Source: Proteiniphilum propionicum (GTDB lineage Bacteria; Bacteroidota; Bacteroidia; Bacteroidales; Dysgonomonadaceae). Taken from it: 64,000 nucleotides of DNA. The position numbers were made by a program, and so were the translations under genes. This document shows, one piece after another, positions 1-64,000 of this stretch. The notes below the pieces were generated by a model, which did not search any database, was not told where the DNA came from, and worked only from the letters and a program-made list of their open reading frames with translations. The DNA lies in assembly GCF_022267555.1 (NCBI RefSeq), contig NZ_CP073586.1, positions 3,328,501 through 3,392,500 of the forward strand. Direction: 5' to 3'. Each line of letters opens with the position of its first letter. Positions within the stretch are counted from its first letter, which is position 1.

Positions 1-831
1 TTCGGCATTGCACAGATAGGGAAAGCATTCCGCAATGAGATCGTTGCCCGTCAGTTCATCTTCCGAATGCGTGAATTTGAACAGATGGAGATGCAGTTTT
101 TTGTTGCCCCGGGAGAAGAACTGAAATGGTTTGAGCACTGGAAGCAATTCCGTATGAAATGGCACCAGGCTCTGGGTTTTGGGTCCGCAAAATATCGTTT
201 TCACGACCACGATAAGCTGGCGCACTATGCTAACGCTGCTACAGACATAGAGTTTGAAATGCCGTTTGGATTTAAGGAGGTGGAAGGAATTCACTCCCGT
301 ACCGATTTCGATCTGAGCCAGCACGAGAAATATTCTGGCAAGAAGATGCAATACTTTGATCCGGAACTGAACAAATCTTATGTACCGTATGTGGTTGAGA
401 CCTCAATAGGTGTGGACAGGATGTTTCTATCGATACTGGCCGCTACCTACCACGAAGAGAGATTGGAAGACGGAGAGACACGGGTATTGCTGAAGCTGCC
501 CCCAGCACTTGCACCCGTTAAACTGGCCATCCTCCCGCTTGTTAAAAAAGACGGGTTGCCAGAGAAAGCACGTGAAATTATGGACGAACTTAAATTTTGC
601 TTTACCTGCCAGTACGACGAGAAAGATAGCATCGGCAAACGATATCGCCGACAAGATGCCATAGGCACACCTTTCTGTGCCACCATAGACCATCAGACGC
701 TCGAAGACAATACGGTAACAATTCGTTATCGCGACACCATGGAACAAGAAAGGGTATCCATAGATTCACTGCAACACACCATTGCCGACAAGACCGATAT
801 GAAATATTTACTGAAACAATTATCAGAATAG
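1..831 (+). CDS. glyS: Glycine--tRNA ligase, C-terminal part (5' end outside window)
   Basis: Charges tRNA-Gly with glycine in the cytoplasm. The frame is open from base 1, so the first methionine at base 67 is internal. The visible 276 residues begin FGIAQIGKAFRNEI, part of the class II catalytic core of the single-chain (bacterial/eukaryotic-type) GlyRS. They continue through the class II motif 3 region (GVDRMFLSIL) and end in the anticodon-binding domain, with the C-terminal segment GKRYRRQDAIGTPFCATID. This is the alpha2-type enzyme, not the GlyQ/GlyS heterotetramer. An FKBP lipoprotein follows 4 nt downstream, so the two are probably co-transcribed. Identification is secure; only the N-terminus is missing. 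Confidence 0.96.
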   Translation, partial: FGIAQIGKAFRNEIVARQFIFRMREFEQMEMQFFVAPGEELKWFEHWKQFRMKWHQALGFGSAKYRFHDHDKLAHYANAATDIEFEMPFGFKEVEGIHSRTDFDLSQHEKYSGKKMQYFDPELNKSYVPYVVETSIGVDRMFLSILAATYHEERLEDGETRVLLKLPPALAPVKLAILPLVKKDGLPEKAREIMDELKFCFTCQYDEKDSIGKRYRRQDAIGTPFCATIDHQTLEDNTVTIRYRDTMEQERVSIDSLQHTIADKTDMKYLLKQLSE

Positions 832-835
832 AATT

Positions 836-1375
836 ATGAAGATGTATTCAACCATATTCATCATTTTAAGTGCTGCCATTCTGTTTACATCATGTGATAA
901 AACAGAGACATTTGATGACAAGTGGAAGCTCGACAACGAAGCACAGTTTGCCCTCATCACTAACGATGCCAGGTATAAAAAGATAAATTCTCAATCAGGA
1001 AAAGGGTTTATCATGCAAAAGGAGATTGAGTCTGGTGACGGCGCAACCCCGTATTTCACCGACAGGGTTGAAGTGCTTTATACCGGATGGTATAAGCGCG
1101 ACTGGTCGAAATCGGACACCTACAAAGATGATAAGGGTAACATCATCTACAATAAAGTAATTTTCGATTCAACTGCAAACAGAAATAATATCCCCAGTAA
1201 ATTCCAGATAAAAGAGCTTGTAGATGGTTTTTCCACTGCACTGCAGCATATGAAGGTGGGTGACAAGTGGGAAATTTGGATCCCATGGTATATGGGATAC
1301 GGAGAAATTTCATCAGGGACTATCCCCGCTTACACCACTCTGGTTTTTGAAATTGAATTGGTCAGCATCCTTTAG
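836..1375 (+). CDS. FKBP-type peptidyl-prolyl cis-trans isomerase lipoprotein
   Basis: Predicted proline isomerase and folding catalyst anchored in the envelope. The N-terminus (residues 1-20) is a lipoprotein signal ending LFTSC, with Cys20 as the lipidated residue. The FKBP domain occupies roughly residues 75-179. It shows the VEVLYTGWY strand, GFSTALQHMKVGDKWEIWIP, and the closing YGEISSGTIPAYTTLVFEIELV typical of the fold. It starts 4 nt after glyS and probably shares its transcript. The length (179 aa) suits a single-domain Bacteroidales FKBP lipoprotein. The next gene is convergent and ends 36 nt away. Substrate proteins cannot be inferred. Confidence 0.9.
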   Translation: MKMYSTIFIILSAAILFTSCDKTETFDDKWKLDNEAQFALITNDARYKKINSQSGKGFIMQKEIESGDGATPYFTDRVEVLYTGWYKRDWSKSDTYKDDKGNIIYNKVIFDSTANRNNIPSKFQIKELVDGFSTALQHMKVGDKWEIWIPWYMGYGEISSGTIPAYTTLVFEIELVSIL

Positions 1376-1410
1376 AAATCACGTTAATAAACGAACAAAC
1401 ACCTGTTTTT

Positions 1411-2847
1411 TCACAAACTAAGCAAAAACTGTTCAATGGCACCTTTTACCTGAATACGGGCTCCATTGAATTTATTGACCATCACGGTAAAAGCCAACTT
1501 CTTGTTGCCATCGACCAGATATCCTGCGTAACACTGTACTCCGCCAATGCTGCCGCTCTTTGCCGAAACTTTACCACTTAGCCGGGTATTTTGGAGGAAG
1601 TTCTGAAGTGTTCCGTCCTGCCCTGCCTTCGGAAGTGAATCGAAGAAAGGAATTGAATAATTGCTTTTATTATACATATAAACCAGTAGATCATCTAAAA
1701 ACAAGGCGCTCACCGCATCCTGAGGTGCCAGGCCACATCCGTCGTACATTTGCAGCGATGAGACGTCAACCCCTTTTCTCTTCCAGAACTCCTTAACATA
1801 CTCTATACCTGCTTCAAGCGGATCGGCATAGATATCTTTATTGCTGTATCTTCCAATGGTACGGATAAGATGTTCGGTATAGTGATTGTTGCTCTCTACG
1901 TTTATCTCATGTATAATCTCCTTCAATGTGCGGGAAAGCTGTGTAAAGATAACCCTGCCGATATGGTACGGTTGGCTTCTGTCTGATGAGCAGTTCAGTG
2001 AAAAATAATCTGAACGGGCTGTCTCCACCTTGCCAATTTTAAAGCCGGCCCGGGAGAGATAAGCGGCAAGAGTCTCACCCAGCAGCAAGCCAGGATCGGG
2101 AATATCTCCTTTTATGCTGAATTCGACCCGCCCTGCAGGTATATCTCCTCTAACGGCCCGATCGTAAGAAAAAGGAACTCCATAAATATAACCGTTATCA
2201 AGTCCCGTGTTATTCAGCGACAAGCTGTTCAGAAACTTAAGCCCTTTTATTGCAGGTTCCGTGCGAAGAATTTTTGGACAGCCATTCTTATCGGTAGTAT
2301 TGAAAAATAGCCTGTAGCTATTATCGAAAATACTGATCCCGTAAGCGCCAGCTGCATAATAATTACCAATGTCTATCCATGTCCATTCAGGAGAAATACC
2401 ATTGTAACCAAACAGGTTATCAACAACGTAGATAAAATATTCCGGGTCCACAGGAAGAGACTTTTTCAAGGCATCGACACCATTAATGAAGAAAGCGTTG
2501 GGGTTCTCTCTAAATGCTTCACTCCCCAAAGTGGGATCACCAGATCCAATAACCAGTATACGAGAGGGATCATTTGCATCTATCGCCAGGTCGGTCTTAT
2601 ATCTGTAGTTTTCGCCAAGAACTTCAATTGCTGTAGCTGTGGTAACCAGCTTCAGCACCGATGCCGGAGCGAGCGATTTATCGGCATTATATGACACAAT
2701 CCTCTTCCCGGTTTTCATATCGGTAACAGATATTCCAACCGATGCATGCTTAAGAGCAGGATGAGTGATGAATTGCTGTAAAGCTGTCTGTGAATAGCCA
2801 AAGCTTGCTAAAAACAGGAAAACTGAGAGAACGAGATTTTTTTGCAT
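1411..2847 (-). CDS. dacB: D-alanyl-D-alanine carboxypeptidase/endopeptidase, PBP4 family (peptidase S13)
   Basis: Periplasmic DD-peptidase that trims or cuts peptidoglycan cross-links. A Sec signal peptide covers about residues 1-19 (ending GYSQ). The three penicillin-binding signatures are all present: SxxK as S63-V-L-K66, SxN as S319-N-N321, and K(T/S)G as K430-S-G432. The roughly 250-residue gap between motifs 1 and 2 is characteristic of the S13 (class C PBP) family. Length (478 aa) is normal. It stands alone, convergent with the FKBP gene. The gene symbol is by family analogy with E. coli PBP4; physiological specificity is not shown. Confidence 0.93.
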   Translation of the reverse strand: MQKNLVLSVFLFLASFGYSQTALQQFITHPALKHASVGISVTDMKTGKRIVSYNADKSLAPASVLKLVTTATAIEVLGENYRYKTDLAIDANDPSRILVIGSGDPTLGSEAFRENPNAFFINGVDALKKSLPVDPEYFIYVVDNLFGYNGISPEWTWIDIGNYYAAGAYGISIFDNSYRLFFNTTDKNGCPKILRTEPAIKGLKFLNSLSLNNTGLDNGYIYGVPFSYDRAVRGDIPAGRVEFSIKGDIPDPGLLLGETLAAYLSRAGFKIGKVETARSDYFSLNCSSDRSQPYHIGRVIFTQLSRTLKEIIHEINVESNNHYTEHLIRTIGRYSNKDIYADPLEAGIEYVKEFWKRKGVDVSSLQMYDGCGLAPQDAVSALFLDDLLVYMYNKSNYSIPFFDSLPKAGQDGTLQNFLQNTRLSGKVSAKSGSIGGVQCYAGYLVDGNKKLAFTVMVNKFNGARIQVKGAIEQFLLSL

Positions 2848-3004
2848 CGAGACTTATCTTTTGATTTTAGCAAACTTACATAAAAAATTTGTGATCTTTT
2901 ATGGAGCTTGAAAAAAATCAATGAGAATTTTTCGAAACAATATATATGATATTCCATATTGAAGTCACAGATAATGGGAAAAAAGAGATTAACAGGCAGA
3001 CAGC

Positions 3005-3829
3005 CTACCCTTTCAGCAGTTCATCAATCCTTAACAACCGGTATTCTCTTTTTTTTAACTCTTTTATCAGATCATCCAATAAATCATACAGCTTATCGGT
3101 ACGCTTCGGATCGGTTCCAATATGAATTAAAAGTACAAAACCATTCAATCCATCTTTCTCTTCATATTCTAAAATATTGTAATAAATTGTTTCCGAAGAA
3201 CGGTAGTTCTTCATATCGGGAGTGGTGTAATCGGCATTTGATGTAGTTCCAGGTGTAAAATTTACTATCTGTACTCCCTTCGCTTTTGCCCAATAACTGA
3301 TCTCCCGGTTATACCATTCATAAGGTGGCATAAAATAGCGGGGCGACTGAATTTTCAAACCAATTTTCCGCATTGCTTTATAGTTATCATTCAGATCTTT
3401 TTCAAACTGCCGGCGGGTCACAAGTGTTGAGTCGCGCTTATTCCAGTCGGCATATAGCAAGTGTTTATCGGAGTGTGGGCCCATATAATGGCCCTCCTCT
3501 CCTAGTTTTCGTGCTATGACAGAATATTTGCGATAAAACTCACCTGTGAGAAAAAATGAACCTTTCACTCCATTTTTTTCTAATGCTTGCAGAATGGTTT
3601 CGGCACCATCGGCATATTCGTGTCCTGTAAAAACCAGCGAGAGCTGCTTTTTGAATGTATTCCCACGCACTATGCCTCCCTCTTCAATTTTTTTATTTTT
3701 GCTTATCAGGACAGCCTTCGTAATACCCCCTTGAGGATAATAAACGTGGTTAAATTGCATAAAGTCCTTTTCTGCACATAACATTTGAGAAAAAGAAATC
3801 AGCAAAAAAACAAAAATCAATTTCCTCAT
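3005..3829 (-). CDS. Polysaccharide deacetylase family protein (NodB-like, CE4)
   Basis: Predicted exported metal-dependent deacetylase acting on N- or O-acetylated glycans. A signal peptide spans residues 1-19 (ending MLCAEK). The NodB-like core shows the zinc motif H119-S-D-K-H123, the RxxxPPY-type motif (RYFMPPYEWYNREI) and the terminal LLIH motif (VLLIHIGTDP). The first catalytic motif is unusual: instead of TFDDG it reads TGHEYADG (residues 68-75), so the classical Asp-Asp pair is replaced by a Glu/Asp arrangement. I believe this variant occurs in a Bacteroidetes subfamily, but activity may differ from canonical CE4. It is monocistronic, with about 430 bp upstream shared with the terminator of the next gene. 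Confidence 0.85.
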   Translation of the reverse strand: MRKLIFVFLLISFSQMLCAEKDFMQFNHVYYPQGGITKAVLISKNKKIEEGGIVRGNTFKKQLSLVFTGHEYADGAETILQALEKNGVKGSFFLTGEFYRKYSVIARKLGEEGHYMGPHSDKHLLYADWNKRDSTLVTRRQFEKDLNDNYKAMRKIGLKIQSPRYFMPPYEWYNREISYWAKAKGVQIVNFTPGTTSNADYTTPDMKNYRSSETIYYNILEYEEKDGLNGFVLLIHIGTDPKRTDKLYDLLDDLIKELKKREYRLLRIDELLKG

Positions 3830-4210
3830 ATATTTTTTTATTCAACTTTCGGATCTGTTGCAACTACAGCCGTACATACTATATTTCAACACTTTATATG
3901 TTTATACAGAAATATTGATTGTAATTCGTGCAAGATACAAATTATGTATGATTCAAAAAAATTTCAATCAGAAGTTGCTTTTTTGAATAGTTCTCTTCTG
4001 TAATAAATCGCAAATCTTTCATCTAAGATACAGATAGGCAAGAGGTTACGCAGGACCCTCGAAAGAGCCATACTCTATTGACATTCAGCGATTTATAAGA
4101 TTTAAAAAAAACACCAAACTATTGATATTGCATATAATATCAACATCTTTATTGGCACATTTGTAATAGATGAAACTTTTAGAGGGATTATAAGGTCAAA
4201 AAGCAGCCAC
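3830..4210. other. Intergenic stretch without a gene
   Basis: A/T-rich region between two minus-strand genes. It must hold the promoter of the polysaccharide deacetylase. I found no clear TAnnTTTG element on the minus strand and no ORF with coding character. The only recognisable signal is the terminator of the upstream beta-barrel gene at its right edge. Confidence 0.5.
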
Positions 4211-4240
4211 AAAAAACCCTGCACAGGTAAATATGCAGGG
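4211..4240 (-). terminator. Rho-independent terminator of the beta-barrel gene
   Basis: On the minus strand, a perfect 7-bp stem (CCCTGCA/TGCAGGG, arms 4217-4223 and 4234-4240) with a 10-nt loop is followed directly by TTTTTT. It lies 24 nt after the stop codon of the outer-membrane gene. Confidence 0.9.
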
Positions 4241-4264
4241 ATAGTAAAAATATTATGATCTGAT

Positions 4265-4870
4265 TTAAAACTTATATCCTACAGAGAGATATGCGTTTTG
4301 GTTTTTTACATCGCCATTGGAATAATTGGCAATCTTAAGCAATCCCATATCCCATCCGAGATCAACAAGGAAAGGCCCAAATTCTGCACCTACACCGAGT
4401 CCTAACCCGGCATCAAATGGTTTAAGTAATCCATCATCGCCAAAAGTATCGGCCAGGTCAACACCACCACTTGAAATTTTACCTCCTACACCATAAGCTA
4501 CATAAGGGCCGCCATGAAATACCATACGTGTTCCCGGGGTAATATCAGTCTTATAGGCATAATGGACAGGGATCTGCAAATTCAACGAATTAACTGTGCC
4601 GTCCACTTCTCCGATGATTGGAAAATCATAATCAATTTTTGTGCCTTTGGTTGTAAAAAAAAGCCCGGACTGAATTGCCATTGCAGGAGCAAATTCATAC
4701 TCGGCAGCTAAACCAATATTAAACCCGAACTTAGCATTTTTACTGTTCAGTTCTTCACCCCAGAAATTGGACATATTCACGCCACCTTTTACTCCGAGAC
4801 TTACTTGTGCGCTGACAGCCGTTGCAATTGCAAGCATGGATACAACTGCTACAAATCTAATTTTTTTCAT
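4265..4870 (-). CDS. Outer-membrane beta-barrel protein (PorT/OMP_b-brl family)
   Basis: Small outer-membrane barrel of unknown ligand. Residues 1-22 form a signal peptide (ending SAVSAQ-like, here TAVSAQ). The rest alternates amphipathic strands, with VSLGVKGGVNMSNF at the start and an aromatic C-terminal strand NAYLSVGYKF, as expected for BAM-inserted barrels. The length (201 aa) matches 8-stranded Bacteroidetes barrels. It is monocistronic, with its own terminator. No function beyond membrane location can be deduced. Confidence 0.85.
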   Translation of the reverse strand: MKKIRFVAVVSMLAIATAVSAQVSLGVKGGVNMSNFWGEELNSKNAKFGFNIGLAAEYEFAPAMAIQSGLFFTTKGTKIDYDFPIIGEVDGTVNSLNLQIPVHYAYKTDITPGTRMVFHGGPYVAYGVGGKISSGGVDLADTFGDDGLLKPFDAGLGLGVGAEFGPFLVDLGWDMGLLKIANYSNGDVKNQNAYLSVGYKF

Positions 4871-5156
4871 AATTAATCAAGTTAAGTTTTAGTTAATATA
4901 CCTATTATATATCTCATTCACAATACTTGAATTAAAACATTTTTAAAGGTTTTTTGTTCGCACCTGAAAGTTTATTTACCTATTCAACTCCCTTATGCAT
5001 TAATTTCTGTCTCGTACAGCTAAATATGAGGAATATAGATGTTATTTTGGTAACAAAACAATATAATACATTTCCTTTAGGTAAAATCTATTTTACCGCA
5101 GTTCCGCGATCTTTCTTTCTGATTGTGTAGTGTTTGAATATTTACCGAAGTATTGG

Positions 5157-6374
5157 CTATAAATATCGCAGTTCAAACATGGGAAATGAGAAAATTTTAT
5201 TTGCAACATCCTTTATCTGTTTGGAGGTTATTGCGTCTATTTCGGAAAACAGTTCATCCAACGAGATATAACGGTTAAAATGCAAATAGTATTTTGCCAT
5301 GGTCAAAGCATTATTTTCTCTGCTTTCAGATGCAATTCCCAATTGCCCTTTCCACTGTCGCTTAGCCAGCGACAGCTGCATAGGTGTTAACTCGATCTCT
5401 TTTACTTTATCTATCTCTTTATTAATAAGACTAATGCACTTATCCTTATTTTTGAGGTCACTTGTGAAATATATGGCAAATAGTCCAGTATCGGTATAAA
5501 AAGTGACATTGGACTCAACATTATAAGCCATGCCGTATCTCTCTCTGAGCATATTGTTAAGACGACTGTTCATACTTCCGCCACCCAGAATATTATTGAG
5601 CAGGTAGAGAGCCTGTTTTTGTGGATGATACATATCAAACGTATTACATCCCAACATAACATGTGACTGTGATGTGTTTTTATTTAGAACACGCTTATGT
5701 GGTGAAAAAAGAGCAGGTGCAAACCTTTCTTTGACAGGGCAAAAGGACTGGGGAACTGAAAAATATTTTTCCACCAGCCGTATTATTTTTGTAAAAGGTG
5801 TTTTACCAAAAGAAAAAAACAACATCTCTGAAGGGTGATATTGCCTTTGCACAAAACTAACAATACTATCCCTGTTAAAATTTCTCAACGAATCAGGATC
5901 CCCTAATATATAGTGTCCGATATCGTGTCCGGTGAACATCATATTCTCAAAATCGTCATAGATAAGCTCCGATGGTGAGTCGTAATAAGAGTTTATCTCA
6001 TCGATAATAACCTCCCTCTCCCTGTCAATCTGATGCGAAGAGAACTCGGAATGAAATATCAGGTCGCTCAGTAATTCCACTGCCCTTGGAAAATATTCAT
6101 GCAGAAAAGTAGAATAAATAAATGTCTCCTCCTTTGTAGTATAGGCATTCAGCTCTCCTCCAACATTCTCCATTCTATTGGAAATATGGTGTGCCCTGCG
6201 TTTTGCCGTACCCTTGAACAGCATGTGTTCTACGAAATGAGCCATACCATACTCTTCTGGATATTCATCACGGGCGCCTGTATTCACCACTATCCCACAA
6301 TAAGATATTTCGGAGGAAAAAGCTTTGTGAATAATTCGAAAACCGTTTGGTAATATATGTGTCTGTACTGTCAT
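5157..6374 (-). CDS. M16 family zinc metallopeptidase (processing-peptidase-like)
   Basis: Single-domain-pair M16 (pitrilysin/MPP-like) protease. The inverted zinc motif HxxEH is H46-F-V-E49-H50. The distal glutamate lies in the REVIIDEINSYYDSPSE helix about 75 residues later. The LGGGSMNSRLNNMLRERYGMAYNVES segment typical of the second M16 half is also present. There is no signal peptide, so it is likely cytoplasmic. At 405 aa it is the short processing-peptidase type, not the 900-residue insulinase type. It lies 16 nt downstream of the AlkD-like gene on the same strand and is probably its operon partner. Confidence 0.93.
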   Translation of the reverse strand: MTVQTHILPNGFRIIHKAFSSEISYCGIVVNTGARDEYPEEYGMAHFVEHMLFKGTAKRRAHHISNRMENVGGELNAYTTKEETFIYSTFLHEYFPRAVELLSDLIFHSEFSSHQIDREREVIIDEINSYYDSPSELIYDDFENMMFTGHDIGHYILGDPDSLRNFNRDSIVSFVQRQYHPSEMLFFSFGKTPFTKIIRLVEKYFSVPQSFCPVKERFAPALFSPHKRVLNKNTSQSHVMLGCNTFDMYHPQKQALYLLNNILGGGSMNSRLNNMLRERYGMAYNVESNVTFYTDTGLFAIYFTSDLKNKDKCISLINKEIDKVKEIELTPMQLSLAKRQWKGQLGIASESRENNALTMAKYYLHFNRYISLDELFSEIDAITSKQIKDVANKIFSFPMFELRYL

Positions 6375-6390
6375 AATTTATTAGAAACTC

Positions 6391-7095
6391 CTATGCTCTC
6401 TGCATATACTTTTTTTTATGCCCTGAAGAGAGTCTTTCAATAGCATAACGCAGCATAGTGCGTGGCATTTTCTTATAGTATTTGTCGAGAAATCCTGTAA
6501 GCACCGATTCATCGCGTTTGCCTGTCTCTCGTAGCATCCAGCCGCATGCTTTATGTATCAGGTCGTGGTTGTGATACAAAAACTTCTCAGACAGCTGCAA
6601 TGTATCCCCGAAATCGTTATCCCTGATAAACGCCATGGTGGAAACAACAGCTATACGCTGATTCCATAAAAGGCCGCTATCTGCCAGGCAATATAAAAGA
6701 GAGCGGTCTTTCTTATTCTTCAACCATTCGCCCACTATTTGGTAACACGACAAATCCACAAGATCCCAGTTATTTACGCACGATGTATGTGCAAGATAAA
6801 AATCAACGATCTCATTTCGTTTCAGCTCACCAGCCTTTTTATACTGCTCAACAAGTATTAGCAATGCACATAAACGACACTCATGTAATTCATCGTTCAG
6901 CAGTTTTTCCAACTCCGCGAATGACATATTTTTATGTACTTTAGCCACATAACGTGTTTCCGGAACTGTACATCCGATAAATTTATCTCCTTCCCCGTAT
7001 TGCCCCTCTCCTGTCTTGAAGAAATACTTAGAATGTTCTGCTTTTTTGGGATTTCCCAAAGCAAGGAGCTGTCTTTTTATATTTTCTGCCGTCAT
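6391..7095 (-). CDS. DNA alkylation repair protein (AlkD-like glycosylase)
   Basis: HEAT-like-repeat protein of the AlkC/AlkD superfamily, which removes alkylated purines from DNA. The sequence opens MTAENIKRQLLALGNPKKAEHSKYFFKTGEGQYGEGDKFIG, the conserved N-terminal signature, and has a helical-repeat body with KKDRSLLYCLADSGLLWNQRIAVVSTMAFIRD. An upstream TTG at 7098 would add one residue; I prefer the ATG at 7095. Length (234 aa) is normal. It precedes the M16 protease by 16 nt. The relation between the two functions is not obvious. Confidence 0.9.
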   Translation of the reverse strand: MTAENIKRQLLALGNPKKAEHSKYFFKTGEGQYGEGDKFIGCTVPETRYVAKVHKNMSFAELEKLLNDELHECRLCALLILVEQYKKAGELKRNEIVDFYLAHTSCVNNWDLVDLSCYQIVGEWLKNKKDRSLLYCLADSGLLWNQRIAVVSTMAFIRDNDFGDTLQLSEKFLYHNHDLIHKACGWMLRETGKRDESVLTGFLDKYYKKMPRTMLRYAIERLSSGHKKKYMQRA

Positions 7096-7140
7096 CAAAT
7101 GATATGCGTAAATTCTAAATATTAGTCTGCTCTGAAAACC

Positions 7141-7206
7141 CCAAAACTCGATTTTGGTGGCTTACAACTTGCTGAAAATCAGCGAGAATTTTGGGCGATT
7201 TTCAGC
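7141..7206. repeat. Pair of inverted repeats, REP-like
   Basis: Two adjacent hairpin-forming palindromes lie between two minus-strand genes: CCAAAA/TTTTGG (7141-7146 and 7152-7157) and GCTGAAAATC/GATTTTCAGC (7171-7180 and 7197-7206). Neither is followed by a U-run on the minus strand, so they do not look like a standard terminator. Confidence 0.6.
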
Positions 7207-7309
7207 AGAAAAGACTTATCGGAGTGAGCTCAAATATTAAGGTGAAAACTCTAATAACGGATAAACTGAATACATTAATGCTGATTTACTGACTTAGAAA
7301 AATCACAAC

Positions 7310-8266
7310 TCAGTTGACCCGTGACACCGGATAAGTACCTTCATAAAATCCCACAATATTTTGTGACATTTCAATTGACATATTTATACGGTCTTCGATG
7401 GTCTTTGTGCCGGCATGCGGAGCTAACACTACATTGTCAAGCTCAACCAGTTCGGGAATAATATGCGGTTCGTATTCAAAAACATCAAGTGCTGCGGCCC
7501 ATATCTTTTTTTCTCTAAGCGCCTTAGCCAAAGCCTTTTCGTCCACCATACCCCCCCGGGCCGTATTAATGAATATGGCTGTAGATTTCATCATGTTCAG
7601 TTGTTTTTCGCCTATCATATGATATGTTTCAGGAGTGTAGGGAGCATTAAGTGAAATGTAATCAGCTGTCCTAAGCAGCTCCTCAAAAGTAAAATAACGG
7701 GCATTGTACTGCTTTTCAAGAGATTCATTCAATCTGTTCCTATTATGGTAGATTATCTCCATCCCCGATGCCACTGCACGCCTGGCAAGTGACTGTCCTA
7801 TACGTCCCATTCCTATAATACCCAAAGTTTTACCATACACAGACTGTCCACTTTCGGCATATATACCCCAGTTAACGCCTTCTGGTAAACGCAACTTGCG
7901 ATCATAATACCCTATACGTCGGCCTGCAGCCAGGAGAAGCCCGAAAGCAAACTCTGCCGTAGGTTCCCGTGTTGAATTAGGGATATTTGTAACTGTAACC
8001 CCTTTCGCTGTCGCATACTCTACATCAATATTGTTATACCCAACACCAAAATTGGAAATCAGTTCCAGCTTCACGGCCTTATCCAATATATCTTTGCCGG
8101 TATAAAAGCTGAAATTAGGGACAAGAACCTCGTAATCGGGAATCAACTCCATAACTTCATCTTTTGTAAAATAGGATTTATTTTCAGGAAGCGTAACCTT
8201 ATATTTTCCCTCCAGCATTTTTAATCCTTCCGGTTTTAAACGATAAGCTATCAAAACTTTCTTCAT
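7310..8266 (-). CDS. NAD-dependent D-2-hydroxyacid dehydrogenase
   Basis: Cytoplasmic oxidoreductase that interconverts 2-oxoacids and D-2-hydroxyacids. It has an N-terminal catalytic half, and then a Rossmann domain with G152-x-G154-x-x-G157 (LGIIGMGRIGQSL). The catalytic triad is visible as R237 (NTARGGMVDE), the E264/E266 segment of DVFEYEP, and H284 (LAPHAGTKT). This is the glyoxylate-reductase/phosphoglycerate-dehydrogenase-like group without an ACT domain; the physiological substrate is not evident. Length (318 aa) is typical. It is monocistronic. A small palindrome about 80 nt upstream could be a regulatory site. Confidence 0.9.
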   Translation of the reverse strand: MKKVLIAYRLKPEGLKMLEGKYKVTLPENKSYFTKDEVMELIPDYEVLVPNFSFYTGKDILDKAVKLELISNFGVGYNNIDVEYATAKGVTVTNIPNSTREPTAEFAFGLLLAAGRRIGYYDRKLRLPEGVNWGIYAESGQSVYGKTLGIIGMGRIGQSLARRAVASGMEIIYHNRNRLNESLEKQYNARYFTFEELLRTADYISLNAPYTPETYHMIGEKQLNMMKSTAIFINTARGGMVDEKALAKALREKKIWAAALDVFEYEPHIIPELVELDNVVLAPHAGTKTIEDRINMSIEMSQNIVGFYEGTYPVSRVN

Positions 8267-8345
8267 TGTTGTAATATTAATGATATTAATGATTCTAACC
8301 GCATATTCAGGACAGATGATGTATCTTTTAACGAGTTATCAATGC

Positions 8346-8366
8346 AAATTGTTTTTGGGAAACAAT
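8346..8366. promoter_or_regulatory. Palindrome upstream of the hydroxyacid dehydrogenase
   Basis: Perfect 8-bp inverted repeat AATTGTTT/AAACAATT with a 5-nt spacer, 80 nt upstream of the dehydrogenase start codon. It resembles an operator, but no regulator is linked to it. Confidence 0.4.
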
Positions 8367-8393
8367 TATGATTAAGTAAGTAGGTATGCTAAC

Positions 8394-8422
8394 AAAAAAA
8401 CGAGCCTTTAGACTCGTTTTTT
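8394..8422 (-). terminator. Terminator of the tRNA-Asn pair
   Basis: ACGAG/CTCGT stem with an A-run on one side and a T-run on the other, so it can work in both directions. On the minus strand it directly follows the second tRNA-Asn. Confidence 0.8.
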
Positions 8423-8423
8423 G

Positions 8424-8497
8424 CTCTTCAGGCTGGACTTGAACCAGCGACCCTCTGATTAACAGTCAGATGCTCTAACCGACTGAGCTACTGAAGA
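8424..8497 (-). tRNA. tRNA-Asn (GTT), distal copy
   Basis: On the minus strand a full cloverleaf can be drawn: acceptor TCTTCAG/CTGAAGA, D-arm GCTC/GAGC, anticodon stem TCTGA/TCAGA with loop CTGTTAA (anticodon GTT), T-arm GCTGG-TTCAAGT-CCAGC, and discriminator G. CCA is not encoded. The sequence is identical to the neighbouring copy, separated by 32 nt. It is transcribed second, just before the terminator. Confidence 0.97.
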
Positions 8498-8529
8498 ATT
8501 AATACACCCTTTAAAACTTTACTTTTCTG

Positions 8530-8603
8530 CTCTTCAGGCTGGACTTGAACCAGCGACCCTCTGATTAACAGTCAGATGCTCTAACCGACTGAGCTACTGA
8601 AGA
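8530..8603 (-). tRNA. tRNA-Asn (GTT), proximal copy
   Basis: Base-for-base identical to the copy at 8424-8497, with the same GTT anticodon and cloverleaf. The tandem arrangement, one upstream promoter and one downstream terminator indicate a two-tRNA transcript. Confidence 0.97.
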
Positions 8604-8632
8604 ATTAAATTTTCGATCTCAGAAAAGTGATG

Positions 8633-8663
8633 CAAAAGTAGTATAAATTTCCGAATTAACCAA
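8633..8663 (-). promoter_or_regulatory. Bacteroidetes-type promoter of the tRNA-Asn operon
   Basis: On the minus strand, TACTTTTG (8640-8633) matches the -7 consensus TAnnTTTG. A TTG at 8663-8661 lies 20 nt upstream and serves as the -33 element. The predicted start is about 8626, 23 nt before the first tRNA. Confidence 0.7.
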
Positions 8664-8807
8664 TATCTGTAGCGAAAAAAATGGACATCTAATTTTTTTG
8701 TGTAAAAACAGGCTCGGGAACGATCAATTTATGATTTGTCGAATATAAATATTTGAAACTTTTTATTACCTTTGAAACGTAATCAATCAGCATAAACAAA
8801 GATTAAA

Positions 8808-9365
8808 ATGATATTCAAATTTCTAATTCTTTCCGATGAAGCAGATAACTTCAAAAGGGAAATCAAAATTGATGCCGATGCCACTTTTTTGGATTTCTAC
8901 CATGTTATTTTAAACTGCACCGGTTTCAGCAATAAGGAAATGGCATCGTTCTTCTTATGTGACAACAAGTGGCGTAAGCTGCAGGAAATCACGCTGGTAG
9001 AAATGGATACATATTCTGATGAGGACTCCTATATAATGGAGAAATGCATTTTGAGCGACTATCTTGAAGATGAAAAGCAAAAGCTGATGTACGTTTTCGA
9101 TTATCTCACCGAACGCGCACTATATATTGAATTATCAGAAATAATTCCCGGAAAAAACCTTGATAAAGCAATCTGTTCACTTTCCGTTGGCGAAGCACCC
9201 AAACAGCTATTGAATATTGAAGAAATAAAAACCGATGGCGTTTTATTGGATACCGGCGAATCGTTCTACGGTGATGAAAATTTCGATATTGATGAATTGG
9301 ACAGAGAGGGATTTGAAGGATTGGATGATATCTCTGTTGATACAGGCGAAAGTGATATCTTTTGA
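8808..9365 (+). CDS. pRiA4b ORF-3-like domain protein, acidic
   Basis: Predicted soluble 185-residue protein. Residues 1-130 (KFLILSDEADNFKREIKID, then FFLCDNKWRKLQEITLVEMD and LMYVFDYLTERALYIEL) match the plasmid pRiA4b ORF-3/IS1096 TnpR-like fold common as a stand-alone protein in Bacteroidales. The C-terminal 50 residues are an Asp/Glu-rich low-complexity tail, possibly disordered. A -7 element TACCTTTG at 8767-8774 fits a promoter 34 nt upstream of the start. The biochemical function is unknown; the plasmid/IS name reflects family history, and nothing mobile is seen here. Confidence 0.75.
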   Translation: MIFKFLILSDEADNFKREIKIDADATFLDFYHVILNCTGFSNKEMASFFLCDNKWRKLQEITLVEMDTYSDEDSYIMEKCILSDYLEDEKQKLMYVFDYLTERALYIELSEIIPGKNLDKAICSLSVGEAPKQLLNIEEIKTDGVLLDTGESFYGDENFDIDELDREGFEGLDDISVDTGESDIF

Positions 9366-9558
9366 ATTGCCCCATCAACATTATCAAATCATCAATGAAC
9401 GCCGGATATTAATTTAATAATAACGGGAAACTGAATCAATCCGTTTTAATATCGCTCATAATCGTTCAATCTGATTATTTACGGTTAAAGTTCAATTAAA
9501 CCTGGTTTTGTATGTTTCAAACTCTCCAAATATCAATCAATCTCATTAAATCTGAATA

Positions 9559-10470
9559 ATGAATACCCTTCTCGTGCTGCTTGGTCCCACAGGTGTTGGA
9601 AAAACCGAATGGAGCCTGCGCATCGCCGAAGAGATAAAAAGTCCCATCATATCAGCCGATTCACGGCAGCTATACCGGGGAATGACCATTGGAACAGCTG
9701 CTCCTACAGAATTACAACGTAAACGTGTACCACACTATTTCGTGGGAGTACTTTCACCTGAAGAATATTACAGCGCCAGTGAATATGAACAGGATGCCAT
9801 GGCTCTGCTAAGTGAACTTTACAAGCAACATCAGGTTGTAATTATGACGGGGGGTTCTATGATGTATATCGATGCGGTGTGTAAAGGTATTGATAATATA
9901 CCCTCTATTGATATCAGGTTGCGAAAAGATGTTCAGGAGCTCTACCGTAAAGAGGGGCTCGATCCTATTCGCCGGCAATTGAAAATTCTGGACCCTGCAT
10001 TTTATGATGAAGTGGATCTGAAAAACCCCAAGAGGGTCATTCATGCATTGGAGGTGTGCCTGATGGCCGGGAGACCTTACTCTTCCCTACGTACTAACCC
10101 TAGAAAAAAGCGTCCTTTTAGTATAGTGAAGATAGGATTTACCCGCGACCGGCAAGAGCTGTATGAACGTATCAATAATCGTGTTAATCAGATGATAAAA
10201 GAGGGACTGGTTGACGAAGCTCGTCACTTTTATCCGCACCGTTATTTAAACTCACTTAACACTGTTGGTTACAAAGAACTTTTCGATTACTTCGACGGTA
10301 ACTGCACGCTCGATTTTTCTATAGAGAAAATTAAACAACACTCCCGAAACTATGCCCGCAAGCAGATGACTTGGTTTAAGAAAGACCCGGAGATAAATTG
10401 GATAAACCTGTCAGAAGAAAATAGAGATGTGATAAATGAGATTAAGGATATTTTGAAATTAGATTGTTGA
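9559..10470 (+). CDS. miaA: tRNA dimethylallyltransferase
   Basis: Transfers a dimethylallyl group to N6 of A37 in tRNAs that read UNN codons. The P-loop is G9-P-T-G-V-G-K-T16. The DSRQLYRGM motif that binds the target adenosine loop follows, as does the [13 protein letters not shown] segment and the C-terminal [18 protein letters not shown]. Length (303 aa) is normal, so the gene is intact. Its last 113 bases plus 21 bases beyond the stop codon are repeated at 28719-28852, which marks the left edge of an accessory island. The downstream neighbour in the ancestral order was probably the small gene at 28887. Confidence 0.96.
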
Positions 10471-10491
10471 ACAGATTCTTTTATTCATTGT
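10358..10491 (+). repeat. Left boundary repeat of the island (miaA 3' end)
   Basis: 134-bp segment covering the last 37 codons and stop of miaA and 21 nt beyond. It is repeated in the same orientation at 28719-28852 with six differences, all transitions, and no gaps. Similarity stops abruptly on the right at 10492. This is the left boundary of the 18.2-kb accessory region. Confidence 0.9.
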
Positions 10492-10492
10492 A

Positions 10493-10558
10493 TGAGTCCC
10501 GTCCGAAATATCTCGATTTTTCATGTTTTTGAAAAATGAGGTTTTAGGAGGGGACTCA
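10493..10558. repeat. Long stem-loop just inside the island boundary
   Basis: TGAGTCCC (10493-10500) pairs with GGGACTCA (10551-10558). Between them CTCGATTTTTCA and TTGAAAAATGAG form a further, bulged stem. The hairpin starts two bases after the boundary repeat ends. It could end miaA transcription, though there is no proper U-run, or be a relic of a mobile-element end. Confidence 0.6.
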
Positions 10559-10784
10559 AATATACAAATTAGAAGTACCGAAAAGCTAAATCTTACATAG
10601 TGTCGATCCTTTTTCCTTTTTTTATTGTAATCATTCAGTTTCATATAAAAATATATTTATACTTTTAATTATTCAGAACTTTTAAATGTCTCCCATTCAT
10701 GTTTACTAATTTATTATGCGACTAATACTCCATTAATTAGCATTTTACAACAGTTCTTTATTCTGTATTAATGTTCACCACTCA
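10559..10784. other. A/T-rich non-coding stretch at island edge
   Basis: No convincing ORF, RNA or promoter is seen here. It lies between the boundary hairpin and a set of decayed gene fragments. Confidence 0.5.
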
Positions 10785-10910
10785 TCACACATGCATGGAT
10801 TGAAACGCTTTTCTTCCATCGCTCATGGCGAGAATTACCGTTTGTTCTGCAGCAAGCAATGTCGCCACCGGCAAAATGATCTTATCGGCCGTTTCAGGTA
10901 TCCCTAAGGT
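10785..10910 (-). pseudogene. Unidentified gene fragment
   Basis: A 41-codon open stretch bounded by stops reads GIPETADKIILPVATLLAAE, then QTVILAMSDGRKAF. It looks like real protein sequence and weakly recalls the C-terminal part of glucosamine-6-phosphate deaminase/6-phosphogluconolactonase proteins, but I cannot assign it. It has no start codon of its own and abuts the toxin remnant. Confidence 0.35.
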
Positions 10911-11074
10911 TTAAATAATTCAGAATGACTACCCAATCGTATCAATTTGATCACATCACTGTTTTCGTCTATCCAAATTAAAAGAAAATCACCCTCGATA
11001 TGGTATTTCCAACATCCCTTGTAATTTCCGACCAAAGGGAGAAGTTTAGTTTTTACAATTTTTTCAATTGTCAT
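10904..11074 (-). pseudogene. Truncated YafQ/RelE-type mRNA interferase toxin
   Basis: A 56-codon ORF too short for the usual calling limit. It contains LVGNYKGCWKYHIEGDFLLI, then LIRLGSHSELF, the C-terminal two-thirds of YafQ-family toxins (family pattern: GNYKGxRExHIxPDWLLIY ... RTGTHSDLF). The first 35 or so residues of the family are absent, and no antitoxin gene is adjacent. It probably descends from a toxin-antitoxin module and is likely inactive, although the putative catalytic His and Phe at the end are kept. It sits 34 nt downstream of talC. Confidence 0.65.
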
Positions 11075-11108
11075 CTTTAATATAAATCGACCAACAATTA
11101 TACGATCT

Positions 11109-11774
11109 TCAAAACTTCACATCATACAAATGTGAGCCATCTCGCTCAAATTCCATTACCCCCTTGTCGGTCATCGGATGCTTCAGAATAGCTTCTAACA
11201 CATTATATGATGCAGTTACGGCATGGCAACCAACCATACTTACGCGATATATCTGATCAACATTTTTAAAACTAGCTCCTAACACTTTGCAAGAAAATCC
11301 GTATAATTTGAATGTATTTACAATATCAGCCACAACATCAATACCATGAGAGGAAATATTATCGAGACGATTGACATACGGTGCAACAAAGTCAGCACCT
11401 GCTTTTGCCGCAATTAATGCTTGTTGCTGGGTAAAAATTGCGGTTGCCGTAACATACATTCCCGCCTCTTTTACCATTTGTATTGCTCTAAAACCTTCTT
11501 TAGTTACAGGGATTTTAACAAAATAATTATTATCGAATTGAAAATAATCTTTATAGCACTTAGCTTCACGTAAAATATCATCCGCTTTTTCACTTATTGT
11601 TTGTACGTGAATCATTTTATCGCCTATACATTCCTGAATTTTAGGAATAATTTTTGATAAAGGTTCATTTTCATGAGCCAGAATAGTCGGATTTGTAGTT
11701 ACACCCTCTATTGGAAAGTGCGTGAACAAATCTTTTATTTCATTTATATTTGCTGTATCTGCTAAATATATCAT
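11109..11774 (-). CDS. talC: Fructose-6-phosphate aldolase/transaldolase-like (TalC/FSA)
   Basis: Class I aldolase of the small transaldolase subfamily. It likely cleaves fructose-6-phosphate to dihydroxyacetone and glyceraldehyde-3-phosphate, or acts as a transaldolase. The Schiff-base lysine is K87 in YFVKIPVT. The N-terminal LADTANINEIKDLF and GVTTNPTILA motifs and the TATAIFTQQQALIAAKAGA segment are all family hallmarks. Length (221 aa) is normal. It is the last intact gene of the minus-strand mannose locus, separated from mtlD by 674 bp of gene debris, so it may have its own promoter. FSA versus transaldolase activity cannot be settled by eye. Confidence 0.9.
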   Translation of the reverse strand: MIYLADTANINEIKDLFTHFPIEGVTTNPTILAHENEPLSKIIPKIQECIGDKMIHVQTISEKADDILREAKCYKDYFQFDNNYFVKIPVTKEGFRAIQMVKEAGMYVTATAIFTQQQALIAAKAGADFVAPYVNRLDNISSHGIDVVADIVNTFKLYGFSCKVLGASFKNVDQIYRVSMVGCHAVTASYNVLEAILKHPMTDKGVMEFERDGSHLYDVKF

Positions 11775-11817
11775 AATATTGTTTTTAATTAAATTATATC
11801 AAAAAAATATCTTTGCC

Positions 11818-12015
11818 TTATCTCTTTACGTCAGCCTCTCCGAACGTGAGTTCTGAGTATCCTATTAAAACAACGTCTTCGTGAAACTGTTCATCAATAT
11901 CGAAAATACACTTGCTATCGAAGGAAATAACTGGGACTTGGTCCCATGTATTACCTTGTTCATAAGCTTCTTGACGTCTCAAGGCAACTTTATCTAAAAG
12001 ATGGCTTTGTCCGTC
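11818..12015 (-). pseudogene. Unidentified C-terminal gene fragment
   Basis: A 65-codon stretch between stops contains ALRRQEAYEQGNTWDQVPVI and EDVVLIGYSELTFGEADVKR. It has clear protein character and a natural stop codon 44 nt upstream of talC, but no start. It overlaps the lipoyl fragment in another frame. I do not recognise the family. It is probably the 3' end of a deleted gene that once preceded talC. Confidence 0.4.
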
Positions 12016-12117
12016 TCATAAGGAAACAAAATGTCTCCTTTTTTAACGGAATCACCCTTTCCCTTTTTTATTTCTGTTATGATATAGCTTTCAACTGATT
12101 GCCCCTTTCGTAGGCAT
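11994..12117 (-). pseudogene. Remnant of an E2-type lipoyl domain
   Basis: Reads MPTKG, then after a +1 shift in a run of four G, GQSVESYIITEIKKGKGDSV and KKGDILFPYETDKAIF, followed by a stop. This is the N-terminal lipoyl domain of a 2-oxoacid dehydrogenase E2 subunit, with the lipoyl-lysine motif ETDKA. The frameshift and the loss of everything after the lipoyl hairpin make it a pseudogene. No E1 or E3 genes are nearby, so it is a displaced fragment. Confidence 0.7.
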
Positions 12118-12223
12118 AATGACTAAAACTGCCATAATTCTTGTCAATATCTTTTTTAAAACAATATATTGATTTCATCTTAAAAGAGAAGAAAGAAAAT
12201 ATAAAGTGGAGGACATATCTATT

Positions 12224-12408
12224 TCAATCATCGCACCGCTTCATAAGGGTTGTGTGGTCCAACCAGCTTTTGGTATGATTCTTACCGTTCAGGATTACCC
12301 TATCGATATAACGATTTTCTGCATTATTGCTAGGGGCATCAATCACTTTTTTTACCGTTTTCAAGATGAATGGTTGCTCTCTTGAATAACGTGGCACACA
12401 TCACATAA
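12224..12408 (-). pseudogene. Remnant of a second GH92 alpha-mannosidase (C-terminal part)
   Basis: Reads LFKRATIHLENGKK, then after a frameshift in an A7 run, VIDAPSNNAENRYIDRVILN and GKNHTKSWLDHTTLMK, then a stop. The intact GH92 gene at 15337 has the corresponding NNSGENKYIQRASLNGSDLT and CWFSHEDLVKG. So a second GH92 gene once lay between mtlD and talC and only about 180 bp of its 3' end survive. Confidence 0.72.
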
Positions 12409-12448
12409 AAAGCAAGGGACAGGGAGTATATTATGAATTGAATTATCC

Positions 12449-13639
12449 TTACTCATATTCGTTTGTCTTATTGATCTGGTTTAAAAACAGCATTGCTTCG
12501 CCCTCTGTCAATCCGCATATTTTCTCAAGAGTATTAAAAACCCCGTGCTCTTTCAATTCCTTGTGAAACTCGATATCCGGGGGATACATCTTACCGTTGA
12601 TATCTGTTGCCTTGAATCTCAATGCCGATTCCAGAACCTTCCCTATCCTGTCATACGGCAGTCCGTTATTATACGCCGACATTAGTGGTGTAACAATCCT
12701 ATCGTCGAATGATAGCTTACGAGGCAGATCGCAACCAACCCGAAACACCGTATCTTCCAAAAGTTGATTTGAAAAACGACGAAGCAAATCATCAATATGC
12801 TCATCCAGGTGGCGGGTTGAAAACACACCGGGATATTCATATTGTAGAGCTCCAGCACTCTGCTGCATTGCTTCATGTACGAAAGCCATTATCCTCCCAT
12901 CTTCAAGCACCTCCCATAAAAAAGTCTGTTCGGGGTGAAATCTATATCCGAGATAGGCAGTCGCAGCATGCCCAAAATTGTGAATGAACAGTTTGCGATC
13001 GACCCAGGCTTTCATGTTCTCTTTCGCTTGCATTCCAGTAATAACGGGTATGGGATTTTTAAATGCTTCCTTGTTTACGATAAGTGTGTTGTAAGCCTCT
13101 GCATAAACAGAAAGGATGTCATTATCCTGGTGATTAACAGTGAAAGGCACCATTTTCCCGATACTTGTTTCCACAAGTCCCACATATTTGTTCAAAGGAT
13201 AGCTTTCCGGCAGAACTTTCGCCAACTCATCACGCATAAATACATCCGCGTTCCGCATATTTTCTGCCAGGACGATATCAATCTTTCGTCCCGGACATAC
13301 GTTTTCGCGTGCCAGCAATCCGCGTGCCAGCGTGGGAACGATATGTTTCAATCCGTTCTTTCCGATAGATACGGCAATGATATCTGCAGAGATAATCTCA
13401 CAGATGACCTTTTCCTCATCCTGGCCCTGTACACCCCGTACATTATCTACAACAATTATTTCCGGACTCGTATCACAGATAATGACTTTGTAAGAATGTT
13501 TCTGATTTAAAGCATCGACAATGTTTTGGTCTATATCAATAAAAACAACTTCATATCCGGAACGGCTGAACAGTTGACCAATAAATGAGCGCCCAATTTT
13601 TCCGGCACCGAATAAAACCAATTTTGGAGATTTGGTCAT
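12449..13639 (-). CDS. mtlD: Mannitol-1-phosphate 5-dehydrogenase family protein
   Basis: NAD-dependent polyol-phosphate dehydrogenase interconverting mannitol-1-phosphate and fructose-6-phosphate. The N-terminal Rossmann motif is F10-G-A-G-K-I-G (LVLFGAGKIGRSFIG). The catalytic K-x4-N-x2-H signature is K216-L-F-I-H-N221-F-G-H224, as in MtlD. Length (396 aa) fits. It sits 6 nt after the isomerase gene in the mannose operon. Here it could make mannitol-1-phosphate as an electron sink or reserve from fructose-6-phosphate; that role is inference. The related tagaturonate/fructuronate reductases are less likely, given the better match to MtlD around the lysine. Confidence 0.85.
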   Translation of the reverse strand: MTKSPKLVLFGAGKIGRSFIGQLFSRSGYEVVFIDIDQNIVDALNQKHSYKVIICDTSPEIIVVDNVRGVQGQDEEKVICEIISADIIAVSIGKNGLKHIVPTLARGLLARENVCPGRKIDIVLAENMRNADVFMRDELAKVLPESYPLNKYVGLVETSIGKMVPFTVNHQDNDILSVYAEAYNTLIVNKEAFKNPIPVITGMQAKENMKAWVDRKLFIHNFGHAATAYLGYRFHPEQTFLWEVLEDGRIMAFVHEAMQQSAGALQYEYPGVFSTRHLDEHIDDLLRRFSNQLLEDTVFRVGCDLPRKLSFDDRIVTPLMSAYNNGLPYDRIGKVLESALRFKATDINGKMYPPDIEFHKELKEHGVFNTLEKICGLTEGEAMLFLNQINKTNEYE

Positions 13640-13645
13640 TCTTAT

Positions 13646-14314
13646 TTATCTTCCATACTCATTACACAGACAAAAATGCATGGGTTCATCTTCCATGATT
13701 TCCGGATAGCGCCCAAGTGATTCATAAAAACGATTATCATTACTATCATCGTTTACCGTCGAGACTTCACCCACAAGTGCCGGTCCGCCTTCCGCCCAGA
13801 AAGCATGATACACATACGGTTCAAGGCAGATACTGTCACCCGGTTTCAGGCTAAAAACATCACCAGCATTAAATGTTTTCCTCACACCGTCTATTAATAA
13901 AGAAAATCGCTCATTGGTTTTTTCTTCCGTTTGCTTATCGGCTTTCCATAGTTGAATGCAAAGATCTCCCCCACCCCGGTTAATAATATCTTCCATCTTT
14001 TTCCAGTGAAAATGCATGGGAGTGACCTGCTTTTCTCCAACAATCATTATTTTCTCACAGTATGTTTTATAAGGCACACGCGAAGGGTAGCCGTTACGAA
14101 GGGTAAATAAAGTCAACCCTTCTTCTTTAAAGCGTCCTTTCCCGAAATCGGTAATATCCCAACCCAATTGTGCCAACCGTATCTCTTCATACTCTTTACC
14201 TTTGGTCTTCCACTCTTCCGGAGTAAGGTATGCCCATGAAGGCAATTTGAATGAATGCTGTTTATAAAATTCAATCGCAAAGTCAATGGCATTGTTAATT
14301 TCACTTCGTTTCAT
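13646..14314 (-). CDS. D-lyxose/D-mannose isomerase
   Basis: Cupin-fold aldose-ketose isomerase of the D-lyxose isomerase family, which converts D-lyxose to D-xylulose and D-mannose to D-fructose. The metal ligands are visible as H101-F-H103, E108 (MHFHWKKMED) and H170 (VYHAFWAEGG). The family N-terminus MKRSEINNAIDFAIEFYKQH and the MIVGEKQVTPMHFHW core are clear. A TTG at 14320 would add two residues; the ATG at 14314 is preferred, giving a 2-nt gap after the PfkB kinase gene. In this operon the sensible substrate is mannose released by the GH92 enzyme. Confidence 0.9.
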   Translation of the reverse strand: MKRSEINNAIDFAIEFYKQHSFKLPSWAYLTPEEWKTKGKEYEEIRLAQLGWDITDFGKGRFKEEGLTLFTLRNGYPSRVPYKTYCEKIMIVGEKQVTPMHFHWKKMEDIINRGGGDLCIQLWKADKQTEEKTNERFSLLIDGVRKTFNAGDVFSLKPGDSICLEPYVYHAFWAEGGPALVGEVSTVNDDSNDNRFYESLGRYPEIMEDEPMHFCLCNEYGR

Positions 14315-14316
14315 AA

Positions 14317-15318
14317 TCAATCTGTTTTTATGTATTTCTGTAATTCGAATAACGGAACCGCTCCTCCCGTACTGTTTTCGCTCAGCAGGTTAAACCTCGC
14401 ATTCGCATTGGCCAATAGAAGCATTTCATGCAGTGAGAACCCTTCATGAATAGCATACAATGCACCGGCACAGAAGGCATCACCGGCGCCTACCGTACTT
14501 TTTATCTCGGCTTGGGAGACTTTAAACGCCGGCACAAATAGTTGTTGTCCGTCTTTTTGCATAACATACCCTCCCTCAGGAAAATGGATCACGACCATCT
14601 TATTTACTCCCTGGTTGAAAAGATCTTCAGCAACTTTAGACAGGTTTTCCCGGCAAAGCGTATCCTTTTTCCGAAGTGCTATATCCGTACAGGCACCGGC
14701 TTCTATCTCATTACAGATAAGATAATCTACATACTTTAAACTTGGTATGACCACACTCCGAAATCGTTCGCCTTGCTCCGATACAACATCAATGGATATT
14801 TCGTATCCCTTTGATTTTAGCATATGCAAGACTTTTGCCCCCACGGTACCATACTTTTCATCGAATGAGTCCAATTTATCCAATAACAACAGATACCCCA
14901 AATGGAAGATTTTTGCCGACGATTCCATTTTTTCAAGGTCGGAATAATCCAACAGCGCGTTTGATCCCCTGTAATGAAAAAATGTTCGTGCCCCGCTATG
15001 CATTTCCGACATCACATCAGTAAAAGAGGTTGTAACTCCGTCACGTATTGACATATACCGATTATCTATATTGTATTTAGCAATCTCATCCATAATATAT
15101 CTGCCGTTGTCGTCATTACCAACTATTCCCCCTGCCCATAAAGGTATATCTGTTTGCAACCTTGCCAGATTGACGAGCACGTTATGCGCACATCCACCTA
15201 AAGCTCTCCCGGCTACAAGTTTGATATTGGCCAGATTGCCTTTTCCCGGCCAGGTATCGATCATTTTAATATGGTCGATGACCCAATTCCCTGCTGAAAT
15301 GATTCCGTTGCGTTGCAT
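14317..15318 (-). CDS. PfkB-family sugar kinase (probable fructokinase)
   Basis: Ribokinase-family enzyme phosphorylating a sugar with ATP. The N-terminal substrate region shows GRALGGCAHNVLVNLARL and the C-terminal PfkB signature is TVGAGD280AFCAGAL, with D280 as catalytic base. Length is 333 aa. It lies between the GH92 gene (18 nt upstream) and the mannose isomerase. The isomerase would produce fructose, so fructose is the most likely substrate and fructose-6-phosphate the product. That is inference from context; the PfkB family also includes ribokinase and 2-keto-3-deoxygluconate kinase. Confidence 0.85.
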   Translation of the reverse strand: MQRNGIISAGNWVIDHIKMIDTWPGKGNLANIKLVAGRALGGCAHNVLVNLARLQTDIPLWAGGIVGNDDNGRYIMDEIAKYNIDNRYMSIRDGVTTSFTDVMSEMHSGARTFFHYRGSNALLDYSDLEKMESSAKIFHLGYLLLLDKLDSFDEKYGTVGAKVLHMLKSKGYEISIDVVSEQGERFRSVVIPSLKYVDYLICNEIEAGACTDIALRKKDTLCRENLSKVAEDLFNQGVNKMVVIHFPEGGYVMQKDGQQLFVPAFKVSQAEIKSTVGAGDAFCAGALYAIHEGFSLHEMLLLANANARFNLLSENSTGGAVPLFELQKYIKTD

Positions 15319-15336
15319 ATTCCGTTTCTTTATACT

Positions 15337-17556
15337 TTATTTGGTTATTGATCTGTATCCGTTATACGAAGGTGGCATATCGTTTTCTTTACTCCCCCAC
15401 TTAAGATTGGGTTTATCACCCATTTGCAATTCCAAAAGAGCTCCTTTTACCAAATCTTCGTGAGAAAACCAGCATTTGGTCAAATCGCTACCGTTGAGAC
15501 TAGCTCTTTGTATGTATTTGTTTTCACCTGAATTATTATAAGCGTTGATTATGAATTGTTTCCCATTGGGTAGATCGATGGTTATCTTTTCAAATACTGG
15601 GCTCCCAATGTTGTAAAACGGAATACCCGGGGTTACGGGAAAAAATCCCATCATGGAAAATACGACAAAAGACGACATACCTCCTCCGTCTTCGTCTCCG
15701 GGAATACCGAACAGGTTGTCCGCAAACCAGGTATCCAGCAACATACGAATACGCTTTTGGGTTTTCCATGGTGCCCTCAGATAATTGTACAGGTAAGGAA
15801 TATGGAAGCTCGGCTCGTTGCCCATCGCAAATTGTCCTACTAAGCCCGAAGCGTCAGGTTGTGTGTACCAAAATCTGAATTTCGGAAGTCCGAGATCTTC
15901 ACGGAACAACTGATCGAGTTTTTCTTCTGCCTGCTCCTTTCCTCCCATAAGATCAAAAAGTCCATACAAATCATGTTTGGCTGCCCAGTTAAAAGTATAT
16001 GCATTATTTTCCGTAAAATATTCCCGTCCGGCAAAACGGGGATCGAAATGTTCAATCCATTCGCCGTTCTTGTCTTTAGGCCAAACAAAACCTTTTTCGA
16101 CACGAAAAACATTGCGATAATTCAATGAGCGGTTTAAAAATAATTCGCGATCCTTTTCATTGCCTGTAAAATCAGCCATTTGCGCGATGCACCAGTCGCT
16201 ATAACTATTGTCGATCGTAACGGATACGCTTTGCCGTTTTTCCCAATCTGGATCTACTTCTTTTACAGTTTCTTCTTCGCCGGGCCATAGTCCGGGCATG
16301 TATCCCTTTTCATTGTAAAAAGAATCAAGAGACGTTGCAGGACCATTATTCCAGGGCAAAAGAGTAGCTTCCAAAGAACCTTTTTTAATACCCTCATAGG
16401 CTTTGTCAAAGTCAAAATTCCGCAATCCTTTCGCCCAGGCATCCGTCATCCAGATAGCCGCGTTGTTGCCAGTCATTGCCGGCCAATCACCAAATACGAC
16501 TGCGAAGGAAGGCATCCATCCGCTTTGTTCATACATGGTTATATATGAGCGGATCCGTTCCTGAGCCAATGCCGGATTCAGAATCATACCCAATGGTTCT
16601 AATGCAATATAATTATCCCATAGCCAGTTATCCACATAAAAGGGCTTATCGGATTGATGTACCTTGTGATCGAAAGCACTATAATACGCCCCATACTCAT
16701 TGATATCGACCATACGTTCATAACTACGGTACAAGGCAGTATAAAAGACCCTTTTCTGCGCTTCTGTTCCCCCTTCCACATTAATTTGTGACAAAACCTT
16801 GTCCCAGGCATTATAGGCAGCCTTTTTGACCTCATCAAAATTCCATCCGGGAATTTCATTATATAAATTTTGTTTTGCCTTTTCTACACTGATATAAGAA
16901 ATACCGTATTTAAAGCGTACGGTTTTCGCGTTTTGACCGATTTTCAATAATGCGTGTTTCTTTTCGTTGTCTTTATACCGGATATCTTCGATGTCCACAT
17001 CAGTTTCAGCATATAAGTACGCTTTCATCCCCTGAAAATGATCGGTTCCGGTTATCACTCTTTTGTTGGCCTTCAACTCTCCTTCACCGTTGAGAATGCC
17101 CAAACGAAAAAAATTATGATCATTCTCCGCAAAAGTCACCTGAAAGATCGCACTTCGCTCAGCGGTTGTAAATTCAATCACATCATTTTTCACTTCAGAA
17201 GCTACCTGATAGTAATAAGGTGTCGCTTGTTCCTTTTCTATGTTGAACTTTTTATCCCATAAATCCGATTCACCACTTACAGGCAAAAACTGAAAAACAT
17301 AAGCAATACGGTGAGAAGCCACATTTAAAGGGAAGTAGCGTATCTGGTCATCCAACTGGTCCTTCTTCATCGGATAAGACCTCAGCATGCAGTTCGGCAA
17401 CTGTACGGTAGGTCGTGTAGGTTCAAGTATAAGTCCTACACCACCGATGGTCGGGTCTACATACGACAGGTTTGATTGCGCAAAAGCGATAGGTGAAATA
17501 AGAAATAGTACTATTAAAATATAATTTCTAAACATAGCCTTAAAAAAATTAATCAT
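15337..17556 (-). CDS. GH92 family alpha-mannosidase
   Basis: Calcium-dependent exo-alpha-mannosidase that removes mannose from alpha-mannosides or N-glycan/mannan side chains. A signal peptide spans about residues 8-27 (ending AFAQ). The GH92 pattern is present: YVDPTIGG at the start of the mature protein, MGNEPSFHIPYLYNY with the catalytic glutamate, and GDEDGGGMSSFVVFSMMGFFPV. Length (739 aa) is typical. The ATG overlaps the stop of the upstream glycosidase gene (ATGA), so the two are translationally coupled. A second start at 17535 (MFRN) is possible. Linkage specificity cannot be read from sequence. A decayed second GH92 lies downstream. Confidence 0.93.
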   Translation of the reverse strand: MINFFKAMFRNYILIVLFLISPIAFAQSNLSYVDPTIGGVGLILEPTRPTVQLPNCMLRSYPMKKDQLDDQIRYFPLNVASHRIAYVFQFLPVSGESDLWDKKFNIEKEQATPYYYQVASEVKNDVIEFTTAERSAIFQVTFAENDHNFFRLGILNGEGELKANKRVITGTDHFQGMKAYLYAETDVDIEDIRYKDNEKKHALLKIGQNAKTVRFKYGISYISVEKAKQNLYNEIPGWNFDEVKKAAYNAWDKVLSQINVEGGTEAQKRVFYTALYRSYERMVDINEYGAYYSAFDHKVHQSDKPFYVDNWLWDNYIALEPLGMILNPALAQERIRSYITMYEQSGWMPSFAVVFGDWPAMTGNNAAIWMTDAWAKGLRNFDFDKAYEGIKKGSLEATLLPWNNGPATSLDSFYNEKGYMPGLWPGEEETVKEVDPDWEKRQSVSVTIDNSYSDWCIAQMADFTGNEKDRELFLNRSLNYRNVFRVEKGFVWPKDKNGEWIEHFDPRFAGREYFTENNAYTFNWAAKHDLYGLFDLMGGKEQAEEKLDQLFREDLGLPKFRFWYTQPDASGLVGQFAMGNEPSFHIPYLYNYLRAPWKTQKRIRMLLDTWFADNLFGIPGDEDGGGMSSFVVFSMMGFFPVTPGIPFYNIGSPVFEKITIDLPNGKQFIINAYNNSGENKYIQRASLNGSDLTKCWFSHEDLVKGALLELQMGDKPNLKWGSKENDMPPSYNGYRSITK

Positions 17557-18836
17557 TGATTGTATTCTTCAATCGTTTTGATAGCCGACCACAATACACC
17601 GGCTGTGCCTCGATATGCCCCCGAACCTTTAGGCTCACCGTCATGCGACCACCATTCGTAAAAACCATCATGTGCAATTGTTCTGTCAAGCATAGGGGAT
17701 ATGGCTTCATATGCTTCCGCATAAAAACCGTTGCGGGCTAACTGTTTAACCATTCGCGCCCCGAACCATGTCCAATCACCACCATTCTGATAGCCATAAT
17801 CGCCGCACTCGTATAAAATTGGATTATTAAAAAATCCGATGGGATAAAATGGATATATCGTTAAGCCTATAGATTGGGCTCCAGCCTTTTCAACATTCTC
17901 TTTCATCTTTTTGTATGAACTAATAATTTCCTTCTTTGATAACAATCCGGCTTCTATTGCAATCGCCGTACCTCCGTGATAATATATCTCCAATTCGTTT
18001 AATTCTGGGGGGAAAGGGGATTTATCAAGATAGAGATGGGGAATGAATTTCTGGCGTTTCTCGTCCCATAAATGTATCCTTACATTTGTGAATATTGTAT
18101 GGAATGTTTCTGACCAGAATTCTTTATTGTGCGTGGTGACAGACAGTAAATCCTTTATCGCAATGATAAACATCGCATTGTCATAAATATCCACACAGAG
18201 ATGTGACGTACTGTCTAAACAAACGCCCCATTCATGCTCAGGTTGCACATCGCCCCAATCGATCGTGGTAGCCCCCCACAGTAAACCGTATTTATCGGAA
18301 TAACGATGATCTAAAAGATAATACATAGCTTTTTCCATCCGTGACAATACGGATAAACCGTTAATTTTCTCTTGCAGAATTGTCGTATCACCGGTAGCTC
18401 TGATATATTTTGCAACAGCTTGTACAAGCGACGTCTCCTGATCGGTTTCAACCGTGTTCTTGTGAGCCATAAAACCGGGAGCACTGTCGGAATACCGGTA
18501 ATCATAAGACCCATTCGCTTTCTCTTTTGGCACATATCCGTCCGGAATATCCCCGTCTCCTTTCTGGAAATGAAAAAACATCAGCAAGGCTTCCCTTATT
18601 TCATGAGAACGGCCCACGTCACAAGCTAATTCAAGAAATGTATTCAGGTCCCTGATCCAAATCTCATTATAATGGCCGCCGGCATTCAAACCGGTTGAAA
18701 TGAATTCTTCGGCTTTATTTACCACTGATTCCAAACGTTTGTCATCCGCAATCTGGTTTCTTAATTTTCTATCCTGACAACCGGCAAACAGCATAAGACA
18801 AACAAATAAAACAGTAGTTAAAAAATATTTTTTCAT
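17553..18836 (-). CDS. (alpha/alpha)6-barrel glycoside hydrolase lipoprotein
   Basis: Predicted surface or periplasmic glycosidase of the six-hairpin class. The signal MKKYFLTTVLFVCLMLFAGC ends in a lipobox Cys; this favours the ATG at 18836 over those at 18842 or 18857. The catalytic-domain motifs are YNEIWIRDLNTFLELA, DNAMFIIAIKDLL, EIYYHGGTAIAIEAGLLS and YQNGGDWTWFGARM, recalling GH15/GH37/GH63 and mannosylglycerate-hydrolase-like enzymes. I cannot assign a CAZy family with certainty; GH125 was considered, but its RDMWLRD motif is absent. It is coupled by ATGA overlap to the GH92 gene, so action on the same mannoside is likely. Confidence 0.75.
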   Translation of the reverse strand: MKKYFLTTVLFVCLMLFAGCQDRKLRNQIADDKRLESVVNKAEEFISTGLNAGGHYNEIWIRDLNTFLELACDVGRSHEIREALLMFFHFQKGDGDIPDGYVPKEKANGSYDYRYSDSAPGFMAHKNTVETDQETSLVQAVAKYIRATGDTTILQEKINGLSVLSRMEKAMYYLLDHRYSDKYGLLWGATTIDWGDVQPEHEWGVCLDSTSHLCVDIYDNAMFIIAIKDLLSVTTHNKEFWSETFHTIFTNVRIHLWDEKRQKFIPHLYLDKSPFPPELNELEIYYHGGTAIAIEAGLLSKKEIISSYKKMKENVEKAGAQSIGLTIYPFYPIGFFNNPILYECGDYGYQNGGDWTWFGARMVKQLARNGFYAEAYEAISPMLDRTIAHDGFYEWWSHDGEPKGSGAYRGTAGVLWSAIKTIEEYNQ

Positions 18837-18902
18837 ATCCATTAGGTATTTATTCATACGATTATTTTATTTTTCACAATATGATGTATGAAATTATTTG
18901 AG

Positions 18903-19873
18903 TTATTGCACAGAAATTTTAAAATCCACTTTCAACATGAAATTTTTATACTTTCTTATAGTGATGATATTACCTCCGTTTGTAGACTCCCCTCCATCAC
19001 CTTTAAGAACTTTTAATATCCCGTTTTAACTACCCAGCCTTTTTCAGGGAACTGATCGAGTTTGGCACCACGCCATCCTTCAGTAGTTTTTCCGATCCAT
19101 AACAGCTTCCATCCATCTCTGGCTTTTTTTATAGAAATAGTTTTGGCAATTAAATTAATCTGCTTGATTTCATCTGGGTTTTCATTAATTTTAAATTGAT
19201 CAGGATTTTCAGTTATGATGCGTATATTTCGCCATGCAACAGCTTTTCCTTCTAATTCCACATTTCCAATAGAGTGAACTTGCGGGGCAATAAAGCTGGA
19301 AGGTGTCTTATCATCTAAAAAATCGGCACAAGGTATGCCATTTACCCATGTGCGAATTGAGCTACCTATTGCCTCTATGCGAGCTTTGTTCCACTCATTC
19401 TTTCTAAATGCTTTTTGCCCTGCAGAGTTGTGACCCATCGAATACAACCATCCACGACGTGCTTCATCGTAAACACCTCCGGTCCAAACTCTGGTAGAAG
19501 GATCAATCTCAAACTGATACCCATGCACTCTGCCGTTTTGATACTCTTCTAAGCTATTACTTCGGAGCTGGGCAACTGAATTTAGGCCATCATCAACTTT
19601 AAATTCAAACTCCAAAATAAAATCATCGTACATTTTTTTGTTGCTAAAAACGTATTGGGTGATCCCATTTTAGATATTCCTACAATTGTCTTGTTCACAA
19701 TTTTATACTCTGCTGTCCCATTTAACTTGGTCCAACCTTTTAGATTTCTCCCGTTAAATAGATCCTGCCATTTTGCTATAACTTGCAGCATTGGTCTTTG
19801 AATATATACCGTTCATGGCTAATCTTGCGGATACCAATGCGGCACTTTTAATAAATTCTCTTCTTGTTGTCAT
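18903..19873 (-). pseudogene. Broken DUF1080 (3-keto-disaccharide hydrolase) gene with Tat signal
   Basis: Pieces in three shifting frames reconstruct one gene. It starts MTTRREFIKSAALVSARLAM (twin-arginine signal), shifts near 19790 to [19 protein letters not shown], shifts again in an A7 tract near 19635 to [19 protein letters not shown], runs through the first DUF1080 domain to [11 protein letters not shown], then shifts near 19017 to [20 protein letters not shown], and stops at DFKISVQ. So there are at least three frameshifts and the second DUF1080 domain is cut off. The family cleaves 3-keto-glycosides or acts as laminin-G-like carbohydrate enzymes. It lies inside the mannoside operon and is presumably non-functional. 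Confidence 0.85.
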
Positions 19874-19949
19874 AACATATTTTCAAGAGCTAATGCTTCG
19901 TATTTCATGTTTATTATGGATTTCACTCCTCATTATTCCCTCTTTTCCA

Positions 19950-21077
19950 TTAATCCGAATAGGATCCATAAACTGAAAATTCGGCCAAATGAGCATGGAC
20001 AGTACCACCCGCAGTCATGACAATTTTGATAAATTGTAAAGTTGGTTTTCCTTCCAAGGAGAATTGTTGTACTTTACCATTTACCGGTTCGAAATCGAAA
20101 CTGCCGTAATCATTCCATGTGATGCCATCCTTACTTCCCTCAATGTTGAATTTTGTGAAACTTTGATTGGCATAATTTGATCTCGGGATAAGTTCAATAT
20201 ACTTTACGGTCACTTTTCTTTTCATATCAATTGCAAGCCAATGAGGATATCCAGGCGAGGCGGGTTTATGCTTGGAATGCCAATATGTATTCGGGTCATC
20301 ATCAATCACTTTCTCAGGACCTCCGTTTGGTGCCTGGGTATCGGCTGCGTTTGAACTCGCGGTAATGGCCCAACCATTTTTTTTCATTTTTTGCGGAGGC
20401 ATGGTTCTTAAATAATAGTCAGTATAAAAAGTATCGATAGCGCCAACCTCAGGAATATAAGCAGTCCTATACCTATATTGGGTTCCACCTTTAAAATCGG
20501 TAATGGTAGTACTGACATCATCGACCATGGCAAGTATAGTACGATCAAGCCCCTGACTGTTTTTGTAAACTATCTCTGAAAAGATAGCTCCTTTGGCTAT
20601 ATCGGCTTTCTCCCAATTAATGATCCATCCGTCATCTTCAGAGACCACTTCTTCCGAAATATTTCTGTTAAAAATGCCTGCTTGATAAATTGCCCCGTAA
20701 GATCTCCCGGATACCTCTACCGGGATCGAAGCATTACCTGCGGCATCAAAAGTTTTTATGATAAACGTGTAGGTATTTTCCTCTAATCCTTCTATAAAGC
20801 AGCGGATAGTATCTAATTCTTGTGATACATCCAACTCCACTGAATCAGTATAGTTATTCCAATAAATCTCTGATCTGGACACTTTGGGATCAGATCCCTT
20901 AAGCCATGAAACCTGAACTCTATCTCTGCCCGCAGCAATAAAGGGAGAAGTTGCTTTTCCCGGGTAAATGATCCCGTTGGGAACAACATGCTCCTTATAA
21001 ATTTCATCCATATTCTGACAAGAAGAATACAGGAATAGTACAATGATACTTGATAAAATATAATTAAATGTTCTCAT
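19950..21077 (-). CDS. SusE/F-position surface lipoprotein with DUF4998 and F5/8 type C domain
   Basis: Predicted cell-surface glycan-binding lipoprotein. The signal MRTFNYILSSIIVLFLYSSC ends in a lipobox; a TTG at 21110 is rejected because it overlaps the upstream gene. Residues about 25-220 match DUF4998 (fibronectin-like, with SRSEIYWNNYTDSVEL). The C-terminal 140 residues form a discoidin-like F5/8C carbohydrate-binding domain with VIDDDPNTYWHSK and PHWLAIDMKRKVTVKYIEL. It follows the DUF4959/DUF5000 lipoprotein gene by 11 nt. The pair take the place of SusE and SusF. The ligand is probably the mannoside imported by SusC. Confidence 0.85.
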   Translation of the reverse strand: MRTFNYILSSIIVLFLYSSCQNMDEIYKEHVVPNGIIYPGKATSPFIAAGRDRVQVSWLKGSDPKVSRSEIYWNNYTDSVELDVSQELDTIRCFIEGLEENTYTFIIKTFDAAGNASIPVEVSGRSYGAIYQAGIFNRNISEEVVSEDDGWIINWEKADIAKGAIFSEIVYKNSQGLDRTILAMVDDVSTTITDFKGGTQYRYRTAYIPEVGAIDTFYTDYYLRTMPPQKMKKNGWAITASSNAADTQAPNGGPEKVIDDDPNTYWHSKHKPASPGYPHWLAIDMKRKVTVKYIELIPRSNYANQSFTKFNIEGSKDGITWNDYGSFDFEPVNGKVQQFSLEGKPTLQFIKIVMTAGGTVHAHLAEFSVYGSYSD

Positions 21078-21088
21078 TGGATATAATT

Positions 21089-22342
21089 TTAATCGATAAT
21101 TTGTCCCCAAAAAGATATTTCAGCAATGATTAGTTGCCCACTGGTAACTTCCGAACCATGGGTTGCATAAGTTGAGTTGGTCTTGAACCGAATATATTTC
21201 ACCGGCCGATATGGATTTGGTATCTTGTCAGAAACAACTAATTCACAATCAATCCCTTCAACTCTAGCATAGTTTTTATCTTCGGCTGTTATGGTTCCTA
21301 CAGAACCTTTCTCAGAATAGCCCGATGGTTTAAAAGCTTCAAATTCACCCAAAAGATGCCAGTTATCCCAACTTCCATCGGAAGGAGGGAGTTCGGATCC
21401 CCACAGTTCGAAGGTTCTTGGACTTGAATTCATATATTCATCATTCAACCGATGATGTACCTTGAATCGGCTAATGGATACTTTATGTCCTAAAGAGATG
21501 GTGAAGTGTTGAGGTATTGGCTCCGTATTTTTTCCTGCATAGACATTCCCCCCTCTGTTGCTGGTTATGCCATCCCACATTCCCTCTATTGCATACTGAG
21601 GACCTTGGATATACTCCCAACTGTCCCCGGGTAGTTTCATATTTTTAAAATTATCCTTTGGAATTTCTTCTTCAAGAACAGGTATAATCGTTTGTACCAG
21701 TGTGTCAGACTTGTTGTTCCATCGATCTCTGATATACAGAGCAAAGTTCAGCTCCTTATTCTCGAGACCTCTTCGGTAAAAACTTCCGCCTGGTGCTTTT
21801 GTGTAAAAAGTTTGTAATGGTAACCATTCACCCGTTCCTAACGAATCGATCATAAGTACCAATGCCAAATTAGCTCGAGCTTCATTGGTGAATTCAATTT
21901 TTACACCACCGAAAGTGGCATCCATACTCTTGGAGGCGATGATAATAGGCGGTTCTAATGGGTTAACATTCACGGCAACGGGTTTAGAAGATTTGCCATT
22001 TCGTCCGATACTATAGAGTCTTACTTCATACGATTTTATTTCCCCAAGTCCTTCAACAAGCAAGGAGTCGGTGTATAATGAAGCCTCCGATTTCACGATT
22101 TGTCCGGGAGTCCTTTCATATTCTGCTTTCACTCCTAATAAATTTTCGTCGTCAGGTATAGAGTACCGAATAATAGCCCCTCCGGATATATTCTCAATTT
22201 TTGTAATTGTTACAGGTGCGGGAGCAGGGGTTGCGTCATCAATCTGATCGATGCGACCTTCTTCTTTACAACCTATAAAGATTATGAGAACAGAAAATAT
22301 CCACATTGACAGCAAAGCAATACTTTTATTCATATTTTCCAT
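21089..22342 (-). CDS. DUF4959/DUF5126/DUF5000 surface lipoprotein
   Basis: Predicted SusE-like glycan-binding lipoprotein. The lipobox signal is MNKSIALLSMWIFSVLIIFIGC; the start could be 22342 (MENM) or 22333 (MNKS), while the TTG at 22378 overlaps susD and is unlikely. Three domains follow: DUF4959 (about residues 30-120, with GAIIRYSIPDDENLLGVKAEY), DUF5126 (about 120-220, PPIIIASKSMDATFGGVKIEF) and a galactose-binding-like DUF5000 (about 260-415, KNTEPIPQHFTISLGHKVS). This triple arrangement is common downstream of susD in Bacteroidetes loci. The exact ligand is unknown. Confidence 0.85.
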   Translation of the reverse strand: MENMNKSIALLSMWIFSVLIIFIGCKEEGRIDQIDDATPAPAPVTITKIENISGGAIIRYSIPDDENLLGVKAEYERTPGQIVKSEASLYTDSLLVEGLGEIKSYEVRLYSIGRNGKSSKPVAVNVNPLEPPIIIASKSMDATFGGVKIEFTNEARANLALVLMIDSLGTGEWLPLQTFYTKAPGGSFYRRGLENKELNFALYIRDRWNNKSDTLVQTIIPVLEEEIPKDNFKNMKLPGDSWEYIQGPQYAIEGMWDGITSNRGGNVYAGKNTEPIPQHFTISLGHKVSISRFKVHHRLNDEYMNSSPRTFELWGSELPPSDGSWDNWHLLGEFEAFKPSGYSEKGSVGTITAEDKNYARVEGIDCELVVSDKIPNPYRPVKYIRFKTNSTYATHGSEVTSGQLIIAEISFWGQIID

Positions 22343-22371
22343 ATTTTTACATTCATTTTTTTCAATACATT

Positions 22372-24306
22372 TTACCAACCAATATTTTGAACAAGATTTC
22401 TGTTATTCTCGATATATGCTTCTCTTAACGGCCAGAAATAATTTTTTACGGAAAATTTCTGTTCGAATAGGGGAACAACTTTATAAAACAGGTCCGGATT
22501 ACCTTCGGTAACATTCCATCCCTCTATCGGGGTTTGATAATACGAAGGAGCAGTTTTCCACCGCCGAATATCCCAAAATCTTTGACCTTCAAATGCCAAT
22601 TCAATCAAACGTTCCCTATGGATAATTTCTCTCATTCCATCCTGTGTGAGATATTTTTTCGTGTTAGCGAAATTGTCCCATGAATATTTGACACCTTGCA
22701 ATCCTGCTCGTTGTCTTACCAAGTCGATATATGTAAATAATTCACTTTGATTTTCACCTATTGGTCCCTCGGTTTCATTAATAGCCTCGGCATACAGAAG
22801 GTATAAATCTGCCAATCGGATTACAGGCCAGGGATAGTACTCAATGTCATATCCGTTTTCGGAGGATTGCACATTTTGAAAATGCACATTTTTCTTCCAC
22901 CAATATCCCGTAAATGGGCCATATTCACGACCTCTGTTTTTTCCTTGCGTACCGCCTCTGCGAGCGGCTACATAAAACAGATCGAGTGGTTTCGAATCGT
23001 CGTATTTTCCTTGTCCGTACCATATTCCGCCGTCGAACCCCAAATTGGCATAAAAGCGAGGTTCACGATTAAAATGTAATAGAATGGTTTGATATCCCTC
23101 GCGGATATAAAGATTGTCCTGTTTCCCGGCAACTTTTAGTTCTAACACATCTATTCCTGCCCATTCCGAATCTTCCTCAATGGGGACACCATGATCGGTA
23201 TAGAACAATTTCGCAATTTTGAGCGGCGGTTGCAATTGCGATCTCATCTGAAAATTATCGATGTAACGGATATCCAGATTGGGCGATGCCAATCGTTGAT
23301 TTTGCAGAATATTGCCACGACCGGTCTTGGTGTTTGCCCAAATGATTTCACTGTTCCATTTGTCACAAAAAGCATTTCTGATGGATAATTGAGTAGTGAT
23401 CGTATCTGTCAGTTTGTATTGTTGATAATTGGGATTGTAGGTGTATAATTTCATTCCGGCACTATGACAGGTTTCAATCGCCTCTTTACATGCTGTTACG
23501 GCTTTTTCCCATTTTGATATTTCATATTGAGCTGGGAAAAGAGGTTTTCCATCCGGATTTTTCAAAGTAACCTGATCGGAATTTCCATTGAATAACGGAC
23601 TGGCTGCCGTGACCAGTACCTTTGCCTTCATCGCTGCGGCAATGGGTTTAGTGATTCTCCCCAGGTCTGAGGTAGGGTTGTCTATAATCAAGGGAAGATT
23701 CGGCATAGCCCCATCAAGCAGTTCAACAATATAATGGAAACAATCATCAATGGGATTTCTATAGACTTTTACTTCATCCACACCTGCATCAATGGGTAAA
23801 TTCTCTTTTATCAATGGAATTGGGCCATACATACGTACCAGGTAAAAATGGTAATAAGCTTTTAAGAAAGTGACTTCTGCTTTCCATAATTTTTTTTCCC
23901 ACTCTGGTAAATCGGGAACTTTGTCTACATTTTCCAAAAAAATATTGCAATGTCTCAATGCTATATAGAGACTCACCCAATAACCGTTTCCTATAGGGTT
24001 GTTAGAGTTTTGGAATCCTTGCGCCAATCTAAACATATCCTGTCCAAATTGTGAGGGTGCAGGATCAATGAGTGACCACATCTCATCTCCGCCTATAATC
24101 GCAGGATCGGATCCCAGATTACCATCCTGAGGTAAGTATGAGTAACAGGTATACAGGTACTTCTTAGCTTCTGACCTCATGGTAAAAGCCATTTCAATAG
24201 TAGCGATATTATCTGGTACAATATCCAAATAGTCCGAACAAGAGATGCTTATTGTTCCTATGAGAAAAAATGAGACCAAATAAAGAGTGATTTTATTTCT
24301 TTTCAT
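22372..24306 (-). CDS. SusD/RagB outer-membrane lipoprotein
   Basis: Surface lipoprotein that binds oligosaccharide and caps the partner TonB-dependent transporter. The signal MKRNKITLYLVSFFLIGTIS ends with a lipobox Cys23 (SISC). The SusD helical body is recognisable by ANDPAI-like GDEMWSLI, the TPR region LPEWEKKLWKAEVTFLKAYY, and the C-terminal RLADLYLLYAEAINE and REIIHRERLIELAFEGQRF. Length (644 aa) is on the long side for the family. It follows susC by 11 nt, and the pair defines the island's import system. Confidence 0.94.
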   Translation of the reverse strand: MKRNKITLYLVSFFLIGTISISCSDYLDIVPDNIATIEMAFTMRSEAKKYLYTCYSYLPQDGNLGSDPAIIGGDEMWSLIDPAPSQFGQDMFRLAQGFQNSNNPIGNGYWVSLYIALRHCNIFLENVDKVPDLPEWEKKLWKAEVTFLKAYYHFYLVRMYGPIPLIKENLPIDAGVDEVKVYRNPIDDCFHYIVELLDGAMPNLPLIIDNPTSDLGRITKPIAAAMKAKVLVTAASPLFNGNSDQVTLKNPDGKPLFPAQYEISKWEKAVTACKEAIETCHSAGMKLYTYNPNYQQYKLTDTITTQLSIRNAFCDKWNSEIIWANTKTGRGNILQNQRLASPNLDIRYIDNFQMRSQLQPPLKIAKLFYTDHGVPIEEDSEWAGIDVLELKVAGKQDNLYIREGYQTILLHFNREPRFYANLGFDGGIWYGQGKYDDSKPLDLFYVAARRGGTQGKNRGREYGPFTGYWWKKNVHFQNVQSSENGYDIEYYPWPVIRLADLYLLYAEAINETEGPIGENQSELFTYIDLVRQRAGLQGVKYSWDNFANTKKYLTQDGMREIIHRERLIELAFEGQRFWDIRRWKTAPSYYQTPIEGWNVTEGNPDLFYKVVPLFEQKFSVKNYFWPLREAYIENNRNLVQNIGW

Positions 24307-24317
24307 TTTATAAGCGA

Positions 24318-27300
24318 TTAATTAATTGTTAAATTTATTCCAGCATTAAATACCCGCTGAATAGGATATCCCAGCCCTTCACCAGCCATTTCCACATCCC
24401 ATAATTTGAATTTGCTGAATAGGAGCAAGTTGTTTCCACTCAAATACAATCTCAGATTACCTAGATGATATTTCTTTTGCCATTTTCCTGGTATTGTATA
24501 TCCGATTTCGGCTTGTTTCAAGCGAACAAATGATCCATCACGCATAAACCAAGTACTTGTCTGAATATTGTTATGGTTGAGTGTTGGAGAAAGTCTTGGC
24601 CAAATGGCATACATATCCTGGTTTGCTTCCGACCAATGGCTGTCCGCATATGCTTGTAATATCTGAGTCTGGTTCCGGAATGGAGAGGTGTTTGCCGCGT
24701 TCATCCAGAATGATTCGTTCGCTGCTCCCTGAAAGAACAGGGAAAAGTCAAACCTCTTATATCCCATTGAAAAACCAAACCCATAAACAATTTCAGGGAC
24801 GGTAGGGTATCCTATTGGTACTTTATCCGCTTCTGTAATTTTACCATCTCGGTTTATATCGGTATACTTTATATCTCCTCCGCCATATAAGGAACCGAAT
24901 CCCTGATAGGGTGAATTATCTGCTTCCGCATCATCCATAAATAATCTTTCTGCAATATAGCCCCAGGTCTGATTCAAGGACTGCCCCACCCTTGATCTCC
25001 AATATTCATTATATTGGGGTTCTTCAAAAACCTCAAACTTACTGCTTGCATAAGTGAAATTACCTCTCGCGGATGTCCAAAAATCTTTATTCCATGATTG
25101 TTGGTAGTCTAAAGAGATATCTATTCCTTTTCCTGATGCCTCTCCAACATTTGCTCTTATTGGTGCAGTTAATCCCATGGTAGTGGGAATAGCTTCCCTT
25201 GTCATTAATATCTTGCTACGATGTTCGGTAAAATATTCGGCAATGATATTAATCTTGTTCCATAATCCAAATTCCAAAGCATAATTGTTTTTTAAAGAAG
25301 TTTCCCAGCTAATATTCGGGTTTGAATATCTCGAAATAGAAATGCCAGAAAGTCCCTTATCTACGTTGGTTCCAAATGTTGCTCCATGATTTCCATCATT
25401 CATATTTACATTGGATAGGTAGAAAAATCGATCACTGGATGTGCCTATCTGGTCATTTCCAACCAACCCATAACTATATCTTAATTTTAAGTTTGAGATG
25501 ACAGGCTTTATCGGATCCCAAAAATTTTCATTGGAGACCACCCATGCAACACCGGCTGACGGAAAGAAGCCAAATCGTTTATCTTTCGAAAAGCGCTCGG
25601 AGCCATTATACCCGAAATTGAATTCTGTAAAATACCGGTTTTCATATGAATAGGTTAATCTTCCTGATAGGCCAACATTCCTCGAAGGGAGGGACAATTG
25701 AATATTTCCTGCATTAGCTTTGCTCTGATCCCGCAACATATAGACTAAAAGCCCGCTTACATTATGTTTTTCGTTGAATGTCCGTTGATAATTCAATGTG
25801 GATTCCATGTACATGATACTGGTTATATCCTTGCCCCCTTCTGAATAATTCAAATATTCTGTACCGTTATCATTCGTTTGTATCAGTTGATATTTGTCAG
25901 TTACACTGTAATAACTGCCGATTTGGTAATAATAAGGATTATAAAACCTTCGAACATCATATTTCGACACTCTTGTGATATTCATTAATCCTTTGATTGA
26001 AAGTCCTTCGGTCAAAAAATTAAGATCCTGCTTGAGCTCCAGGTGTGCCATCATTTGTGATCTTTTTTCTTCCCTATACCCTCTTACCATTTCAGCATAG
26101 GGATTGGTATATGAATCGTCATAATTCCCGAACATAATATGATTAACAAATTTATGTTCTTCATCTACCGGGTAAAAAGCGGGGAACATGACCGGATTGG
26201 CGTGCATTACCATATTATACATCTCCTTTCCTGAATAAATAGGACCTGTATAATCATCGAAATTACCGTTTAACCGGACGATCATTTCGGTTGTTTTTGT
26301 CAAATCAATATTAATATTACTTCGCAATGTGTAAATTTCAGATTTGATGTTATTATTAAAATTGTTTCTTTTATCTACATTAAGAATCCCGTTATCTACG
26401 CTATAAGAGCCAGCTACATAATATCTGGCAACGCCACCGCCACCACTAACATTGAGATTTACTCTCTGGTTAGCTGTGTAATCTTTGAACAACATATCTT
26501 TCCAATGGACGGCAGGATAGATAAGAGGGTTCATTCCTGCAGCCGTATTCTCAATTTTCTCATCACTGTACGGTAATTCGCCTAGGGGATCCCGAGTGAG
26601 CACTGCTTCATTATGGAGTTTCATATATGTTACCGGATCGGCAATTTTTATGTCTTTCGTCGGTTGAGAAATAGAGTTCTCTATGCGGACTGATATCTTC
26701 GCAGGACCTTCTTTCCCCTGTTTAGTTGTAATGAGAATGACCCCATTGGCACCTCTTGCGCCGTATAACGCGGTGGCTGTAGCATCTTTCATTACGGAGA
26801 AACTTGCAATATCATCGGGTTGTAACCTGGCTAAATCAGTAGTGGTTAGTTCAATCCCGTCAATCAATATTAAAGGATTCTTGTTCTCTCCGAAGGTGGT
26901 GATACCACGTACAAAAAAGTCAGCATAATCCTGTCCCGGTTCGCCACTTCGCTGATAGGATATAACACCAGCCATTCTACCGGCAAGAGCCGTAGTAAGA
27001 TTGCTTGATGGAACTTTGAGTTCGGTCGGATTTACTGTCGTGATTGAACCTATTACACTCTCTTTCTTTTGCTTTCCGAAAGCAACAATCGTTACTTCTT
27101 CGAGTTCGCTTGTCTCCGGCCTTAAAGACGCCTCGATAAACGTTTTATTTCCAACCTCAATGGTTTGTGACTGCATCCCTAAAAACGAAAAAACGAGTTT
27201 ATCGGATGTGGTCACTTTAATTTCAAATGTTCCATCTATATCCGTGGTTACTCCTCTTGTTGACTTATCTACAAGGATGCTCACGCCCGGCAACGGTTCA

Positions 27301-27404
27301 CCGGTTTCCGCTTCTATCACTTTTCCCTTTACTTGTACCGGTTGCTGTGCAATTAACGATAATGGAAAAAGAAAAATTAAAAAAAGTAATTTCGTTTTTT
27401 TCAT
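24318..27404 (-). CDS. SusC/RagA TonB-dependent transporter (no STN domain)
   Basis: Outer-membrane active importer for oligosaccharides. A signal peptide (residues 1-19, LSLIAQ) is followed by a carboxypeptidase-regulatory-like domain (about 22-100, KGKVIEAETGEPLPGVSILV), the TonB box region EEVTIVAFGKQKKESV, a plug domain (IDGIELTTTDLARLQPDDIA) and a 22-strand barrel ending VFNAGINLTIN. There is no N-terminal STN signalling domain, in agreement with control by the adjacent LacI regulator rather than by an ECF sigma/FecR pair. Length is 1028 aa. A LacI-type operator lies 45 nt upstream of the start. Confidence 0.95.
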   Translation of the reverse strand: MKKTKLLFLIFLFPLSLIAQQPVQVKGKVIEAETGEPLPGVSILVDKSTRGVTTDIDGTFEIKVTTSDKLVFSFLGMQSQTIEVGNKTFIEASLRPETSELEEVTIVAFGKQKKESVIGSITTVNPTELKVPSSNLTTALAGRMAGVISYQRSGEPGQDYADFFVRGITTFGENKNPLILIDGIELTTTDLARLQPDDIASFSVMKDATATALYGARGANGVILITTKQGKEGPAKISVRIENSISQPTKDIKIADPVTYMKLHNEAVLTRDPLGELPYSDEKIENTAAGMNPLIYPAVHWKDMLFKDYTANQRVNLNVSGGGGVARYYVAGSYSVDNGILNVDKRNNFNNNIKSEIYTLRSNINIDLTKTTEMIVRLNGNFDDYTGPIYSGKEMYNMVMHANPVMFPAFYPVDEEHKFVNHIMFGNYDDSYTNPYAEMVRGYREEKRSQMMAHLELKQDLNFLTEGLSIKGLMNITRVSKYDVRRFYNPYYYQIGSYYSVTDKYQLIQTNDNGTEYLNYSEGGKDITSIMYMESTLNYQRTFNEKHNVSGLLVYMLRDQSKANAGNIQLSLPSRNVGLSGRLTYSYENRYFTEFNFGYNGSERFSKDKRFGFFPSAGVAWVVSNENFWDPIKPVISNLKLRYSYGLVGNDQIGTSSDRFFYLSNVNMNDGNHGATFGTNVDKGLSGISISRYSNPNISWETSLKNNYALEFGLWNKINIIAEYFTEHRSKILMTREAIPTTMGLTAPIRANVGEASGKGIDISLDYQQSWNKDFWTSARGNFTYASSKFEVFEEPQYNEYWRSRVGQSLNQTWGYIAERLFMDDAEADNSPYQGFGSLYGGGDIKYTDINRDGKITEADKVPIGYPTVPEIVYGFGFSMGYKRFDFSLFFQGAANESFWMNAANTSPFRNQTQILQAYADSHWSEANQDMYAIWPRLSPTLNHNNIQTSTWFMRDGSFVRLKQAEIGYTIPGKWQKKYHLGNLRLYLSGNNLLLFSKFKLWDVEMAGEGLGYPIQRVFNAGINLTIN

Positions 27405-27448
27405 TAGTAAAATCTATTATAATAATTTAAGTTTGTTGATAAGCATAA

Positions 27449-27465
27449 GCTAAACCGGTTAACTA
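27449..27465. promoter_or_regulatory. LacI-type operator upstream of susC
   Basis: GCTAAACCGGTTAACTA with the perfect palindromic core AACCGGTT. It is identical over 17 nt to a site at 28528-28544 in front of lacI. It lies 45 nt upstream of the susC start codon, where a repressor would control the whole operon. Confidence 0.85.
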
Positions 27466-27505
27466 ATCATGTATAAAAAATAGTATCTTCATGATCAATT
27501 AAGTT

Positions 27506-28504
27506 TTAAATAGAATGTGTAATTTCGGCATCGAGGACTAATTGTTGAATATTTTTAATCCCTTTGATCTGTTCAATCAGCATTTCAACTGCTTCCTCTC
27601 CCATTTTTTTGATCGGTTGTTCAATATAATTAATCGGAATATTGTTAATGGAAATCGTATCTATTTTATCAAAACAAAACACTTCCATCTCCTCTGAAAC
27701 CTTTATATTTTCTCTATGCATATACTTTATTCCGGTAATAAACACCCTTCTGGAACAAAAAAATATAGCCTCAACCTTATCAGGATTATTTTTCAGATCT
27801 ACAATAGCTTGCCTAATTTGCTCTTCTTGTTCTTCATATTTAATGTCTTTTATTAGTGCAGGATCCAATAAATTATAACGTTTCATTGTATCAATATATC
27901 CCTGCCTCCTATCCGTCAATGCATTAAGATTAATATCGTAACATATAATTGCAATTCTCCTATAGCCTTTTTCTATTAGAAACTTAACTGCATCTGTAGA
28001 TGCTTTATAATTATCCACAATTATATAGCTGGCTTGAATATCCGGATAATAACGGTCAACTTGCACCATAGGGACATGTCTTTTAACGATTCTATCAGCA
28101 ATTCTACCTCCTCCAGCAACAGGAACAAGAATAATTCCGTCTATCTGTTTATTTAACAATATTGTAACTACATCATCAAATTCTTCTAAAGATTCGTTCG
28201 TATTTGTGGTAATCACCACATAACCATATTTTTTGGCACGTTCTTGAATGTGAAATGTAAGATTTCCAAAGAATTCATTCGAAATATCAGTCACAATAAC
28301 TCCAATAGTCATGGTCATTCCGGTACTGAGGCTACGTGCAATCTCATTCGGGTAATAATTCATCTCTTCCGCCATTCGTCTGACTTTTAAGCACATTTCT
28401 TCGCTAATACGATTACCTTTTGCCTTACCACTCAATACAAGGGAAACTGTCCCCTTTGAAACTCCTAACCTGTCTGCTATATTTTGCATTGATACCTTTT
28501 TCAT
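27506..28504 (-). CDS. LacI-family transcriptional regulator
   Basis: Sugar-responsive DNA-binding regulator of the mannoside operon. The N-terminal helix-turn-helix with hinge reads VSMQNIADRLGVSKGTVSLVLSGKAKG and the hinge helix NEIARSLSTGMTMTIGVIV. A periplasmic-binding-protein-like effector domain fills the remaining 270 residues. The TTG at 28525 is rejected in favour of the ATG at 28504 (332 aa, MKKVSMQN), the usual start for this family. Identical operators lie 24 nt upstream of its own start and upstream of susC. So autoregulation plus control of the transport and catabolic genes is likely. The effector is probably mannose, fructose or a phosphate of one. Confidence 0.93.
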   Translation of the reverse strand: MKKVSMQNIADRLGVSKGTVSLVLSGKAKGNRISEEMCLKVRRMAEEMNYYPNEIARSLSTGMTMTIGVIVTDISNEFFGNLTFHIQERAKKYGYVVITTNTNESLEEFDDVVTILLNKQIDGIILVPVAGGGRIADRIVKRHVPMVQVDRYYPDIQASYIIVDNYKASTDAVKFLIEKGYRRIAIICYDINLNALTDRRQGYIDTMKRYNLLDPALIKDIKYEEQEEQIRQAIVDLKNNPDKVEAIFFCSRRVFITGIKYMHRENIKVSEEMEVFCFDKIDTISINNIPINYIEQPIKKMGEEAVEMLIEQIKGIKNIQQLVLDAEITHSI

Positions 28505-28527
28505 ATTTTTTAAACCTGAGAGCAAAC

Positions 28528-28544
28528 GCTAAACCGGTTAACTA
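28528..28544. promoter_or_regulatory. LacI-type operator upstream of lacI
   Basis: Second identical copy of the 17-nt site GCTAAACCGGTTAACTA, ending 24 nt before the lacI start codon. Its position suits autorepression. No further copy was noticed in the island. Confidence 0.85.
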
Positions 28545-28718
28545 TATATACAACAAAAAGTTCTAAGTTTTTGCAATTGTATATTAAAATCTCATACGAA
28601 ACAAAATATTTAAATTTATTTTGCATCATTTAATAGACACGATAATTTACTCTTAATATATGTAAACAGCGTAAGAAACGGGCTTCAGCAGTTTTCTTAT
28701 AAATGAACAACACAAAAT

Positions 28719-28852
28719 GCAAGCAGATAACTTGATTTAAGAAAAACCCGGAGATAAATTGGACAAACCTGTCAGAAGAAAACAGAGATGTGATAAATGA
28801 GATTAAAGATATTTTGAAATTAGATTGTTGAACAGATTCTTTTATTCATTGT
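28719..28852 (+). pseudogene. miaA 3'-end remnant, right boundary repeat of the island
   Basis: 134 bp aligning without gaps to 10358-10491. In the miaA frame it reads CKQIT, a stop in place of Trp, then [20 protein letters not shown] and [11 protein letters not shown] with the normal stop codon. Weak similarity (AACAACAC) may extend 16 nt further left. It is a 5'-truncated copy 35 nt upstream of the gene that probably followed miaA before the island arrived. The surrounding 28545-28718 holds only A/T-rich sequence, including the undetermined lacI promoter. Confidence 0.92.
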
Positions 28853-28886
28853 TTTAATTCTATATCAAAACAAAAAGGAGCCAGTA

Positions 28887-29201
28887 ATGAAACCAAAATA
28901 TTTGCCGGTCGATCACGACTATTTTGAAATCTTTGACAGAGAAATGGAAAAAGAAGAGGCAAGGGTAATATATTTTGCTTTTTCAGATGAGCCTGAACTG
29001 GAAGAGTTGCGTGGGAAGATTATGAAAATCAGAGAAATAAAAGACGAGGGGTATTATCTTTTTTTTGAAAATGGCGACAGAGTGCGTTTAGACCGGATTG
29101 TGGTTATCAATGGAATTCCAGGCCCGGCTTATGACGAATACGACTCGTATGCCCTTGCCCCTCTTACATGTCAGGCAGGTTATGACAATTGCAATTGGTA
29201 G
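28887..29201 (+). CDS. Conserved hypothetical acidic protein
   Basis: 104-residue soluble protein without a recognised domain name. It has a strong ribosome site (AAGGAG, 28875-28880), unusual for this phylum. The sequence is rich in Asp/Glu, with a central beta-rich segment (KIREIKDEGYYLFFENGDRV) that resembles a small SH3-like or KOW-like barrel, and ends CQAGYDNCNW with two Cys. It precedes rpoN by 45 nt but rpoN has its own promoter. It was probably next to miaA before island insertion. Function unknown. Confidence 0.7.
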   Translation: MKPKYLPVDHDYFEIFDREMEKEEARVIYFAFSDEPELEELRGKIMKIREIKDEGYYLFFENGDRVRLDRIVVINGIPGPAYDEYDSYALAPLTCQAGYDNCNW

Positions 29202-29218
29202 TAAAATCATTATCTTTG
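29188..29218 (+). promoter_or_regulatory. Promoter of rpoN
   Basis: ATTG at 29188-29191, a 19-nt spacer, then TATCTTTG at 29211-29218, matching the Bacteroidetes -33/-7 pattern. The predicted start is about 29224, 23 nt before the rpoN ATG. It overlaps the end of the upstream gene. Confidence 0.7.
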
Positions 29219-29246
29219 CTAGTGATTTATTTTTGAACAAAGTCTT

Positions 29247-30704
29247 ATGGCACTCAAGCAGCAACAGGAACTAAAACAAATACAGCGACTCTCCCCCTTG
29301 CAAATGCAGGTGATAAAGTTAGTGGAGTTGAACTCCATTGAGGTGGAAGACCGGATTAAACAGGAGGTTGAAGATAATCCCGCGCTGGAGACTGCCGATG
29401 CCGAGATATCGGCCGATGTCGAAAATGAAGATATGGAAAGCGGGGAGGACACGTCTCTTTCGCAGGAAGATATGATTCTTGGCGACTATTTCTCGGAGGA
29501 TGACATCCCCGACTATCGCCTGAACGCAACATATCATAAAAACGAAACAAATATTGCCGAAATAAATTACTATGACGATAAATCGCTCAGCGATTACCTT
29601 CTGGAACAGATAAGGTTGTTAAATCTGGACAACCGGAAACAGTTGATCGCGGAATATATTATCGGTAGCCTCGATGAGAATGGTTATCTGCAGCGCGACC
29701 TGCAATCGATATCAGACGACCTGTTGTTCCAGCAGCAAATGGAGGTCACTCCTCTACATCTGGAAGATGTATTATATGAGATACAGGATCTCGATCCGGC
29801 TGGTGTGGGAGCCCGTGGACTGCAGGAGTGCCTGCTGATACAGCTGAATCGCTGTGAACCAACACCATCAGTAAGTCTTGCAAAAAAAATACTTAAAGAT
29901 TATTTTGATGAGTTTTCACGAAAACACTACGATAAGATCATGCGACGGATGAATATTTCACAGGACGATCTACGGGATGCCATTGAAGAAATCACGTCGC
30001 TGAACCCGAAACCTGGGAATAACATTGGAGATACTATGCAGACTGCAATGAACAATATTACTCCCGATTTCATCGTAGACTCCTATAACGGTGAAGTATC
30101 TATACACCTAAATAACAGCAATATTCCTACACTGAAGGTGAGCCGCAGCTTTTCGGAAATGCTGAAAGGTTACAGCGATAATAAAGAGAGTATGTCAACC
30201 GATGATAAACAAACAATGCTTTTTATGAAACAAAAGGTTGATTCCGCTAAATGGTTCATAGATGCTGTCAGACAACGCCAAAACACACTACAAAAAACCA
30301 TAGAGGCAATTGTACACATTCAGTACGACTTCTTCCTTACGGAAGATGAAAAATGCCTAAAACCTATGATCCTAAAAGATGTTGCTGAAAGAACAGGTTT
30401 CGATATTTCTACCATTTCCCGAGTAAGCAACAGCAAATATGTACAGACCAACACCGGTGTTTACCCTCTGAAGTTTTTCTTCTCCGAAGCGATGCAGACT
30501 AGAGGAGGGGAAGATATTTCTTCAACAGAGATAAAATCAATTTTAAGGGAGAGCATCGACAACGAAAACTCTTCTAAACCTCTCACAGATGAGCAACTAA
30601 CTAAAATCCTCAATAATAAAGGGTATGTAATAGCACGACGCACAGTGGCGAAATATCGTGAACAATTGAACATTCCGGTAGCCCGATTGAGAAAAAAAAT
30701 ATAA
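29247..30704 (+). CDS. rpoN: RNA polymerase sigma-54 factor
   Basis: Alternative sigma factor needing AAA+ activators. Region I is Gln- and Leu-rich (MALKQQQELKQIQRLSPLQM). An acidic region II follows (about residues 50-100). The core-binding and HTH domain includes LKDVAERTGFDISTISRVSNSKYVQT, and the C-terminal RpoN box is ARRTVAKYREQL near residue 463. Length (485 aa) is standard. Its targets are not in this window as far as visible: no clear GG-N10-GC -24/-12 element was confirmed. Confidence 0.97.
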   Translation: MALKQQQELKQIQRLSPLQMQVIKLVELNSIEVEDRIKQEVEDNPALETADAEISADVENEDMESGEDTSLSQEDMILGDYFSEDDIPDYRLNATYHKNETNIAEINYYDDKSLSDYLLEQIRLLNLDNRKQLIAEYIIGSLDENGYLQRDLQSISDDLLFQQQMEVTPLHLEDVLYEIQDLDPAGVGARGLQECLLIQLNRCEPTPSVSLAKKILKDYFDEFSRKHYDKIMRRMNISQDDLRDAIEEITSLNPKPGNNIGDTMQTAMNNITPDFIVDSYNGEVSIHLNNSNIPTLKVSRSFSEMLKGYSDNKESMSTDDKQTMLFMKQKVDSAKWFIDAVRQRQNTLQKTIEAIVHIQYDFFLTEDEKCLKPMILKDVAERTGFDISTISRVSNSKYVQTNTGVYPLKFFFSEAMQTRGGEDISSTEIKSILRESIDNENSSKPLTDEQLTKILNNKGYVIARRTVAKYREQLNIPVARLRKKI

Positions 30705-30721
30705 CTTTGCCGTTTCAGAAA

Positions 30722-31351
30722 ATGAAACTTAGCAGGATGAAGTCAATTTCACACGTAATTTCCACTATTTTCCAACCATTGTTGATGCCGACCTACGGGG
30801 TATTGCTCCTATTTGTTTATACCTATTTCGGTTTGATGTATCAAAATCATTTCTGGCAAATTATTACTCCTGTAGTCGTTTTTTCATTCGTGATACCTTC
30901 TATTCTCATTTTTTTACTGTACCGAATGAAAATTATATCCGATTTATCGCTAAAGATACGCAGAGAACGTATATACCCTTATCTGATTACTGTAGTATCT
31001 TACTCAGCAATGATAGTATTCTACAACAGGATGTACATGCCCGGATGGTTTCTTATGATGCTTGCCGCATCTGTTGCAATAATGATCTTTGCAATAATTA
31101 TCACGCTGAAGTGGAAGATAAGCGCACATATGTTCGGGATTGGCGGACTCATTGGCGGGGCAATGTCGATAAGCTATTTTGTGGAACGTTCAAATCCATA
31201 TTACATGTTTATGGGATTGTTTATCATTGCCGGGTTGGTAGGCACATCAAGACTAATACTGCGACGCCACACACTTTCCCAGGTAATTGCCGGTTTTTTA
31301 CTCGGTTTCCTGGTCTCGTTCACGTTCGTATGGTTTGGAGTGAAGATTTGA
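30722..31351 (+). CDS. PAP2-like integral membrane protein
   Basis: Predicted six-helix membrane protein of the type-2 phosphatidic-acid phosphatase superfamily. The helices begin at about residue 15 (IFQPLLMPTYGVLLLFVYTY). The motifs RRERIYPYLITVV and SRLILRRHTLSQVIAGFLLG match the family pattern SRxxxxxHxxxxVxxG, with the usual Asp replaced. The central SGH motif is degenerate (SAHMFG), so catalysis is uncertain. The frame could begin at a TTG (30707), but the ATG at 30722 or at 30737 is more likely. It follows rpoN by 17 nt, probably in one transcript. Confidence 0.7.
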   Translation: MKLSRMKSISHVISTIFQPLLMPTYGVLLLFVYTYFGLMYQNHFWQIITPVVVFSFVIPSILIFLLYRMKIISDLSLKIRRERIYPYLITVVSYSAMIVFYNRMYMPGWFLMMLAASVAIMIFAIIITLKWKISAHMFGIGGLIGGAMSISYFVERSNPYYMFMGLFIIAGLVGTSRLILRRHTLSQVIAGFLLGFLVSFTFVWFGVKI

Positions 31352-31433
31352 ACTGAAAAGTTTGATTTTTGATAATATAGAATTAAGTTGTAAATTTACC
31401 ACATGAATTAATTTTTTTAAAATTTTAATCGTT

Positions 31434-31814
31434 ATGAATTTTCCTGAAAATGTAAAGTATTCTTCCGATCACGAATGGGTGAGAGTGGAAGGCAGTGAGG
31501 CATACGTCGGAATTACCGATTTTGCACAGGATGAGTTGGGTGAAATCGTCTATGTTGATGTAACCTCTGAGGGAGAAACCCTTGCACAGGGAGATGTTTT
31601 CGGAAGTATTGAAGCTGTGAAAACCGTATCAGACCTGATGATGCCTATGGGTGGTGAAGTGTTGGAGTTGAATCCAAAACTCGATGATGCACCTGAGCTT
31701 GTAAACAAGGACCCATACGGTGAAGGATGGATTATCAAAATCTCAGTTAAGAACAGCGAAGAACTGACAGGCTTAATGTCGGCCGAAGCATATAAAGAGT
31801 TTATAGGTAAATAA
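31434..31814 (+). CDS. gcvH: Glycine cleavage system H protein
   Basis: Lipoyl carrier that shuttles the aminomethyl group between the P, T and L proteins of the glycine cleavage system. The lipoylated lysine sits in [16 protein letters not shown]. The N-terminal [13 protein letters not shown] and C-terminal GEGWIIKI are hallmark strands. Length (126 aa) is exact for the family. The gene is monocistronic, with a terminator 24 nt after the stop. Other gcv genes are not in the window. Confidence 0.96.
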
Positions 31815-31837
31815 AACAAAAGGATCTGAAAATGGAG

Positions 31838-31870
31838 GGAATCACCAACACCAGTGATTCCTTTCTGTTT
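31838..31870 (+). terminator. Terminator of gcvH
   Basis: Perfect 8-bp stem GGAATCAC/GTGATTCC (31838-31845, 31854-31861) with an 8-nt loop, followed by TTTCTGTTT. Confidence 0.75.
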
Positions 31871-31890
31871 ATCGCAGGAAATATGCAGTA

Positions 31891-31918
31891 ATACCATCTG
31901 TTTTAACACAGATGGTAT
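31891..31918. promoter_or_regulatory. 10-bp inverted repeat upstream of purE
   Basis: ATACCATCTG/CAGATGGTAT with an 8-nt loop, 39 nt before the purE start and without a U-run on either strand. This may be a leader hairpin or an operator. It does not resemble a purine riboswitch, which would need a three-way junction of about 65 nt. Confidence 0.5.
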
Positions 31919-31957
31919 CTGTGAATTATATTAATCAAACGGATAATTATATTATTT

Positions 31958-32464
31958 ATGCAACCTGTTGTAAGCATTATTATGGGCAGCACATCTGATC
32001 TGCCCGTGATGGAAAAAGCGGCACGCTTCCTCAACGAGATGGAGGTCCCTTTCGAAATGAACGCCCTGTCGGCACACCGTACACCCGAAGAGGTTGAAAT
32101 ATTCGCAAAAGGTGCCAAAGATAAAGGGATCAAGGTTATTATTGCCGCAGCGGGAATGGCAGCACACCTGCCAGGTGTGATTGCCTCCATGACCACCCTC
32201 CCGGTGATAGGCGTGCCCATCAATTCATCGCTCGAAGGAATGGATGCACTGCTTGCCATCGTGCAGATGCCCCCGGGTATTCCAGTAGCCACCGTAGGAA
32301 TAAACGGCTCTTTGAATGCCGCTATTCTGGCACTACAGATAATTGCCGCCAACAACGAGCCTTTGCAGAAAAAAATGTCTGACTATAAAAACAGCCTGAA
32401 AAACAAAATAAAGGAAGCCAATAAAGAGCTGGCATCGGTTTCCTATAAATTCAAAACAAACTGA
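31958..32464 (+). CDS. purE: 5-(carboxyamino)imidazole ribonucleotide mutase
   Basis: Class I PurE, which moves the carboxylate of N5-CAIR to give CAIR in purine biosynthesis. The phosphate-binding GSTSDLPVMEKAA, the LSAHRTPEE motif with the catalytic His, AAAGMAAHLPGVIAS and GVPINSSLEGMDALLAIVQM are all intact. Length is 168 aa. No purK is adjacent. It is followed 8 nt later by a SIS-domain isomerase, likely co-transcribed. Confidence 0.97.
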   Translation: MQPVVSIIMGSTSDLPVMEKAARFLNEMEVPFEMNALSAHRTPEEVEIFAKGAKDKGIKVIIAAAGMAAHLPGVIASMTTLPVIGVPINSSLEGMDALLAIVQMPPGIPVATVGINGSLNAAILALQIIAANNEPLQKKMSDYKNSLKNKIKEANKELASVSYKFKTN

Positions 32465-32472
32465 CAACAGTA

Positions 32473-33090
32473 ATGAATCACGAAGATATAAGCACTATAC
32501 TGAAACAGGAGGCTGATGCCATCCTGAACATACCGGTAACCGACAGATATGAAAAAGCCATTGATCTGATAATAGAGAATGTACACGGGAAACGGGGAAA
32601 ATTAGTAATTAGCGGCATGGGCAAAGCTGGACAGATTGGACAAAATATGGCAACCACATTTTGTTCAACAGGTACACCAGCCATTTTCCTTCATCCCAGC
32701 GAAGCGCAACATGGCGACCTCGGAGTCCTACAGGACAACGATCTGCTTTTATTGATTACCAATTCAGGGAAAACCCGCGAGATCATAGAACTGATAGATT
32801 TGGCAAGAGGGATGTATCCAAAAATTCCCATTATCGTAATCACCGGCAACAAAGAGAGTGTGCTAGCCAAAGAAGCGGATGTGACACTCCTAACCGGAAA
32901 CCCGCCGGAGGTATGCCCTCTAGATCTTACTCCCACCACCTCTACCACAATAATGACAGTCATGGGAGACATACTTGTTGTAGGAACAATGAAACGGATC
33001 AACTTCACTGCAAGTGAATATGCCAAACGTCATCATGGCGGATACCTGGGAGATAAATCGAGAAATGCATGTACAAAGCCCATATCTTAA
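32473..33090 (+). CDS. SIS-domain sugar-phosphate isomerase (KdsD-like, no CBS domains)
   Basis: Probable D-arabinose-5-phosphate isomerase providing the Kdo precursor, or a related sugar-phosphate isomerase. The SIS fold is clear: KLVISGMGKAGQIGQNMATT, FLHPSEAQHGDLGVL, LLITNSGKTREIIELI and CPLDLTPTTSTTIMTVMGDI, the last being characteristic of KdsD. At 205 aa it lacks the tandem CBS domains of the E. coli enzyme; SIS-only versions occur in Bacteroides. It sits 8 nt after purE. The C-terminal KRHHGGYLGDKSRN replaces the CBS linker. Confidence 0.85.
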   Translation: MNHEDISTILKQEADAILNIPVTDRYEKAIDLIIENVHGKRGKLVISGMGKAGQIGQNMATTFCSTGTPAIFLHPSEAQHGDLGVLQDNDLLLLITNSGKTREIIELIDLARGMYPKIPIIVITGNKESVLAKEADVTLLTGNPPEVCPLDLTPTTSTTIMTVMGDILVVGTMKRINFTASEYAKRHHGGYLGDKSRNACTKPIS

Positions 33091-33114
33091 ACAAATAGAC
33101 AAATAGTTATAAAT

Positions 33115-35175
33115 ATGAAAAAAGTAATCTTTATGCTAACAACCTTTTTTTTGCTTTCTTCATGTATAAGCAAAAACACAGATAATCAGACGGTAGCTGA
33201 TGATGGTATTGATTCCGCTTTCCAGTATAAGGTCGACCGGTTTGCCGATATAGAAATCCTCCGCTATCCAGTCCCCGGATTTAACAGCTTGCCGCTCCAG
33301 CAGAAAGAGCTGATATATTACTTGTCGCAGGCTGCATTGGAAGGCCGCGATATACTCTGGGACCAGCATAATCGGTACAACCTGACCATCCGCCGTGTTT
33401 GCGAAGGTGTATATGAAAATTATATGGGTGACAAATCTTCCACAGAGTGGGATAATTTCGAGACTTACCTTAAACAGATATGGATGGCGAACGGTATACA
33501 CCACCATTATTCAGAGGACAAAATTATGCCGGAGTTTACAAGGGAGTACTTCGTGTCCATAGTGAAAAGTGTTGATCCGGGACGGATGCCTTTCCGCGAT
33601 GGCATGGCTGCCGACGAAACTCTCAAAGAGATACTCCCGGTGATGTTCGATCCGGATGTTATGCCCAAAAGAATGAACCAGTCGGCCGGTGCCGATATTG
33701 TAAGAACATCGGCTGTAAACTTCTATGAAGGGGTTACTCAGAAAGAGGTGGAAGAGTTCTACAACGCCATGAAAAAGACAGACGATAACACACCTGTCTC
33801 TTACGGACTCAACAGCAAGGTAGTAAAAAAAGATGGAGTCGTTACCGAACAATTATGGAAAATAGACGGTATGTACGACAAAGCTATCGAACGTATAGTT
33901 GGATGGCTGGAGAAAGCAGCCGGCGTTGCAGAAAACGAACATCAGAAAGAGACCATCAACACGCTCATTGCGTATTACACAACAGGAGATCTGAAGATTT
34001 TCGACGATTTTTCGGTAAAATGGGTAACTGACACCGACTCGCGCGTTGATTTTGTAAACGGGTTCATCGAGACCTATACCGATCCGCTTGGCATGAAAGC
34101 CACATGGGAGGCATTGGTGAATTTCAAAAGCGAAGAGGCATCTAAGCGCACGGAATTGATCAGCAATAATGCGCAATGGTTTGAAGACAACTCTCCTATT
34201 GACAATCGTTTCAAAAAAGAGGAAGTGAAAGGAGTTTCCGCTAAAGTGATAACCGCAGCAATACTGGGAGGCGACACGTATCCGGCCACCCCTATAGGTA
34301 TCAACCTGCCCAATGCAAACTGGATCCGCCGCGACCATGGCTCCAAATCGGTGACTATAGACAATATCACCTTCGCCTATGCCAAAGCAGCTGAAGGAAA
34401 CGGTTTTAAAGAAGAGTTTATGTGGAGTGATGTCGAACGTGAAATTTCAATAAAATATGAAACTATTACAGATAATCTGCATACCGACTTGCACGAATGT
34501 CTGGGTCACGGTTCAGGTAAACTGCTCCCCGGTGTTGACGGAGATGCCCTGAAAGCATATGGCTCTCCCCTGGAAGAGACACGCGCCGACCTGTTTGCTC
34601 TCTACTATCTTGCAGATCCGAAGCTTGTGGAACTGGGGCTGCTGCCCGATAGCGAGGCTTATAAGGCTGAGTACTATAAATATATTATGAATGGGGCAAT
34701 GACACAACTTACACGCATCCAGCCTGGCAAAGACATTGAACAAGCACACATGCGCAACCGGGCGCTTATATCGAACTGGGTAATTGAACACGGAAAGGCC
34801 GACAGTGTTGTTGTGATGCAGAAGCGCGATGATAAAACATATGTGGTGATCAGCGATTACAACAAATTGCGAACACTCTTTGGTCAGTTGCTTGCTGAAG
34901 TGCAACGTATAAAATCGGAAGGCGACTATGAAGCCGGAAAGAACCTGGTAGAGGCATACGGGGTAAAAGTGAATACTGAACTCCATTCAGAAGTATTGTC
35001 GCGCTATAAAGCCCTTGATATAGCTCCCTACAAAGGGTTCGTAAATCCCGTATACAAGCTGGTCACTGATGAGAATGGCAAGGTAACCGATGTTACGATA
35101 TCATACGACGAGAACTATGTTGAACAGCAATTGCGCTATTCAAGACAATACTCGGTATTGCCACTTAAGAACTGA
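33115..35175 (+). CDS. Dipeptidyl-peptidase III-like M49 metallopeptidase (lipoprotein)
   Basis: Zinc exopeptidase that removes N-terminal dipeptides. The M49 zinc motif HExxGH appears as H460-E-C-L-G-H465, followed by the third-ligand motif EETRADLFALYYL (E487/E488). The signal MKKVIFMLTTFFLLSSC ends in a lipobox, so the enzyme is envelope-anchored, unlike cytosolic eukaryotic DPP III. Length (686 aa) is typical of Bacteroidetes homologues, some of which carry a mistaken dihydrofolate-reductase name in databases. It ends with its own strong terminator before folC. Confidence 0.9.
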   Translation: MKKVIFMLTTFFLLSSCISKNTDNQTVADDGIDSAFQYKVDRFADIEILRYPVPGFNSLPLQQKELIYYLSQAALEGRDILWDQHNRYNLTIRRVCEGVYENYMGDKSSTEWDNFETYLKQIWMANGIHHHYSEDKIMPEFTREYFVSIVKSVDPGRMPFRDGMAADETLKEILPVMFDPDVMPKRMNQSAGADIVRTSAVNFYEGVTQKEVEEFYNAMKKTDDNTPVSYGLNSKVVKKDGVVTEQLWKIDGMYDKAIERIVGWLEKAAGVAENEHQKETINTLIAYYTTGDLKIFDDFSVKWVTDTDSRVDFVNGFIETYTDPLGMKATWEALVNFKSEEASKRTELISNNAQWFEDNSPIDNRFKKEEVKGVSAKVITAAILGGDTYPATPIGINLPNANWIRRDHGSKSVTIDNITFAYAKAAEGNGFKEEFMWSDVEREISIKYETITDNLHTDLHECLGHGSGKLLPGVDGDALKAYGSPLEETRADLFALYYLADPKLVELGLLPDSEAYKAEYYKYIMNGAMTQLTRIQPGKDIEQAHMRNRALISNWVIEHGKADSVVVMQKRDDKTYVVISDYNKLRTLFGQLLAEVQRIKSEGDYEAGKNLVEAYGVKVNTELHSEVLSRYKALDIAPYKGFVNPVYKLVTDENGKVTDVTISYDENYVEQQLRYSRQYSVLPLKN

Positions 35176-35197
35176 TAGAAAAACAAATTTTTGGAAT

Positions 35198-35230
35198 AAG
35201 CGTTTCGGTTCAGCCGAAACGCTTATTTTT
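35198..35230 (+). terminator. Rho-independent terminator after the M49 gene
   Basis: Perfect 11-bp stem AAGCGTTTCGG/CCGAAACGCTT (35198-35208, 35214-35224) with a 5-nt loop, followed by ATTTTT. It lies in the 79-nt gap before the chosen folC start. Confidence 0.92.
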
Positions 35231-35254
35231 GTATCAGAATTATTTAATGAATTT

Positions 35255-36541
35255 ATGACTTACGAAGAGACTCTCAACTACCTGTACAGGCAAATGCCCG
35301 AATATCAACGAATTGGGGATAGAGCATATAAAGAAGGGCTAGACAACAGCCTCGCGTTGGACGAGATATTCGGCCATCCCCACAAGCGCTACAGAACCAT
35401 ACATGTAGGGGGAACAAACGGCAAGGGTTCAACCTCACATCTGCTAGCGGCTATCTTGCAGAAAGCCGGTTACAGAGTGGGACTCTATACATCACCTCAC
35501 CTGATAGATTTCCGCGAGCGAATTCGTGTGAATGGAGCAATGATTGAAAAAGATTATGTTGTGGAATTCGTGGAAAAGTATAAAGATAAATTTGAACCTG
35601 TGATGCCCTCCTTTTTTGAGCTGACCATGGAGATGGCCTTTCTCTGGTTCTCCCTGCAGGAGGTTGATGTGGCAGTCGTTGAAGTGGGACTGGGCGGGCG
35701 GCTCGACAGCACTAACATCATCACTCCCGATATCAGCATCATCACCAACATTGGATTTGACCATATGAAATTTCTTGGTGATACACTGCCAAAGATAGCT
35801 GCCGAAAAGGCAGGGATAATAAAAAAACATACTCCTGTAGTGATTGGCGAGACGGACAATACGGAAGTAGCTCAGGTTTTTATTGATAAGGCACATTCCG
35901 TGAAAGCACCCATTGTATTCTCGGAACTATATATGAACGACTTTGAAGCTGAGAAGAAAGATTACGGATGGTTGTTTCAATCCGGCAAATACCCGAATCT
36001 GAAGGGCGAACTAAAGGGTATGGCACAGGACAAGAATGCCCGTACGGTATTAACAACAGTGGAGGCCCTACTTGAAACAGGGTACAACATACCGGCAGAA
36101 GCAGTTTACAAAGGGTTTGCTAACGTAACAGCTATCACCGGTTTAATGGGACGATGGCAGCAGCTACGGACTTCTCCTGAAATTATCTGTGACATAGCGC
36201 ATAACGCCCATGGATTAAAGTATGTGGCGGAACAGTTGCTTTTGGAAGATTACAACAGATTGCATATTGTATTCGGAATGGCTAACGACAAGGATGTAGA
36301 CTCCGTGCTTACATTAATGCCGCAAAATGCTGTTTACTATTTCACTAGGGCATCTGTAGAACGAGCATTAAACGAGAAGACGCTGGCAGGTTATGCAGCC
36401 GCACACGGGTTAGCAGGCTACATCTTTCCATCCGTTTCCCATGCTGTTGAAGCAGCACTGAAAAACGCCGGTGAAAATGACCTCATTTTCATCGGCGGCA
36501 GTTCCTTTATCGTGGCAGATGCGTTGCCGTTGTTTATATGA
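35255..36541 (+). CDS. folC: Bifunctional folylpolyglutamate/dihydrofolate synthase
   Basis: Adds glutamate to dihydropteroate and extends the polyglutamate tail of folates. The Mur-ligase-type P-loop is GGTNGKGS (residues 52-59). The segments LYTSPHLIDFRERIRVNG, EVGLGGRLDSTNII and DIAHNAHG are diagnostic. The frame is open from 35090, but that stretch lies within the M49 gene and its terminator, so the ATG at 35255 (428 aa) is taken. It ends one base from the convergent lipoprotein gene. thyA and folA lie 1-2 kb downstream, a loose folate neighbourhood. Confidence 0.95.
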   Translation: MTYEETLNYLYRQMPEYQRIGDRAYKEGLDNSLALDEIFGHPHKRYRTIHVGGTNGKGSTSHLLAAILQKAGYRVGLYTSPHLIDFRERIRVNGAMIEKDYVVEFVEKYKDKFEPVMPSFFELTMEMAFLWFSLQEVDVAVVEVGLGGRLDSTNIITPDISIITNIGFDHMKFLGDTLPKIAAEKAGIIKKHTPVVIGETDNTEVAQVFIDKAHSVKAPIVFSELYMNDFEAEKKDYGWLFQSGKYPNLKGELKGMAQDKNARTVLTTVEALLETGYNIPAEAVYKGFANVTAITGLMGRWQQLRTSPEIICDIAHNAHGLKYVAEQLLLEDYNRLHIVFGMANDKDVDSVLTLMPQNAVYYFTRASVERALNEKTLAGYAAAHGLAGYIFPSVSHAVEAALKNAGENDLIFIGGSSFIVADALPLFI

Positions 36542-37081
36542 TTACCATATTAATACAATCCGAAAATTATATGTTTGCGGTGCTGCAAGGTCTTTCGCCA
36601 ATTGCGAATCCTTTATAAAAAAGGCTACCATCCTTGGCTTACCATACTGATAATCAACGCTGATAGTCTCAGTGAAATAGATAGGGTTACCATTTGAATC
36701 ATCCCCATCGTAATAGGTGTTAACATAGGGAAGCAGCTTTTGAACTTCATCAACACCCTGCTCTCCTAAAAACAGATATCCGATTAATGCACCATTTTCA
36801 TAGATAAACTCAGTCAGGTCAGGCAAATCATAAATTGCTTCCCATTGAGATTCATCATCGCTCCATTTCCAGTCACCTTTATTGACTGTAATATTCACAA
36901 TTTTCCATTTAGTAAATTCAAGTTCTTTATTATTTTCTCTCAATGCCTCTTCAATCAATCTCCTCACCTCAAACTCATCAAGGTAATCATCGGAGGTGGA
37001 ACAGGAATATCCTACAAGCATTAATGCAACAAGGACAAAAGTGGATAACAACAATTTGACTATTCTTTTTCTCATCTTCAT
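36542..37081 (-). CDS. Hypothetical lipoprotein
   Basis: 179-residue secreted protein; the lipobox is in LVGYSC (Cys27). The mature part opens with an acidic helix (DEFEVRRLIEEALRENNKEL), followed by a beta-rich domain with two Trp-containing strands (GDWKWSDDESQWEAIYDLP) and a C-terminal FFIKDSQLAKDLAAPQTYNF. I do not recognise the family; Bacteroidales genomes carry similar unnamed lipoproteins. It is convergent with folC, the two stop codons being adjacent, and divergent from thyA. Confidence 0.65.
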   Translation of the reverse strand: MKMRKRIVKLLLSTFVLVALMLVGYSCSTSDDYLDEFEVRRLIEEALRENNKELEFTKWKIVNITVNKGDWKWSDDESQWEAIYDLPDLTEFIYENGALIGYLFLGEQGVDEVQKLLPYVNTYYDGDDSNGNPIYFTETISVDYQYGKPRMVAFFIKDSQLAKDLAAPQTYNFRIVLIW

Positions 37082-37297
37082 TCGTTTTAAGTCGTTTAAA
37101 TATTTTTTTACTGTTAAAGAATGTGCACTTCGCTGTATGACATAAAAAAAGCCGTTACGTTTAAATTAAACAATAAGAATGTAGAAATGTTTTAACAAAA
37201 CAGATGAAAATAAACAGTCAATAATATTTATTAAAACAGCCGGATGCGATAAGGATCTGAAAATTTTGTTGACGGGAAAAAGCCATAGGCAGGAAAT

Positions 37298-37337
37298 GCA
37301 TACAATCGCAATTACTTTTCAGAAATAGATTGTATGC
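37298..37337. promoter_or_regulatory. Inverted repeat overlapping the thyA promoter
   Basis: GCATACAATC (37298-37307) and GATTGTATGC (37328-37337) form a perfect 10-bp inverted repeat with a 20-nt spacer. The right arm covers the -33 element of the thyA promoter. This geometry, two half-sites centred 30 nt apart, suits a dimeric repressor or looping. The rest of the 388-nt gap to thyA holds nothing else I can name. Confidence 0.6.
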
Positions 37338-37359
37338 TTTAAAAAAAGAATTAATTTTG
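37329..37359 (+). promoter_or_regulatory. Promoter of thyA
   Basis: ATTG (37329-37332), 19-nt spacer, then TAATTTTG (37352-37359), a good match to the Bacteroidetes -33/-7 consensus. The predicted start is about 37365, leaving a leader of about 105 nt before the thyA ATG. Confidence 0.7.
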
Positions 37360-37469
37360 TCTGAAGACATTTTGACAGATACGCAAGGGACATTAAAAAA
37401 TCGGTGGCAAATAATTTGATGCTGCCCTTAATGTCAACGCAGAATAATATATTAAAGCAGAATAATAGA

Positions 37470-38264
37470 ATGAAACAATATCTTGATTTATTGCAAAGGG
37501 TGCTCGATGAGGGTGTCAGTAAGGATGACCGTACCGGTACTGGAACAATCAGTATATTTGGCCATCAGAGCCGGTATAGGATGAGCGATGGATTTCCTGT
37601 GCTCACAACAAAAAAACTCCATTTAAAATCTATTATACACGAATTGCTCTGGTTTCTGAATGGTGATACCAACATCAAATACCTGAACGAACACGGAGTA
37701 AGAATATGGAACGAATGGGCGGACGAAGATGGTGACCTGGGACATATCTACGGTTATCAGTGGCGATCATGGCCCGACTACAACGGTAGCCATATCGACC
37801 AGATATCACAGGTAATAAACACACTCAGGAAGAATCCGGACTCACGCCGAATTATTGTAAGCTCGTGGAATGTGGCCGATTTACCGAAAATGAATCTCCC
37901 ACCCTGTCACACTTTTTTTCAGTTTTATGTTGCCAACGGTAAACTTAGCCTACAGCTTTATCAGCGCAGTGCCGATATATTCTTAGGTGTACCTTTCAAC
38001 ATTGCGTCTTATGCATTGCTCCTGAAAATGATGGCACAGGTTACAGAGCTGGAAGAAGGCGATTTTATTCATACTTTTGGCGATGCCCATATATACCTTA
38101 ACCACCTGGAGCAGGTTAAGCTGCAACTCACACGTGAGCCGCGCGCACTGCCGCAAATGATAATTAACCCTGATGTGAAGGATATCTTCAGCTTCAGATA
38201 TGAAGATTTTGAGCTGGTGAACTACAATCCCTATCCACATATAAAAGGAAGCGTTGCCGTATGA
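37470..38264 (+). CDS. thyA: Thymidylate synthase
   Basis: Makes dTMP from dUMP using methylene-tetrahydrofolate. The catalytic cysteine is C146 in [27 protein letters not shown], the folate-binding WRSWPDYNG region, and [16 protein letters not shown] are conserved. The ATG at 37470 gives 264 aa, the standard length and numbering of the E. coli enzyme; the longer frame from a GTG at 37404 is rejected. Its stop overlaps the folA start (ATGA), the classical thyA-folA pairing that regenerates tetrahydrofolate. Confidence 0.97.
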
Positions 38265-38767
38265 TGAATAATGCCGTAAAAATTGCTATTATTGTTGCAC
38301 TCGACGAAGATAATGGTATCGGTAGGAAAGGAGGATTGCTTTGTCATCTGTCAAACGACCTTAAGCACTTTAAAAAGATTACTACAGGACATACTGTAAT
38401 AATGGGCAGGAAAACATATGAATCGCTACCAAAAGGAGCTCTGCCCTACCGTACAAATATCGTAATCACTTCAGAAAAAGCAGAAAATTTTCCCGGCTGC
38501 ATTGTGGTTCATTCTCTAAAGGAAGCAGTTGAACATTGCAACAAAGAAGGTGAAGCCTACATCATTGGCGGAGGACAACTGTACCGCTCTGCTATGCCTT
38601 TGGTGAAAAAGTTATATCTTACCCGTATACACCATACTTTTGAAGATGCGGATACTTTTTTCCCGGAAATAGATTTCAATGAATGGAGACTGATCAAAAA
38701 AGAAGAACATAAAGCGGACGAAAAACATAGCTATGACTATTCTTTTCTGACCTATTCAAAAAAATAA
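38261..38767 (+). CDS. folA: Dihydrofolate reductase
   Basis: Reduces the dihydrofolate made by ThyA to tetrahydrofolate with NADPH. Signatures: [30 protein letters not shown] with the active-site acidic residue, [19 protein letters not shown] and the [15 protein letters not shown] nucleotide-binding loop. The usual W after G in the active-site loop is replaced (GGLLCHL). Length is 168 aa. It overlaps thyA by 4 nt; a second ATG at 38264 is possible. The ECF sigma gene starts only 10 nt downstream. Confidence 0.95.
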
Positions 38768-38777
38768 ATCGAAGAAA

Positions 38778-39353
38778 ATGAGTAGAGAAGCCTGGCAAAA
38801 ATTCCTGAAAGGAGACGAAAATGCATTCTCAGATCTTTATAGTTTCTACTTTAAAGAGCTTTTTGCGTATGGACTTAAAATAGGATTCAATGAAGATGAA
38901 TGTAAAGATGCTATACAAGATGTTTTTTTTAATATCTACATTTCCAGGAAAAAACTGTCACATGTACAAAATATTGAATTTTACCTGCTTCAAAGCCTGA
39001 AAAATAAATTGTTCGACTTTCATAACCGCGAAACAAAAATCAACCGCATAAACTATGAGGATATTTTTATAAATAACGAAGATGGCATAGTTGAACAGAT
39101 CATCAATAAAGAAAAACAGCTTGAAATTAAGAATATTATTTCTCAATTTCTACAAAAGCTGCCGCCAAAACAGAGAAAAATTATCTATTACCATTATCAG
39201 TTGAATCTTAATATTGAAGAGATAGCCACAATTTTAGAGATGACAACACCAGCAGTAAAAAAATCACTCTACAGGGCTCTACAGAAAATAAAGGAGACTT
39301 CATCAGATATAACGCAAAACATATTCACTCATTTTTTAACCATTGTTGGTTAA
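38778..39353 (+). CDS. ECF-type RNA polymerase sigma factor
   Basis: Extracytoplasmic-function sigma-70 factor of the Bacteroidetes FecI-like group. Region 2 is DLYSFYFKELFAYGLKIGFN and ECKDAIQDVFFNIYISR; region 4 is LPPKQRKIIYYHYQLNLNIEEIATILEMTTPAVKKSLYRALQ-like with the expected HTH. Length is 191 aa. It pairs with the FecR anti-sigma gene 247 nt downstream and the STN-containing SusC. It should therefore activate the SusC/D operon when substrate is present. It lies 10 nt after folA, so basal expression could come from the thyA-folA promoter. Confidence 0.93.
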   Translation: MSREAWQKFLKGDENAFSDLYSFYFKELFAYGLKIGFNEDECKDAIQDVFFNIYISRKKLSHVQNIEFYLLQSLKNKLFDFHNRETKINRINYEDIFINNEDGIVEQIINKEKQLEIKNIISQFLQKLPPKQRKIIYYHYQLNLNIEEIATILEMTTPAVKKSLYRALQKIKETSSDITQNIFTHFLTIVG

Positions 39354-39600
39354 TCTTCCTTAAATATGTCTTTTTTTTTATTATTCCCGGTCTTTGTATT
39401 ATAAAGCCTAAGGTAGTTTGTGTTAAGAGATCTCTATAGTGTTTTTCAAAACATTCGAGACAAGAGTTCCCTTACAAAACGTTTCTACCATTGCAATTAG
39501 GTCAATTTATGTGTTGATAAACTTTATATTATGAATATTTATTATTGATATTCAGTTTTTTAGAAGAAGACTCGTAATAATAAGATTAAGATAAGACAAG

Positions 39601-40746
39601 ATGAGCCATAATGATTTTTTGTGTGACGACCTTTTTATTTATTGGAGATTACATCCAACCAAAGAGCTGGACTCCTTTTGGGAAGAATATCTTCTTGAGA
39701 ATAAGAAAGCCAGCGTCCCATTCAATGAAGCTATCGAAGCTTTCGAAATGATAAGGAACGAACAAAATAATTATCATTTCGACGAATCTTCCCTACGAGA
39801 AAAATTGAATGAGAGAATTAAAAAACATAAGAATAAAAATATTTATAGAATATTTGCCTCATCTGCAGCTGCCATATTACTAGTTACATTGATATCCACT
39901 TTTTACGTTCTTAACAGAATGGGTGATAGGGAAGGAACTGACATATCCTCAACGGGAGTGATGATCAACAATAGCAGTGTGCAGCTTGTTACTGGAAACA
40001 AAGTACTGGAAATTGACAACAACTCCACTTTAAATCTTTCTGAAAAAAAACATAGCGCATTAATTACTAATTCGCTTGCACATAAAGAGATCGATTTAAA
40101 AGACAACCAATCTAACAGACTAATAGTACCGTATGGTAAGAGATCGACTTTGGTATTGGCTGACGGATCTAAAGTACTTCTGAATTCCGGAACCAAAATG
40201 GAATTTCCTTCAATGTTTAGTGGGGAAGACAGAGAAATAAGAGTAGAAGGAGAAATATTCATCGATGTTGTAAAACAAGACAATGTACCTTTTATTATTC
40301 AAACACCTAATTCCAGAATAACTGTCTTCGGCACCTCATTTAACGTCTCTTCATATTCCGATGAGAAGAGTGAATCGGTTGTTTTGGTTGACGGTTCGGT
40401 TGAGGTAAGGAGCGGAAACAGCGCTTTGATATTAAAGCCAAATGAAATGGCAGTGATTGAAGACGGATATATTGAACATAAGACTGTTGATGTGTTAAAT
40501 TATATATGCTGGACTAGTGGCTATATGCAATTGAATAAAACTCCACTAAATGATGTATTGAGAAAAATTGAAAGATACTATAATGTAAATTTTCAATACA
40601 ATGATGATTTAAAATTAAACGTTCAGACCTGCTCGGGTAAATTATTTCTTTCTGACAATTTCGACGATGTACTCGAAGCGTTTTCAAAAATGACCTACTT
40701 GCAATATGAAAAGCACGATGATAAATCTATATTCATCCATAAATAA
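39601..40746 (+). CDS. FecR-type anti-sigma factor
   Basis: Inner-membrane anti-sigma factor that relays the signal from the SusC STN domain to the ECF sigma factor. The N-terminal cytoplasmic part (residues 1-78) is followed by one transmembrane helix (about 81-101, IFASSAAAILLVTLISTFYV). The periplasmic FecR domain has IVPYGKRSTLVLADGSKVLLNSGT and FGTSFNVSSYSDEKSESVVL. The C-terminal DUF4974 domain starts near residue 310 (LNKTPLNDVLRKIERYYNV). Length (381 aa) is normal. The 247 nt before it contain no other gene. Confidence 0.94.
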   Translation: MSHNDFLCDDLFIYWRLHPTKELDSFWEEYLLENKKASVPFNEAIEAFEMIRNEQNNYHFDESSLREKLNERIKKHKNKNIYRIFASSAAAILLVTLISTFYVLNRMGDREGTDISSTGVMINNSSVQLVTGNKVLEIDNNSTLNLSEKKHSALITNSLAHKEIDLKDNQSNRLIVPYGKRSTLVLADGSKVLLNSGTKMEFPSMFSGEDREIRVEGEIFIDVVKQDNVPFIIQTPNSRITVFGTSFNVSSYSDEKSESVVLVDGSVEVRSGNSALILKPNEMAVIEDGYIEHKTVDVLNYICWTSGYMQLNKTPLNDVLRKIERYYNVNFQYNDDLKLNVQTCSGKLFLSDNFDDVLEAFSKMTYLQYEKHDDKSIFIHK

Positions 40747-40799
40747 TCAAGTTATTAACAAAAAAGATAAATATATATGCCTATGAGAAAAGATAAATG

Positions 40800-40835
40800 A
40801 AAAAAAAGTCGGATAGTGCCGCAAACACTATCCGA
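40800..40835 (-). terminator. Minus-strand intrinsic terminator in the SusC leader
   Basis: Perfect 10-bp stem TCGGATAGTG/CACTATCCGA (40809-40818, 40826-40835), 7-nt loop, then on the minus strand C and eight T. The U-run is on the minus strand only, so it does not serve the plus-strand fecR gene. Confidence 0.85.
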
Positions 40836-40940
40836 TCAGAGTTGATTTTGATGTCAAACAGGAGCAAAATTTGTATGATTATGCCTTGCGACAACAAAAT
40901 CTAAAAGTGAATCATAATTTATTGGTAACAAATTAAAATT
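40800..40940 (-). ncRNA. Candidate cis-antisense sRNA opposite the SusC leader
   Basis: Predicted from signals only. On the minus strand a promoter lies at 40976-40946 and a strong intrinsic terminator at 40835-40800, with no minus-strand ORF between them. The transcript would be about 140 nt and fully complementary to the leader of the SusC mRNA. Bacteroides PULs are known to carry antisense RNAs (the DonS family) in this same position next to susC, so a repressor of the SusC/D operon is the natural reading. Confidence 0.6.
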
Positions 40941-40945
40941 CAATA

Positions 40946-40976
40946 CAAAGATATGCAAGAAAAGTATAAATGTAAA
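40946..40976 (-). promoter_or_regulatory. Minus-strand promoter at the SusC start codon
   Basis: Minus-strand TATCTTTG (40953-40946) is an exact TAnnTTTG -7 element. TTTA (40976-40973) lies 19 nt upstream at the -33 position. It points away from susC and toward the minus-strand terminator about 110 nt downstream. Confidence 0.65.
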
Positions 40977-43900
40977 CAATTTGCCACGAAAAGAAACAAA
41001 AAGTTTTTAAAAATCATGAAAATCTATTTTTTGATAACTTTCCTTTGCATTTTTTCCGTTACGGCAGAAAACACATACTCCCAGTCGAAGGAGGTAAGTG
41101 CTGAATTGAGAGACGTAGCGTTAAAAGATGCATTTCGTGAATTAGAGAAAAACAGCGACTATCTCTTCCTTGTTATGGACAACACAGAGAGTTATTTAAC
41201 AACTAAAGTTAACATCTCAGTCAACAATAAATCAATGGTAGAGATACTCGATTTGTTGCTTAAGAATACCAACCTGACCTACTCAATTGTTAACAGACAG
41301 ATTACAATTTCGAGAAAACCGGGTATTGCTGAAAATAAGGAGATTGATGTAAAAACAAGCATCAAGGAAGTTCAACAGACAGAAAAAACAATTACAGGAG
41401 TGGTTACCGATGCGAATGGAGAAGCCATTATCGGAGCCAATATAATTGAAGTGGGAACTCCTTCCCATGGAACTATTACCGACATTAACGGAAGATTTAC
41501 ACTAAATGTAAGCAACAATGCATCCATTAAAGTCTCATTTATAGGATATCTGAGTCAAACAATCAATACTATTGGGAAGACCAGCTTTAATATCACCCTG
41601 GCTGAAGATACTCAGGCACTTGAGGAGGTGGTGGTGGTGGGCTATGGAACACAGCGGAAAGCAAATCTTACAGGTGCTGTATCTTCAGTAAACGTTGACG
41701 AGGTGCTGGGCAGCCGTCCGGTTGCCGACGTGGGGAGAGGGCTGCAGGGGACTATACCAGGGCTGTCAATTGTTGTCCCAAGCGGAGAAGTAGGTTCTAA
41801 CCCAATTATGAAAATTCGTGGACAAATTGGCTCTATTGCAGGGTCAAGTGATCCGCTGATATTAGTGGATAATGTTGAAATACCGAATATTCAAATGATA
41901 AATCCAAATGATATAGAATCGATATCCGTTTTGAAAGATGCCGCAGCAAGTTCAATATACGGATCGAAAGCAGCATTTGGAGTAATTCTTATAACCACAA
42001 AAAAAGGAGCTAAAACTGAAAAGACAGATATAACATATTCAACCAACTTATCCTGGCAAAAACCCTTTAAAAAGATTGATATTGCAGGTATAGACGGACT
42101 GGAGTATACACTGGAAGCTCATGAGAATATGAAAGCCGGAGGTCCTGCAGGCGGTTTCTGGCGAGTAAACAGGGAAAGTTTTGAAAAAATAAAAGAGTGG
42201 CAGGATAAATACGCAGGAGTTGTAAAATACAATGATCCTGTAATTTATGGAAGGGACTGGATTTATGACGGAACTGATAAATTCGGATATAGAATTTATG
42301 ATCCTGTAGAGGCCATGATCAAAAATTCAGCCTTTTCTCAAACACACAACCTATCACTTAACGGTAAAAGAAAAGATACTAATTATACATTAAGTGTAGG
42401 TTACCTTGGACAAGAGGGTATGATGAAACCAGCTGTTCATGATGATTACAGTAGGTTTACAGGCAATCTGAATTTATCTACAAAGCTCACAGATTTCTTA
42501 ACAGTCAGGGGGGGAGCAATGTTTACCGATGCAACCAAAAGATACCCAAACTCGGCAACTGGGTTCGTTGCAGACCCATGGTTATATCTTTACAGATGGA
42601 GCCGCCTGTTTCCTACCGGTGCCCTTGAAAACGGAGAAGAGGTGAGAGACCCCTATTTCGACACCAAAAATGCACATACAGCGAAAGATAAGAAGAAATA
42701 CACGAATCTGAATATAGGAACCACCTTTGATTTCAATGATAACTGGAACCTTCTTGCAGATTATGCATTCAGTACCCGATTAGATCAGTCAACATCGTCC
42801 AGACCCACTTTTAGCGGACGTGAACCATGGTACACACCTGTTGCCTGGAATGATGCCAACGGAAACCGTATTTATGTGGATGAAAACGGCAACATTACAA
42901 ATGACGAAGGAATGCCGGGATACAGGCTCCCTTATGTAAATTATATTACATCTGATAAAACCTATTTTTACAAATACTCCTTTGTTTCCGAGAAACACAC
43001 TTTCAATGCAGTGACTAATTATAATTTAAAACTGGCAGAGGACCATAATTTTAAATTTATGGCAGGTACAAATATAGAAAGTTATAAATGGGACAGTCAC
43101 TGGTCTAACAAAACTGAATTAATAGATGAGAAAAATCCACAGTTTAATTTTGCCGTAGGTACTGAAACTGTAGGAGGTGGTGCCAACTGGGACTCACAGG
43201 TAGGGGTTTTCAGCCGGATAAATTACTCTTTTATGGATAAGTATCTGTTAGAGGCGAACCTGCGCTATGATGCGACTTCTAAGTTTCCAAGTAATCTGAG
43301 ATGGAGATGGTATCCGTCATTTTCCGGAGGATGGGTAATCACTAATGAATCGTTTATGGCTCCATTGGATCCGATTTTGAGTTTTGCAAAAATACGTGCA
43401 TCATGGGGTAAGATTGGAGATCAATCAGTTTCCAACGCATTATACCTGGCAACAATGGATATTAATAAAAATTCCTGGCTCTCTTACGACGGTGAACAGT
43501 ATTTTCAGCTTAGCACTCCCAATCCTATTTCTGCAGGTATCACCTGGCAGGATATAGAATCTTTAAATATTGGTTTGGATTTGCGTTTTATCAACAATAA
43601 GATGGGGCTTGTGTTTGAATGGTTCCAGCGCGATACAAAAAACATGATTATTGCCGGTGACGCTCTTCCAGCAACATATGGAGCAAACGCTCCACAGGGA
43701 AACTATGGTAATCTGCGCACAAAAGGCTGGGAAATTGCTGCCGACTTCAACCACCGGTTCAGTAATGGATTGGGCATAAATGTAAATGCCAATATTTCAG
43801 ATGCTATTACTGATATAACAAAAGGTGCTGATTGGAATACACCATGGGAGAATCGCTTGATACATAACAATTATGCTACTGGCAGGCGCTATGGTGATAT

Positions 43901-44723
43901 ATACGGATATGTTACTGATCGCCTATTTCAAAAAGAAGATTTTATTTACGACGACAACGGTAACATCCAGCAAACAATAATCATCTGGGAAGGCACTGCT
44001 AAACGAACCAACCAGCTTGCAGGCAAAAATCCGGTTTATCAGACCTATTTTGAGGATGGCAACCAGGTGTTACTGGTAGGCCCCGGTGATGTTAAGTTTG
44101 TTGATGTGAATCGTGACGGATATATCACCCCTGGTAAAAACACTTTTGGAGATCCAGGAGACCAGGTTGTTATTGGGAACTTTACACCCCGTTACGAATT
44201 CGGATTACGTCTGGGAGCCGATTATAAAGGTTTTGATGCTTCAGTTTTTTTCCAGGGAGTGGGGAAGCGAAAAATTTGGGGTGCCGGACAATTGGCCATA
44301 CCCGGATTTCACGTGAAAGATGGTGCGATGCCACAAGCAATAGCTAAAGATTTTTGGAAAAAGGACAGGACAGATGCTTTCTACCCAAGGGCATGGAATT
44401 TAGGCGGTTCGAATGAAGGATTCGTGATGCGAAAGCAGTCGCGTTATATGCTAAATATGGCATATTTAAAAATTAAAAATATCACATTGGGTTATACTGT
44501 ACCAAAAGATATTGTAAGCCGGATGTATTTATCGAATGCGCGCTTATATATATCATTTGAGAACTTCTTTACTTTCGACAAGTTAAGGGGTCTTCCGATA
44601 GATCCGGAAGCAATTTCCGGACATTCTATGTTATTGACCAATGGAAATTACAACCTTGGCCGAACCGGGACTTCCAATCCTACATTTAAATCAGCATCTG
44701 TAGGTTTTCAAGTTAGTTTATAA
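40953..44723 (+). CDS. SusC/RagA TonB-dependent transporter with STN signalling domain
   Basis: Outer-membrane importer that also signals to FecR. A long N-terminus (MQEKYKCKQFATKRNKKFLK) precedes a signal peptide at about residues 22-44; a start at 41016 (MKIY) is possible. Next come the STN domain (about 48-117, ELRDVALKDAFRELEKNSDY), a carboxypeptidase-like domain (147-225, ITGVVTDANGEAIIGANIIE), the TonB box EEVVVVGYGTQRK, a plug (ADVGRGLQGTIPGLSIVV) and the barrel ending FKSASVGFQVSL. Length is 1256 aa. In context the cargo is likely a peptidoglycan-derived glycan, by inference from downstream genes. Confidence 0.95.
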   Translation: MQEKYKCKQFATKRNKKFLKIMKIYFLITFLCIFSVTAENTYSQSKEVSAELRDVALKDAFRELEKNSDYLFLVMDNTESYLTTKVNISVNNKSMVEILDLLLKNTNLTYSIVNRQITISRKPGIAENKEIDVKTSIKEVQQTEKTITGVVTDANGEAIIGANIIEVGTPSHGTITDINGRFTLNVSNNASIKVSFIGYLSQTINTIGKTSFNITLAEDTQALEEVVVVGYGTQRKANLTGAVSSVNVDEVLGSRPVADVGRGLQGTIPGLSIVVPSGEVGSNPIMKIRGQIGSIAGSSDPLILVDNVEIPNIQMINPNDIESISVLKDAAASSIYGSKAAFGVILITTKKGAKTEKTDITYSTNLSWQKPFKKIDIAGIDGLEYTLEAHENMKAGGPAGGFWRVNRESFEKIKEWQDKYAGVVKYNDPVIYGRDWIYDGTDKFGYRIYDPVEAMIKNSAFSQTHNLSLNGKRKDTNYTLSVGYLGQEGMMKPAVHDDYSRFTGNLNLSTKLTDFLTVRGGAMFTDATKRYPNSATGFVADPWLYLYRWSRLFPTGALENGEEVRDPYFDTKNAHTAKDKKKYTNLNIGTTFDFNDNWNLLADYAFSTRLDQSTSSRPTFSGREPWYTPVAWNDANGNRIYVDENGNITNDEGMPGYRLPYVNYITSDKTYFYKYSFVSEKHTFNAVTNYNLKLAEDHNFKFMAGTNIESYKWDSHWSNKTELIDEKNPQFNFAVGTETVGGGANWDSQVGVFSRINYSFMDKYLLEANLRYDATSKFPSNLRWRWYPSFSGGWVITNESFMAPLDPILSFAKIRASWGKIGDQSVSNALYLATMDINKNSWLSYDGEQYFQLSTPNPISAGITWQDIESLNIGLDLRFINNKMGLVFEWFQRDTKNMIIAGDALPATYGANAPQGNYGNLRTKGWEIAADFNHRFSNGLGINVNANISDAITDITKGADWNTPWENRLIHNNYATGRRYGDIYGYVTDRLFQKEDFIYDDNGNIQQTIIIWEGTAKRTNQLAGKNPVYQTYFEDGNQVLLVGPGDVKFVDVNRDGYITPGKNTFGDPGDQVVIGNFTPRYEFGLRLGADYKGFDASVFFQGVGKRKIWGAGQLAIPGFHVKDGAMPQAIAKDFWKKDRTDAFYPRAWNLGGSNEGFVMRKQSRYMLNMAYLKIKNITLGYTVPKDIVSRMYLSNARLYISFENFFTFDKLRGLPIDPEAISGHSMLLTNGNYNLGRTGTSNPTFKSASVGFQVSL

Positions 44724-44740
44724 TCAATTAAATTAATATT

Positions 44741-46555
44741 ATGATGAAATTCAATAAATATAGTTTTGCCATTTTATCCTTGTTAATATTTTTCTGGGGG
44801 TGTGACAGTTTTCTTGACAGGCCGCCTCTTACTCAAGCAAATGATGAAACAGCCTGGGTAAGCGAGAATAATTTGAGATTATATGCCAATAAATTCCTTC
44901 CTGATTTTTTTATAGGGTATGGAGTAGGATGGACAAATTCCAGTGCACCGTTAATGGGATATCAGTTCAGTGATGACATTGTGCATAATGGCAATCAGGG
45001 TAACTTTACCCGTGCCGTACCCAACAGCCAAATATGGAACATGAGTCTTATCAGGTCGATAAACATTATGCTTGACAGAATTGAAAACAAGATGGGAGAT
45101 GTTCTTACATCTGAGCAATATTCACACTGGACTGGTGTTGGAAGGTTTTACAGAGCGATGAGATACTCTACTCTGGTATTTGCCTATGGTGATGTACCAT
45201 ATTATAACCACGTGGTCTCAGATACCGATATGGATGATCTGTACAAGGCCCGTACTCCACGCAATGAGGTAATGGATTCGATATATTATGATTTGAACTA
45301 TGCATTTGAAAACGTTCGGGTAAACGATGGGGAGATGAATGTAAACAGATACGTAGTTGCCGGATATATTTCAAGAATTGCGTTATATGAAGGGAGCTGG
45401 CAAAAATATTATTATAAAAACAATGAGCGGGCTCAAAAATTCCTCGAGCTTGCAATAGAGGCAGGCAACTACATAATAAACAGTGGCAGATACGATATTG
45501 TCAGCGAATTCAGAGCTCTCTTCACATCAGAAGATTTGAGAGGGAACAAAGATTGTATTTTTTACAGGCATTATGATCCTGCTGTTGGCATTACACATAG
45601 TGTAGCATCGAACAACAACCTATCGGAATCGATCAATTTCGGTCCCACAACTGCTCTGATCAAGTCGTTTATTATGAATGATGGTGATGTGTGGCAAAAT
45701 ACGAGCATGCCTGGAGCAAAAAACTTTGAACTGGCAAATATGATTAAAACCCGTGATCCAAGGCTGGAAGCTACTTTTTACGATAAGCCTACTCCACGGA
45801 ACAAAGGATCTTTCTGGTACATTAATAAATTTTTGCCAAGAAGCGTTGCCAAATCAGTAGAAGAAGGGAATACACCTCCGGTTGAATTTACAAGTACCAA
45901 TAACCGTACAGATTATCCGGTAATGAGATATGCTGAGGTTCTTCTTAACTGGATTGAAGCAAAAGCCGAACTGCAAACCATTGGCGGTGCTGCTGTAGAT
46001 CAGTCAGATATTGATAAAACAATAAACAAGATAAGAAACAGGCCGATAGCTTCAGAAGCAGCGGAGATGGGAGTACAAAAAACCTCTCCTTTACTATTGG
46101 GTGAACTGCCTGATGATCCTGAAAGAGATGCCGATGTTTCTGCACTGATATGGGAAATAAGGAGAGAGAGAAGGATGGAGTTTGCTTTTGAACATTCACG
46201 TATCGCCGATTTGGAGCGTTGGCACAAACTGGAATACATGGATACAGATGCTGAAGAAGATCTACTGCATGGCGGATGGGTAAACTTCCCAAAAGAGCTT
46301 GCCGATGAATTAAATGCAGGAAATACAGGAAAATTTTCAGTGTTAAAGCTTAATGGCGATGAAGTAACTTTTAACGGAAGCAATAAAGCCGATATGGTGG
46401 GTTTCTACAGAAGTTCATCTACTAATGGACGACAGCCATTCCTGAACCAGGTAAACGTTAATCCTTACTTGTCTCCCGTAGGCAAAACACAGATTGACGA
46501 TTATGCCAGTAAAGGTTATCTGTTAAAACAGACCGAAGGATGGCCGACCAACTAA
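44741..46555 (+). CDS. SusD/RagB outer-membrane lipoprotein
   Basis: Surface lid and substrate-binding partner of the upstream SusC. The signal FAILSLLIFFWGC ends in a lipobox; the mature protein starts CDSFLDRPPLTQANDETAW. The SusD features include the FYRAMRYSTLVFAYGDVPYY TPR segment, RYAEVLLNWIEAKAEL, and IWEIRRERRMEFAFEHSRIADLERW. Length is 604 aa. It follows susC by 17 nt. The start could be the second ATG at 44744. Confidence 0.95.
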   Translation: MMKFNKYSFAILSLLIFFWGCDSFLDRPPLTQANDETAWVSENNLRLYANKFLPDFFIGYGVGWTNSSAPLMGYQFSDDIVHNGNQGNFTRAVPNSQIWNMSLIRSINIMLDRIENKMGDVLTSEQYSHWTGVGRFYRAMRYSTLVFAYGDVPYYNHVVSDTDMDDLYKARTPRNEVMDSIYYDLNYAFENVRVNDGEMNVNRYVVAGYISRIALYEGSWQKYYYKNNERAQKFLELAIEAGNYIINSGRYDIVSEFRALFTSEDLRGNKDCIFYRHYDPAVGITHSVASNNNLSESINFGPTTALIKSFIMNDGDVWQNTSMPGAKNFELANMIKTRDPRLEATFYDKPTPRNKGSFWYINKFLPRSVAKSVEEGNTPPVEFTSTNNRTDYPVMRYAEVLLNWIEAKAELQTIGGAAVDQSDIDKTINKIRNRPIASEAAEMGVQKTSPLLLGELPDDPERDADVSALIWEIRRERRMEFAFEHSRIADLERWHKLEYMDTDAEEDLLHGGWVNFPKELADELNAGNTGKFSVLKLNGDEVTFNGSNKADMVGFYRSSSTNGRQPFLNQVNVNPYLSPVGKTQIDDYASKGYLLKQTEGWPTN

Positions 46556-46664
46556 CAATTATAATGAAAACAGTATGAAACGAGCGGGTAAACGGTCTGC
46601 ACATATGTACATGATTAAAAGCAAGTTCCATACAATACAGTTGAAAGTCAATAATTTTAATAGT

Positions 46665-48092
46665 ATGAAAATAGCAGAAGATAAATTAAAATATTTTGGA
46701 TTATTTGCCATATTAACGATATTCTTTTTCGTTTCTTGTGGCGATGATCTACCTGTAAACGTAGAATCACCTAACGAAACAGTACTTAAATCCATTAAGA
46801 TTTTAAATGCTGGAGAGGGTGGCAATATAGTTATTGATGGTGTAATAGATGAGAATGCCAAGACCGTCTGGTTCCCCAGAGTTGAACCGGAAACAGATGT
46901 AAATGCCATTCGTTTTCAAGTAGAATTATCTGATGGAGCAAAATTAGATAAGGATAGCTACAGTTTCGATTTTGAAGAGGGCCAGGATGCCGCAACCATC
47001 GTAATAAAAGTGGTCAATGCGCCACGTTTTCGTGAGTACTTTGTTACTCTCAGGCTAAATGTCCCTGTATTTGGTGCAGATTTCGAAAAGCCGCAAATAT
47101 ATGACAACACAGCAAATGAATTGGGCAATCCACTCTATCCTACCTTTGTCTCTTCCTCGACAAGAGGCTCTGGCTTCGACGGGAAACACGTTCTTATTGT
47201 TACACGTGCCGCCGGAGGTTCACATCTTTTGGATGTAAATGATCTTAGAAAAAATGAAATAAAACCAATTCCGCTGAATCTTACAGGAGTTTCCGGGGGA
47301 ACATTCCCCGTAAATCTGGGAGCTCAGATCAATGGACATACCTACATTGCCAACCTTTCAGGTGGCCTGGTATCGCCATTAAAGATCTACCATTGGTCTA
47401 ATCCGGAACAAGAACCACAGGTAATCGCCAACATCAACAAAAGTGAGATCCCCGGTGCAGGAGCACGTCATGGCGATAACCTCTCTGTGAATTTAGATGA
47501 GGATGGAAATGGACACATATTTTTTGGAGATAATGCCTCTACACAAATTTTGAGATTAAAGGTCACAAATTATACTGAAATAACCGACCCAACAATAATT
47601 GAAATGCAGCCTCGCTTACTGGAACCGTTCATGAATATGAATCGGGTAGGAACATCGGATAATTATCTGTTAACCGGCCATGCCGCCCCAATCATGGTGG
47701 CAAGTGTTGAAGGAACCATTGGCTACAAAATGGCTAATTCTTCCATTCCCATCAGAAGTTGCGACCCAAGGGTTGTTTACTTCAACGGTGAAAGATATCT
47801 GCTCGTGGTTACTGCTGCAAGAGGTGCGGGAGATGCCGTTGTGATGTATCTTTATAACATAACAAAAGGCGAAACCATTACCGAAGCGCTGGAAATTTTT
47901 GAATCGGGAAATATGACGCCTATTTATCAATATCCGTTACTTGGGCCCGTAAATACGTCTCCATCCACTCAAACCGGTTGGTATGTAACAAAAGATAATG
48001 AAGGGAATGATGATACACTCATGCTTTATGGCGCCTCAAACGATGCCGGTTTTGTGCTAATTGAGTTTCCTAAAAAAACGTTGGATGATTAA
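46665..48092 (+). CDS. DUF4623-type surface lipoprotein
   Basis: Predicted surface glycan-binding lipoprotein next to SusD. The signal (KYFGLFAILTIFFFVSC) supports the ATG at 46665; the frame extends to 46575 but that extension has no signal character. An N-terminal Ig-like domain (SIKILNAGEGGNIVIDGVID, about residues 30-140) is followed by a beta-propeller-like region typical of DUF4623 (GTFPVNLGAQINGHTYIANL, YHWSNPEQEPQVIANI, GVLRLK-like TQILRLKVTNYTE, VVMYLYNITKG). Length is 475 aa. A stem-loop terminator follows. Binding to a peptidoglycan-type ligand is inferred only from context. Confidence 0.8.
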   Translation: MKIAEDKLKYFGLFAILTIFFFVSCGDDLPVNVESPNETVLKSIKILNAGEGGNIVIDGVIDENAKTVWFPRVEPETDVNAIRFQVELSDGAKLDKDSYSFDFEEGQDAATIVIKVVNAPRFREYFVTLRLNVPVFGADFEKPQIYDNTANELGNPLYPTFVSSSTRGSGFDGKHVLIVTRAAGGSHLLDVNDLRKNEIKPIPLNLTGVSGGTFPVNLGAQINGHTYIANLSGGLVSPLKIYHWSNPEQEPQVIANINKSEIPGAGARHGDNLSVNLDEDGNGHIFFGDNASTQILRLKVTNYTEITDPTIIEMQPRLLEPFMNMNRVGTSDNYLLTGHAAPIMVASVEGTIGYKMANSSIPIRSCDPRVVYFNGERYLLVVTAARGAGDAVVMYLYNITKGETITEALEIFESGNMTPIYQYPLLGPVNTSPSTQTGWYVTKDNEGNDDTLMLYGASNDAGFVLIEFPKKTLDD

Positions 48093-48122
48093 CAAAACGG
48101 ATGATTTTAATATAAATACTTT

Positions 48123-48165
48123 AAATAACTTTGCCGGATATTTTTCGGCAAAGTTATTTGTTTCT
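48123..48165 (+). terminator. Stem-loop after the DUF4623 gene
   Basis: Perfect 14-bp stem AAATAACTTTGCCG/CGGCAAAGTTATTT (48123-48136, 48146-48159), 9-nt loop, followed by GTTTCTG. It probably ends or attenuates the SusC-SusD-DUF4623 transcript. The left arm also contains TAACTTTG, which fits a -7 promoter element for the next gene. Confidence 0.7.
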
Positions 48166-48200
48166 GTATTATTAACAATACTTCGGTAATTTATTTAAAA

Positions 48201-49661
48201 ATGAAAAAGTCACTATTCTACTATATCTTATTTCTGTTTGCGGCATTTGTAGTATCATGTAATGATGATACCCCAGGTACAGATAATAATGACGAACCTG
48301 AACCACCACCATCCAAACCTATTTTGAAGTTTCCCAAAAAAGAGATGCGGTCAGTATGGATCACTACAGCATGGGAATTGGACTGGCCTATGGGAAAATA
48401 TGATGCCCAGTCACAAAAAAATCAGTACATCCAATATCTTGACAGATTTAAAGAAATAAATATAAATTCGGTAATTTTTCAGGTAAAACCTATGGGGGAT
48501 GCTTTCTACAATTCACCATACGAGCCGTGGAGTAAATCGATAACCGGAACAAGAGGAAAAGATCCTGGCTATGATGTGTTGGCATTTTTGATTGATGAAG
48601 CACATAAACGCGACATTGAGTTCCATGCCTGGATGAACCCATACAGGATTGCAACACGTGCAGGCAATAGTACGCCATACCCTCCGTTGCATGCATCGAT
48701 AAATCCGGAATGGGTAGTAAATCACGAAAAAATTCAAATCTACAATCCCGGGTTACCCGAAGTGAGACAGCGACTTGCTGACATAGTAAAAGATCTGATC
48801 ACAAAATATAATGTTGATGGAATACATTTCGATGACTATTTCTATCCCGATCCATCTTCTGCAGGAGTGATGGTTTCAGATGCAGAAGACTTCAGGAAAT
48901 ATGGTGCTGGTTTTGCAAAAATAGAAGATTTCAGACGCGATAATGTGAATAAGGCAATAAAGGCTGTGCATGATATCATTGTCACAAACAAGCCGGATGT
49001 TGTCTTTACCATCTCTCCCACAGCGAGTCCCGATTATAATCTGAATACATTATTTGCCGATGTGACTAAATGGTGCCGTGAAGGATGGATTGACGTGGTA
49101 ATGCCTCAGCTATATCAGGAGATTGGAAATCAGTATAACGATTTTCAGGCCAGACTGGGTTGGTGGACACAGTATAACTACAAAGCTGTACCAATGGTGG
49201 GACATGGATATTATAAATTCGGAGATCCGCAACAGCCGGCAGCCTTTCAGTCGGCACTTGAACTGGAAAGGCAGTTTGAATTGACACGAAGAAATCAGAA
49301 AGTATTGGGAAATGCAATGTACAGTGCTAGATATATTCTGTTCAACAAAATAAACATTACCGATAAATTGGCTACAATATACAAGAACCCTGCAGTTATT
49401 CCATTCCTGGGACGTGAGGTTGCACCAGCACCTGTCAAACCGCAGAATATAAAAATAGAAAATAACATGTTATCATGGAACAGACAGGGTGATTTGAGTT
49501 CTGTTGTATATTATTTCCCGGACCAGACAAAAGAAGGTGTTGTTTTGTCGATAACAAAAGATACAAGCTTGCCGGTTTCCTCTTCGGGATTCTATTGTGT
49601 TACCACCATCAACAAAGACAATAAAGAGAGTGAACCATCCGATGCAGTAGAGAAAAAATAA
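48201..49661 (+). CDS. GHL10 (DUF187) family glycosidase lipoprotein, DigH-like
   Basis: TIM-barrel hydrolase of the glycosyl-hydrolase-like 10 family, whose E. coli member DigH cuts denuded peptidoglycan strands. The lipobox is AFVVSC (Cys20). A Pro-rich linker (residues 24-38, with PEPPPSKP) leads to the barrel: MRSVWITTAWELDWP, FQVKPMGDAFYNSPYEPWS, EFHAWMNPYRI, and DGIHFDDYFYPDP with the acidic active-site pair. A C-terminal Fn3-like domain (about 410-486) follows. Length is 486 aa. Followed by peptidoglycan-related genes, cleavage of cell-wall glycan between GlcNAc and MurNAc is the best guess. Confidence 0.88.
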   Translation: MKKSLFYYILFLFAAFVVSCNDDTPGTDNNDEPEPPPSKPILKFPKKEMRSVWITTAWELDWPMGKYDAQSQKNQYIQYLDRFKEININSVIFQVKPMGDAFYNSPYEPWSKSITGTRGKDPGYDVLAFLIDEAHKRDIEFHAWMNPYRIATRAGNSTPYPPLHASINPEWVVNHEKIQIYNPGLPEVRQRLADIVKDLITKYNVDGIHFDDYFYPDPSSAGVMVSDAEDFRKYGAGFAKIEDFRRDNVNKAIKAVHDIIVTNKPDVVFTISPTASPDYNLNTLFADVTKWCREGWIDVVMPQLYQEIGNQYNDFQARLGWWTQYNYKAVPMVGHGYYKFGDPQQPAAFQSALELERQFELTRRNQKVLGNAMYSARYILFNKINITDKLATIYKNPAVIPFLGREVAPAPVKPQNIKIENNMLSWNRQGDLSSVVYYFPDQTKEGVVLSITKDTSLPVSSSGFYCVTTINKDNKESEPSDAVEKK

Positions 49662-49944
49662 GACAGAGATTTGCAAAAACAATTATGCCAATTGTCAGAG
49701 TTTTGCTATTTTTACCGTTTTATGATTCTATTACAAAACAATAGTTCGGTATTATTTCATAAGATCAACCATAACTGATTGGTTGTTAATAACAAATATA
49801 ACTTTATAAATAGCTTTAATTTCGTGATTATTTGAATATCAAGTAAAATATAGCCGTGCAATCATTTAATAATATTCACATTGAATGAATATCAACCGGA
49901 CATATAATAAAAGAAACAACTTGATAAATTGAAAGAATGCTTAC
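49662..49944. other. Intergenic region before the amidase operon
   Basis: 283 nt, A/T-rich, with no ORF. It separates the SusC/D-GHL10 part from the amidase-to-MurQ part, so it probably holds a second promoter. The best candidate -7 element is the imperfect TAGCTTTA near 49811. Confidence 0.4.
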
Positions 49945-52900
49945 ATGGGTAAATCAATATGTATATTAATAGGGCTCATACTCTCTTACCCGCTATTTTC
50001 CCAGGATCTTCAGGAGGATTCCCTGAAATTCAGACTTAACGGGTCGTTGACCAACATTTACCGGGAGACGCTGCTTCGCCCGGGAAAGGTGACGGTGGAC
50101 AGTATCGCGCTGAATGAACATAAAAAAAGCATTGAGTTGCATACCAACCTCTCCCTCTCCTACCTGCCGATGCGCGAAAATACAGTACGCCAAATTTACG
50201 ATAGCATACGATATCACTTGCCTTTGGCACAAAAGAAATATCGCATCAGCGTGTTTTCTGATAAACAGGAAATAAGGACGCTTGTTCCCAATTTTTACCG
50301 TCAATCGAAGAAGGATAAAAACCGGATGATTTCACACAAAGTGAAGCCCTCCCTCGTAACCAACTTTTCCGCACCCGAAAACTCATTCGATAAGGGTCTC
50401 ACAAACAACCATATTGCACTGTGGCAAAGCCATGGTTGGTATTATGAGCAGAAGCTGGGACGTTGGGAGTGGCAGCGGGCGCGTATTTTTCAAACGGTGG
50501 AAGATCTCTATACACAGAGTTATGTGCTGCCTTTTTTGGTGCCGATGCTGGAAAATGCCGGGGCCAATGTGCTGCTTCCACGTGAGCGTGATTACAATAA
50601 ACAGGAGGTCATCATCGATAACGATGGCAGCAAAAAAGGCTCTACCTATAGGGAGACGAATGGCAAAGAAACCTGGCGAAATAGCGATTCAGCCGGTTTT
50701 GCAAACCTTCGCGAGATATGGCTTGATGGCGAAAATCCTTTCCGGATGGGCACGGCAAGGCAAACAAAAACCGTCTCACGGGGTGAGGAAAGCATTGCCA
50801 CCTGGACACCCGATATTCCGGAGAAAGGACGATATGCGGTGTTTGTCTCTTATCAGACGGTCAAAAACAGTAGTAACGATGCACTCTACAGCATATATCA
50901 TGCCGGCGGCAAAACCGACTTCAGGGTAAATCAACAGATGGGTGGCGGCACATGGATTTTTCTTGGCAATTTTGATTTTGAAGAGGGTACCTCCCACAGA
51001 ATTACCCTCTCCAACAGGAGCAAGCGAACAGGTAAAATTGTAACAGCTGATGCTGTAAAAATAGGAGGCGGCATGGGTAATATTGCCCGGATGCCTAACC
51101 CGGGTGGCTTTGAAAGGGAAAACACAAAAAGCGCTGAAGAACAAACTCAAAAAGAGATGCTGGCATCAAAAATAAACTACTCACCGGAAATAAGTGGATA
51201 CCCGCGATATGCCGAAGGGGCACGCTATTGGATGCAGTGGGCAGGAGTCCCCGACACTATCTACAACCGCACAGAGGGAAAAAATGACTATACCGATGAC
51301 TACGCCAGCCGCGGCGTGTGGGTAAACTGGCTGGCAGGAGGGTCGTCGGTACTGCCTGATGCCAAAGGGCTGAACATTCCCTTGGATCTGGCCTTTGCTT
51401 TCCATACCGATGCAGGTACTTTCTGGGGCGACACCATAGTAGGGACACTCGGTATATACATGACACACTTTAACAATGAAAAGTTCGAAAACGGAAGGTC
51501 GCGATGGGCATCACGAGACCTGTCGGAGTTGATAATGGAGGAGGTCACCTCAGATATACGAAGGGAGTTTGAACCCGAGTGGACACGCCGCCACCTCTGG
51601 AACCGCTCCTATGCAGAGGCGCGCATACCCAATGTTCCCACTATGCTGCTGGAACTGCTGTCACACCAGAACTTTGCCGATATGCGATATGGGCTTGACC
51701 CTTCGTTTCGTTTTACTGTAAGCCGGTCGATCTATAAGGGGATGCTCAAATTCATCGCCTCACAATACAACCGGGAATATGTGGTACAGCCACTGCCGGT
51801 AAAGGATTTCAGTTTGTCTTTTTCGGGAGAAAGAGAGGTTGAGCTAAAATGGAAGCCCACAATAGATGCAACGGAACCTTCGGCAAACCCCACGAAATAT
51901 ATTGTCTATACCCGTATAAACGGAAGAGGATTTGATAACGGGGTGATTGCAAATACTAACAGCTACAAAGTTTCCATACAAAAAGATCTCGTGTACAGTT
52001 TTAAAGTGGCGGCTGTGAACGAAGGAGGGGAAAGCTTTCCATCTGAAATATTGTCAGCTTGCCGTAAGTCTGATCAAAAAGGTGAAGCGCTTATCGTAAA
52101 TGGATTCACCAGGGTCTCAGCCCCATTCAGTTTTGTTACCTCTGAGGATAGCATCGCCGGTTTCGCGGGAAGTGTGGACAATGGCGTGCCCTATATTGCC
52201 GATCACCACTTTATCGGGCAGATGCATGAGTTCCGGCGCATCATACCCTGGATGGATGATGATGCTTCGGGCTTTGGAGACAGCAATGCGAACTACGAAA
52301 CCACCAGGATTGCCGGAAACAGTTTCGATTATCCTTTCGTTCACGGACAAGCCTTCGCAGAGGCAGGATACTCTTTTGTTTCAACTGCGGCGGATGCTGT
52401 GGAAAACGGTACTGTGAAACTGTCTGATTACGAGACTGTGGACTGGATACTGGGCAAACAGCGCGAATGGAGTATAGCCAGGGGAGCGAAACCACCGAAA
52501 TTTAAAACCTTCTCACAGTTGCAGCAGAAGGCCGTAACCGATTACTGTAACGGCGGCGGCAACATCATAGTGAGCGGCGCTTTTGTGGGGACCGACCTGT
52601 GGGATAATCCGTTTGCCACAGAAAAAGACAAAGAGTGGGCACAACAAACGCTCAAATATAAATGGCGTAACAACAACGGTGCGGTGACCGGACATGTTAA
52701 GTCCGTACCCTCCCCTTTTCTCCCGATACAGGGTAATTACAGATACTACAATGAGCTGAACAGCGATAGCTATGTGGTAGAAAATCCTGATGCAATAGAA
52801 CCGGCCGATAAGAACGCCTTTACTATTTTCCGCTATTCCGAGAACAACCTGAGCGCAGGTGTTCTGTACAAAGGCGAAACTTACAGTACGTGTATACTGG

Positions 52901-52977
52901 GTTTCCCTATTGAAGCGGTAAAAGGCCAGGATAAACGTAATGAGCTGATAAAACAGATTACAGATGCATTTAAATAA
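49945..52977 (+). CDS. N-acetylmuramoyl-L-alanine amidase-like protein with golvesin/Xly domain
   Basis: Large secreted protein; signal peptide residues 1-19 (SYPLFSQ). The catalytic part resembles amidase_3 split by an insert: HIALWQSHGWYYEQ (about residue 152), AFHTDAGTFWGDTIVG (about 484) and PTMLLELLSHQNFADMRYGL (about 565). The insert at about 285-375 is a golvesin/xanthan-lyase-type beta domain (ATWTPDIPEKGRYAVFVSYQ). A fibronectin-like domain (about 620-700) and a C-terminal 270-residue domain with a flavodoxin-like look follow. Length is 1010 aa. Databases often call relatives xanthan lyase. Stripping peptides from muramic acid would create the bare glycan that NamZ and DigH need. Confidence 0.75.
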   Translation: MGKSICILIGLILSYPLFSQDLQEDSLKFRLNGSLTNIYRETLLRPGKVTVDSIALNEHKKSIELHTNLSLSYLPMRENTVRQIYDSIRYHLPLAQKKYRISVFSDKQEIRTLVPNFYRQSKKDKNRMISHKVKPSLVTNFSAPENSFDKGLTNNHIALWQSHGWYYEQKLGRWEWQRARIFQTVEDLYTQSYVLPFLVPMLENAGANVLLPRERDYNKQEVIIDNDGSKKGSTYRETNGKETWRNSDSAGFANLREIWLDGENPFRMGTARQTKTVSRGEESIATWTPDIPEKGRYAVFVSYQTVKNSSNDALYSIYHAGGKTDFRVNQQMGGGTWIFLGNFDFEEGTSHRITLSNRSKRTGKIVTADAVKIGGGMGNIARMPNPGGFERENTKSAEEQTQKEMLASKINYSPEISGYPRYAEGARYWMQWAGVPDTIYNRTEGKNDYTDDYASRGVWVNWLAGGSSVLPDAKGLNIPLDLAFAFHTDAGTFWGDTIVGTLGIYMTHFNNEKFENGRSRWASRDLSELIMEEVTSDIRREFEPEWTRRHLWNRSYAEARIPNVPTMLLELLSHQNFADMRYGLDPSFRFTVSRSIYKGMLKFIASQYNREYVVQPLPVKDFSLSFSGEREVELKWKPTIDATEPSANPTKYIVYTRINGRGFDNGVIANTNSYKVSIQKDLVYSFKVAAVNEGGESFPSEILSACRKSDQKGEALIVNGFTRVSAPFSFVTSEDSIAGFAGSVDNGVPYIADHHFIGQMHEFRRIIPWMDDDASGFGDSNANYETTRIAGNSFDYPFVHGQAFAEAGYSFVSTAADAVENGTVKLSDYETVDWILGKQREWSIARGAKPPKFKTFSQLQQKAVTDYCNGGGNIIVSGAFVGTDLWDNPFATEKDKEWAQQTLKYKWRNNNGAVTGHVKSVPSPFLPIQGNYRYYNELNSDSYVVENPDAIEPADKNAFTIFRYSENNLSAGVLYKGETYSTCILGFPIEAVKGQDKRNELIKQITDAFK

Positions 52978-53046
52978 CCACATCACGCGAAGAGCAGGTA
53001 GCTTTCATGACACAAACAACGCGTGATGCCTAAACAATATTGAACA

Positions 53047-54498
53047 ATGAAGAATATAGACGCCTTTATCCTTTTCAGTCAACCTGATCAGGCAAAAAGA
53101 ACAGTAGAAGAGCTCAGGCAGTCGGCATTGATAAACAACATCTTCCTGCTTTCTCCCGAAGAGATCACATCTGTTATTGAAGGATGTGAGAAGATCGTTA
53201 TCGACAATTTGCAGAGTACACAAACAATTAAAAGAATCGCTCAAAAATCTACAACACCTTATACACTCATCTATCAGAAACCAACAGTGCTGAAGCCGGG
53301 GTATTTCGCCCTTGAACGGATGGTGCGTATTGCAGACGATACGCAGGCGGGAATGGTGTATGCCGACTATTATGCGGTAACCAACGGCGAAAAGAAAAAT
53401 AATCCGTTAATAGAATATCAGGAGGGAAGCCTCCGTGACGATTTTAACTTCGGTTCGCTACTACTTTACAATACAACTGCATTAAAGGACGCAGCGATGA
53501 GGATGCGCGAAAACTATCCGTATGCCGGGCTGTATGACCTCAGGCTAAAAGTGTCGCAAAAGTATCCTGTTGTACATATAAACGAGTACCTTTACACCGA
53601 GATTGAAGAGGATACCCGTGCGTCGGGCCAGAAAATATTCGACTATGTAGATCCTAAAAACCGGCAGGTGCAGATAGAGATGGAACAGGCCTGCACACAA
53701 CATCTGAAAGATGTGGGAGCATTTCTGGAACCTGCATTCGAAAAGATTGAATTTAACCGGGGAGATTTTGAATACGAAGCGTCGGTAATTATTCCGGTAC
53801 GAAACCGTATCAAAACCATCAGAGATGCAATCTCCTCTGTTCTGATGCAAAAGGCTGATTTTCCATTCAACCTGATAGTGGTTGACAACCATTCAACCGA
53901 TGGCACCACTGAGGCTATCGATTCTTTTAAAAATGATGAGCGGTTGATACATATAGTCCCTGAAAGAGACGACCTGGGCATCGGAGGCTGCTGGAACATG
54001 GGTGTACATCACACAAAATGCGGAAAGTTTGCCGTGCAGTTAGACAGCGACGATGTGTACAGCGGAGAGGACACGCTACAGAAAATTGTAAATGCTTTTT
54101 ACGAACAGAACTGCGCCATGGTGGTAGGGACCTATCAGATGACCGACTTCCATATGGAAGAGATACCGCCGGGGATCATCGACCACCGCGAGTGGACTCC
54201 CGAAAACGGAAGGAACAACGCGCTTCGCATAAACGGGCTTGGGGCGCCACGGGCTTTCTATACGCCAGTACTGCGAGAAATCAAGGTGCCCAACACCAGC
54301 TACGGAGAGGATTACGCACTCGGGCTCAACATTTCTCGTCGTTATCAGATAGGACGCATTTATGATATATTGTACCTTTGCCGCCGCTGGGAGGATAACA
54401 GCGACGCTTCGCTGGACATTGTGAAAATGAATGCACATAACCTTTACAAAGACAAAATAAGGACATGGGAGCTACAGGCCAGAAAAAATCGCAAATAA
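53047..54498 (+). CDS. Family 2 glycosyltransferase
   Basis: Cytoplasmic GT-A fold transferase. The catalytic domain starts near residue 239 (ASVIIPVRNRIKTIRDAISS) with VVDNHSTDGT, the metal-binding DxD as QLDSDD (about 337), and GAPRAFYTPVLREI. The first 235 residues form an additional domain with a second GT-A-like pattern (MVYADYYAVTNG, RDDFNFGSLLLYNT). Substrate is unknown. It overlaps the SpoIID gene by 34 nt, so it belongs to the recycling operon; why a biosynthetic enzyme is there is unclear. Confidence 0.85.
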   Translation: MKNIDAFILFSQPDQAKRTVEELRQSALINNIFLLSPEEITSVIEGCEKIVIDNLQSTQTIKRIAQKSTTPYTLIYQKPTVLKPGYFALERMVRIADDTQAGMVYADYYAVTNGEKKNNPLIEYQEGSLRDDFNFGSLLLYNTTALKDAAMRMRENYPYAGLYDLRLKVSQKYPVVHINEYLYTEIEEDTRASGQKIFDYVDPKNRQVQIEMEQACTQHLKDVGAFLEPAFEKIEFNRGDFEYEASVIIPVRNRIKTIRDAISSVLMQKADFPFNLIVVDNHSTDGTTEAIDSFKNDERLIHIVPERDDLGIGGCWNMGVHHTKCGKFAVQLDSDDVYSGEDTLQKIVNAFYEQNCAMVVGTYQMTDFHMEEIPPGIIDHREWTPENGRNNALRINGLGAPRAFYTPVLREIKVPNTSYGEDYALGLNISRRYQIGRIYDILYLCRRWEDNSDASLDIVKMNAHNLYKDKIRTWELQARKNRK

Positions 54499-55808
54499 AG
54501 GAACCGTTTATTCACGTCGGCATTTTACTGGAACAGCCGAAGATCAACTTTTCGCTGCAGACAGCTTATAAATTTAACGGAAAAGAATACGCGCCAGGCG
54601 ACTACTCGGTAGAGTTTTCGGATGGAAAGATTCTCTTCAATGGTCAATTATACGATGATATTTCTTTCGAAGCAGATCGTCCGCACAAAGATAGTTTTGA
54701 ACTTAAAAATGTGATTATCGGTGTTAATTTCCACTGGGAACAAAAAGAAAATCAGAGCTTTATTGGTGGATTGAAATTTATCACAGAGAACAGTGCGGTC
54801 TCTGCAATCAACATTGTTTCACTGGAAGATTATCTCACGAGCGTTATTTCGTCAGAAATGAGTGCCACCAGCTCGGAAGAGTTGCTGAAGGCACATGCGG
54901 TAATTTCCCGGAGCTGGCTTCTGGCACAGATTCAGAAGAATAAGTTGATCAGGAAAGATTACAGTACCTCGTTCGTTAGATCTACCGAAATCGTCCGATG
55001 GTACGACCGTGAAGACCATGCCAATTTCGATGTTTGTGCAGATGACCATTGTCAGCGTTATCAAGGAGTTACTAAACAATCGACGCCGTTGGTGAAGCAA
55101 GTTGTCGAGCAAACACGTGGCGAAGTGCTCACATTTAACGGGACAATTTGCGATGCCCGCTTCTCGAAATGTTGCGGAGGGGTGACGGAGACATTTGAAA
55201 ATGTATGGGAACCGGTCATCCACCCCTACCTGCAGGCTAAACCAGATAGTGAAGCAGGGGCACTTCCCGCGGATCTCACCGGTGAAGAGAGTGCCGAAAA
55301 ATGGATACGCACCTCTCCCCCAGCCTATTGTAACACGCAGAATGCGAAAGTACTGAAACAGGTTTTAAACGACTACGACCAGGAAACCTCCGACTTTTAC
55401 CGTTGGAAGGTGGACTATTCTCAACATGAATTGGCAAATCTTATCAGAGAACGGTCAGGTATCGATTTTGGAGAGATTATCGATATGCAGCCACTCGAAA
55501 GGGGCACATCGGGCCGTATTATCCGGCTGAAGATTATCGGTACAAAACGGGTTATGACCATCGGCAAAGAGCTCGAAATAAGGCGTACACTTTCAAGATC
55601 GCACCTCTACAGCTCTGCCTTCGTGGTGGATGCCTATGATGAAAACAATGAGGGAGTGCCGCAACTGTTCACACTCACAGGGGCCGGATGGGGACACGGT
55701 GTGGGATTGTGCCAGATCGGAGCTGCCATGATGGCGGAGAAAGGGTACAGCTACGAAGAGATACTGCACCACTATTTCCCCGACACGAAAATCAACAATA
55801 AATACTAA
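54465..55808 (+). CDS. SpoIID/LytB domain protein
   Basis: Member of the SpoIID/LytB family, whose founding member SpoIID is a lytic transglycosylase for denuded peptidoglycan and LytB an amidase enhancer. The domain is clear: ISLEDYLTSVISSEMSATSS with the catalytic Glu of SEM, LKAHAVISRSWLL, FSKCCGGVTETFENVW, and C-terminal GWGHGVGLCQIGAAMMAEKG. Length is 447 aa. There is no obvious signal peptide from the ATG at 54465, which overlaps the GT2 gene, so location is uncertain. It adds another enzyme for peptide-free cell-wall glycan to this locus. Confidence 0.9.
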   Translation: MGATGQKKSQIKEPFIHVGILLEQPKINFSLQTAYKFNGKEYAPGDYSVEFSDGKILFNGQLYDDISFEADRPHKDSFELKNVIIGVNFHWEQKENQSFIGGLKFITENSAVSAINIVSLEDYLTSVISSEMSATSSEELLKAHAVISRSWLLAQIQKNKLIRKDYSTSFVRSTEIVRWYDREDHANFDVCADDHCQRYQGVTKQSTPLVKQVVEQTRGEVLTFNGTICDARFSKCCGGVTETFENVWEPVIHPYLQAKPDSEAGALPADLTGEESAEKWIRTSPPAYCNTQNAKVLKQVLNDYDQETSDFYRWKVDYSQHELANLIRERSGIDFGEIIDMQPLERGTSGRIIRLKIIGTKRVMTIGKELEIRRTLSRSHLYSSAFVVDAYDENNEGVPQLFTLTGAGWGHGVGLCQIGAAMMAEKGYSYEEILHHYFPDTKINNKY

Positions 55809-55814
55809 AACACA

Positions 55815-57131
55815 ATGCAAATGAATCAATCTACACGATCCCCCTGGTCTTGGATACCAACCCTTTACTTCGCCGAAGGCCTGCCATACGTGGCAGTAAT
55901 GACCGTTTCGGTTATCATGTACAAGCGTTTCGGACTGTCAAACACAGAGATAGCCCTGTACACAAGCTGGTTATACCTTCCATGGGTAATCAAACCCTTC
56001 TGGAGCCCGTTTGTGGATATCCTGAGAACCAAACGGTGGTGGATCATCTCCATGCAATTGTTGATAGGTGCCGGGCTTGCAGGGGTGGCTTTTACCCTCC
56101 CTACTCCCTTCTATCTGCAGGCATCACTTGCCTTCTTCTGGCTGATGGCTTTCAGTTCGGCCACTCATGATATCGCAGCAGACGGTTTTTATATGCTTGC
56201 CCTTGACGATTCACAACAATCCTTCTTCGTTGGTATACGCAGCACCTTCTATCGCCTTGCCTCAATAACCGGTCAAGGATTACTGGTTGTTCTGGCTGGA
56301 TTCCTGGAAAAATCGACCGGCAAAATTCCTTATGCATGGAGCATCACCTTTTTTATCCTGGCGGGACTTTTTCTGACATTTTTCGTCTATCACCGCTTTG
56401 TTTTGCCTTACCCGCACGCTGATACCGGAAAATCAGCCCACACACCACAGGAGGTGATGACTGAGTTTGGAAATACCTTCAAATCTTTTTTTACTAAAAA
56501 AGGAATAGGGCTGGCAATCGCTTTCATGCTACTGTACAGGCTGGCCGAAGCGATGCTTGTCAAACTGGCATCACCATTTTTATTAGACAGCCGTGATATG
56601 GGCGGATTGGGACTACACACTTCTGAAGTAGGCATAACCTATGGTACGGTGGGCGTGATCGCCCTTACACTTGGCGGAATCATCGGCGGAATTGTGGCTT
56701 CCCGTCAGGGATTGAAATTCTGGTTGTGGCCGATGGCATTGGCCATTACGTTGCCCAATGCGGCTTATCTTCTCCTTGCGTACTTTCAGCCTGATAGTTT
56801 CATATGGGTGAATGTGGCTGTAGCTGTTGAACAGCTTGGATACGGTTTCGGATTTACGGCATATATGCTATACCTTATCTATTTCTCACAGGGTGAACAC
56901 AAAACAGCTCACTATTCCATCTGCACGGGAATTATGGCACTCGGAATGATGCTTCCGGGGATGGCTGCAGGATGGATACAGGAACAACTGGGATACCAGC
57001 ACTTTTTTATCTTTATCATGATTGCTACAATCCCTACATTACTGTTGATTCCTTTCATGAAAGTGGACAAAGATTTCGGAAAATCAAAGAAAACACCTTT
57101 GCCGGGTGAAGAAGTCACTACTGAACAGTAA
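55815..57131 (+). CDS. MFS permease, AmpG-like muropeptide transporter
   Basis: Twelve-helix inner-membrane transporter of the AmpG branch of the major facilitator superfamily. The match is strongest in WSWIPTLYFAEGLPYVAVMT (TM1), YLPWVIKPFWSPFVDILRTK and SSATHDIAADGFYMLAL, the position of the SQDIAxDA motif in AmpG. Length is 438 aa. It starts 6 nt after the SpoIID gene and precedes namZ. In this context it should bring anhydro-muropeptides, disaccharides or MurNAc into the cytoplasm. Exact cargo cannot be read from the sequence. Confidence 0.87.
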   Translation: MQMNQSTRSPWSWIPTLYFAEGLPYVAVMTVSVIMYKRFGLSNTEIALYTSWLYLPWVIKPFWSPFVDILRTKRWWIISMQLLIGAGLAGVAFTLPTPFYLQASLAFFWLMAFSSATHDIAADGFYMLALDDSQQSFFVGIRSTFYRLASITGQGLLVVLAGFLEKSTGKIPYAWSITFFILAGLFLTFFVYHRFVLPYPHADTGKSAHTPQEVMTEFGNTFKSFFTKKGIGLAIAFMLLYRLAEAMLVKLASPFLLDSRDMGGLGLHTSEVGITYGTVGVIALTLGGIIGGIVASRQGLKFWLWPMALAITLPNAAYLLLAYFQPDSFIWVNVAVAVEQLGYGFGFTAYMLYLIYFSQGEHKTAHYSICTGIMALGMMLPGMAAGWIQEQLGYQHFFIFIMIATIPTLLLIPFMKVDKDFGKSKKTPLPGEEVTTEQ

Positions 57132-57192
57132 CCATTCCGGCAAATAAATAGGAATTAATCATTAATCCAGTAAAAAAACAAACTCAAAAAAA

Positions 57193-58491
57193 ATGCACCG
57201 GTTAATAATCACAAAAATAAATAATTTAGGCAACTCCTGCTTTTTATTAACTAAAACAGTAGCAGCTATGGCATTAATGCTTTACTGTATGACAATCACA
57301 TCATCAGCTTTTGCCCGGAATATACGTGTCAAAACCGGAATTGAAGTGCTGAAGGAGTCTAACTTCAAGATCCTTCAGGGAAAACGTGTGGGACTGATCA
57401 CCAACCCTACCGGAGTGGATAATGACCTGAAATCGACGATAGATATTCTGCATGAAGCTCCCGGCGTGCAGCTTGTAGCGCTTTACGGGCCCGAACACGG
57501 TGTGCGCGGCGATGTGCATGCCGGCGACAAAATCGATTCATTCACCGATTCCAATACGGGTGTGCCCGTTTATTCCCTCTATGGTGCCACTCGAAAACCG
57601 AGCAAAGAAATGTTGAACGGTGTAGATGTCCTCGTCTACGATATTCAAGACATCGGATGCCGGTCATACACCTATATCTCAACCATGTATCTGGCAATGC
57701 AGGCGGCTGCTGAAAACGATATTGAATTTGTGGTGCTCGACCGCCCAAACCCGTTAAGCGGTTTGAAAGTAGAAGGAAATCTTGTGGAGGAGGGATTTGT
57801 TTCGTTTGTGAGCCAGCTAAGGATTCCTTATATTTACGGCCTTACCTGTGGCGAGCTGGCAGAGATGATAATTGGCGAACAGATGATATCAAGGCCTTGT
57901 AAGCTGACAGTGGTGAAGATGAAAAAGTGGCACCGGAAGATGAACTTCGAGGATACCGGACTACCCTGGGTGCCCACCTCGCCACACATCCCGTTTTCTC
58001 ATTCTGCATTTTTTTATCCTGTATCAGGCATTTTAGGTGAACTGGGATATATGTCTATCGGCGTTGGATATACGCTGCCGTTCGAGATGTTTGCCGCTGA
58101 ATGGATCAACGCAGAAGAGTTTGCCAGGACGCTGAATGCAAAACAGCTGCCGGGTGTCATTTTCCGCCCCATACACCTGAAGCCCTATTATTCAGTTGGA
58201 CAGGGACAGGACTTTCAGGGAGTACAGATATATCTTACCGATTTTTTCAGTGCGCGTCTGTCGGATATCCAGTTCCATGTAATGGAGGTGTCTGCGCAGC
58301 TCTATCCAGACAGAAAAGTGTTCGAGCGTGCTCCCGAAAACCGATTCAATATGTTCGACAAGGTATGCGGTAGCGATTTTATCCGTCTGGAATTTTCCAA
58401 GAACCATCGTTTTGCCGACATTCAATCTTATTGGACAAAAGATGAAAAGTCGTTCAGATTATTATCAAAGAAATATTACCTTTACCGGTAA
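57193..58491 (+). CDS. namZ: Exo-beta-N-acetylmuramidase NamZ (DUF1343, GH171)
   Basis: Removes MurNAc from the non-reducing end of peptide-free peptidoglycan glycans. The family pattern is complete: KTGIEVLKESNFKILQGKRV, GLITNPTGVD, LYGPEHGVRGDVHAGDKID, VYDIQDIGCRSYTYISTMYL, VLDRPNPLSG and GLPWVPTSPHIP. A signal peptide lies at about residues 17-37 (ending SSAFA); because the first 16 residues are unusually long, a later start (57271, MALML) is possible. Length is 432 aa. It follows the AmpG-like gene by 61 nt and feeds the kinase and MurQ downstream. Confidence 0.93.
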   Translation: MHRLIITKINNLGNSCFLLTKTVAAMALMLYCMTITSSAFARNIRVKTGIEVLKESNFKILQGKRVGLITNPTGVDNDLKSTIDILHEAPGVQLVALYGPEHGVRGDVHAGDKIDSFTDSNTGVPVYSLYGATRKPSKEMLNGVDVLVYDIQDIGCRSYTYISTMYLAMQAAAENDIEFVVLDRPNPLSGLKVEGNLVEEGFVSFVSQLRIPYIYGLTCGELAEMIIGEQMISRPCKLTVVKMKKWHRKMNFEDTGLPWVPTSPHIPFSHSAFFYPVSGILGELGYMSIGVGYTLPFEMFAAEWINAEEFARTLNAKQLPGVIFRPIHLKPYYSVGQGQDFQGVQIYLTDFFSARLSDIQFHVMEVSAQLYPDRKVFERAPENRFNMFDKVCGSDFIRLEFSKNHRFADIQSYWTKDEKSFRLLSKKYYLYR

Positions 58492-58595
58492 ACTTCGTAA
58501 AAAGAAGTTTTTTGCACAATGGTACTAACATAATACTTGCATAAACCGGGTTTATGCATTCAATAAATAATTCAACAACAATATATTATTGAAAG

Positions 58596-59768
58596 ATGAA
58601 CAGAATTACTTCACCTGATAAAAGCGGAAGGCTGCTTTCGCTTGATATTCTGCGCGGAATAACTATAGCGGGTATGATAATGGTCAACAATCCAGGCTCA
58701 TGGAGCTACGCCTATGCGCCACTCAAACATGCTCATTGGCATGGACTTACACCGACCGATCTTGTATTCCCGTTCTTTATGTTTATTATGGGTGTATCCA
58801 CCTTTTTGTCGCTGCGAAAATTCAACTTTGAACCTTCAAGAGCAGCAGTATGGAAAATTGTACGGCGTACCTTCCTCATTTTCGTGATGGGACTGGCACT
58901 GGGATGGTTCGGGCAGTTATGCAGGGGATTGGCTTCGGGAGAGTCTTTTTTTGAGGCATCAACCCATTTCAACACCCTCCGCATACTCGGAGTACTGCAA
59001 AGGCTGGCGCTGGCATACGGGTTTGCCGCCCTGGCCGCAGTTCTGGTGAAGGGCAAACTGCTGCCGTGGGTGGTTGGCATCCTGCTTCTGGGGTATTACC
59101 TGATTCTTCGTTTCGGAAAAGGGTTTGAGATGTCGGAAGAGAATATTATAGCGGTGGTGGACAAAGCACTTCTGGGGACTGCCCATATGTATAGAGACAC
59201 CACGCCGGAAGGGGTACGCATAGCATTTGAACCAGAAGGGTTGCTTAGCACCCTCCCCTCCGTCGCCCATGTACTGATCGGTTTTCTTTCAGGGAAACTG
59301 ATTGTGGAGAACAAAGACAACCACACACGGGTGGAGAAGCTGCTTATATGGGGAACTGTACTTGCTTTCTCAGGCTTATTGCTGCAATATGGATGCCCAA
59401 TAAATAAGAAAATATGGAGCCCCACCTTCGTGCTCGTCACCACCGGCTTTGCCGCGCAACTGCTGGGACTGCTGATCTGGATCATCGATATCCATCAAAA
59501 AGAGAGATGGAGCCGTTTCTTTCACGCCTTCGGAGTGAACCCGCTCATTGTATATGTTTTTGCAGGCGTAATGGCCAACCTGGTCGCCAACATCCGGCTT
59601 AACTGGCAGGGAGAGATAATCTCTGTAAAAGGGTTTATTTACGAAGTGCTGCTGCGCCCGTGGGCGGGGGACTATTTCGGATCGCTGCTCTATGCGCTGC
59701 TGTTCATCACTGTATGCTGGCTGTTCGGATATATTTTATACAAAAAGGATATCTATATAAAAATTTAG
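58596..59768 (+). CDS. NagX-like membrane protein (DUF5009/HGSNAT-type)
   Basis: Polytopic inner-membrane protein of the heparan-alpha-glucosaminide N-acetyltransferase-like family; bacterial NagX proteins are linked to amino-sugar uptake. The signature RLLSLDILRGITIAGMIMVN opens the sequence and is followed by PTDLVFPFFMFIMGVSTFLS. About nine to ten transmembrane helices follow, with HAFGVNPLIVYVFAGVMANL near the end. Length is 390 aa. It lies between namZ and the amino-sugar kinase, so it may move MurNAc or GlcNAc across the membrane or acetylate glucosamine. Confidence 0.85.
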   Translation: MNRITSPDKSGRLLSLDILRGITIAGMIMVNNPGSWSYAYAPLKHAHWHGLTPTDLVFPFFMFIMGVSTFLSLRKFNFEPSRAAVWKIVRRTFLIFVMGLALGWFGQLCRGLASGESFFEASTHFNTLRILGVLQRLALAYGFAALAAVLVKGKLLPWVVGILLLGYYLILRFGKGFEMSEENIIAVVDKALLGTAHMYRDTTPEGVRIAFEPEGLLSTLPSVAHVLIGFLSGKLIVENKDNHTRVEKLLIWGTVLAFSGLLLQYGCPINKKIWSPTFVLVTTGFAAQLLGLLIWIIDIHQKERWSRFFHAFGVNPLIVYVFAGVMANLVANIRLNWQGEIISVKGFIYEVLLRPWAGDYFGSLLYALLFITVCWLFGYILYKKDIYIKI

Positions 59769-59798
59769 CATTTTAATTGATTCGAAACTCTTTTAAAG

Positions 59799-60680
59799 AT
59801 GAGCAAATCAAAATTTTTCACCTCTTCAGGTTCAGAAGAAATAACAGACCCCATTCTTATTGCCGACAGTGGTGCCACCAAAACCGACTGGTGCCTGACT
59901 AAAAAAGGGGAGATACTTCACAGGTTTACAAGTAGAGGGATAAGTCCAATTTTTCAGACTCAGGAAGAGATAGCCGAAGAGATAAGATTGCGTGTTTATC
60001 CTAATTTGGAAAAAACTGAAATTCAGGCACTCTTTTTTTACGGAAGCGGCTGCATCCCGGAGAAAACAGAACAGGTGCGCAGCGCCATCTATCAGTCATT
60101 TCCTATTAATACCATCCATGTAAATAGCGATCTGGTAGCAGCTGCTCACAGCCTGTGCGGCCACAAGCCCGGCATTGCCTGCATCATGGGTACCGGCAGC
60201 AATTCATGTGAATGGAGCGGATCTGCAATAGTAAAACAGATATCACCACTCGGTTTTATTCTGGGTGATGAAGGCAGCGGGGCCTCATTAGGAAAAAAGC
60301 TGGTGAGCGATGCGTTAAAAAATCAATTATCCAAAGGTTTAAAAGAGGAGTTTCTGGATGAATACGGGCTTACCCCCTCTCTTATTATCGACAGGGTGTA
60401 TAAGCAACCCTTCCCAAGTCGTTTTCTGGCAAGCCTCTCGCCCTTTCTGCTTAAACATATCAATGATCAGAGTATTCGCCGTATTGTTACCGGCAGCTTT
60501 TCAGATTTCTTCGAGAGAAACGTTATGCAATACGATTATCAGAAAAATAAGGTTAATTTTGTAGGATCAATCGCTTGGCACTACTCTGACCTGCTGAAGG
60601 AGATAGCAATAGAAAAAGGAATTGAGATTGGGAAGATATCACAATCGCCCATGGAGGGATTGATAGAATATTATATATGA
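59799..60680 (+). CDS. BadF/BadG-type amino-sugar kinase (MurNAc/GlcNAc kinase, MurK-like)
   Basis: ASKHA-fold ATPase that likely phosphorylates MurNAc (and perhaps GlcNAc) at O6. The phosphate-1 loop is LIADSGATKTDWCL. Phosphate-2 and adenosine motifs are IMGTGSNSCEWSG and LGFILGDEGSGASLGKKLV. Length is 293 aa, like the kinase of the Tannerella MurTKQ operon. Its stop overlaps the murQ start (ATGA), so the two are made together. That coupling supports MurNAc as a substrate, since MurQ needs MurNAc-6-phosphate. Confidence 0.9.
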   Translation: MSKSKFFTSSGSEEITDPILIADSGATKTDWCLTKKGEILHRFTSRGISPIFQTQEEIAEEIRLRVYPNLEKTEIQALFFYGSGCIPEKTEQVRSAIYQSFPINTIHVNSDLVAAAHSLCGHKPGIACIMGTGSNSCEWSGSAIVKQISPLGFILGDEGSGASLGKKLVSDALKNQLSKGLKEEFLDEYGLTPSLIIDRVYKQPFPSRFLASLSPFLLKHINDQSIRRIVTGSFSDFFERNVMQYDYQKNKVNFVGSIAWHYSDLLKEIAIEKGIEIGKISQSPMEGLIEYYI

Positions 60681-61507
60681 ATATGGCTTTTATAAAAGTA
60701 ACAGAACAATCATCTTTATACGATGATCTGGAGAAAAAAACGGTTCTCGAAATTCTGACAGAAATCAATCAGGAGGATCACAAAGTGGCAGCAGCTGTCC
60801 AAAATACTATTCCCGAAATTGAGAAGCTCGTAACAGGTATCGTTGAAAGGATGCGGCGGGGAGGACGGCTTTTTTACATTGGTGCCGGGACAAGCGGCAG
60901 GCTTGGTGTACTTGACGCCTCGGAGATACCACCCACTTTCGGTATGCCCAACACCTATGTGATAGGGCTGATAGCAGGAGGCGACACAGCACTGCGTAAC
61001 CCGGTTGAAGCAGCTGAAGACGATCCTGACAAAGGATGGGAGGAGCTTATGGAACACAAAATAAATGAGAACGATGTACTTGTGGGCATTGCCGCATCGG
61101 GTACAACACCCTACGTGGCAGGTGCGCTACGGCATGCGCGTAAAAAGGGAATACTTACCGGTGCTATCAGTTGCAACCCAGGCTCACCCGTAGCAGCTGA
61201 AGCTGAAATAAAAATAGAACCCGTTGTGGGACCGGAATATGTTACCGGGAGTACGCGAATGAAATCCGGGACGGCTCAGAAAATGGTATTGAATATGATC
61301 ACCACCGGCACTATGATTAAACTTGGCAGGGTGAAAGGCAACCGCATGGTCAATATGCAACTTACAAACCAAAAGCTTGTGGATAGAGGTACCCGGATAA
61401 TTGTAGATGAACTGGGCCTTTCATATGGACAGGCGAAAAATCTGCTGCTTTTACACGGATCCGTCAAAAAAGCAATTGACAGCTATAAAAATCAGCAAAA
61501 ACTGTAA
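60677..61507 (+). CDS. murQ: N-acetylmuramic acid 6-phosphate etherase
   Basis: SIS-domain enzyme that removes the lactyl ether from MurNAc-6-phosphate to give GlcNAc-6-phosphate and D-lactate. Family hallmarks: LVTGIVERMRRGGRLFYIGA, GTSGRLGVLDASEIPPTFG, GIAASGTTPYVAGALRHARK, NPGSPVAAEAEIKI and VTGSTRMKSGTAQKMVLNMI. Length (276 aa) is slightly short but complete. It is translationally coupled to the kinase gene. NagA and NagB needed for the next steps are not in the window. Confidence 0.97.
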   Translation: MNMAFIKVTEQSSLYDDLEKKTVLEILTEINQEDHKVAAAVQNTIPEIEKLVTGIVERMRRGGRLFYIGAGTSGRLGVLDASEIPPTFGMPNTYVIGLIAGGDTALRNPVEAAEDDPDKGWEELMEHKINENDVLVGIAASGTTPYVAGALRHARKKGILTGAISCNPGSPVAAEAEIKIEPVVGPEYVTGSTRMKSGTAQKMVLNMITTGTMIKLGRVKGNRMVNMQLTNQKLVDRGTRIIVDELGLSYGQAKNLLLLHGSVKKAIDSYKNQQKL

Positions 61508-61512
61508 TCAGA

Positions 61513-61854
61513 ATGGCTATAATTGTTCATACCGACAACCCTCACCTTCTGCTGGACAAGATTTACGAAGCAATAGATTCAAGAAAGGCTGATAAATGGA
61601 TACTTACAACTGACGGGCGTCTTACCTACGGTTCCCTTTTATGGAAAAACGAAGCTTTTTTCAAACCAGAGATATGGGTTGATGACAACGAGTTGCGCTT
61701 TGGGTTGCATAAAAGGAAAGATAGGAGGCACATCTCTTCTAAGCTCTACACAACATTTCATGCAAAAATGACAGAGTTGCTCCTGGCTCATTTCGACAGG
61801 GATTTCAGGAGTGTGACCGCTTCAGCAGCACGCACAGAGCCTGACAATTTCTAA
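61513..61854 (+). CDS. Conserved hypothetical protein after murQ
   Basis: 113-residue soluble protein with no domain I can name. It reads IIVHTDNPHLLLDKIYEAID at the start, a beta-hairpin-rich middle (KWILTTDGRLTYGSLLWKNE) and a basic helical C-terminus (KRKDRRHISSKLYTTFHAKM). It starts 5 nt after murQ, so it is part of that transcript. Unnamed homologues seem common in Bacteroidales, to my memory. Its role, if any, in cell-wall recycling is unknown. Confidence 0.65.
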   Translation: MAIIVHTDNPHLLLDKIYEAIDSRKADKWILTTDGRLTYGSLLWKNEAFFKPEIWVDDNELRFGLHKRKDRRHISSKLYTTFHAKMTELLLAHFDRDFRSVTASAARTEPDNF

Positions 61855-62123
61855 TCTTTCTTAATTCTCATTTATAGACTGTCACTATCTTTTTTACTTT
61901 TATGTTTTTCAGTCACGACCCGGATTACAACTCTCATAATGCTCATCGTTTCATTCACATAAAAATAGCGGTCGTACTTGCACTTTCATCCGGTCAATTT
62001 CAACCCACATGATGCCCATAGTTTCATTCACATATGCGATAGCAAAGGAAACTAAATAAAAAAACTTTCCAACATACCCTATTATGCCTGATAAATGAAC
62101 CTTTAAGTTAACTATATCACGCT
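61855..62123. other. Intergenic stretch without a gene
   Basis: Part of a 385-nt gap between the murQ operon and the FemAB-like gene. No ORF or hairpin terminator is evident here. There are two loosely similar segments around 61955 and 62025 (both with TTTCATTCACAT), a minor repeat. Confidence 0.4.
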
Positions 62124-62184
62124 AAGTGCAACTTTCCGCTAAGTTCAATTTAGAAGTGCAACTTTCCCGGTAAGTTTTATTTAG
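62124..62184. repeat. Two-copy imperfect tandem repeat upstream of the FemAB-like gene
   Basis: A 30-nt unit (62124-62153) starting AAGTGCAACTTTCC and ending ATTTAG is followed at once by a 31-nt copy (62154-62184) with a few changes. It lies just upstream of the -7 element, so it may bind a regulator. Confidence 0.7.
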
Positions 62185-62210
62185 ATTTTTTTTAGCCGAC
62201 TTATTTTGGC

Positions 62211-62218
62211 TACCTTTG
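62211..62218 (+). promoter_or_regulatory. -7 element of the FemAB-like gene
   Basis: TACCTTTG matches TAnnTTTG; the predicted start is about 62224, 16 nt before the ATG. The -33 position holds only a T-rich tract. Confidence 0.6.
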
Positions 62219-62239
62219 CGGGTTTAAAATGCAAATGGT

Positions 62240-63370
62240 ATGTTAACGAACATTCGTTCAAAAGGGACGGAAGAACTTTATGCCACACCCATTTTACAGC
62301 AGACAGCTTTCTGGTCGGCAGTGAAGAGAACACTTGGAGCAGAGGCGATAGCAATTAACTTCTCGTCGCGAAGATCCGGAATGTACTCAGTTTCAGGAAA
62401 AGATAGCGACTATGTTATAAAGTCTGATGTGCTGGTTATACTTCAGCAAATAGACAGGAATCACTCCGTGGCATATGTTCCATACGGGCCGGAAATTGAA
62501 CCCGATGACGAGTTTCAGGGATTGTTTCTGGAAGAGTTATCTGAATGTCTGCGCTCATTTTTACCTAAAGAGTGTATTCTCATCCGATACGACCTGTGCT
62601 GGGAATCGTATTGGGCAAAAGAGAAAGATTATTTCGATGAGAACGGTATGTGGAAAGGTGAACCTGAAATCCATACACAGGAGTTGCGTTTCAACTTCAA
62701 CACGCACAACTGGAATTTCAAAAAAGCCTGTTCCAATATCTTGCCGGCAAATACTATTTATCTGGATCTGACACACGATGCTGACACCCTTTTAAAACTT
62801 ATGAAACCTAAAACACGTTACAACATAGGTTTGTCTAAACGCAAAGGAGTAAATGTAAGATCGATGGGAATGGAAGGTATTGATATCTGGTACGATCTTT
62901 ACAAAGAAACGGCAGAAAGAAACAATATTCTCCTCAACGACATAAAATACTTCAATGCAGTACTTACAGCACGCACCGATAACACCAGCTCACCGGCAAA
63001 CGTGAAACTATTAGTGGCGGAATTCAAAGGAAAACCGCTGGCGGCCATGTTTCTGGTTATAAGTGGTAACAGGGGTTCGTACCTTTACGGCGCATCTTCA
63101 TCGCAACACCGGAACCTTATGGCAACCTATGCATTACAGTGGGAGGCCATCATGCAGTCAAGAAACGCAGGCTGTACAGAATACGATATGTTTGGCATCT
63201 CTCCTTCTCCTGAACCTTGTCATCCGCTTTACGGGTTGTACAGATTCAAGTCAGGTTTCGGCGGCGAAATTTTTCACAGCCTCGGCTGTTGGGATTATCC
63301 CCTTAACAGCGAAATGTATACACTTTTCCGTGCATCGGAGTTGAACAGTCAGGGATATCATTTAAGTTAA
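62240..63370 (+). CDS. FemA/FemB-family aminoacyl (peptidoglycan bridge) transferase
   Basis: Double-GNAT-fold transferase of the FemABX family, which adds amino acids from aminoacyl-tRNA to cell-wall precursors. Recognised by the MKPKTRYNIGLSKRKGVNVR helix, ERNNILLNDIKYFNAVL and the second-half motif SYLYGASSSQHRNLMATYAL followed by CTEYDMFGISPS. Length is 376 aa. It has its own promoter. Bacteroidota generally cross-link stems directly, so a Fem protein here is notable; the amino-acid donor and acceptor are unknown. It sits next to murQ, in line with a cell-wall neighbourhood. Confidence 0.88.
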   Translation: MLTNIRSKGTEELYATPILQQTAFWSAVKRTLGAEAIAINFSSRRSGMYSVSGKDSDYVIKSDVLVILQQIDRNHSVAYVPYGPEIEPDDEFQGLFLEELSECLRSFLPKECILIRYDLCWESYWAKEKDYFDENGMWKGEPEIHTQELRFNFNTHNWNFKKACSNILPANTIYLDLTHDADTLLKLMKPKTRYNIGLSKRKGVNVRSMGMEGIDIWYDLYKETAERNNILLNDIKYFNAVLTARTDNTSSPANVKLLVAEFKGKPLAAMFLVISGNRGSYLYGASSSQHRNLMATYALQWEAIMQSRNAGCTEYDMFGISPSPEPCHPLYGLYRFKSGFGGEIFHSLGCWDYPLNSEMYTLFRASELNSQGYHLS

Positions 63371-63379
63371 ATAATATAT

Positions 63380-63814
63380 ATGAATATCAAAAGATTAACA
63401 CATGTAGATGAAAGCATTGCCACTGCTTTCAAAAAACTAATGCCTCAGCTGACCGGCAAGGAGGAATACCCCTCTTGTGAAGAACTGGAAATGGTGATTA
63501 GTAAGGAAGATACCTATCTTTTTGTTGCTACCGGGGAAGATGAAGTGATCGGCACCCTTACACTCGTTTTTTACCGTATCCCATCGGGATTGAAGGTTTG
63601 GATTGAAGATGTTATAGTGAATGAAAACTCTCGCGGGAAAGGGGTTGCTACTGCCCTGATATGGCACGCACTGCAGGTTGCCCGCGACAAAGGGGCGAAG
63701 AAAGTGGATCTTACATCGGCTATCGGTCGAGAATCAGCCAACAGGTTGTATCAAAAGTTGGGTTTCGAACAGCGTGAAACAAATGTTTACAGGTATCACC
63801 TGTCAGGAAAATAA
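63380..63814 (+). CDS. GNAT family N-acetyltransferase
   Basis: Acetyl-CoA-dependent transferase of 144 aa. The conserved GNAT core is present: KVWIEDVIVNENSRGKGVAT with the R/Q-x-x-G-x-G/A pyrophosphate loop, then ALIWHALQVARDKGAKKVDL and RLYQKLGFEQRETNVYRYHL. The acceptor is unknown. It begins 9 nt after the FemAB-like gene and is probably co-transcribed. Confidence 0.9.
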   Translation: MNIKRLTHVDESIATAFKKLMPQLTGKEEYPSCEELEMVISKEDTYLFVATGEDEVIGTLTLVFYRIPSGLKVWIEDVIVNENSRGKGVATALIWHALQVARDKGAKKVDLTSAIGRESANRLYQKLGFEQRETNVYRYHLSGK

Positions 63815-63817
63815 AAA

Positions 63818-63841
63818 CCCCATGCATAGGTATGCAAGGGG
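63818..63841 (-). terminator. Terminator of the FabH-like gene (bidirectional shape)
   Basis: CCCC/GGGG plus TGCAT/ATGCA stem with a 4-nt loop. On the minus strand it is followed by TTTTTA, so it ends the convergent gene at 63892; the GNAT gene stops just before it. Confidence 0.75.
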
Positions 63842-63891
63842 TGAATATTTATTACTGTTTATAACTATACCATCTGCTTTAGGCAATCATC

Positions 63892-64000
63892 TCAGGGAAT
63901 TCTGTAAACAATGCTGTTGATGTTCATTCCCGCTCCTACCGAGGCAAGTACAATATTATCGCCGCTTTTCAATTCATGACCGTTCATCTTCTTGCGGGTA
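63892..64000 (-). CDS. Beta-ketoacyl-ACP synthase III-like, C-terminal end (partial)
   Basis: Only the last 35 codons are in the window. They read RKKMNGHELKSGDNIVLASV and GAGMNINSIVYRIP. The GDNIVLASVGAGMNINSIVYR strand-loop is the C-terminal signature of FabH-type condensing enzymes, which start fatty-acid chains or act in related thiolase-fold pathways. The frame continues beyond base 64000. Too little is visible to choose between FabH and specialised KASIII enzymes such as those for aryl polyenes. Confidence 0.7.
   Translation of the reverse strand, partial: TRKKMNGHELKSGDNIVLASVGAGMNINSIVYRIP

Follow-up and report, generated by a model that had tools for sequence, protein, structure and literature searches.

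Results

Gene organization of the locus

The window, i.e., the whole 64,000-nucleotide stretch of Proteiniphilum propionicum DNA that was analysed, contains a locus in two halves. The ORF list and profile searches of the window placed all the named genes (38778–61507) on the + strand, as the sequence-only reading had stated. The first half (38778–49661) starts with genes for an ECF sigma factor (38778–39353; Pfam Sigma70_r4_2, E 2e-13, and Sigma70_ECF, E 5e-6) and a FecR anti-sigma factor (39601–40746; Pfam FecR and FecR_C). These are followed by the genes for an STN-SusC, a TonB-dependent outer-membrane transporter (40953–44723; Pfam STN, CarbopepD_reg_2, Plug and TonB_dep_Rec), a SusD surface lipoprotein (44741–46555; Pfam SusD_RagB, E 5e-30; by eye, a Cys after the signal peptide), a DUF4623 lipoprotein (46575–48092; PF15416, E 2e-183; lipobox VSC followed by GDD), and a GHL10 glycosidase predicted to be a surface lipoprotein (48201–49661; PF02638, E 5e-65; lipobox VVSC followed by NDD). 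Signal peptides and lipoboxes were judged by pattern only. The susC and susD genes adjoin with 17 bases between them, forming the SusC/D tandem of a polysaccharide utilization locus, and are linked to a glycan-active enzyme (GHL10) and a regulator (ECF/FecR), as in such loci.

The second half (49945–61507) codes for a secreted Golvesin-domain protein, possibly an Amidase_3-type peptidoglycan amidase (49945–52977; PF25275, E 1e-28), a GT2 glycosyltransferase (53047–54498; PF00535, E 9e-24), a SpoIID/LytB-domain protein (54465–55808; TIGR02669, 189 bits against a cut-off of 83), an AmpG-like permease of the MFS (55815–57131), a secreted NamZ (GH171) exo-muramidase (57193–58491), a NagX-like/DUF5009 membrane protein (58596–59768), a MurK-like MurNAc kinase (59799–60680), and a MurQ MurNAc-6P etherase (60677–61507). 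The sequence-only reading had named all of these genes except that of the glycosyltransferase, which it overlooked. An exact promoter pattern found no match in the 283-base gap before 49945, nor elsewhere. At the end of the range lies a FemAB-like gene (62240–63370), which was missing from the discussion in that reading.

The second half corresponds to a known recycling operon

The second half is already known: it is the published nine-gene peptidoglycan-recycling operon of Tannerella forsythia (Tanf_08345–08385) minus one glycosyltransferase, as described in the accessible portions of PMC5388701 and PMC7670621. The correspondence thus goes beyond a likeness to MurTKQ recycling operons. In accordance with the Figure 2 legend of PMC5388701, the common order on one strand is xanthan-lyase-like, gtf, lytB/SpoIID, ampG, ybbC/NamZ, murT, murK, and murQ, with murT matched by position only. 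The run from GT2 to MurQ was present in 10 of 20 Bacteroidales stretches fetched around DUF5009 matches (one without a SpoIID match); the T. forsythia genome itself was absent from the genomes sampled. According to the same portions of PMC5388701 and PMC7670621, MurK activity and roles of MurT and AmpG have been reported in T. forsythia.

The Golvesin-domain protein, which stands where the T. forsythia operon has its "xanthan lyase", had been called amidase_3-like, a label that is weakly supported. Pfam Amidase_3 did not match the protein at E ≤ 0.001; 11 of 12 homologues gave a weak PF01520 match, the best at E 0.002, and the window protein gave E 0.038. Alignment with hhalign returned probabilities of 1% and 4% (the latter against AmiC), and a single-sequence model (pLDDT 35) was too poor for use. 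His163, Glu186, His487, and Glu570 were invariant in 33 of 33 sequences, a set that may correspond to the zinc/catalytic residues of Amidase_3.

SpoIID/LytB proteins are generally exported, and the one encoded here had been placed in an envelope route. By hydropathy only, rather than by a signal-peptide program, the protein has no hydrophobic N-terminus (maximum 1.29); among 38 orthologues the median N-terminal hydropathy was 1.18, and five (13%) reached at least 1.6. Because no signal peptide is recognisable, the SpoIID of the operon is probably cytoplasmic and outside any envelope route, contrary to the earlier placement.

The AmpG-like permease scored below the AmpG subfamily cut-off (TIGR00901, 184 against 350 bits), so its AmpG-like function is proposed from gene position, which is that of T. 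forsythia ampG, and not from the profile score. NamZ has both the NamZ_N and NamZ_C domains (PF07075, E 8e-86; PF20732, E 2e-36) and matched PDB 4k05 (E 1e-192). The NagX-like DUF5009 protein scored 137 bits, below the NagX equivalog cut-off of 480 (NF046061). Its gene lies between those of NamZ and MurK, as murT does in the T. forsythia operon, and stands directly before MurK in 10 relatives from the order or family. On the basis of the failed cut-off and the murT position, the protein is a candidate MurT, more likely a MurNAc transporter than NagX. The MurK-like kinase matched T. forsythia MurK structures (E 2e-89) and retains the equivalents of the specificity residues Ser-Pro-Leu (S133-P134-L135, small residues that accommodate the lactyl group), Ile69, and Asp95, with Ser in place of Thr94, as in 1zxo. 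MurQ passed its equivalog cut-off (TIGR00274, 326 against 302 bits). AnmK was absent from the P. propionicum genome, whereas 5 of 14 control genomes had it; anhydroMurNAc, the expected product of a lytic transglycosylase, is thus left without a known salvage route here, a point against breakdown of peptidoglycan glycan by this locus.

GHL10 and DUF4623 proteins

GHL10 is the sole enzyme of the four-gene block consisting of SusC, SusD, DUF4623, and GHL10. It belongs to its family by profile (PF02638, 220 bits against a cut-off of 27.9), is 31% identical to E. coli DigH over 410 aa, and aligned with the Cwp19 structure 5oq2 at E 8e-79, with 148 of 343 aligned residues identical. In the accessible text of PMC6016235, Cwp19 is a peptidoglycan lytic transglycosylase; 12 of its 13 proposed active-site residues, taken from the accessible text of PMC6016235 and PMC5765458, are retained. 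The GHL10s of the core loci, i.e., those with the block, group in one clade with support 0.99, and 25 of 25 have a lipobox, with Asp or Glu no more than six residues after the lipobox Cys in 25 of 25 by eye; 12 of 82 other GHL10s matched the lipobox pattern. The P. propionicum genome has 10 GHL10 matches, and hence GHL10 alone is no proof of peptidoglycan as the substrate.

The DUF4623 protein, a candidate surface glycan-binding protein with a beta-propeller, is related to the solved protein 4ftd (E 1e-118). Its model (pLDDT 76) had 4ftd as the top Foldseek match (TM 0.63/0.72), followed by other propellers. No paper naming the DUF4623 family was found in the literature searched.

Recurrence of the block and its neighbours

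Across the DUF4623 loci fetched, SusC, SusD, DUF4623, and GHL10 were found together as a block. The exceptions were loci cut by contig ends (G012, G026, and L006) and loci with altered gene order (G051 and G055); in L008, three genes, one coding for an Amidase_3 protein, are inserted between DUF4623 and GHL10. A peptidoglycan or MurNAc gene was found near the block in 22 of 26 informative core loci, from two orders. The proportion was 10 of 10 in the genus of P. propionicum and 6 of 7 in other genera of its family, the block being accompanied by the recycling operon or parts thereof in 16 of 17 informative loci of the family overall. MurQ was near the block in all four Sphingobacterium loci, two of which also had NamZ, and Amidase_3 proteins were near it in two other Bacteroidales MAGs (L007 and L008). 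This genome context favours the outer-membrane-to-cytoplasm route proposed in the sequence-only reading, except for its SpoIID part. As a rough control, homologues of Golvesin, SpoIID, AmpG, NamZ, MurK, or MurQ (E ≤ 1e-20) were found at 10 of 74 other GHL10 loci, and at 2 of 10 of those holding a SusC. Searches with the window proteins (tblastn) and Pfam searches of some ORFs found no peptidoglycan or MurNAc gene near the block in four core loci (G040, G158, G377, and G754); G158 and G377 have the recycling operon elsewhere in the genome. An M23 peptidase gene about 7 kb away in G377 was left out of the count.

In three relatives (G006, G007, and G010), genes for a GH9 enzyme and a polysaccharide deacetylase separate GHL10 from the Golvesin gene. 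Sphingobacterium L004 has the same pair beside MurQ, as well as genes for a NAGPA phosphodiester glycosidase and a calcineurin-type phosphoesterase. The GH9–deacetylase pair could be a pointer to another glucosamine glycan. The block would then import a chitin-like polymer, poly-glucosamine, or a secondary cell-wall polymer such as teichoic acid, with only the GlcNAc or MurNAc end of the pathway in common with the operon, a reading with which these two further L004 enzymes, the many GHL10 paralogues and the four core loci that stand alone also agree. However, no GH9, deacetylase, or chitinase family matched in the gene run of the window, the neighbours that recur in two orders (MurQ, NamZ, and amidase) are tied to MurNAc or peptidoglycan, and peptidoglycan is what the closest GHL10 relative with a solved structure cleaves. 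We therefore regard import of another glycan as unlikely.

Among 39 genomes of the genus, DUF4623 was present in only 11 and the operon NamZ in 29. The slot before the operon, in the 22 informative genomes, holds the block in 10, another SusC/D in 9, and none in 3. The SusC/D half is thus exchangeable and not obligatory, and the operon does not need the block. Together with the dozens of SusC in the genome (127 match pieces), this turnover would fit a gap between DHFR and the operon that serves as a landing spot for polysaccharide loci, the block being unrelated to the operon. Against such an accidental neighbourhood, 24 core SusCs, eight of the nine replacements, and the SusC of L154 (a member of another genus in the family) group in a single clade with support 1.0, separate from eight sampled paralogues of the P. 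propionicum genome; the ninth replacement (G003) lies outside the fetched stretch. The best near-full-length paralogue in the genome is 31% identical to the SusC, as compared with 46–80% for full-length core-locus orthologues. Since the block is also accompanied by MurQ or Amidase_3 in other lineages, where the genes are ordered differently, we consider mere coincidence very improbable.

The locus has its own sigma/anti-sigma pair, as had been pointed out, but FecR was found in only 10 of 27 core loci, all within the family; the pair travels with the STN-type SusC.

T. forsythia relies on external MurNAc. The P. propionicum genome encodes MurA and MurB, so that external MurNAc would be unneeded, and AmpG, NamZ, MurK, and MurQ are recycling enzymes; SusC/D may accordingly regain glycan fragments shed by the cell itself and not serve to feed on other bacteria. 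However, a hydrolase with a predicted surface location and an STN-SusC under ECF/FecR control are marks of nutrient capture, and T. forsythia, which has the same operon, uses foreign peptidoglycan according to the accessible text of PMC7670621. Self-recycling thus appears rather doubtful to us.

Discussion

We consider it probable that the locus imports and degrades the glycan chains of bacterial peptidoglycan, the SusC/D substrate being deduced from the gene context. At the cell surface, DUF4623 and SusD would hold the chain while the GHL10 lipoprotein, which is presumably surface-located, cuts it, and the SusC/SusD pair would take up the oligosaccharides with TonB energy. Substrate passage would increase expression through the STN domain, FecR, and the ECF sigma factor, possibly including that of the operon. 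In the periplasm, the Golvesin-domain protein would probably remove peptides, and NamZ would free MurNAc at non-reducing ends. Passage of MurNAc and GlcNAc-MurNAc through the inner membrane would depend on DUF5009 (probable MurT) and AmpG. Once in the cytoplasm, MurNAc would be converted to GlcNAc-6P by MurK and MurQ, and the signal-less SpoIID would probably act on imported oligosaccharides.

The new half of the locus is 38778–49661, comprising the ECF sigma factor, FecR, STN-SusC, SusD, DUF4623, and GHL10. The chances appear evenly balanced that SusC, SusD, DUF4623, and the surface GHL10 constitute a peptidoglycan-glycan utilisome with its own ECF/FecR switch, an exchangeable cassette before a conserved recycling operon that includes a cytoplasmic SpoIID-type glycan-cleaving enzyme. 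In the literature searched, no SusC/D system has peptidoglycan glycan as its assigned substrate. Gut bacteria use SusC/D-type surface capture-and-import systems for dietary fibre, and the presence of such a system beside genes for recycling cell-wall sugars suggests that the bacterium feeds on cell-wall sugar chains. SusC/D, DUF4623, and GHL10 are candidates for the outer-membrane crossing of foreign peptidoglycan glycan in Bacteroidota, a route by which digester or gut bacteria could eat dead neighbours. The DUF4623 family, with its structure 4ftd, would gain a function, and the lack of an export signal in a SpoIID-domain protein would, if true, mean a new place of action for this enzyme type.

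Comparison with known systems

The T. forsythia operon, as far as PMC5388701 and PMC7670621 could be accessed, has two glycosyltransferases and is under GppX control, whereas here there is one glycosyltransferase and the operon is preceded by a SusC/D block that has an ECF/FecR pair of its own. Text searches of the two papers showed no outer-membrane transporter and no TonB, that of PMC7670621 showed no porin, and the only match to "susc" was a reference title on susceptibility. GHL10 belongs to the same family as Cwp19 and E. coli DigH, but the core GHL10s are a separate clade of lipoproteins linked to SusC/D, in which the Cys is followed by acidic residues, and their activity is predicted. 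The levan utilisome of Bacteroides thetaiotaomicron, as described in part of PMC11658791, has the same four kinds of component, i.e., a transporter, a SusD lid, a surface hydrolase lipoprotein, and a further surface lipoprotein; here GHL10 serves as the hydrolase and DUF4623 as the fourth protein, and the predicted substrate is peptidoglycan glycan, the likeness lying in gene composition and lipoboxes.

Gene organization of the locus

The host genome, a single contig of 3.9 Mb, carries on the + strand from 37404 the genes of thymidylate synthase and DHFR, followed by those of an ECF sigma factor, FecR, STN-SusC, SusD, a DUF4623 protein and GHL10 (38778–49661). After GHL10, the same strand encodes a Golvesin-domain protein (1010 aa), GT2, SpoIID/LytB, an AmpG-like permease, NamZ, a DUF5009/NagX-like membrane protein, MurK and MurQ (49945–61507, the recycling operon), then a small ORF and a FemAB-like gene. 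SusC-SusD-DUF4623-GHL10 is designated as the block, and loci containing it as core loci. Domain matches confirmed on the + strand the gene set that a sequence-only reading had joined into a route for bare peptidoglycan chains from the outer membrane to the cytoplasm; the GT2 glycosyltransferase gene between those of the Golvesin-domain protein and SpoIID had been overlooked. The FemAB-like gene (62240–63370) lies 3′ of murQ, as it does in two relatives (G010 and G003; stretches L109 and L117). An exact search of 36000–64000 for the Bacteroidetes-type promoter pattern gave no match.

Distribution of the block and neighboring peptidoglycan genes

DUF4623 matches were found in 18 of 101 genomes of the family, 11 of them within the 39-genome genus (assuming that all 39 were searched, as the non-matching genomes are not all named). 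Across the order, 11 of 393 genomes matched, above 400 bits only in the host, G158 and G377; across the phylum, 34 of 395 matched, above 400 bits in four (the host, G158, G489 and G754) and partially in the others. Weak or partial matches from these two surveys were not counted, and six loci reached through GHL10 matches (L003–L008) were added. SusC, SusD, DUF4623 and GHL10 were found together in the DUF4623 loci fetched and in L003–L008. Contig ends cut the block in G012, G026 and L006, with SusC not visible in the latter two. The order was DUF4623-GHL10-SusC-SusD in G051 and G055, which have weak DUF4623 matches (131 and 96 bits, respectively), and in L008 DUF4623 and GHL10 are separated by genes for a dockerin, a propeller and an Amidase_3 protein.

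A peptidoglycan or MurNAc gene was present near the block in 22 of 26 informative core loci, counting G489 and L004, which are the same locus, once and excluding G012, whose contig ends in GHL10; the flanks inspected ranged from roughly 3 to 30 kb in length, and the distant ones (L108, L111, L118 and L119) were covered by tblastn with window proteins alone, which Amidase_3 would escape. Within the genus, the block adjoins the operon or its first genes in all ten loci (G000, the host, and G006, G007, G010, G013, G021, G025, G026, G030 and G034), the G026 locus being two contigs joined through a 94-aa GHL10 match. MurQ is visible in G000 and G010, and the other stretches or contigs stop before it except that of G021, where GT2, SpoIID, AmpG, NamZ and MurK are present and the Golvesin gene, DUF5009 and MurQ had no match. 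Such genes also lie nearby in six of seven core loci from other genera of the family: the operon through MurQ in the gene order of the window (G078 and G100), a Golvesin protein with MurK (G043 and G055) or with an Amidase_3 protein (G057), and rearranged operon parts (G051); none was found near the block in G040. Among other Bacteroidales the count was two of four, L007 and L008 each having a multidomain Amidase_3 protein; G158 and G377 have no such gene near the block and carry the operon elsewhere in the genome (an M23 peptidase near the G377 block was excluded from the count). In other orders it was four of five, all in Sphingobacterium (L003–L006), with MurQ 3′ of GHL10 (in L006 its first part only, at a contig end) and, in L004 and L005, NamZ also present 5′ of SusC; G754 has no peptidoglycan or MurNAc gene near the block. 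As a rough control, with shorter flanks and Amidase_3 excluded, 10 of 74 GHL10 loci that lack the block hold a homologue of the Golvesin protein, SpoIID, AmpG, NamZ, MurK or MurQ (E ≤ 1e-20); SusC occurs in 10 of the 74, two of which hold such a homologue.

Two further gene sets recur in these regions. GH9 and polysaccharide deacetylase, fused or adjacent, lie beside GHL10, the Golvesin gene or MurQ (L084 10534–13005, L090 7883–10456, L089 5486–7944, L120 8650–11169, L100 6028–8526 and L004 13342–15824) and could remove glucosamine ends remaining after NamZ action. A ROK kinase, an MFS permease and a 253-aa protein, identified as SIS_2 in the two stretches scanned (L098 and L100), occur near the block or its site (L097 3724–6788, L098 16509–19560 and L100 3107–6012) and may form an alternative sugar-phosphate branch.

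Exchange of SusC/D upstream of the operon

The operon's NamZ (at least 65% identity) is present in 29 of the 39 genus genomes. Twenty-two have enough sequence upstream of the operon to judge the gap between DHFR and the operon, here called the slot. It holds the block in ten, another SusC/D in nine (G001, G002, G003, G004, G014, G024, G027, G031 and G037) and no SusC/D in three (G018, G029 and G033, an ECF fragment remaining in G029). In G003, five genes intervene and SusD alone falls inside the stretch. DHFR-ECF-FecR is retained ahead of the replaced SusC/D in G002, G004, G031 and G037. The 17 genomes outside this count comprise G012 (cut), five with contig ends (G011, G015, G017, G035 and G038), two not fetched (G020 and G032) and nine without the operon's NamZ. 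Gene order in relatives thus supports the proposed linkage of the block to peptidoglycan and MurNAc genes but not a fixed pairing of these SusC/D genes with the operon. Short NamZ-like fragments in genomes lacking an intact copy (G005 C17:19811–20146, with stops; G009 C64:40317; G036 C85:12797) suggest that the locus is decaying in part of the genus.

In a midpoint-rooted FastTree phylogeny of 56 SusC proteins, with eight host paralogues and SusCs from other loci as background (those cut by stretch ends being excluded), 24 core SusCs, eight slot SusCs and that of L154, from another genus of the family, formed one clade (support 1.0). The clade had one addition, the SusC of L161, which adjoins the operon too. 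The core together with roughly 50%-identical SusCs formed a clade of 29 (support 1.0); the core alone was not resolved (support 0.28). Among near-full-length SusC paralogues of the host, the best is 31% identical. L154 (34–7700, genome G073) has SusC-SusD-GHL10 and a NamZ paralogue ahead of the recycling operon, with no DUF4623 match and no lipobox by pattern in its GHL10.

The sigma/anti-sigma pair noted ahead of SusC/D is present in the window but is not part of the core: of 27 core loci, ten have FecR (G000, G006, G007, G010, G012, G025, G034, G040, G078 and G100), all from the host's family, which makes the switch a lineage-specific addition. Core SusCs are about 100 residues longer (STN) in FecR-bearing loci, and most of those elsewhere, as well as in G021 and G030, have about 1130–1172 aa with no FecR in the stretch. 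Exceptions are L087 and L101, with a long SusC N-terminus and no FecR in the stretch; in L090, FecR was found by one scan and unlisted in another.

Predicted surface components of the block

The solved structure closest to the window GHL10 is that of Clostridioides difficile Cwp19 (E 8e-79), described as a peptidoglycan lytic transglycosylase (PMC6016235). GHL10 keeps 12 of 13 residues named in the Cwp19 structure paper (PMC5765458), Phe367 being replaced by Tyr, and is 31% identical to E. coli DigH over 410 aa. Because AnmK was not found in the host genome, the product of a lytic transglycosylase would lead nowhere, unless GHL10 is a hydrolase.

In a FastTree phylogeny of 107 GHL10 sequences, the 25 block-linked members formed one clade (support 0.99). 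All 25 have a lipobox, followed (by eye) by Asp or Glu no more than six positions beyond the Cys, whereas a simple lipobox pattern matched only 12 of the other 82, some of them true lipoproteins such as E. coli DigH. These acidic residues resemble the surface-export signal of Bacteroidota lipoproteins. The block-linked GHL10 is therefore predicted to be a surface enzyme, unlike most of the other GHL10 proteins compared, in which a lipobox is mostly missing. DUF4623 and SusD of the block also have lipoboxes, a few missing the strict pattern. The DUF4623 model (pLDDT 76) comprises an N-terminal strand domain and a beta-propeller, with 4ftd as best match, followed by other propellers.

Enzymes of the recycling operon

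The GT2-SpoIID-AmpG-NamZ-DUF5009-MurK-MurQ run recurred in 10 of 20 stretches around DUF5009 matches, two from the same family (L151 and L154) and eight from the rest of the order (L152, L155, L156, L158, L159, L161, L162 and L165). SpoIID had no match in L154, NamZ and DUF5009 are about 3 kb apart in L155 and L158, and the Golvesin gene lies 3′ of MurQ in L161, L162 and L165. The DUF5009/NagX-like membrane protein, previously taken as NagX-like, is present but missed the NagX cut-off; because it immediately precedes MurK in all ten stretches, we read it as the probable MurT, a protein reportedly described by Ruscitto in 2016. Window MurQ scored above its equivalog cut-off. MurK retains the lactyl-pocket Ser-Pro-Leu and Asp95, with Thr94 replaced by Ser, relative to the MurK structure (PMC10465942). 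The host has a second NamZ (C1:945535–946671, 36% identical); some 3 kb away, in the opposite orientation, is a further SusC gene (C1:939445–942606).

In the window, as in most of 39 homologues, no more than a few residues precede the first domain strand of SpoIID; a few listed ORFs are longer. Window SpoIID reaches a maximal N-terminal hydropathy of 1.29 (median 1.18 in 38 orthologues; at least 1.6 in five, 13%), and the medians for NamZ and the Golvesin protein are 2.65 (n = 36) and 2.62 (n = 33), respectively. Judged from this low hydropathy, SpoIID is probably cytoplasmic and would act after AmpG import. A misannotated start was rejected because no earlier start codon lies between the listed start and the preceding stop, and because most homologues share an EPxIxVGI-like stretch near the start.

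For the Golvesin protein, profile matches to solved structures were confined to the Golvesin and fn3 regions, profile comparison with Amidase_3 proteins gave probabilities of 1% and 4%, and an AlphaFold2 model of residues 130–612 from one sequence had a pLDDT of 35.

Proposed pathway and comparison with known systems

In the proposed scheme, DUF4623 and SusD would bind glycan and GHL10 would cut it at the cell surface, SusC would import the products across the outer membrane, the amidase-like Golvesin protein and NamZ would act in the periplasm, DUF5009 (putative MurT) and AmpG would serve in the inner membrane, and MurK, MurQ and SpoIID would operate in the cytoplasm. We consider peptidoglycan glycan a fairly likely substrate of the SusC/D block; this reading is weakened by the GH9/deacetylase genes near several related loci and by the ten GHL10 matches in the host genome.

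In open-licence literature we found no report of the block combined with a recycling operon and, judged by titles, none of peptidoglycan as a SusC/D substrate. A report on Petrimonas mucosa (Dysgonomonadaceae) regards peptidoglycan use as most probable on account of lysozyme-type families and counts 39 PULs, with no peptidoglycan PUL seen in the sections available (PMC7768429). The four outer-membrane parts of the block, known here from genes, match the composition of the levan utilisome (PMC11658791). The closest counterpart of the operon is Tanf_08345–08385 of Tannerella forsythia, described in PMC5388701 and PMC7670621 as a single transcript for xanthan lyase, two glycosyltransferases, lytB, ampG, ybbC, murT, murK and murQ. 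MurK of T. forsythia has been described as a MurNAc kinase (PMC5790795), and T. forsythia needs AmpG to grow on sources of GlcNAc-MurNAc and GlcNAc-anhMurNAc (PMC7670621). T. forsythia itself is missing from the stretches fetched, as the best MurK identity to its fragment was 64%. MurA and MurB in the host rule out MurNAc auxotrophy, and the host should be able to make its own MurNAc, unlike T. forsythia. The gene order of 49945–61507 is identical to that of the T. forsythia operon, except that the latter has two glycosyltransferases and the window one. Recycling operons and PULs are each already known; what appears new here, judged from the open-licence literature, is the combination of a SusC/D block with a recycling operon.
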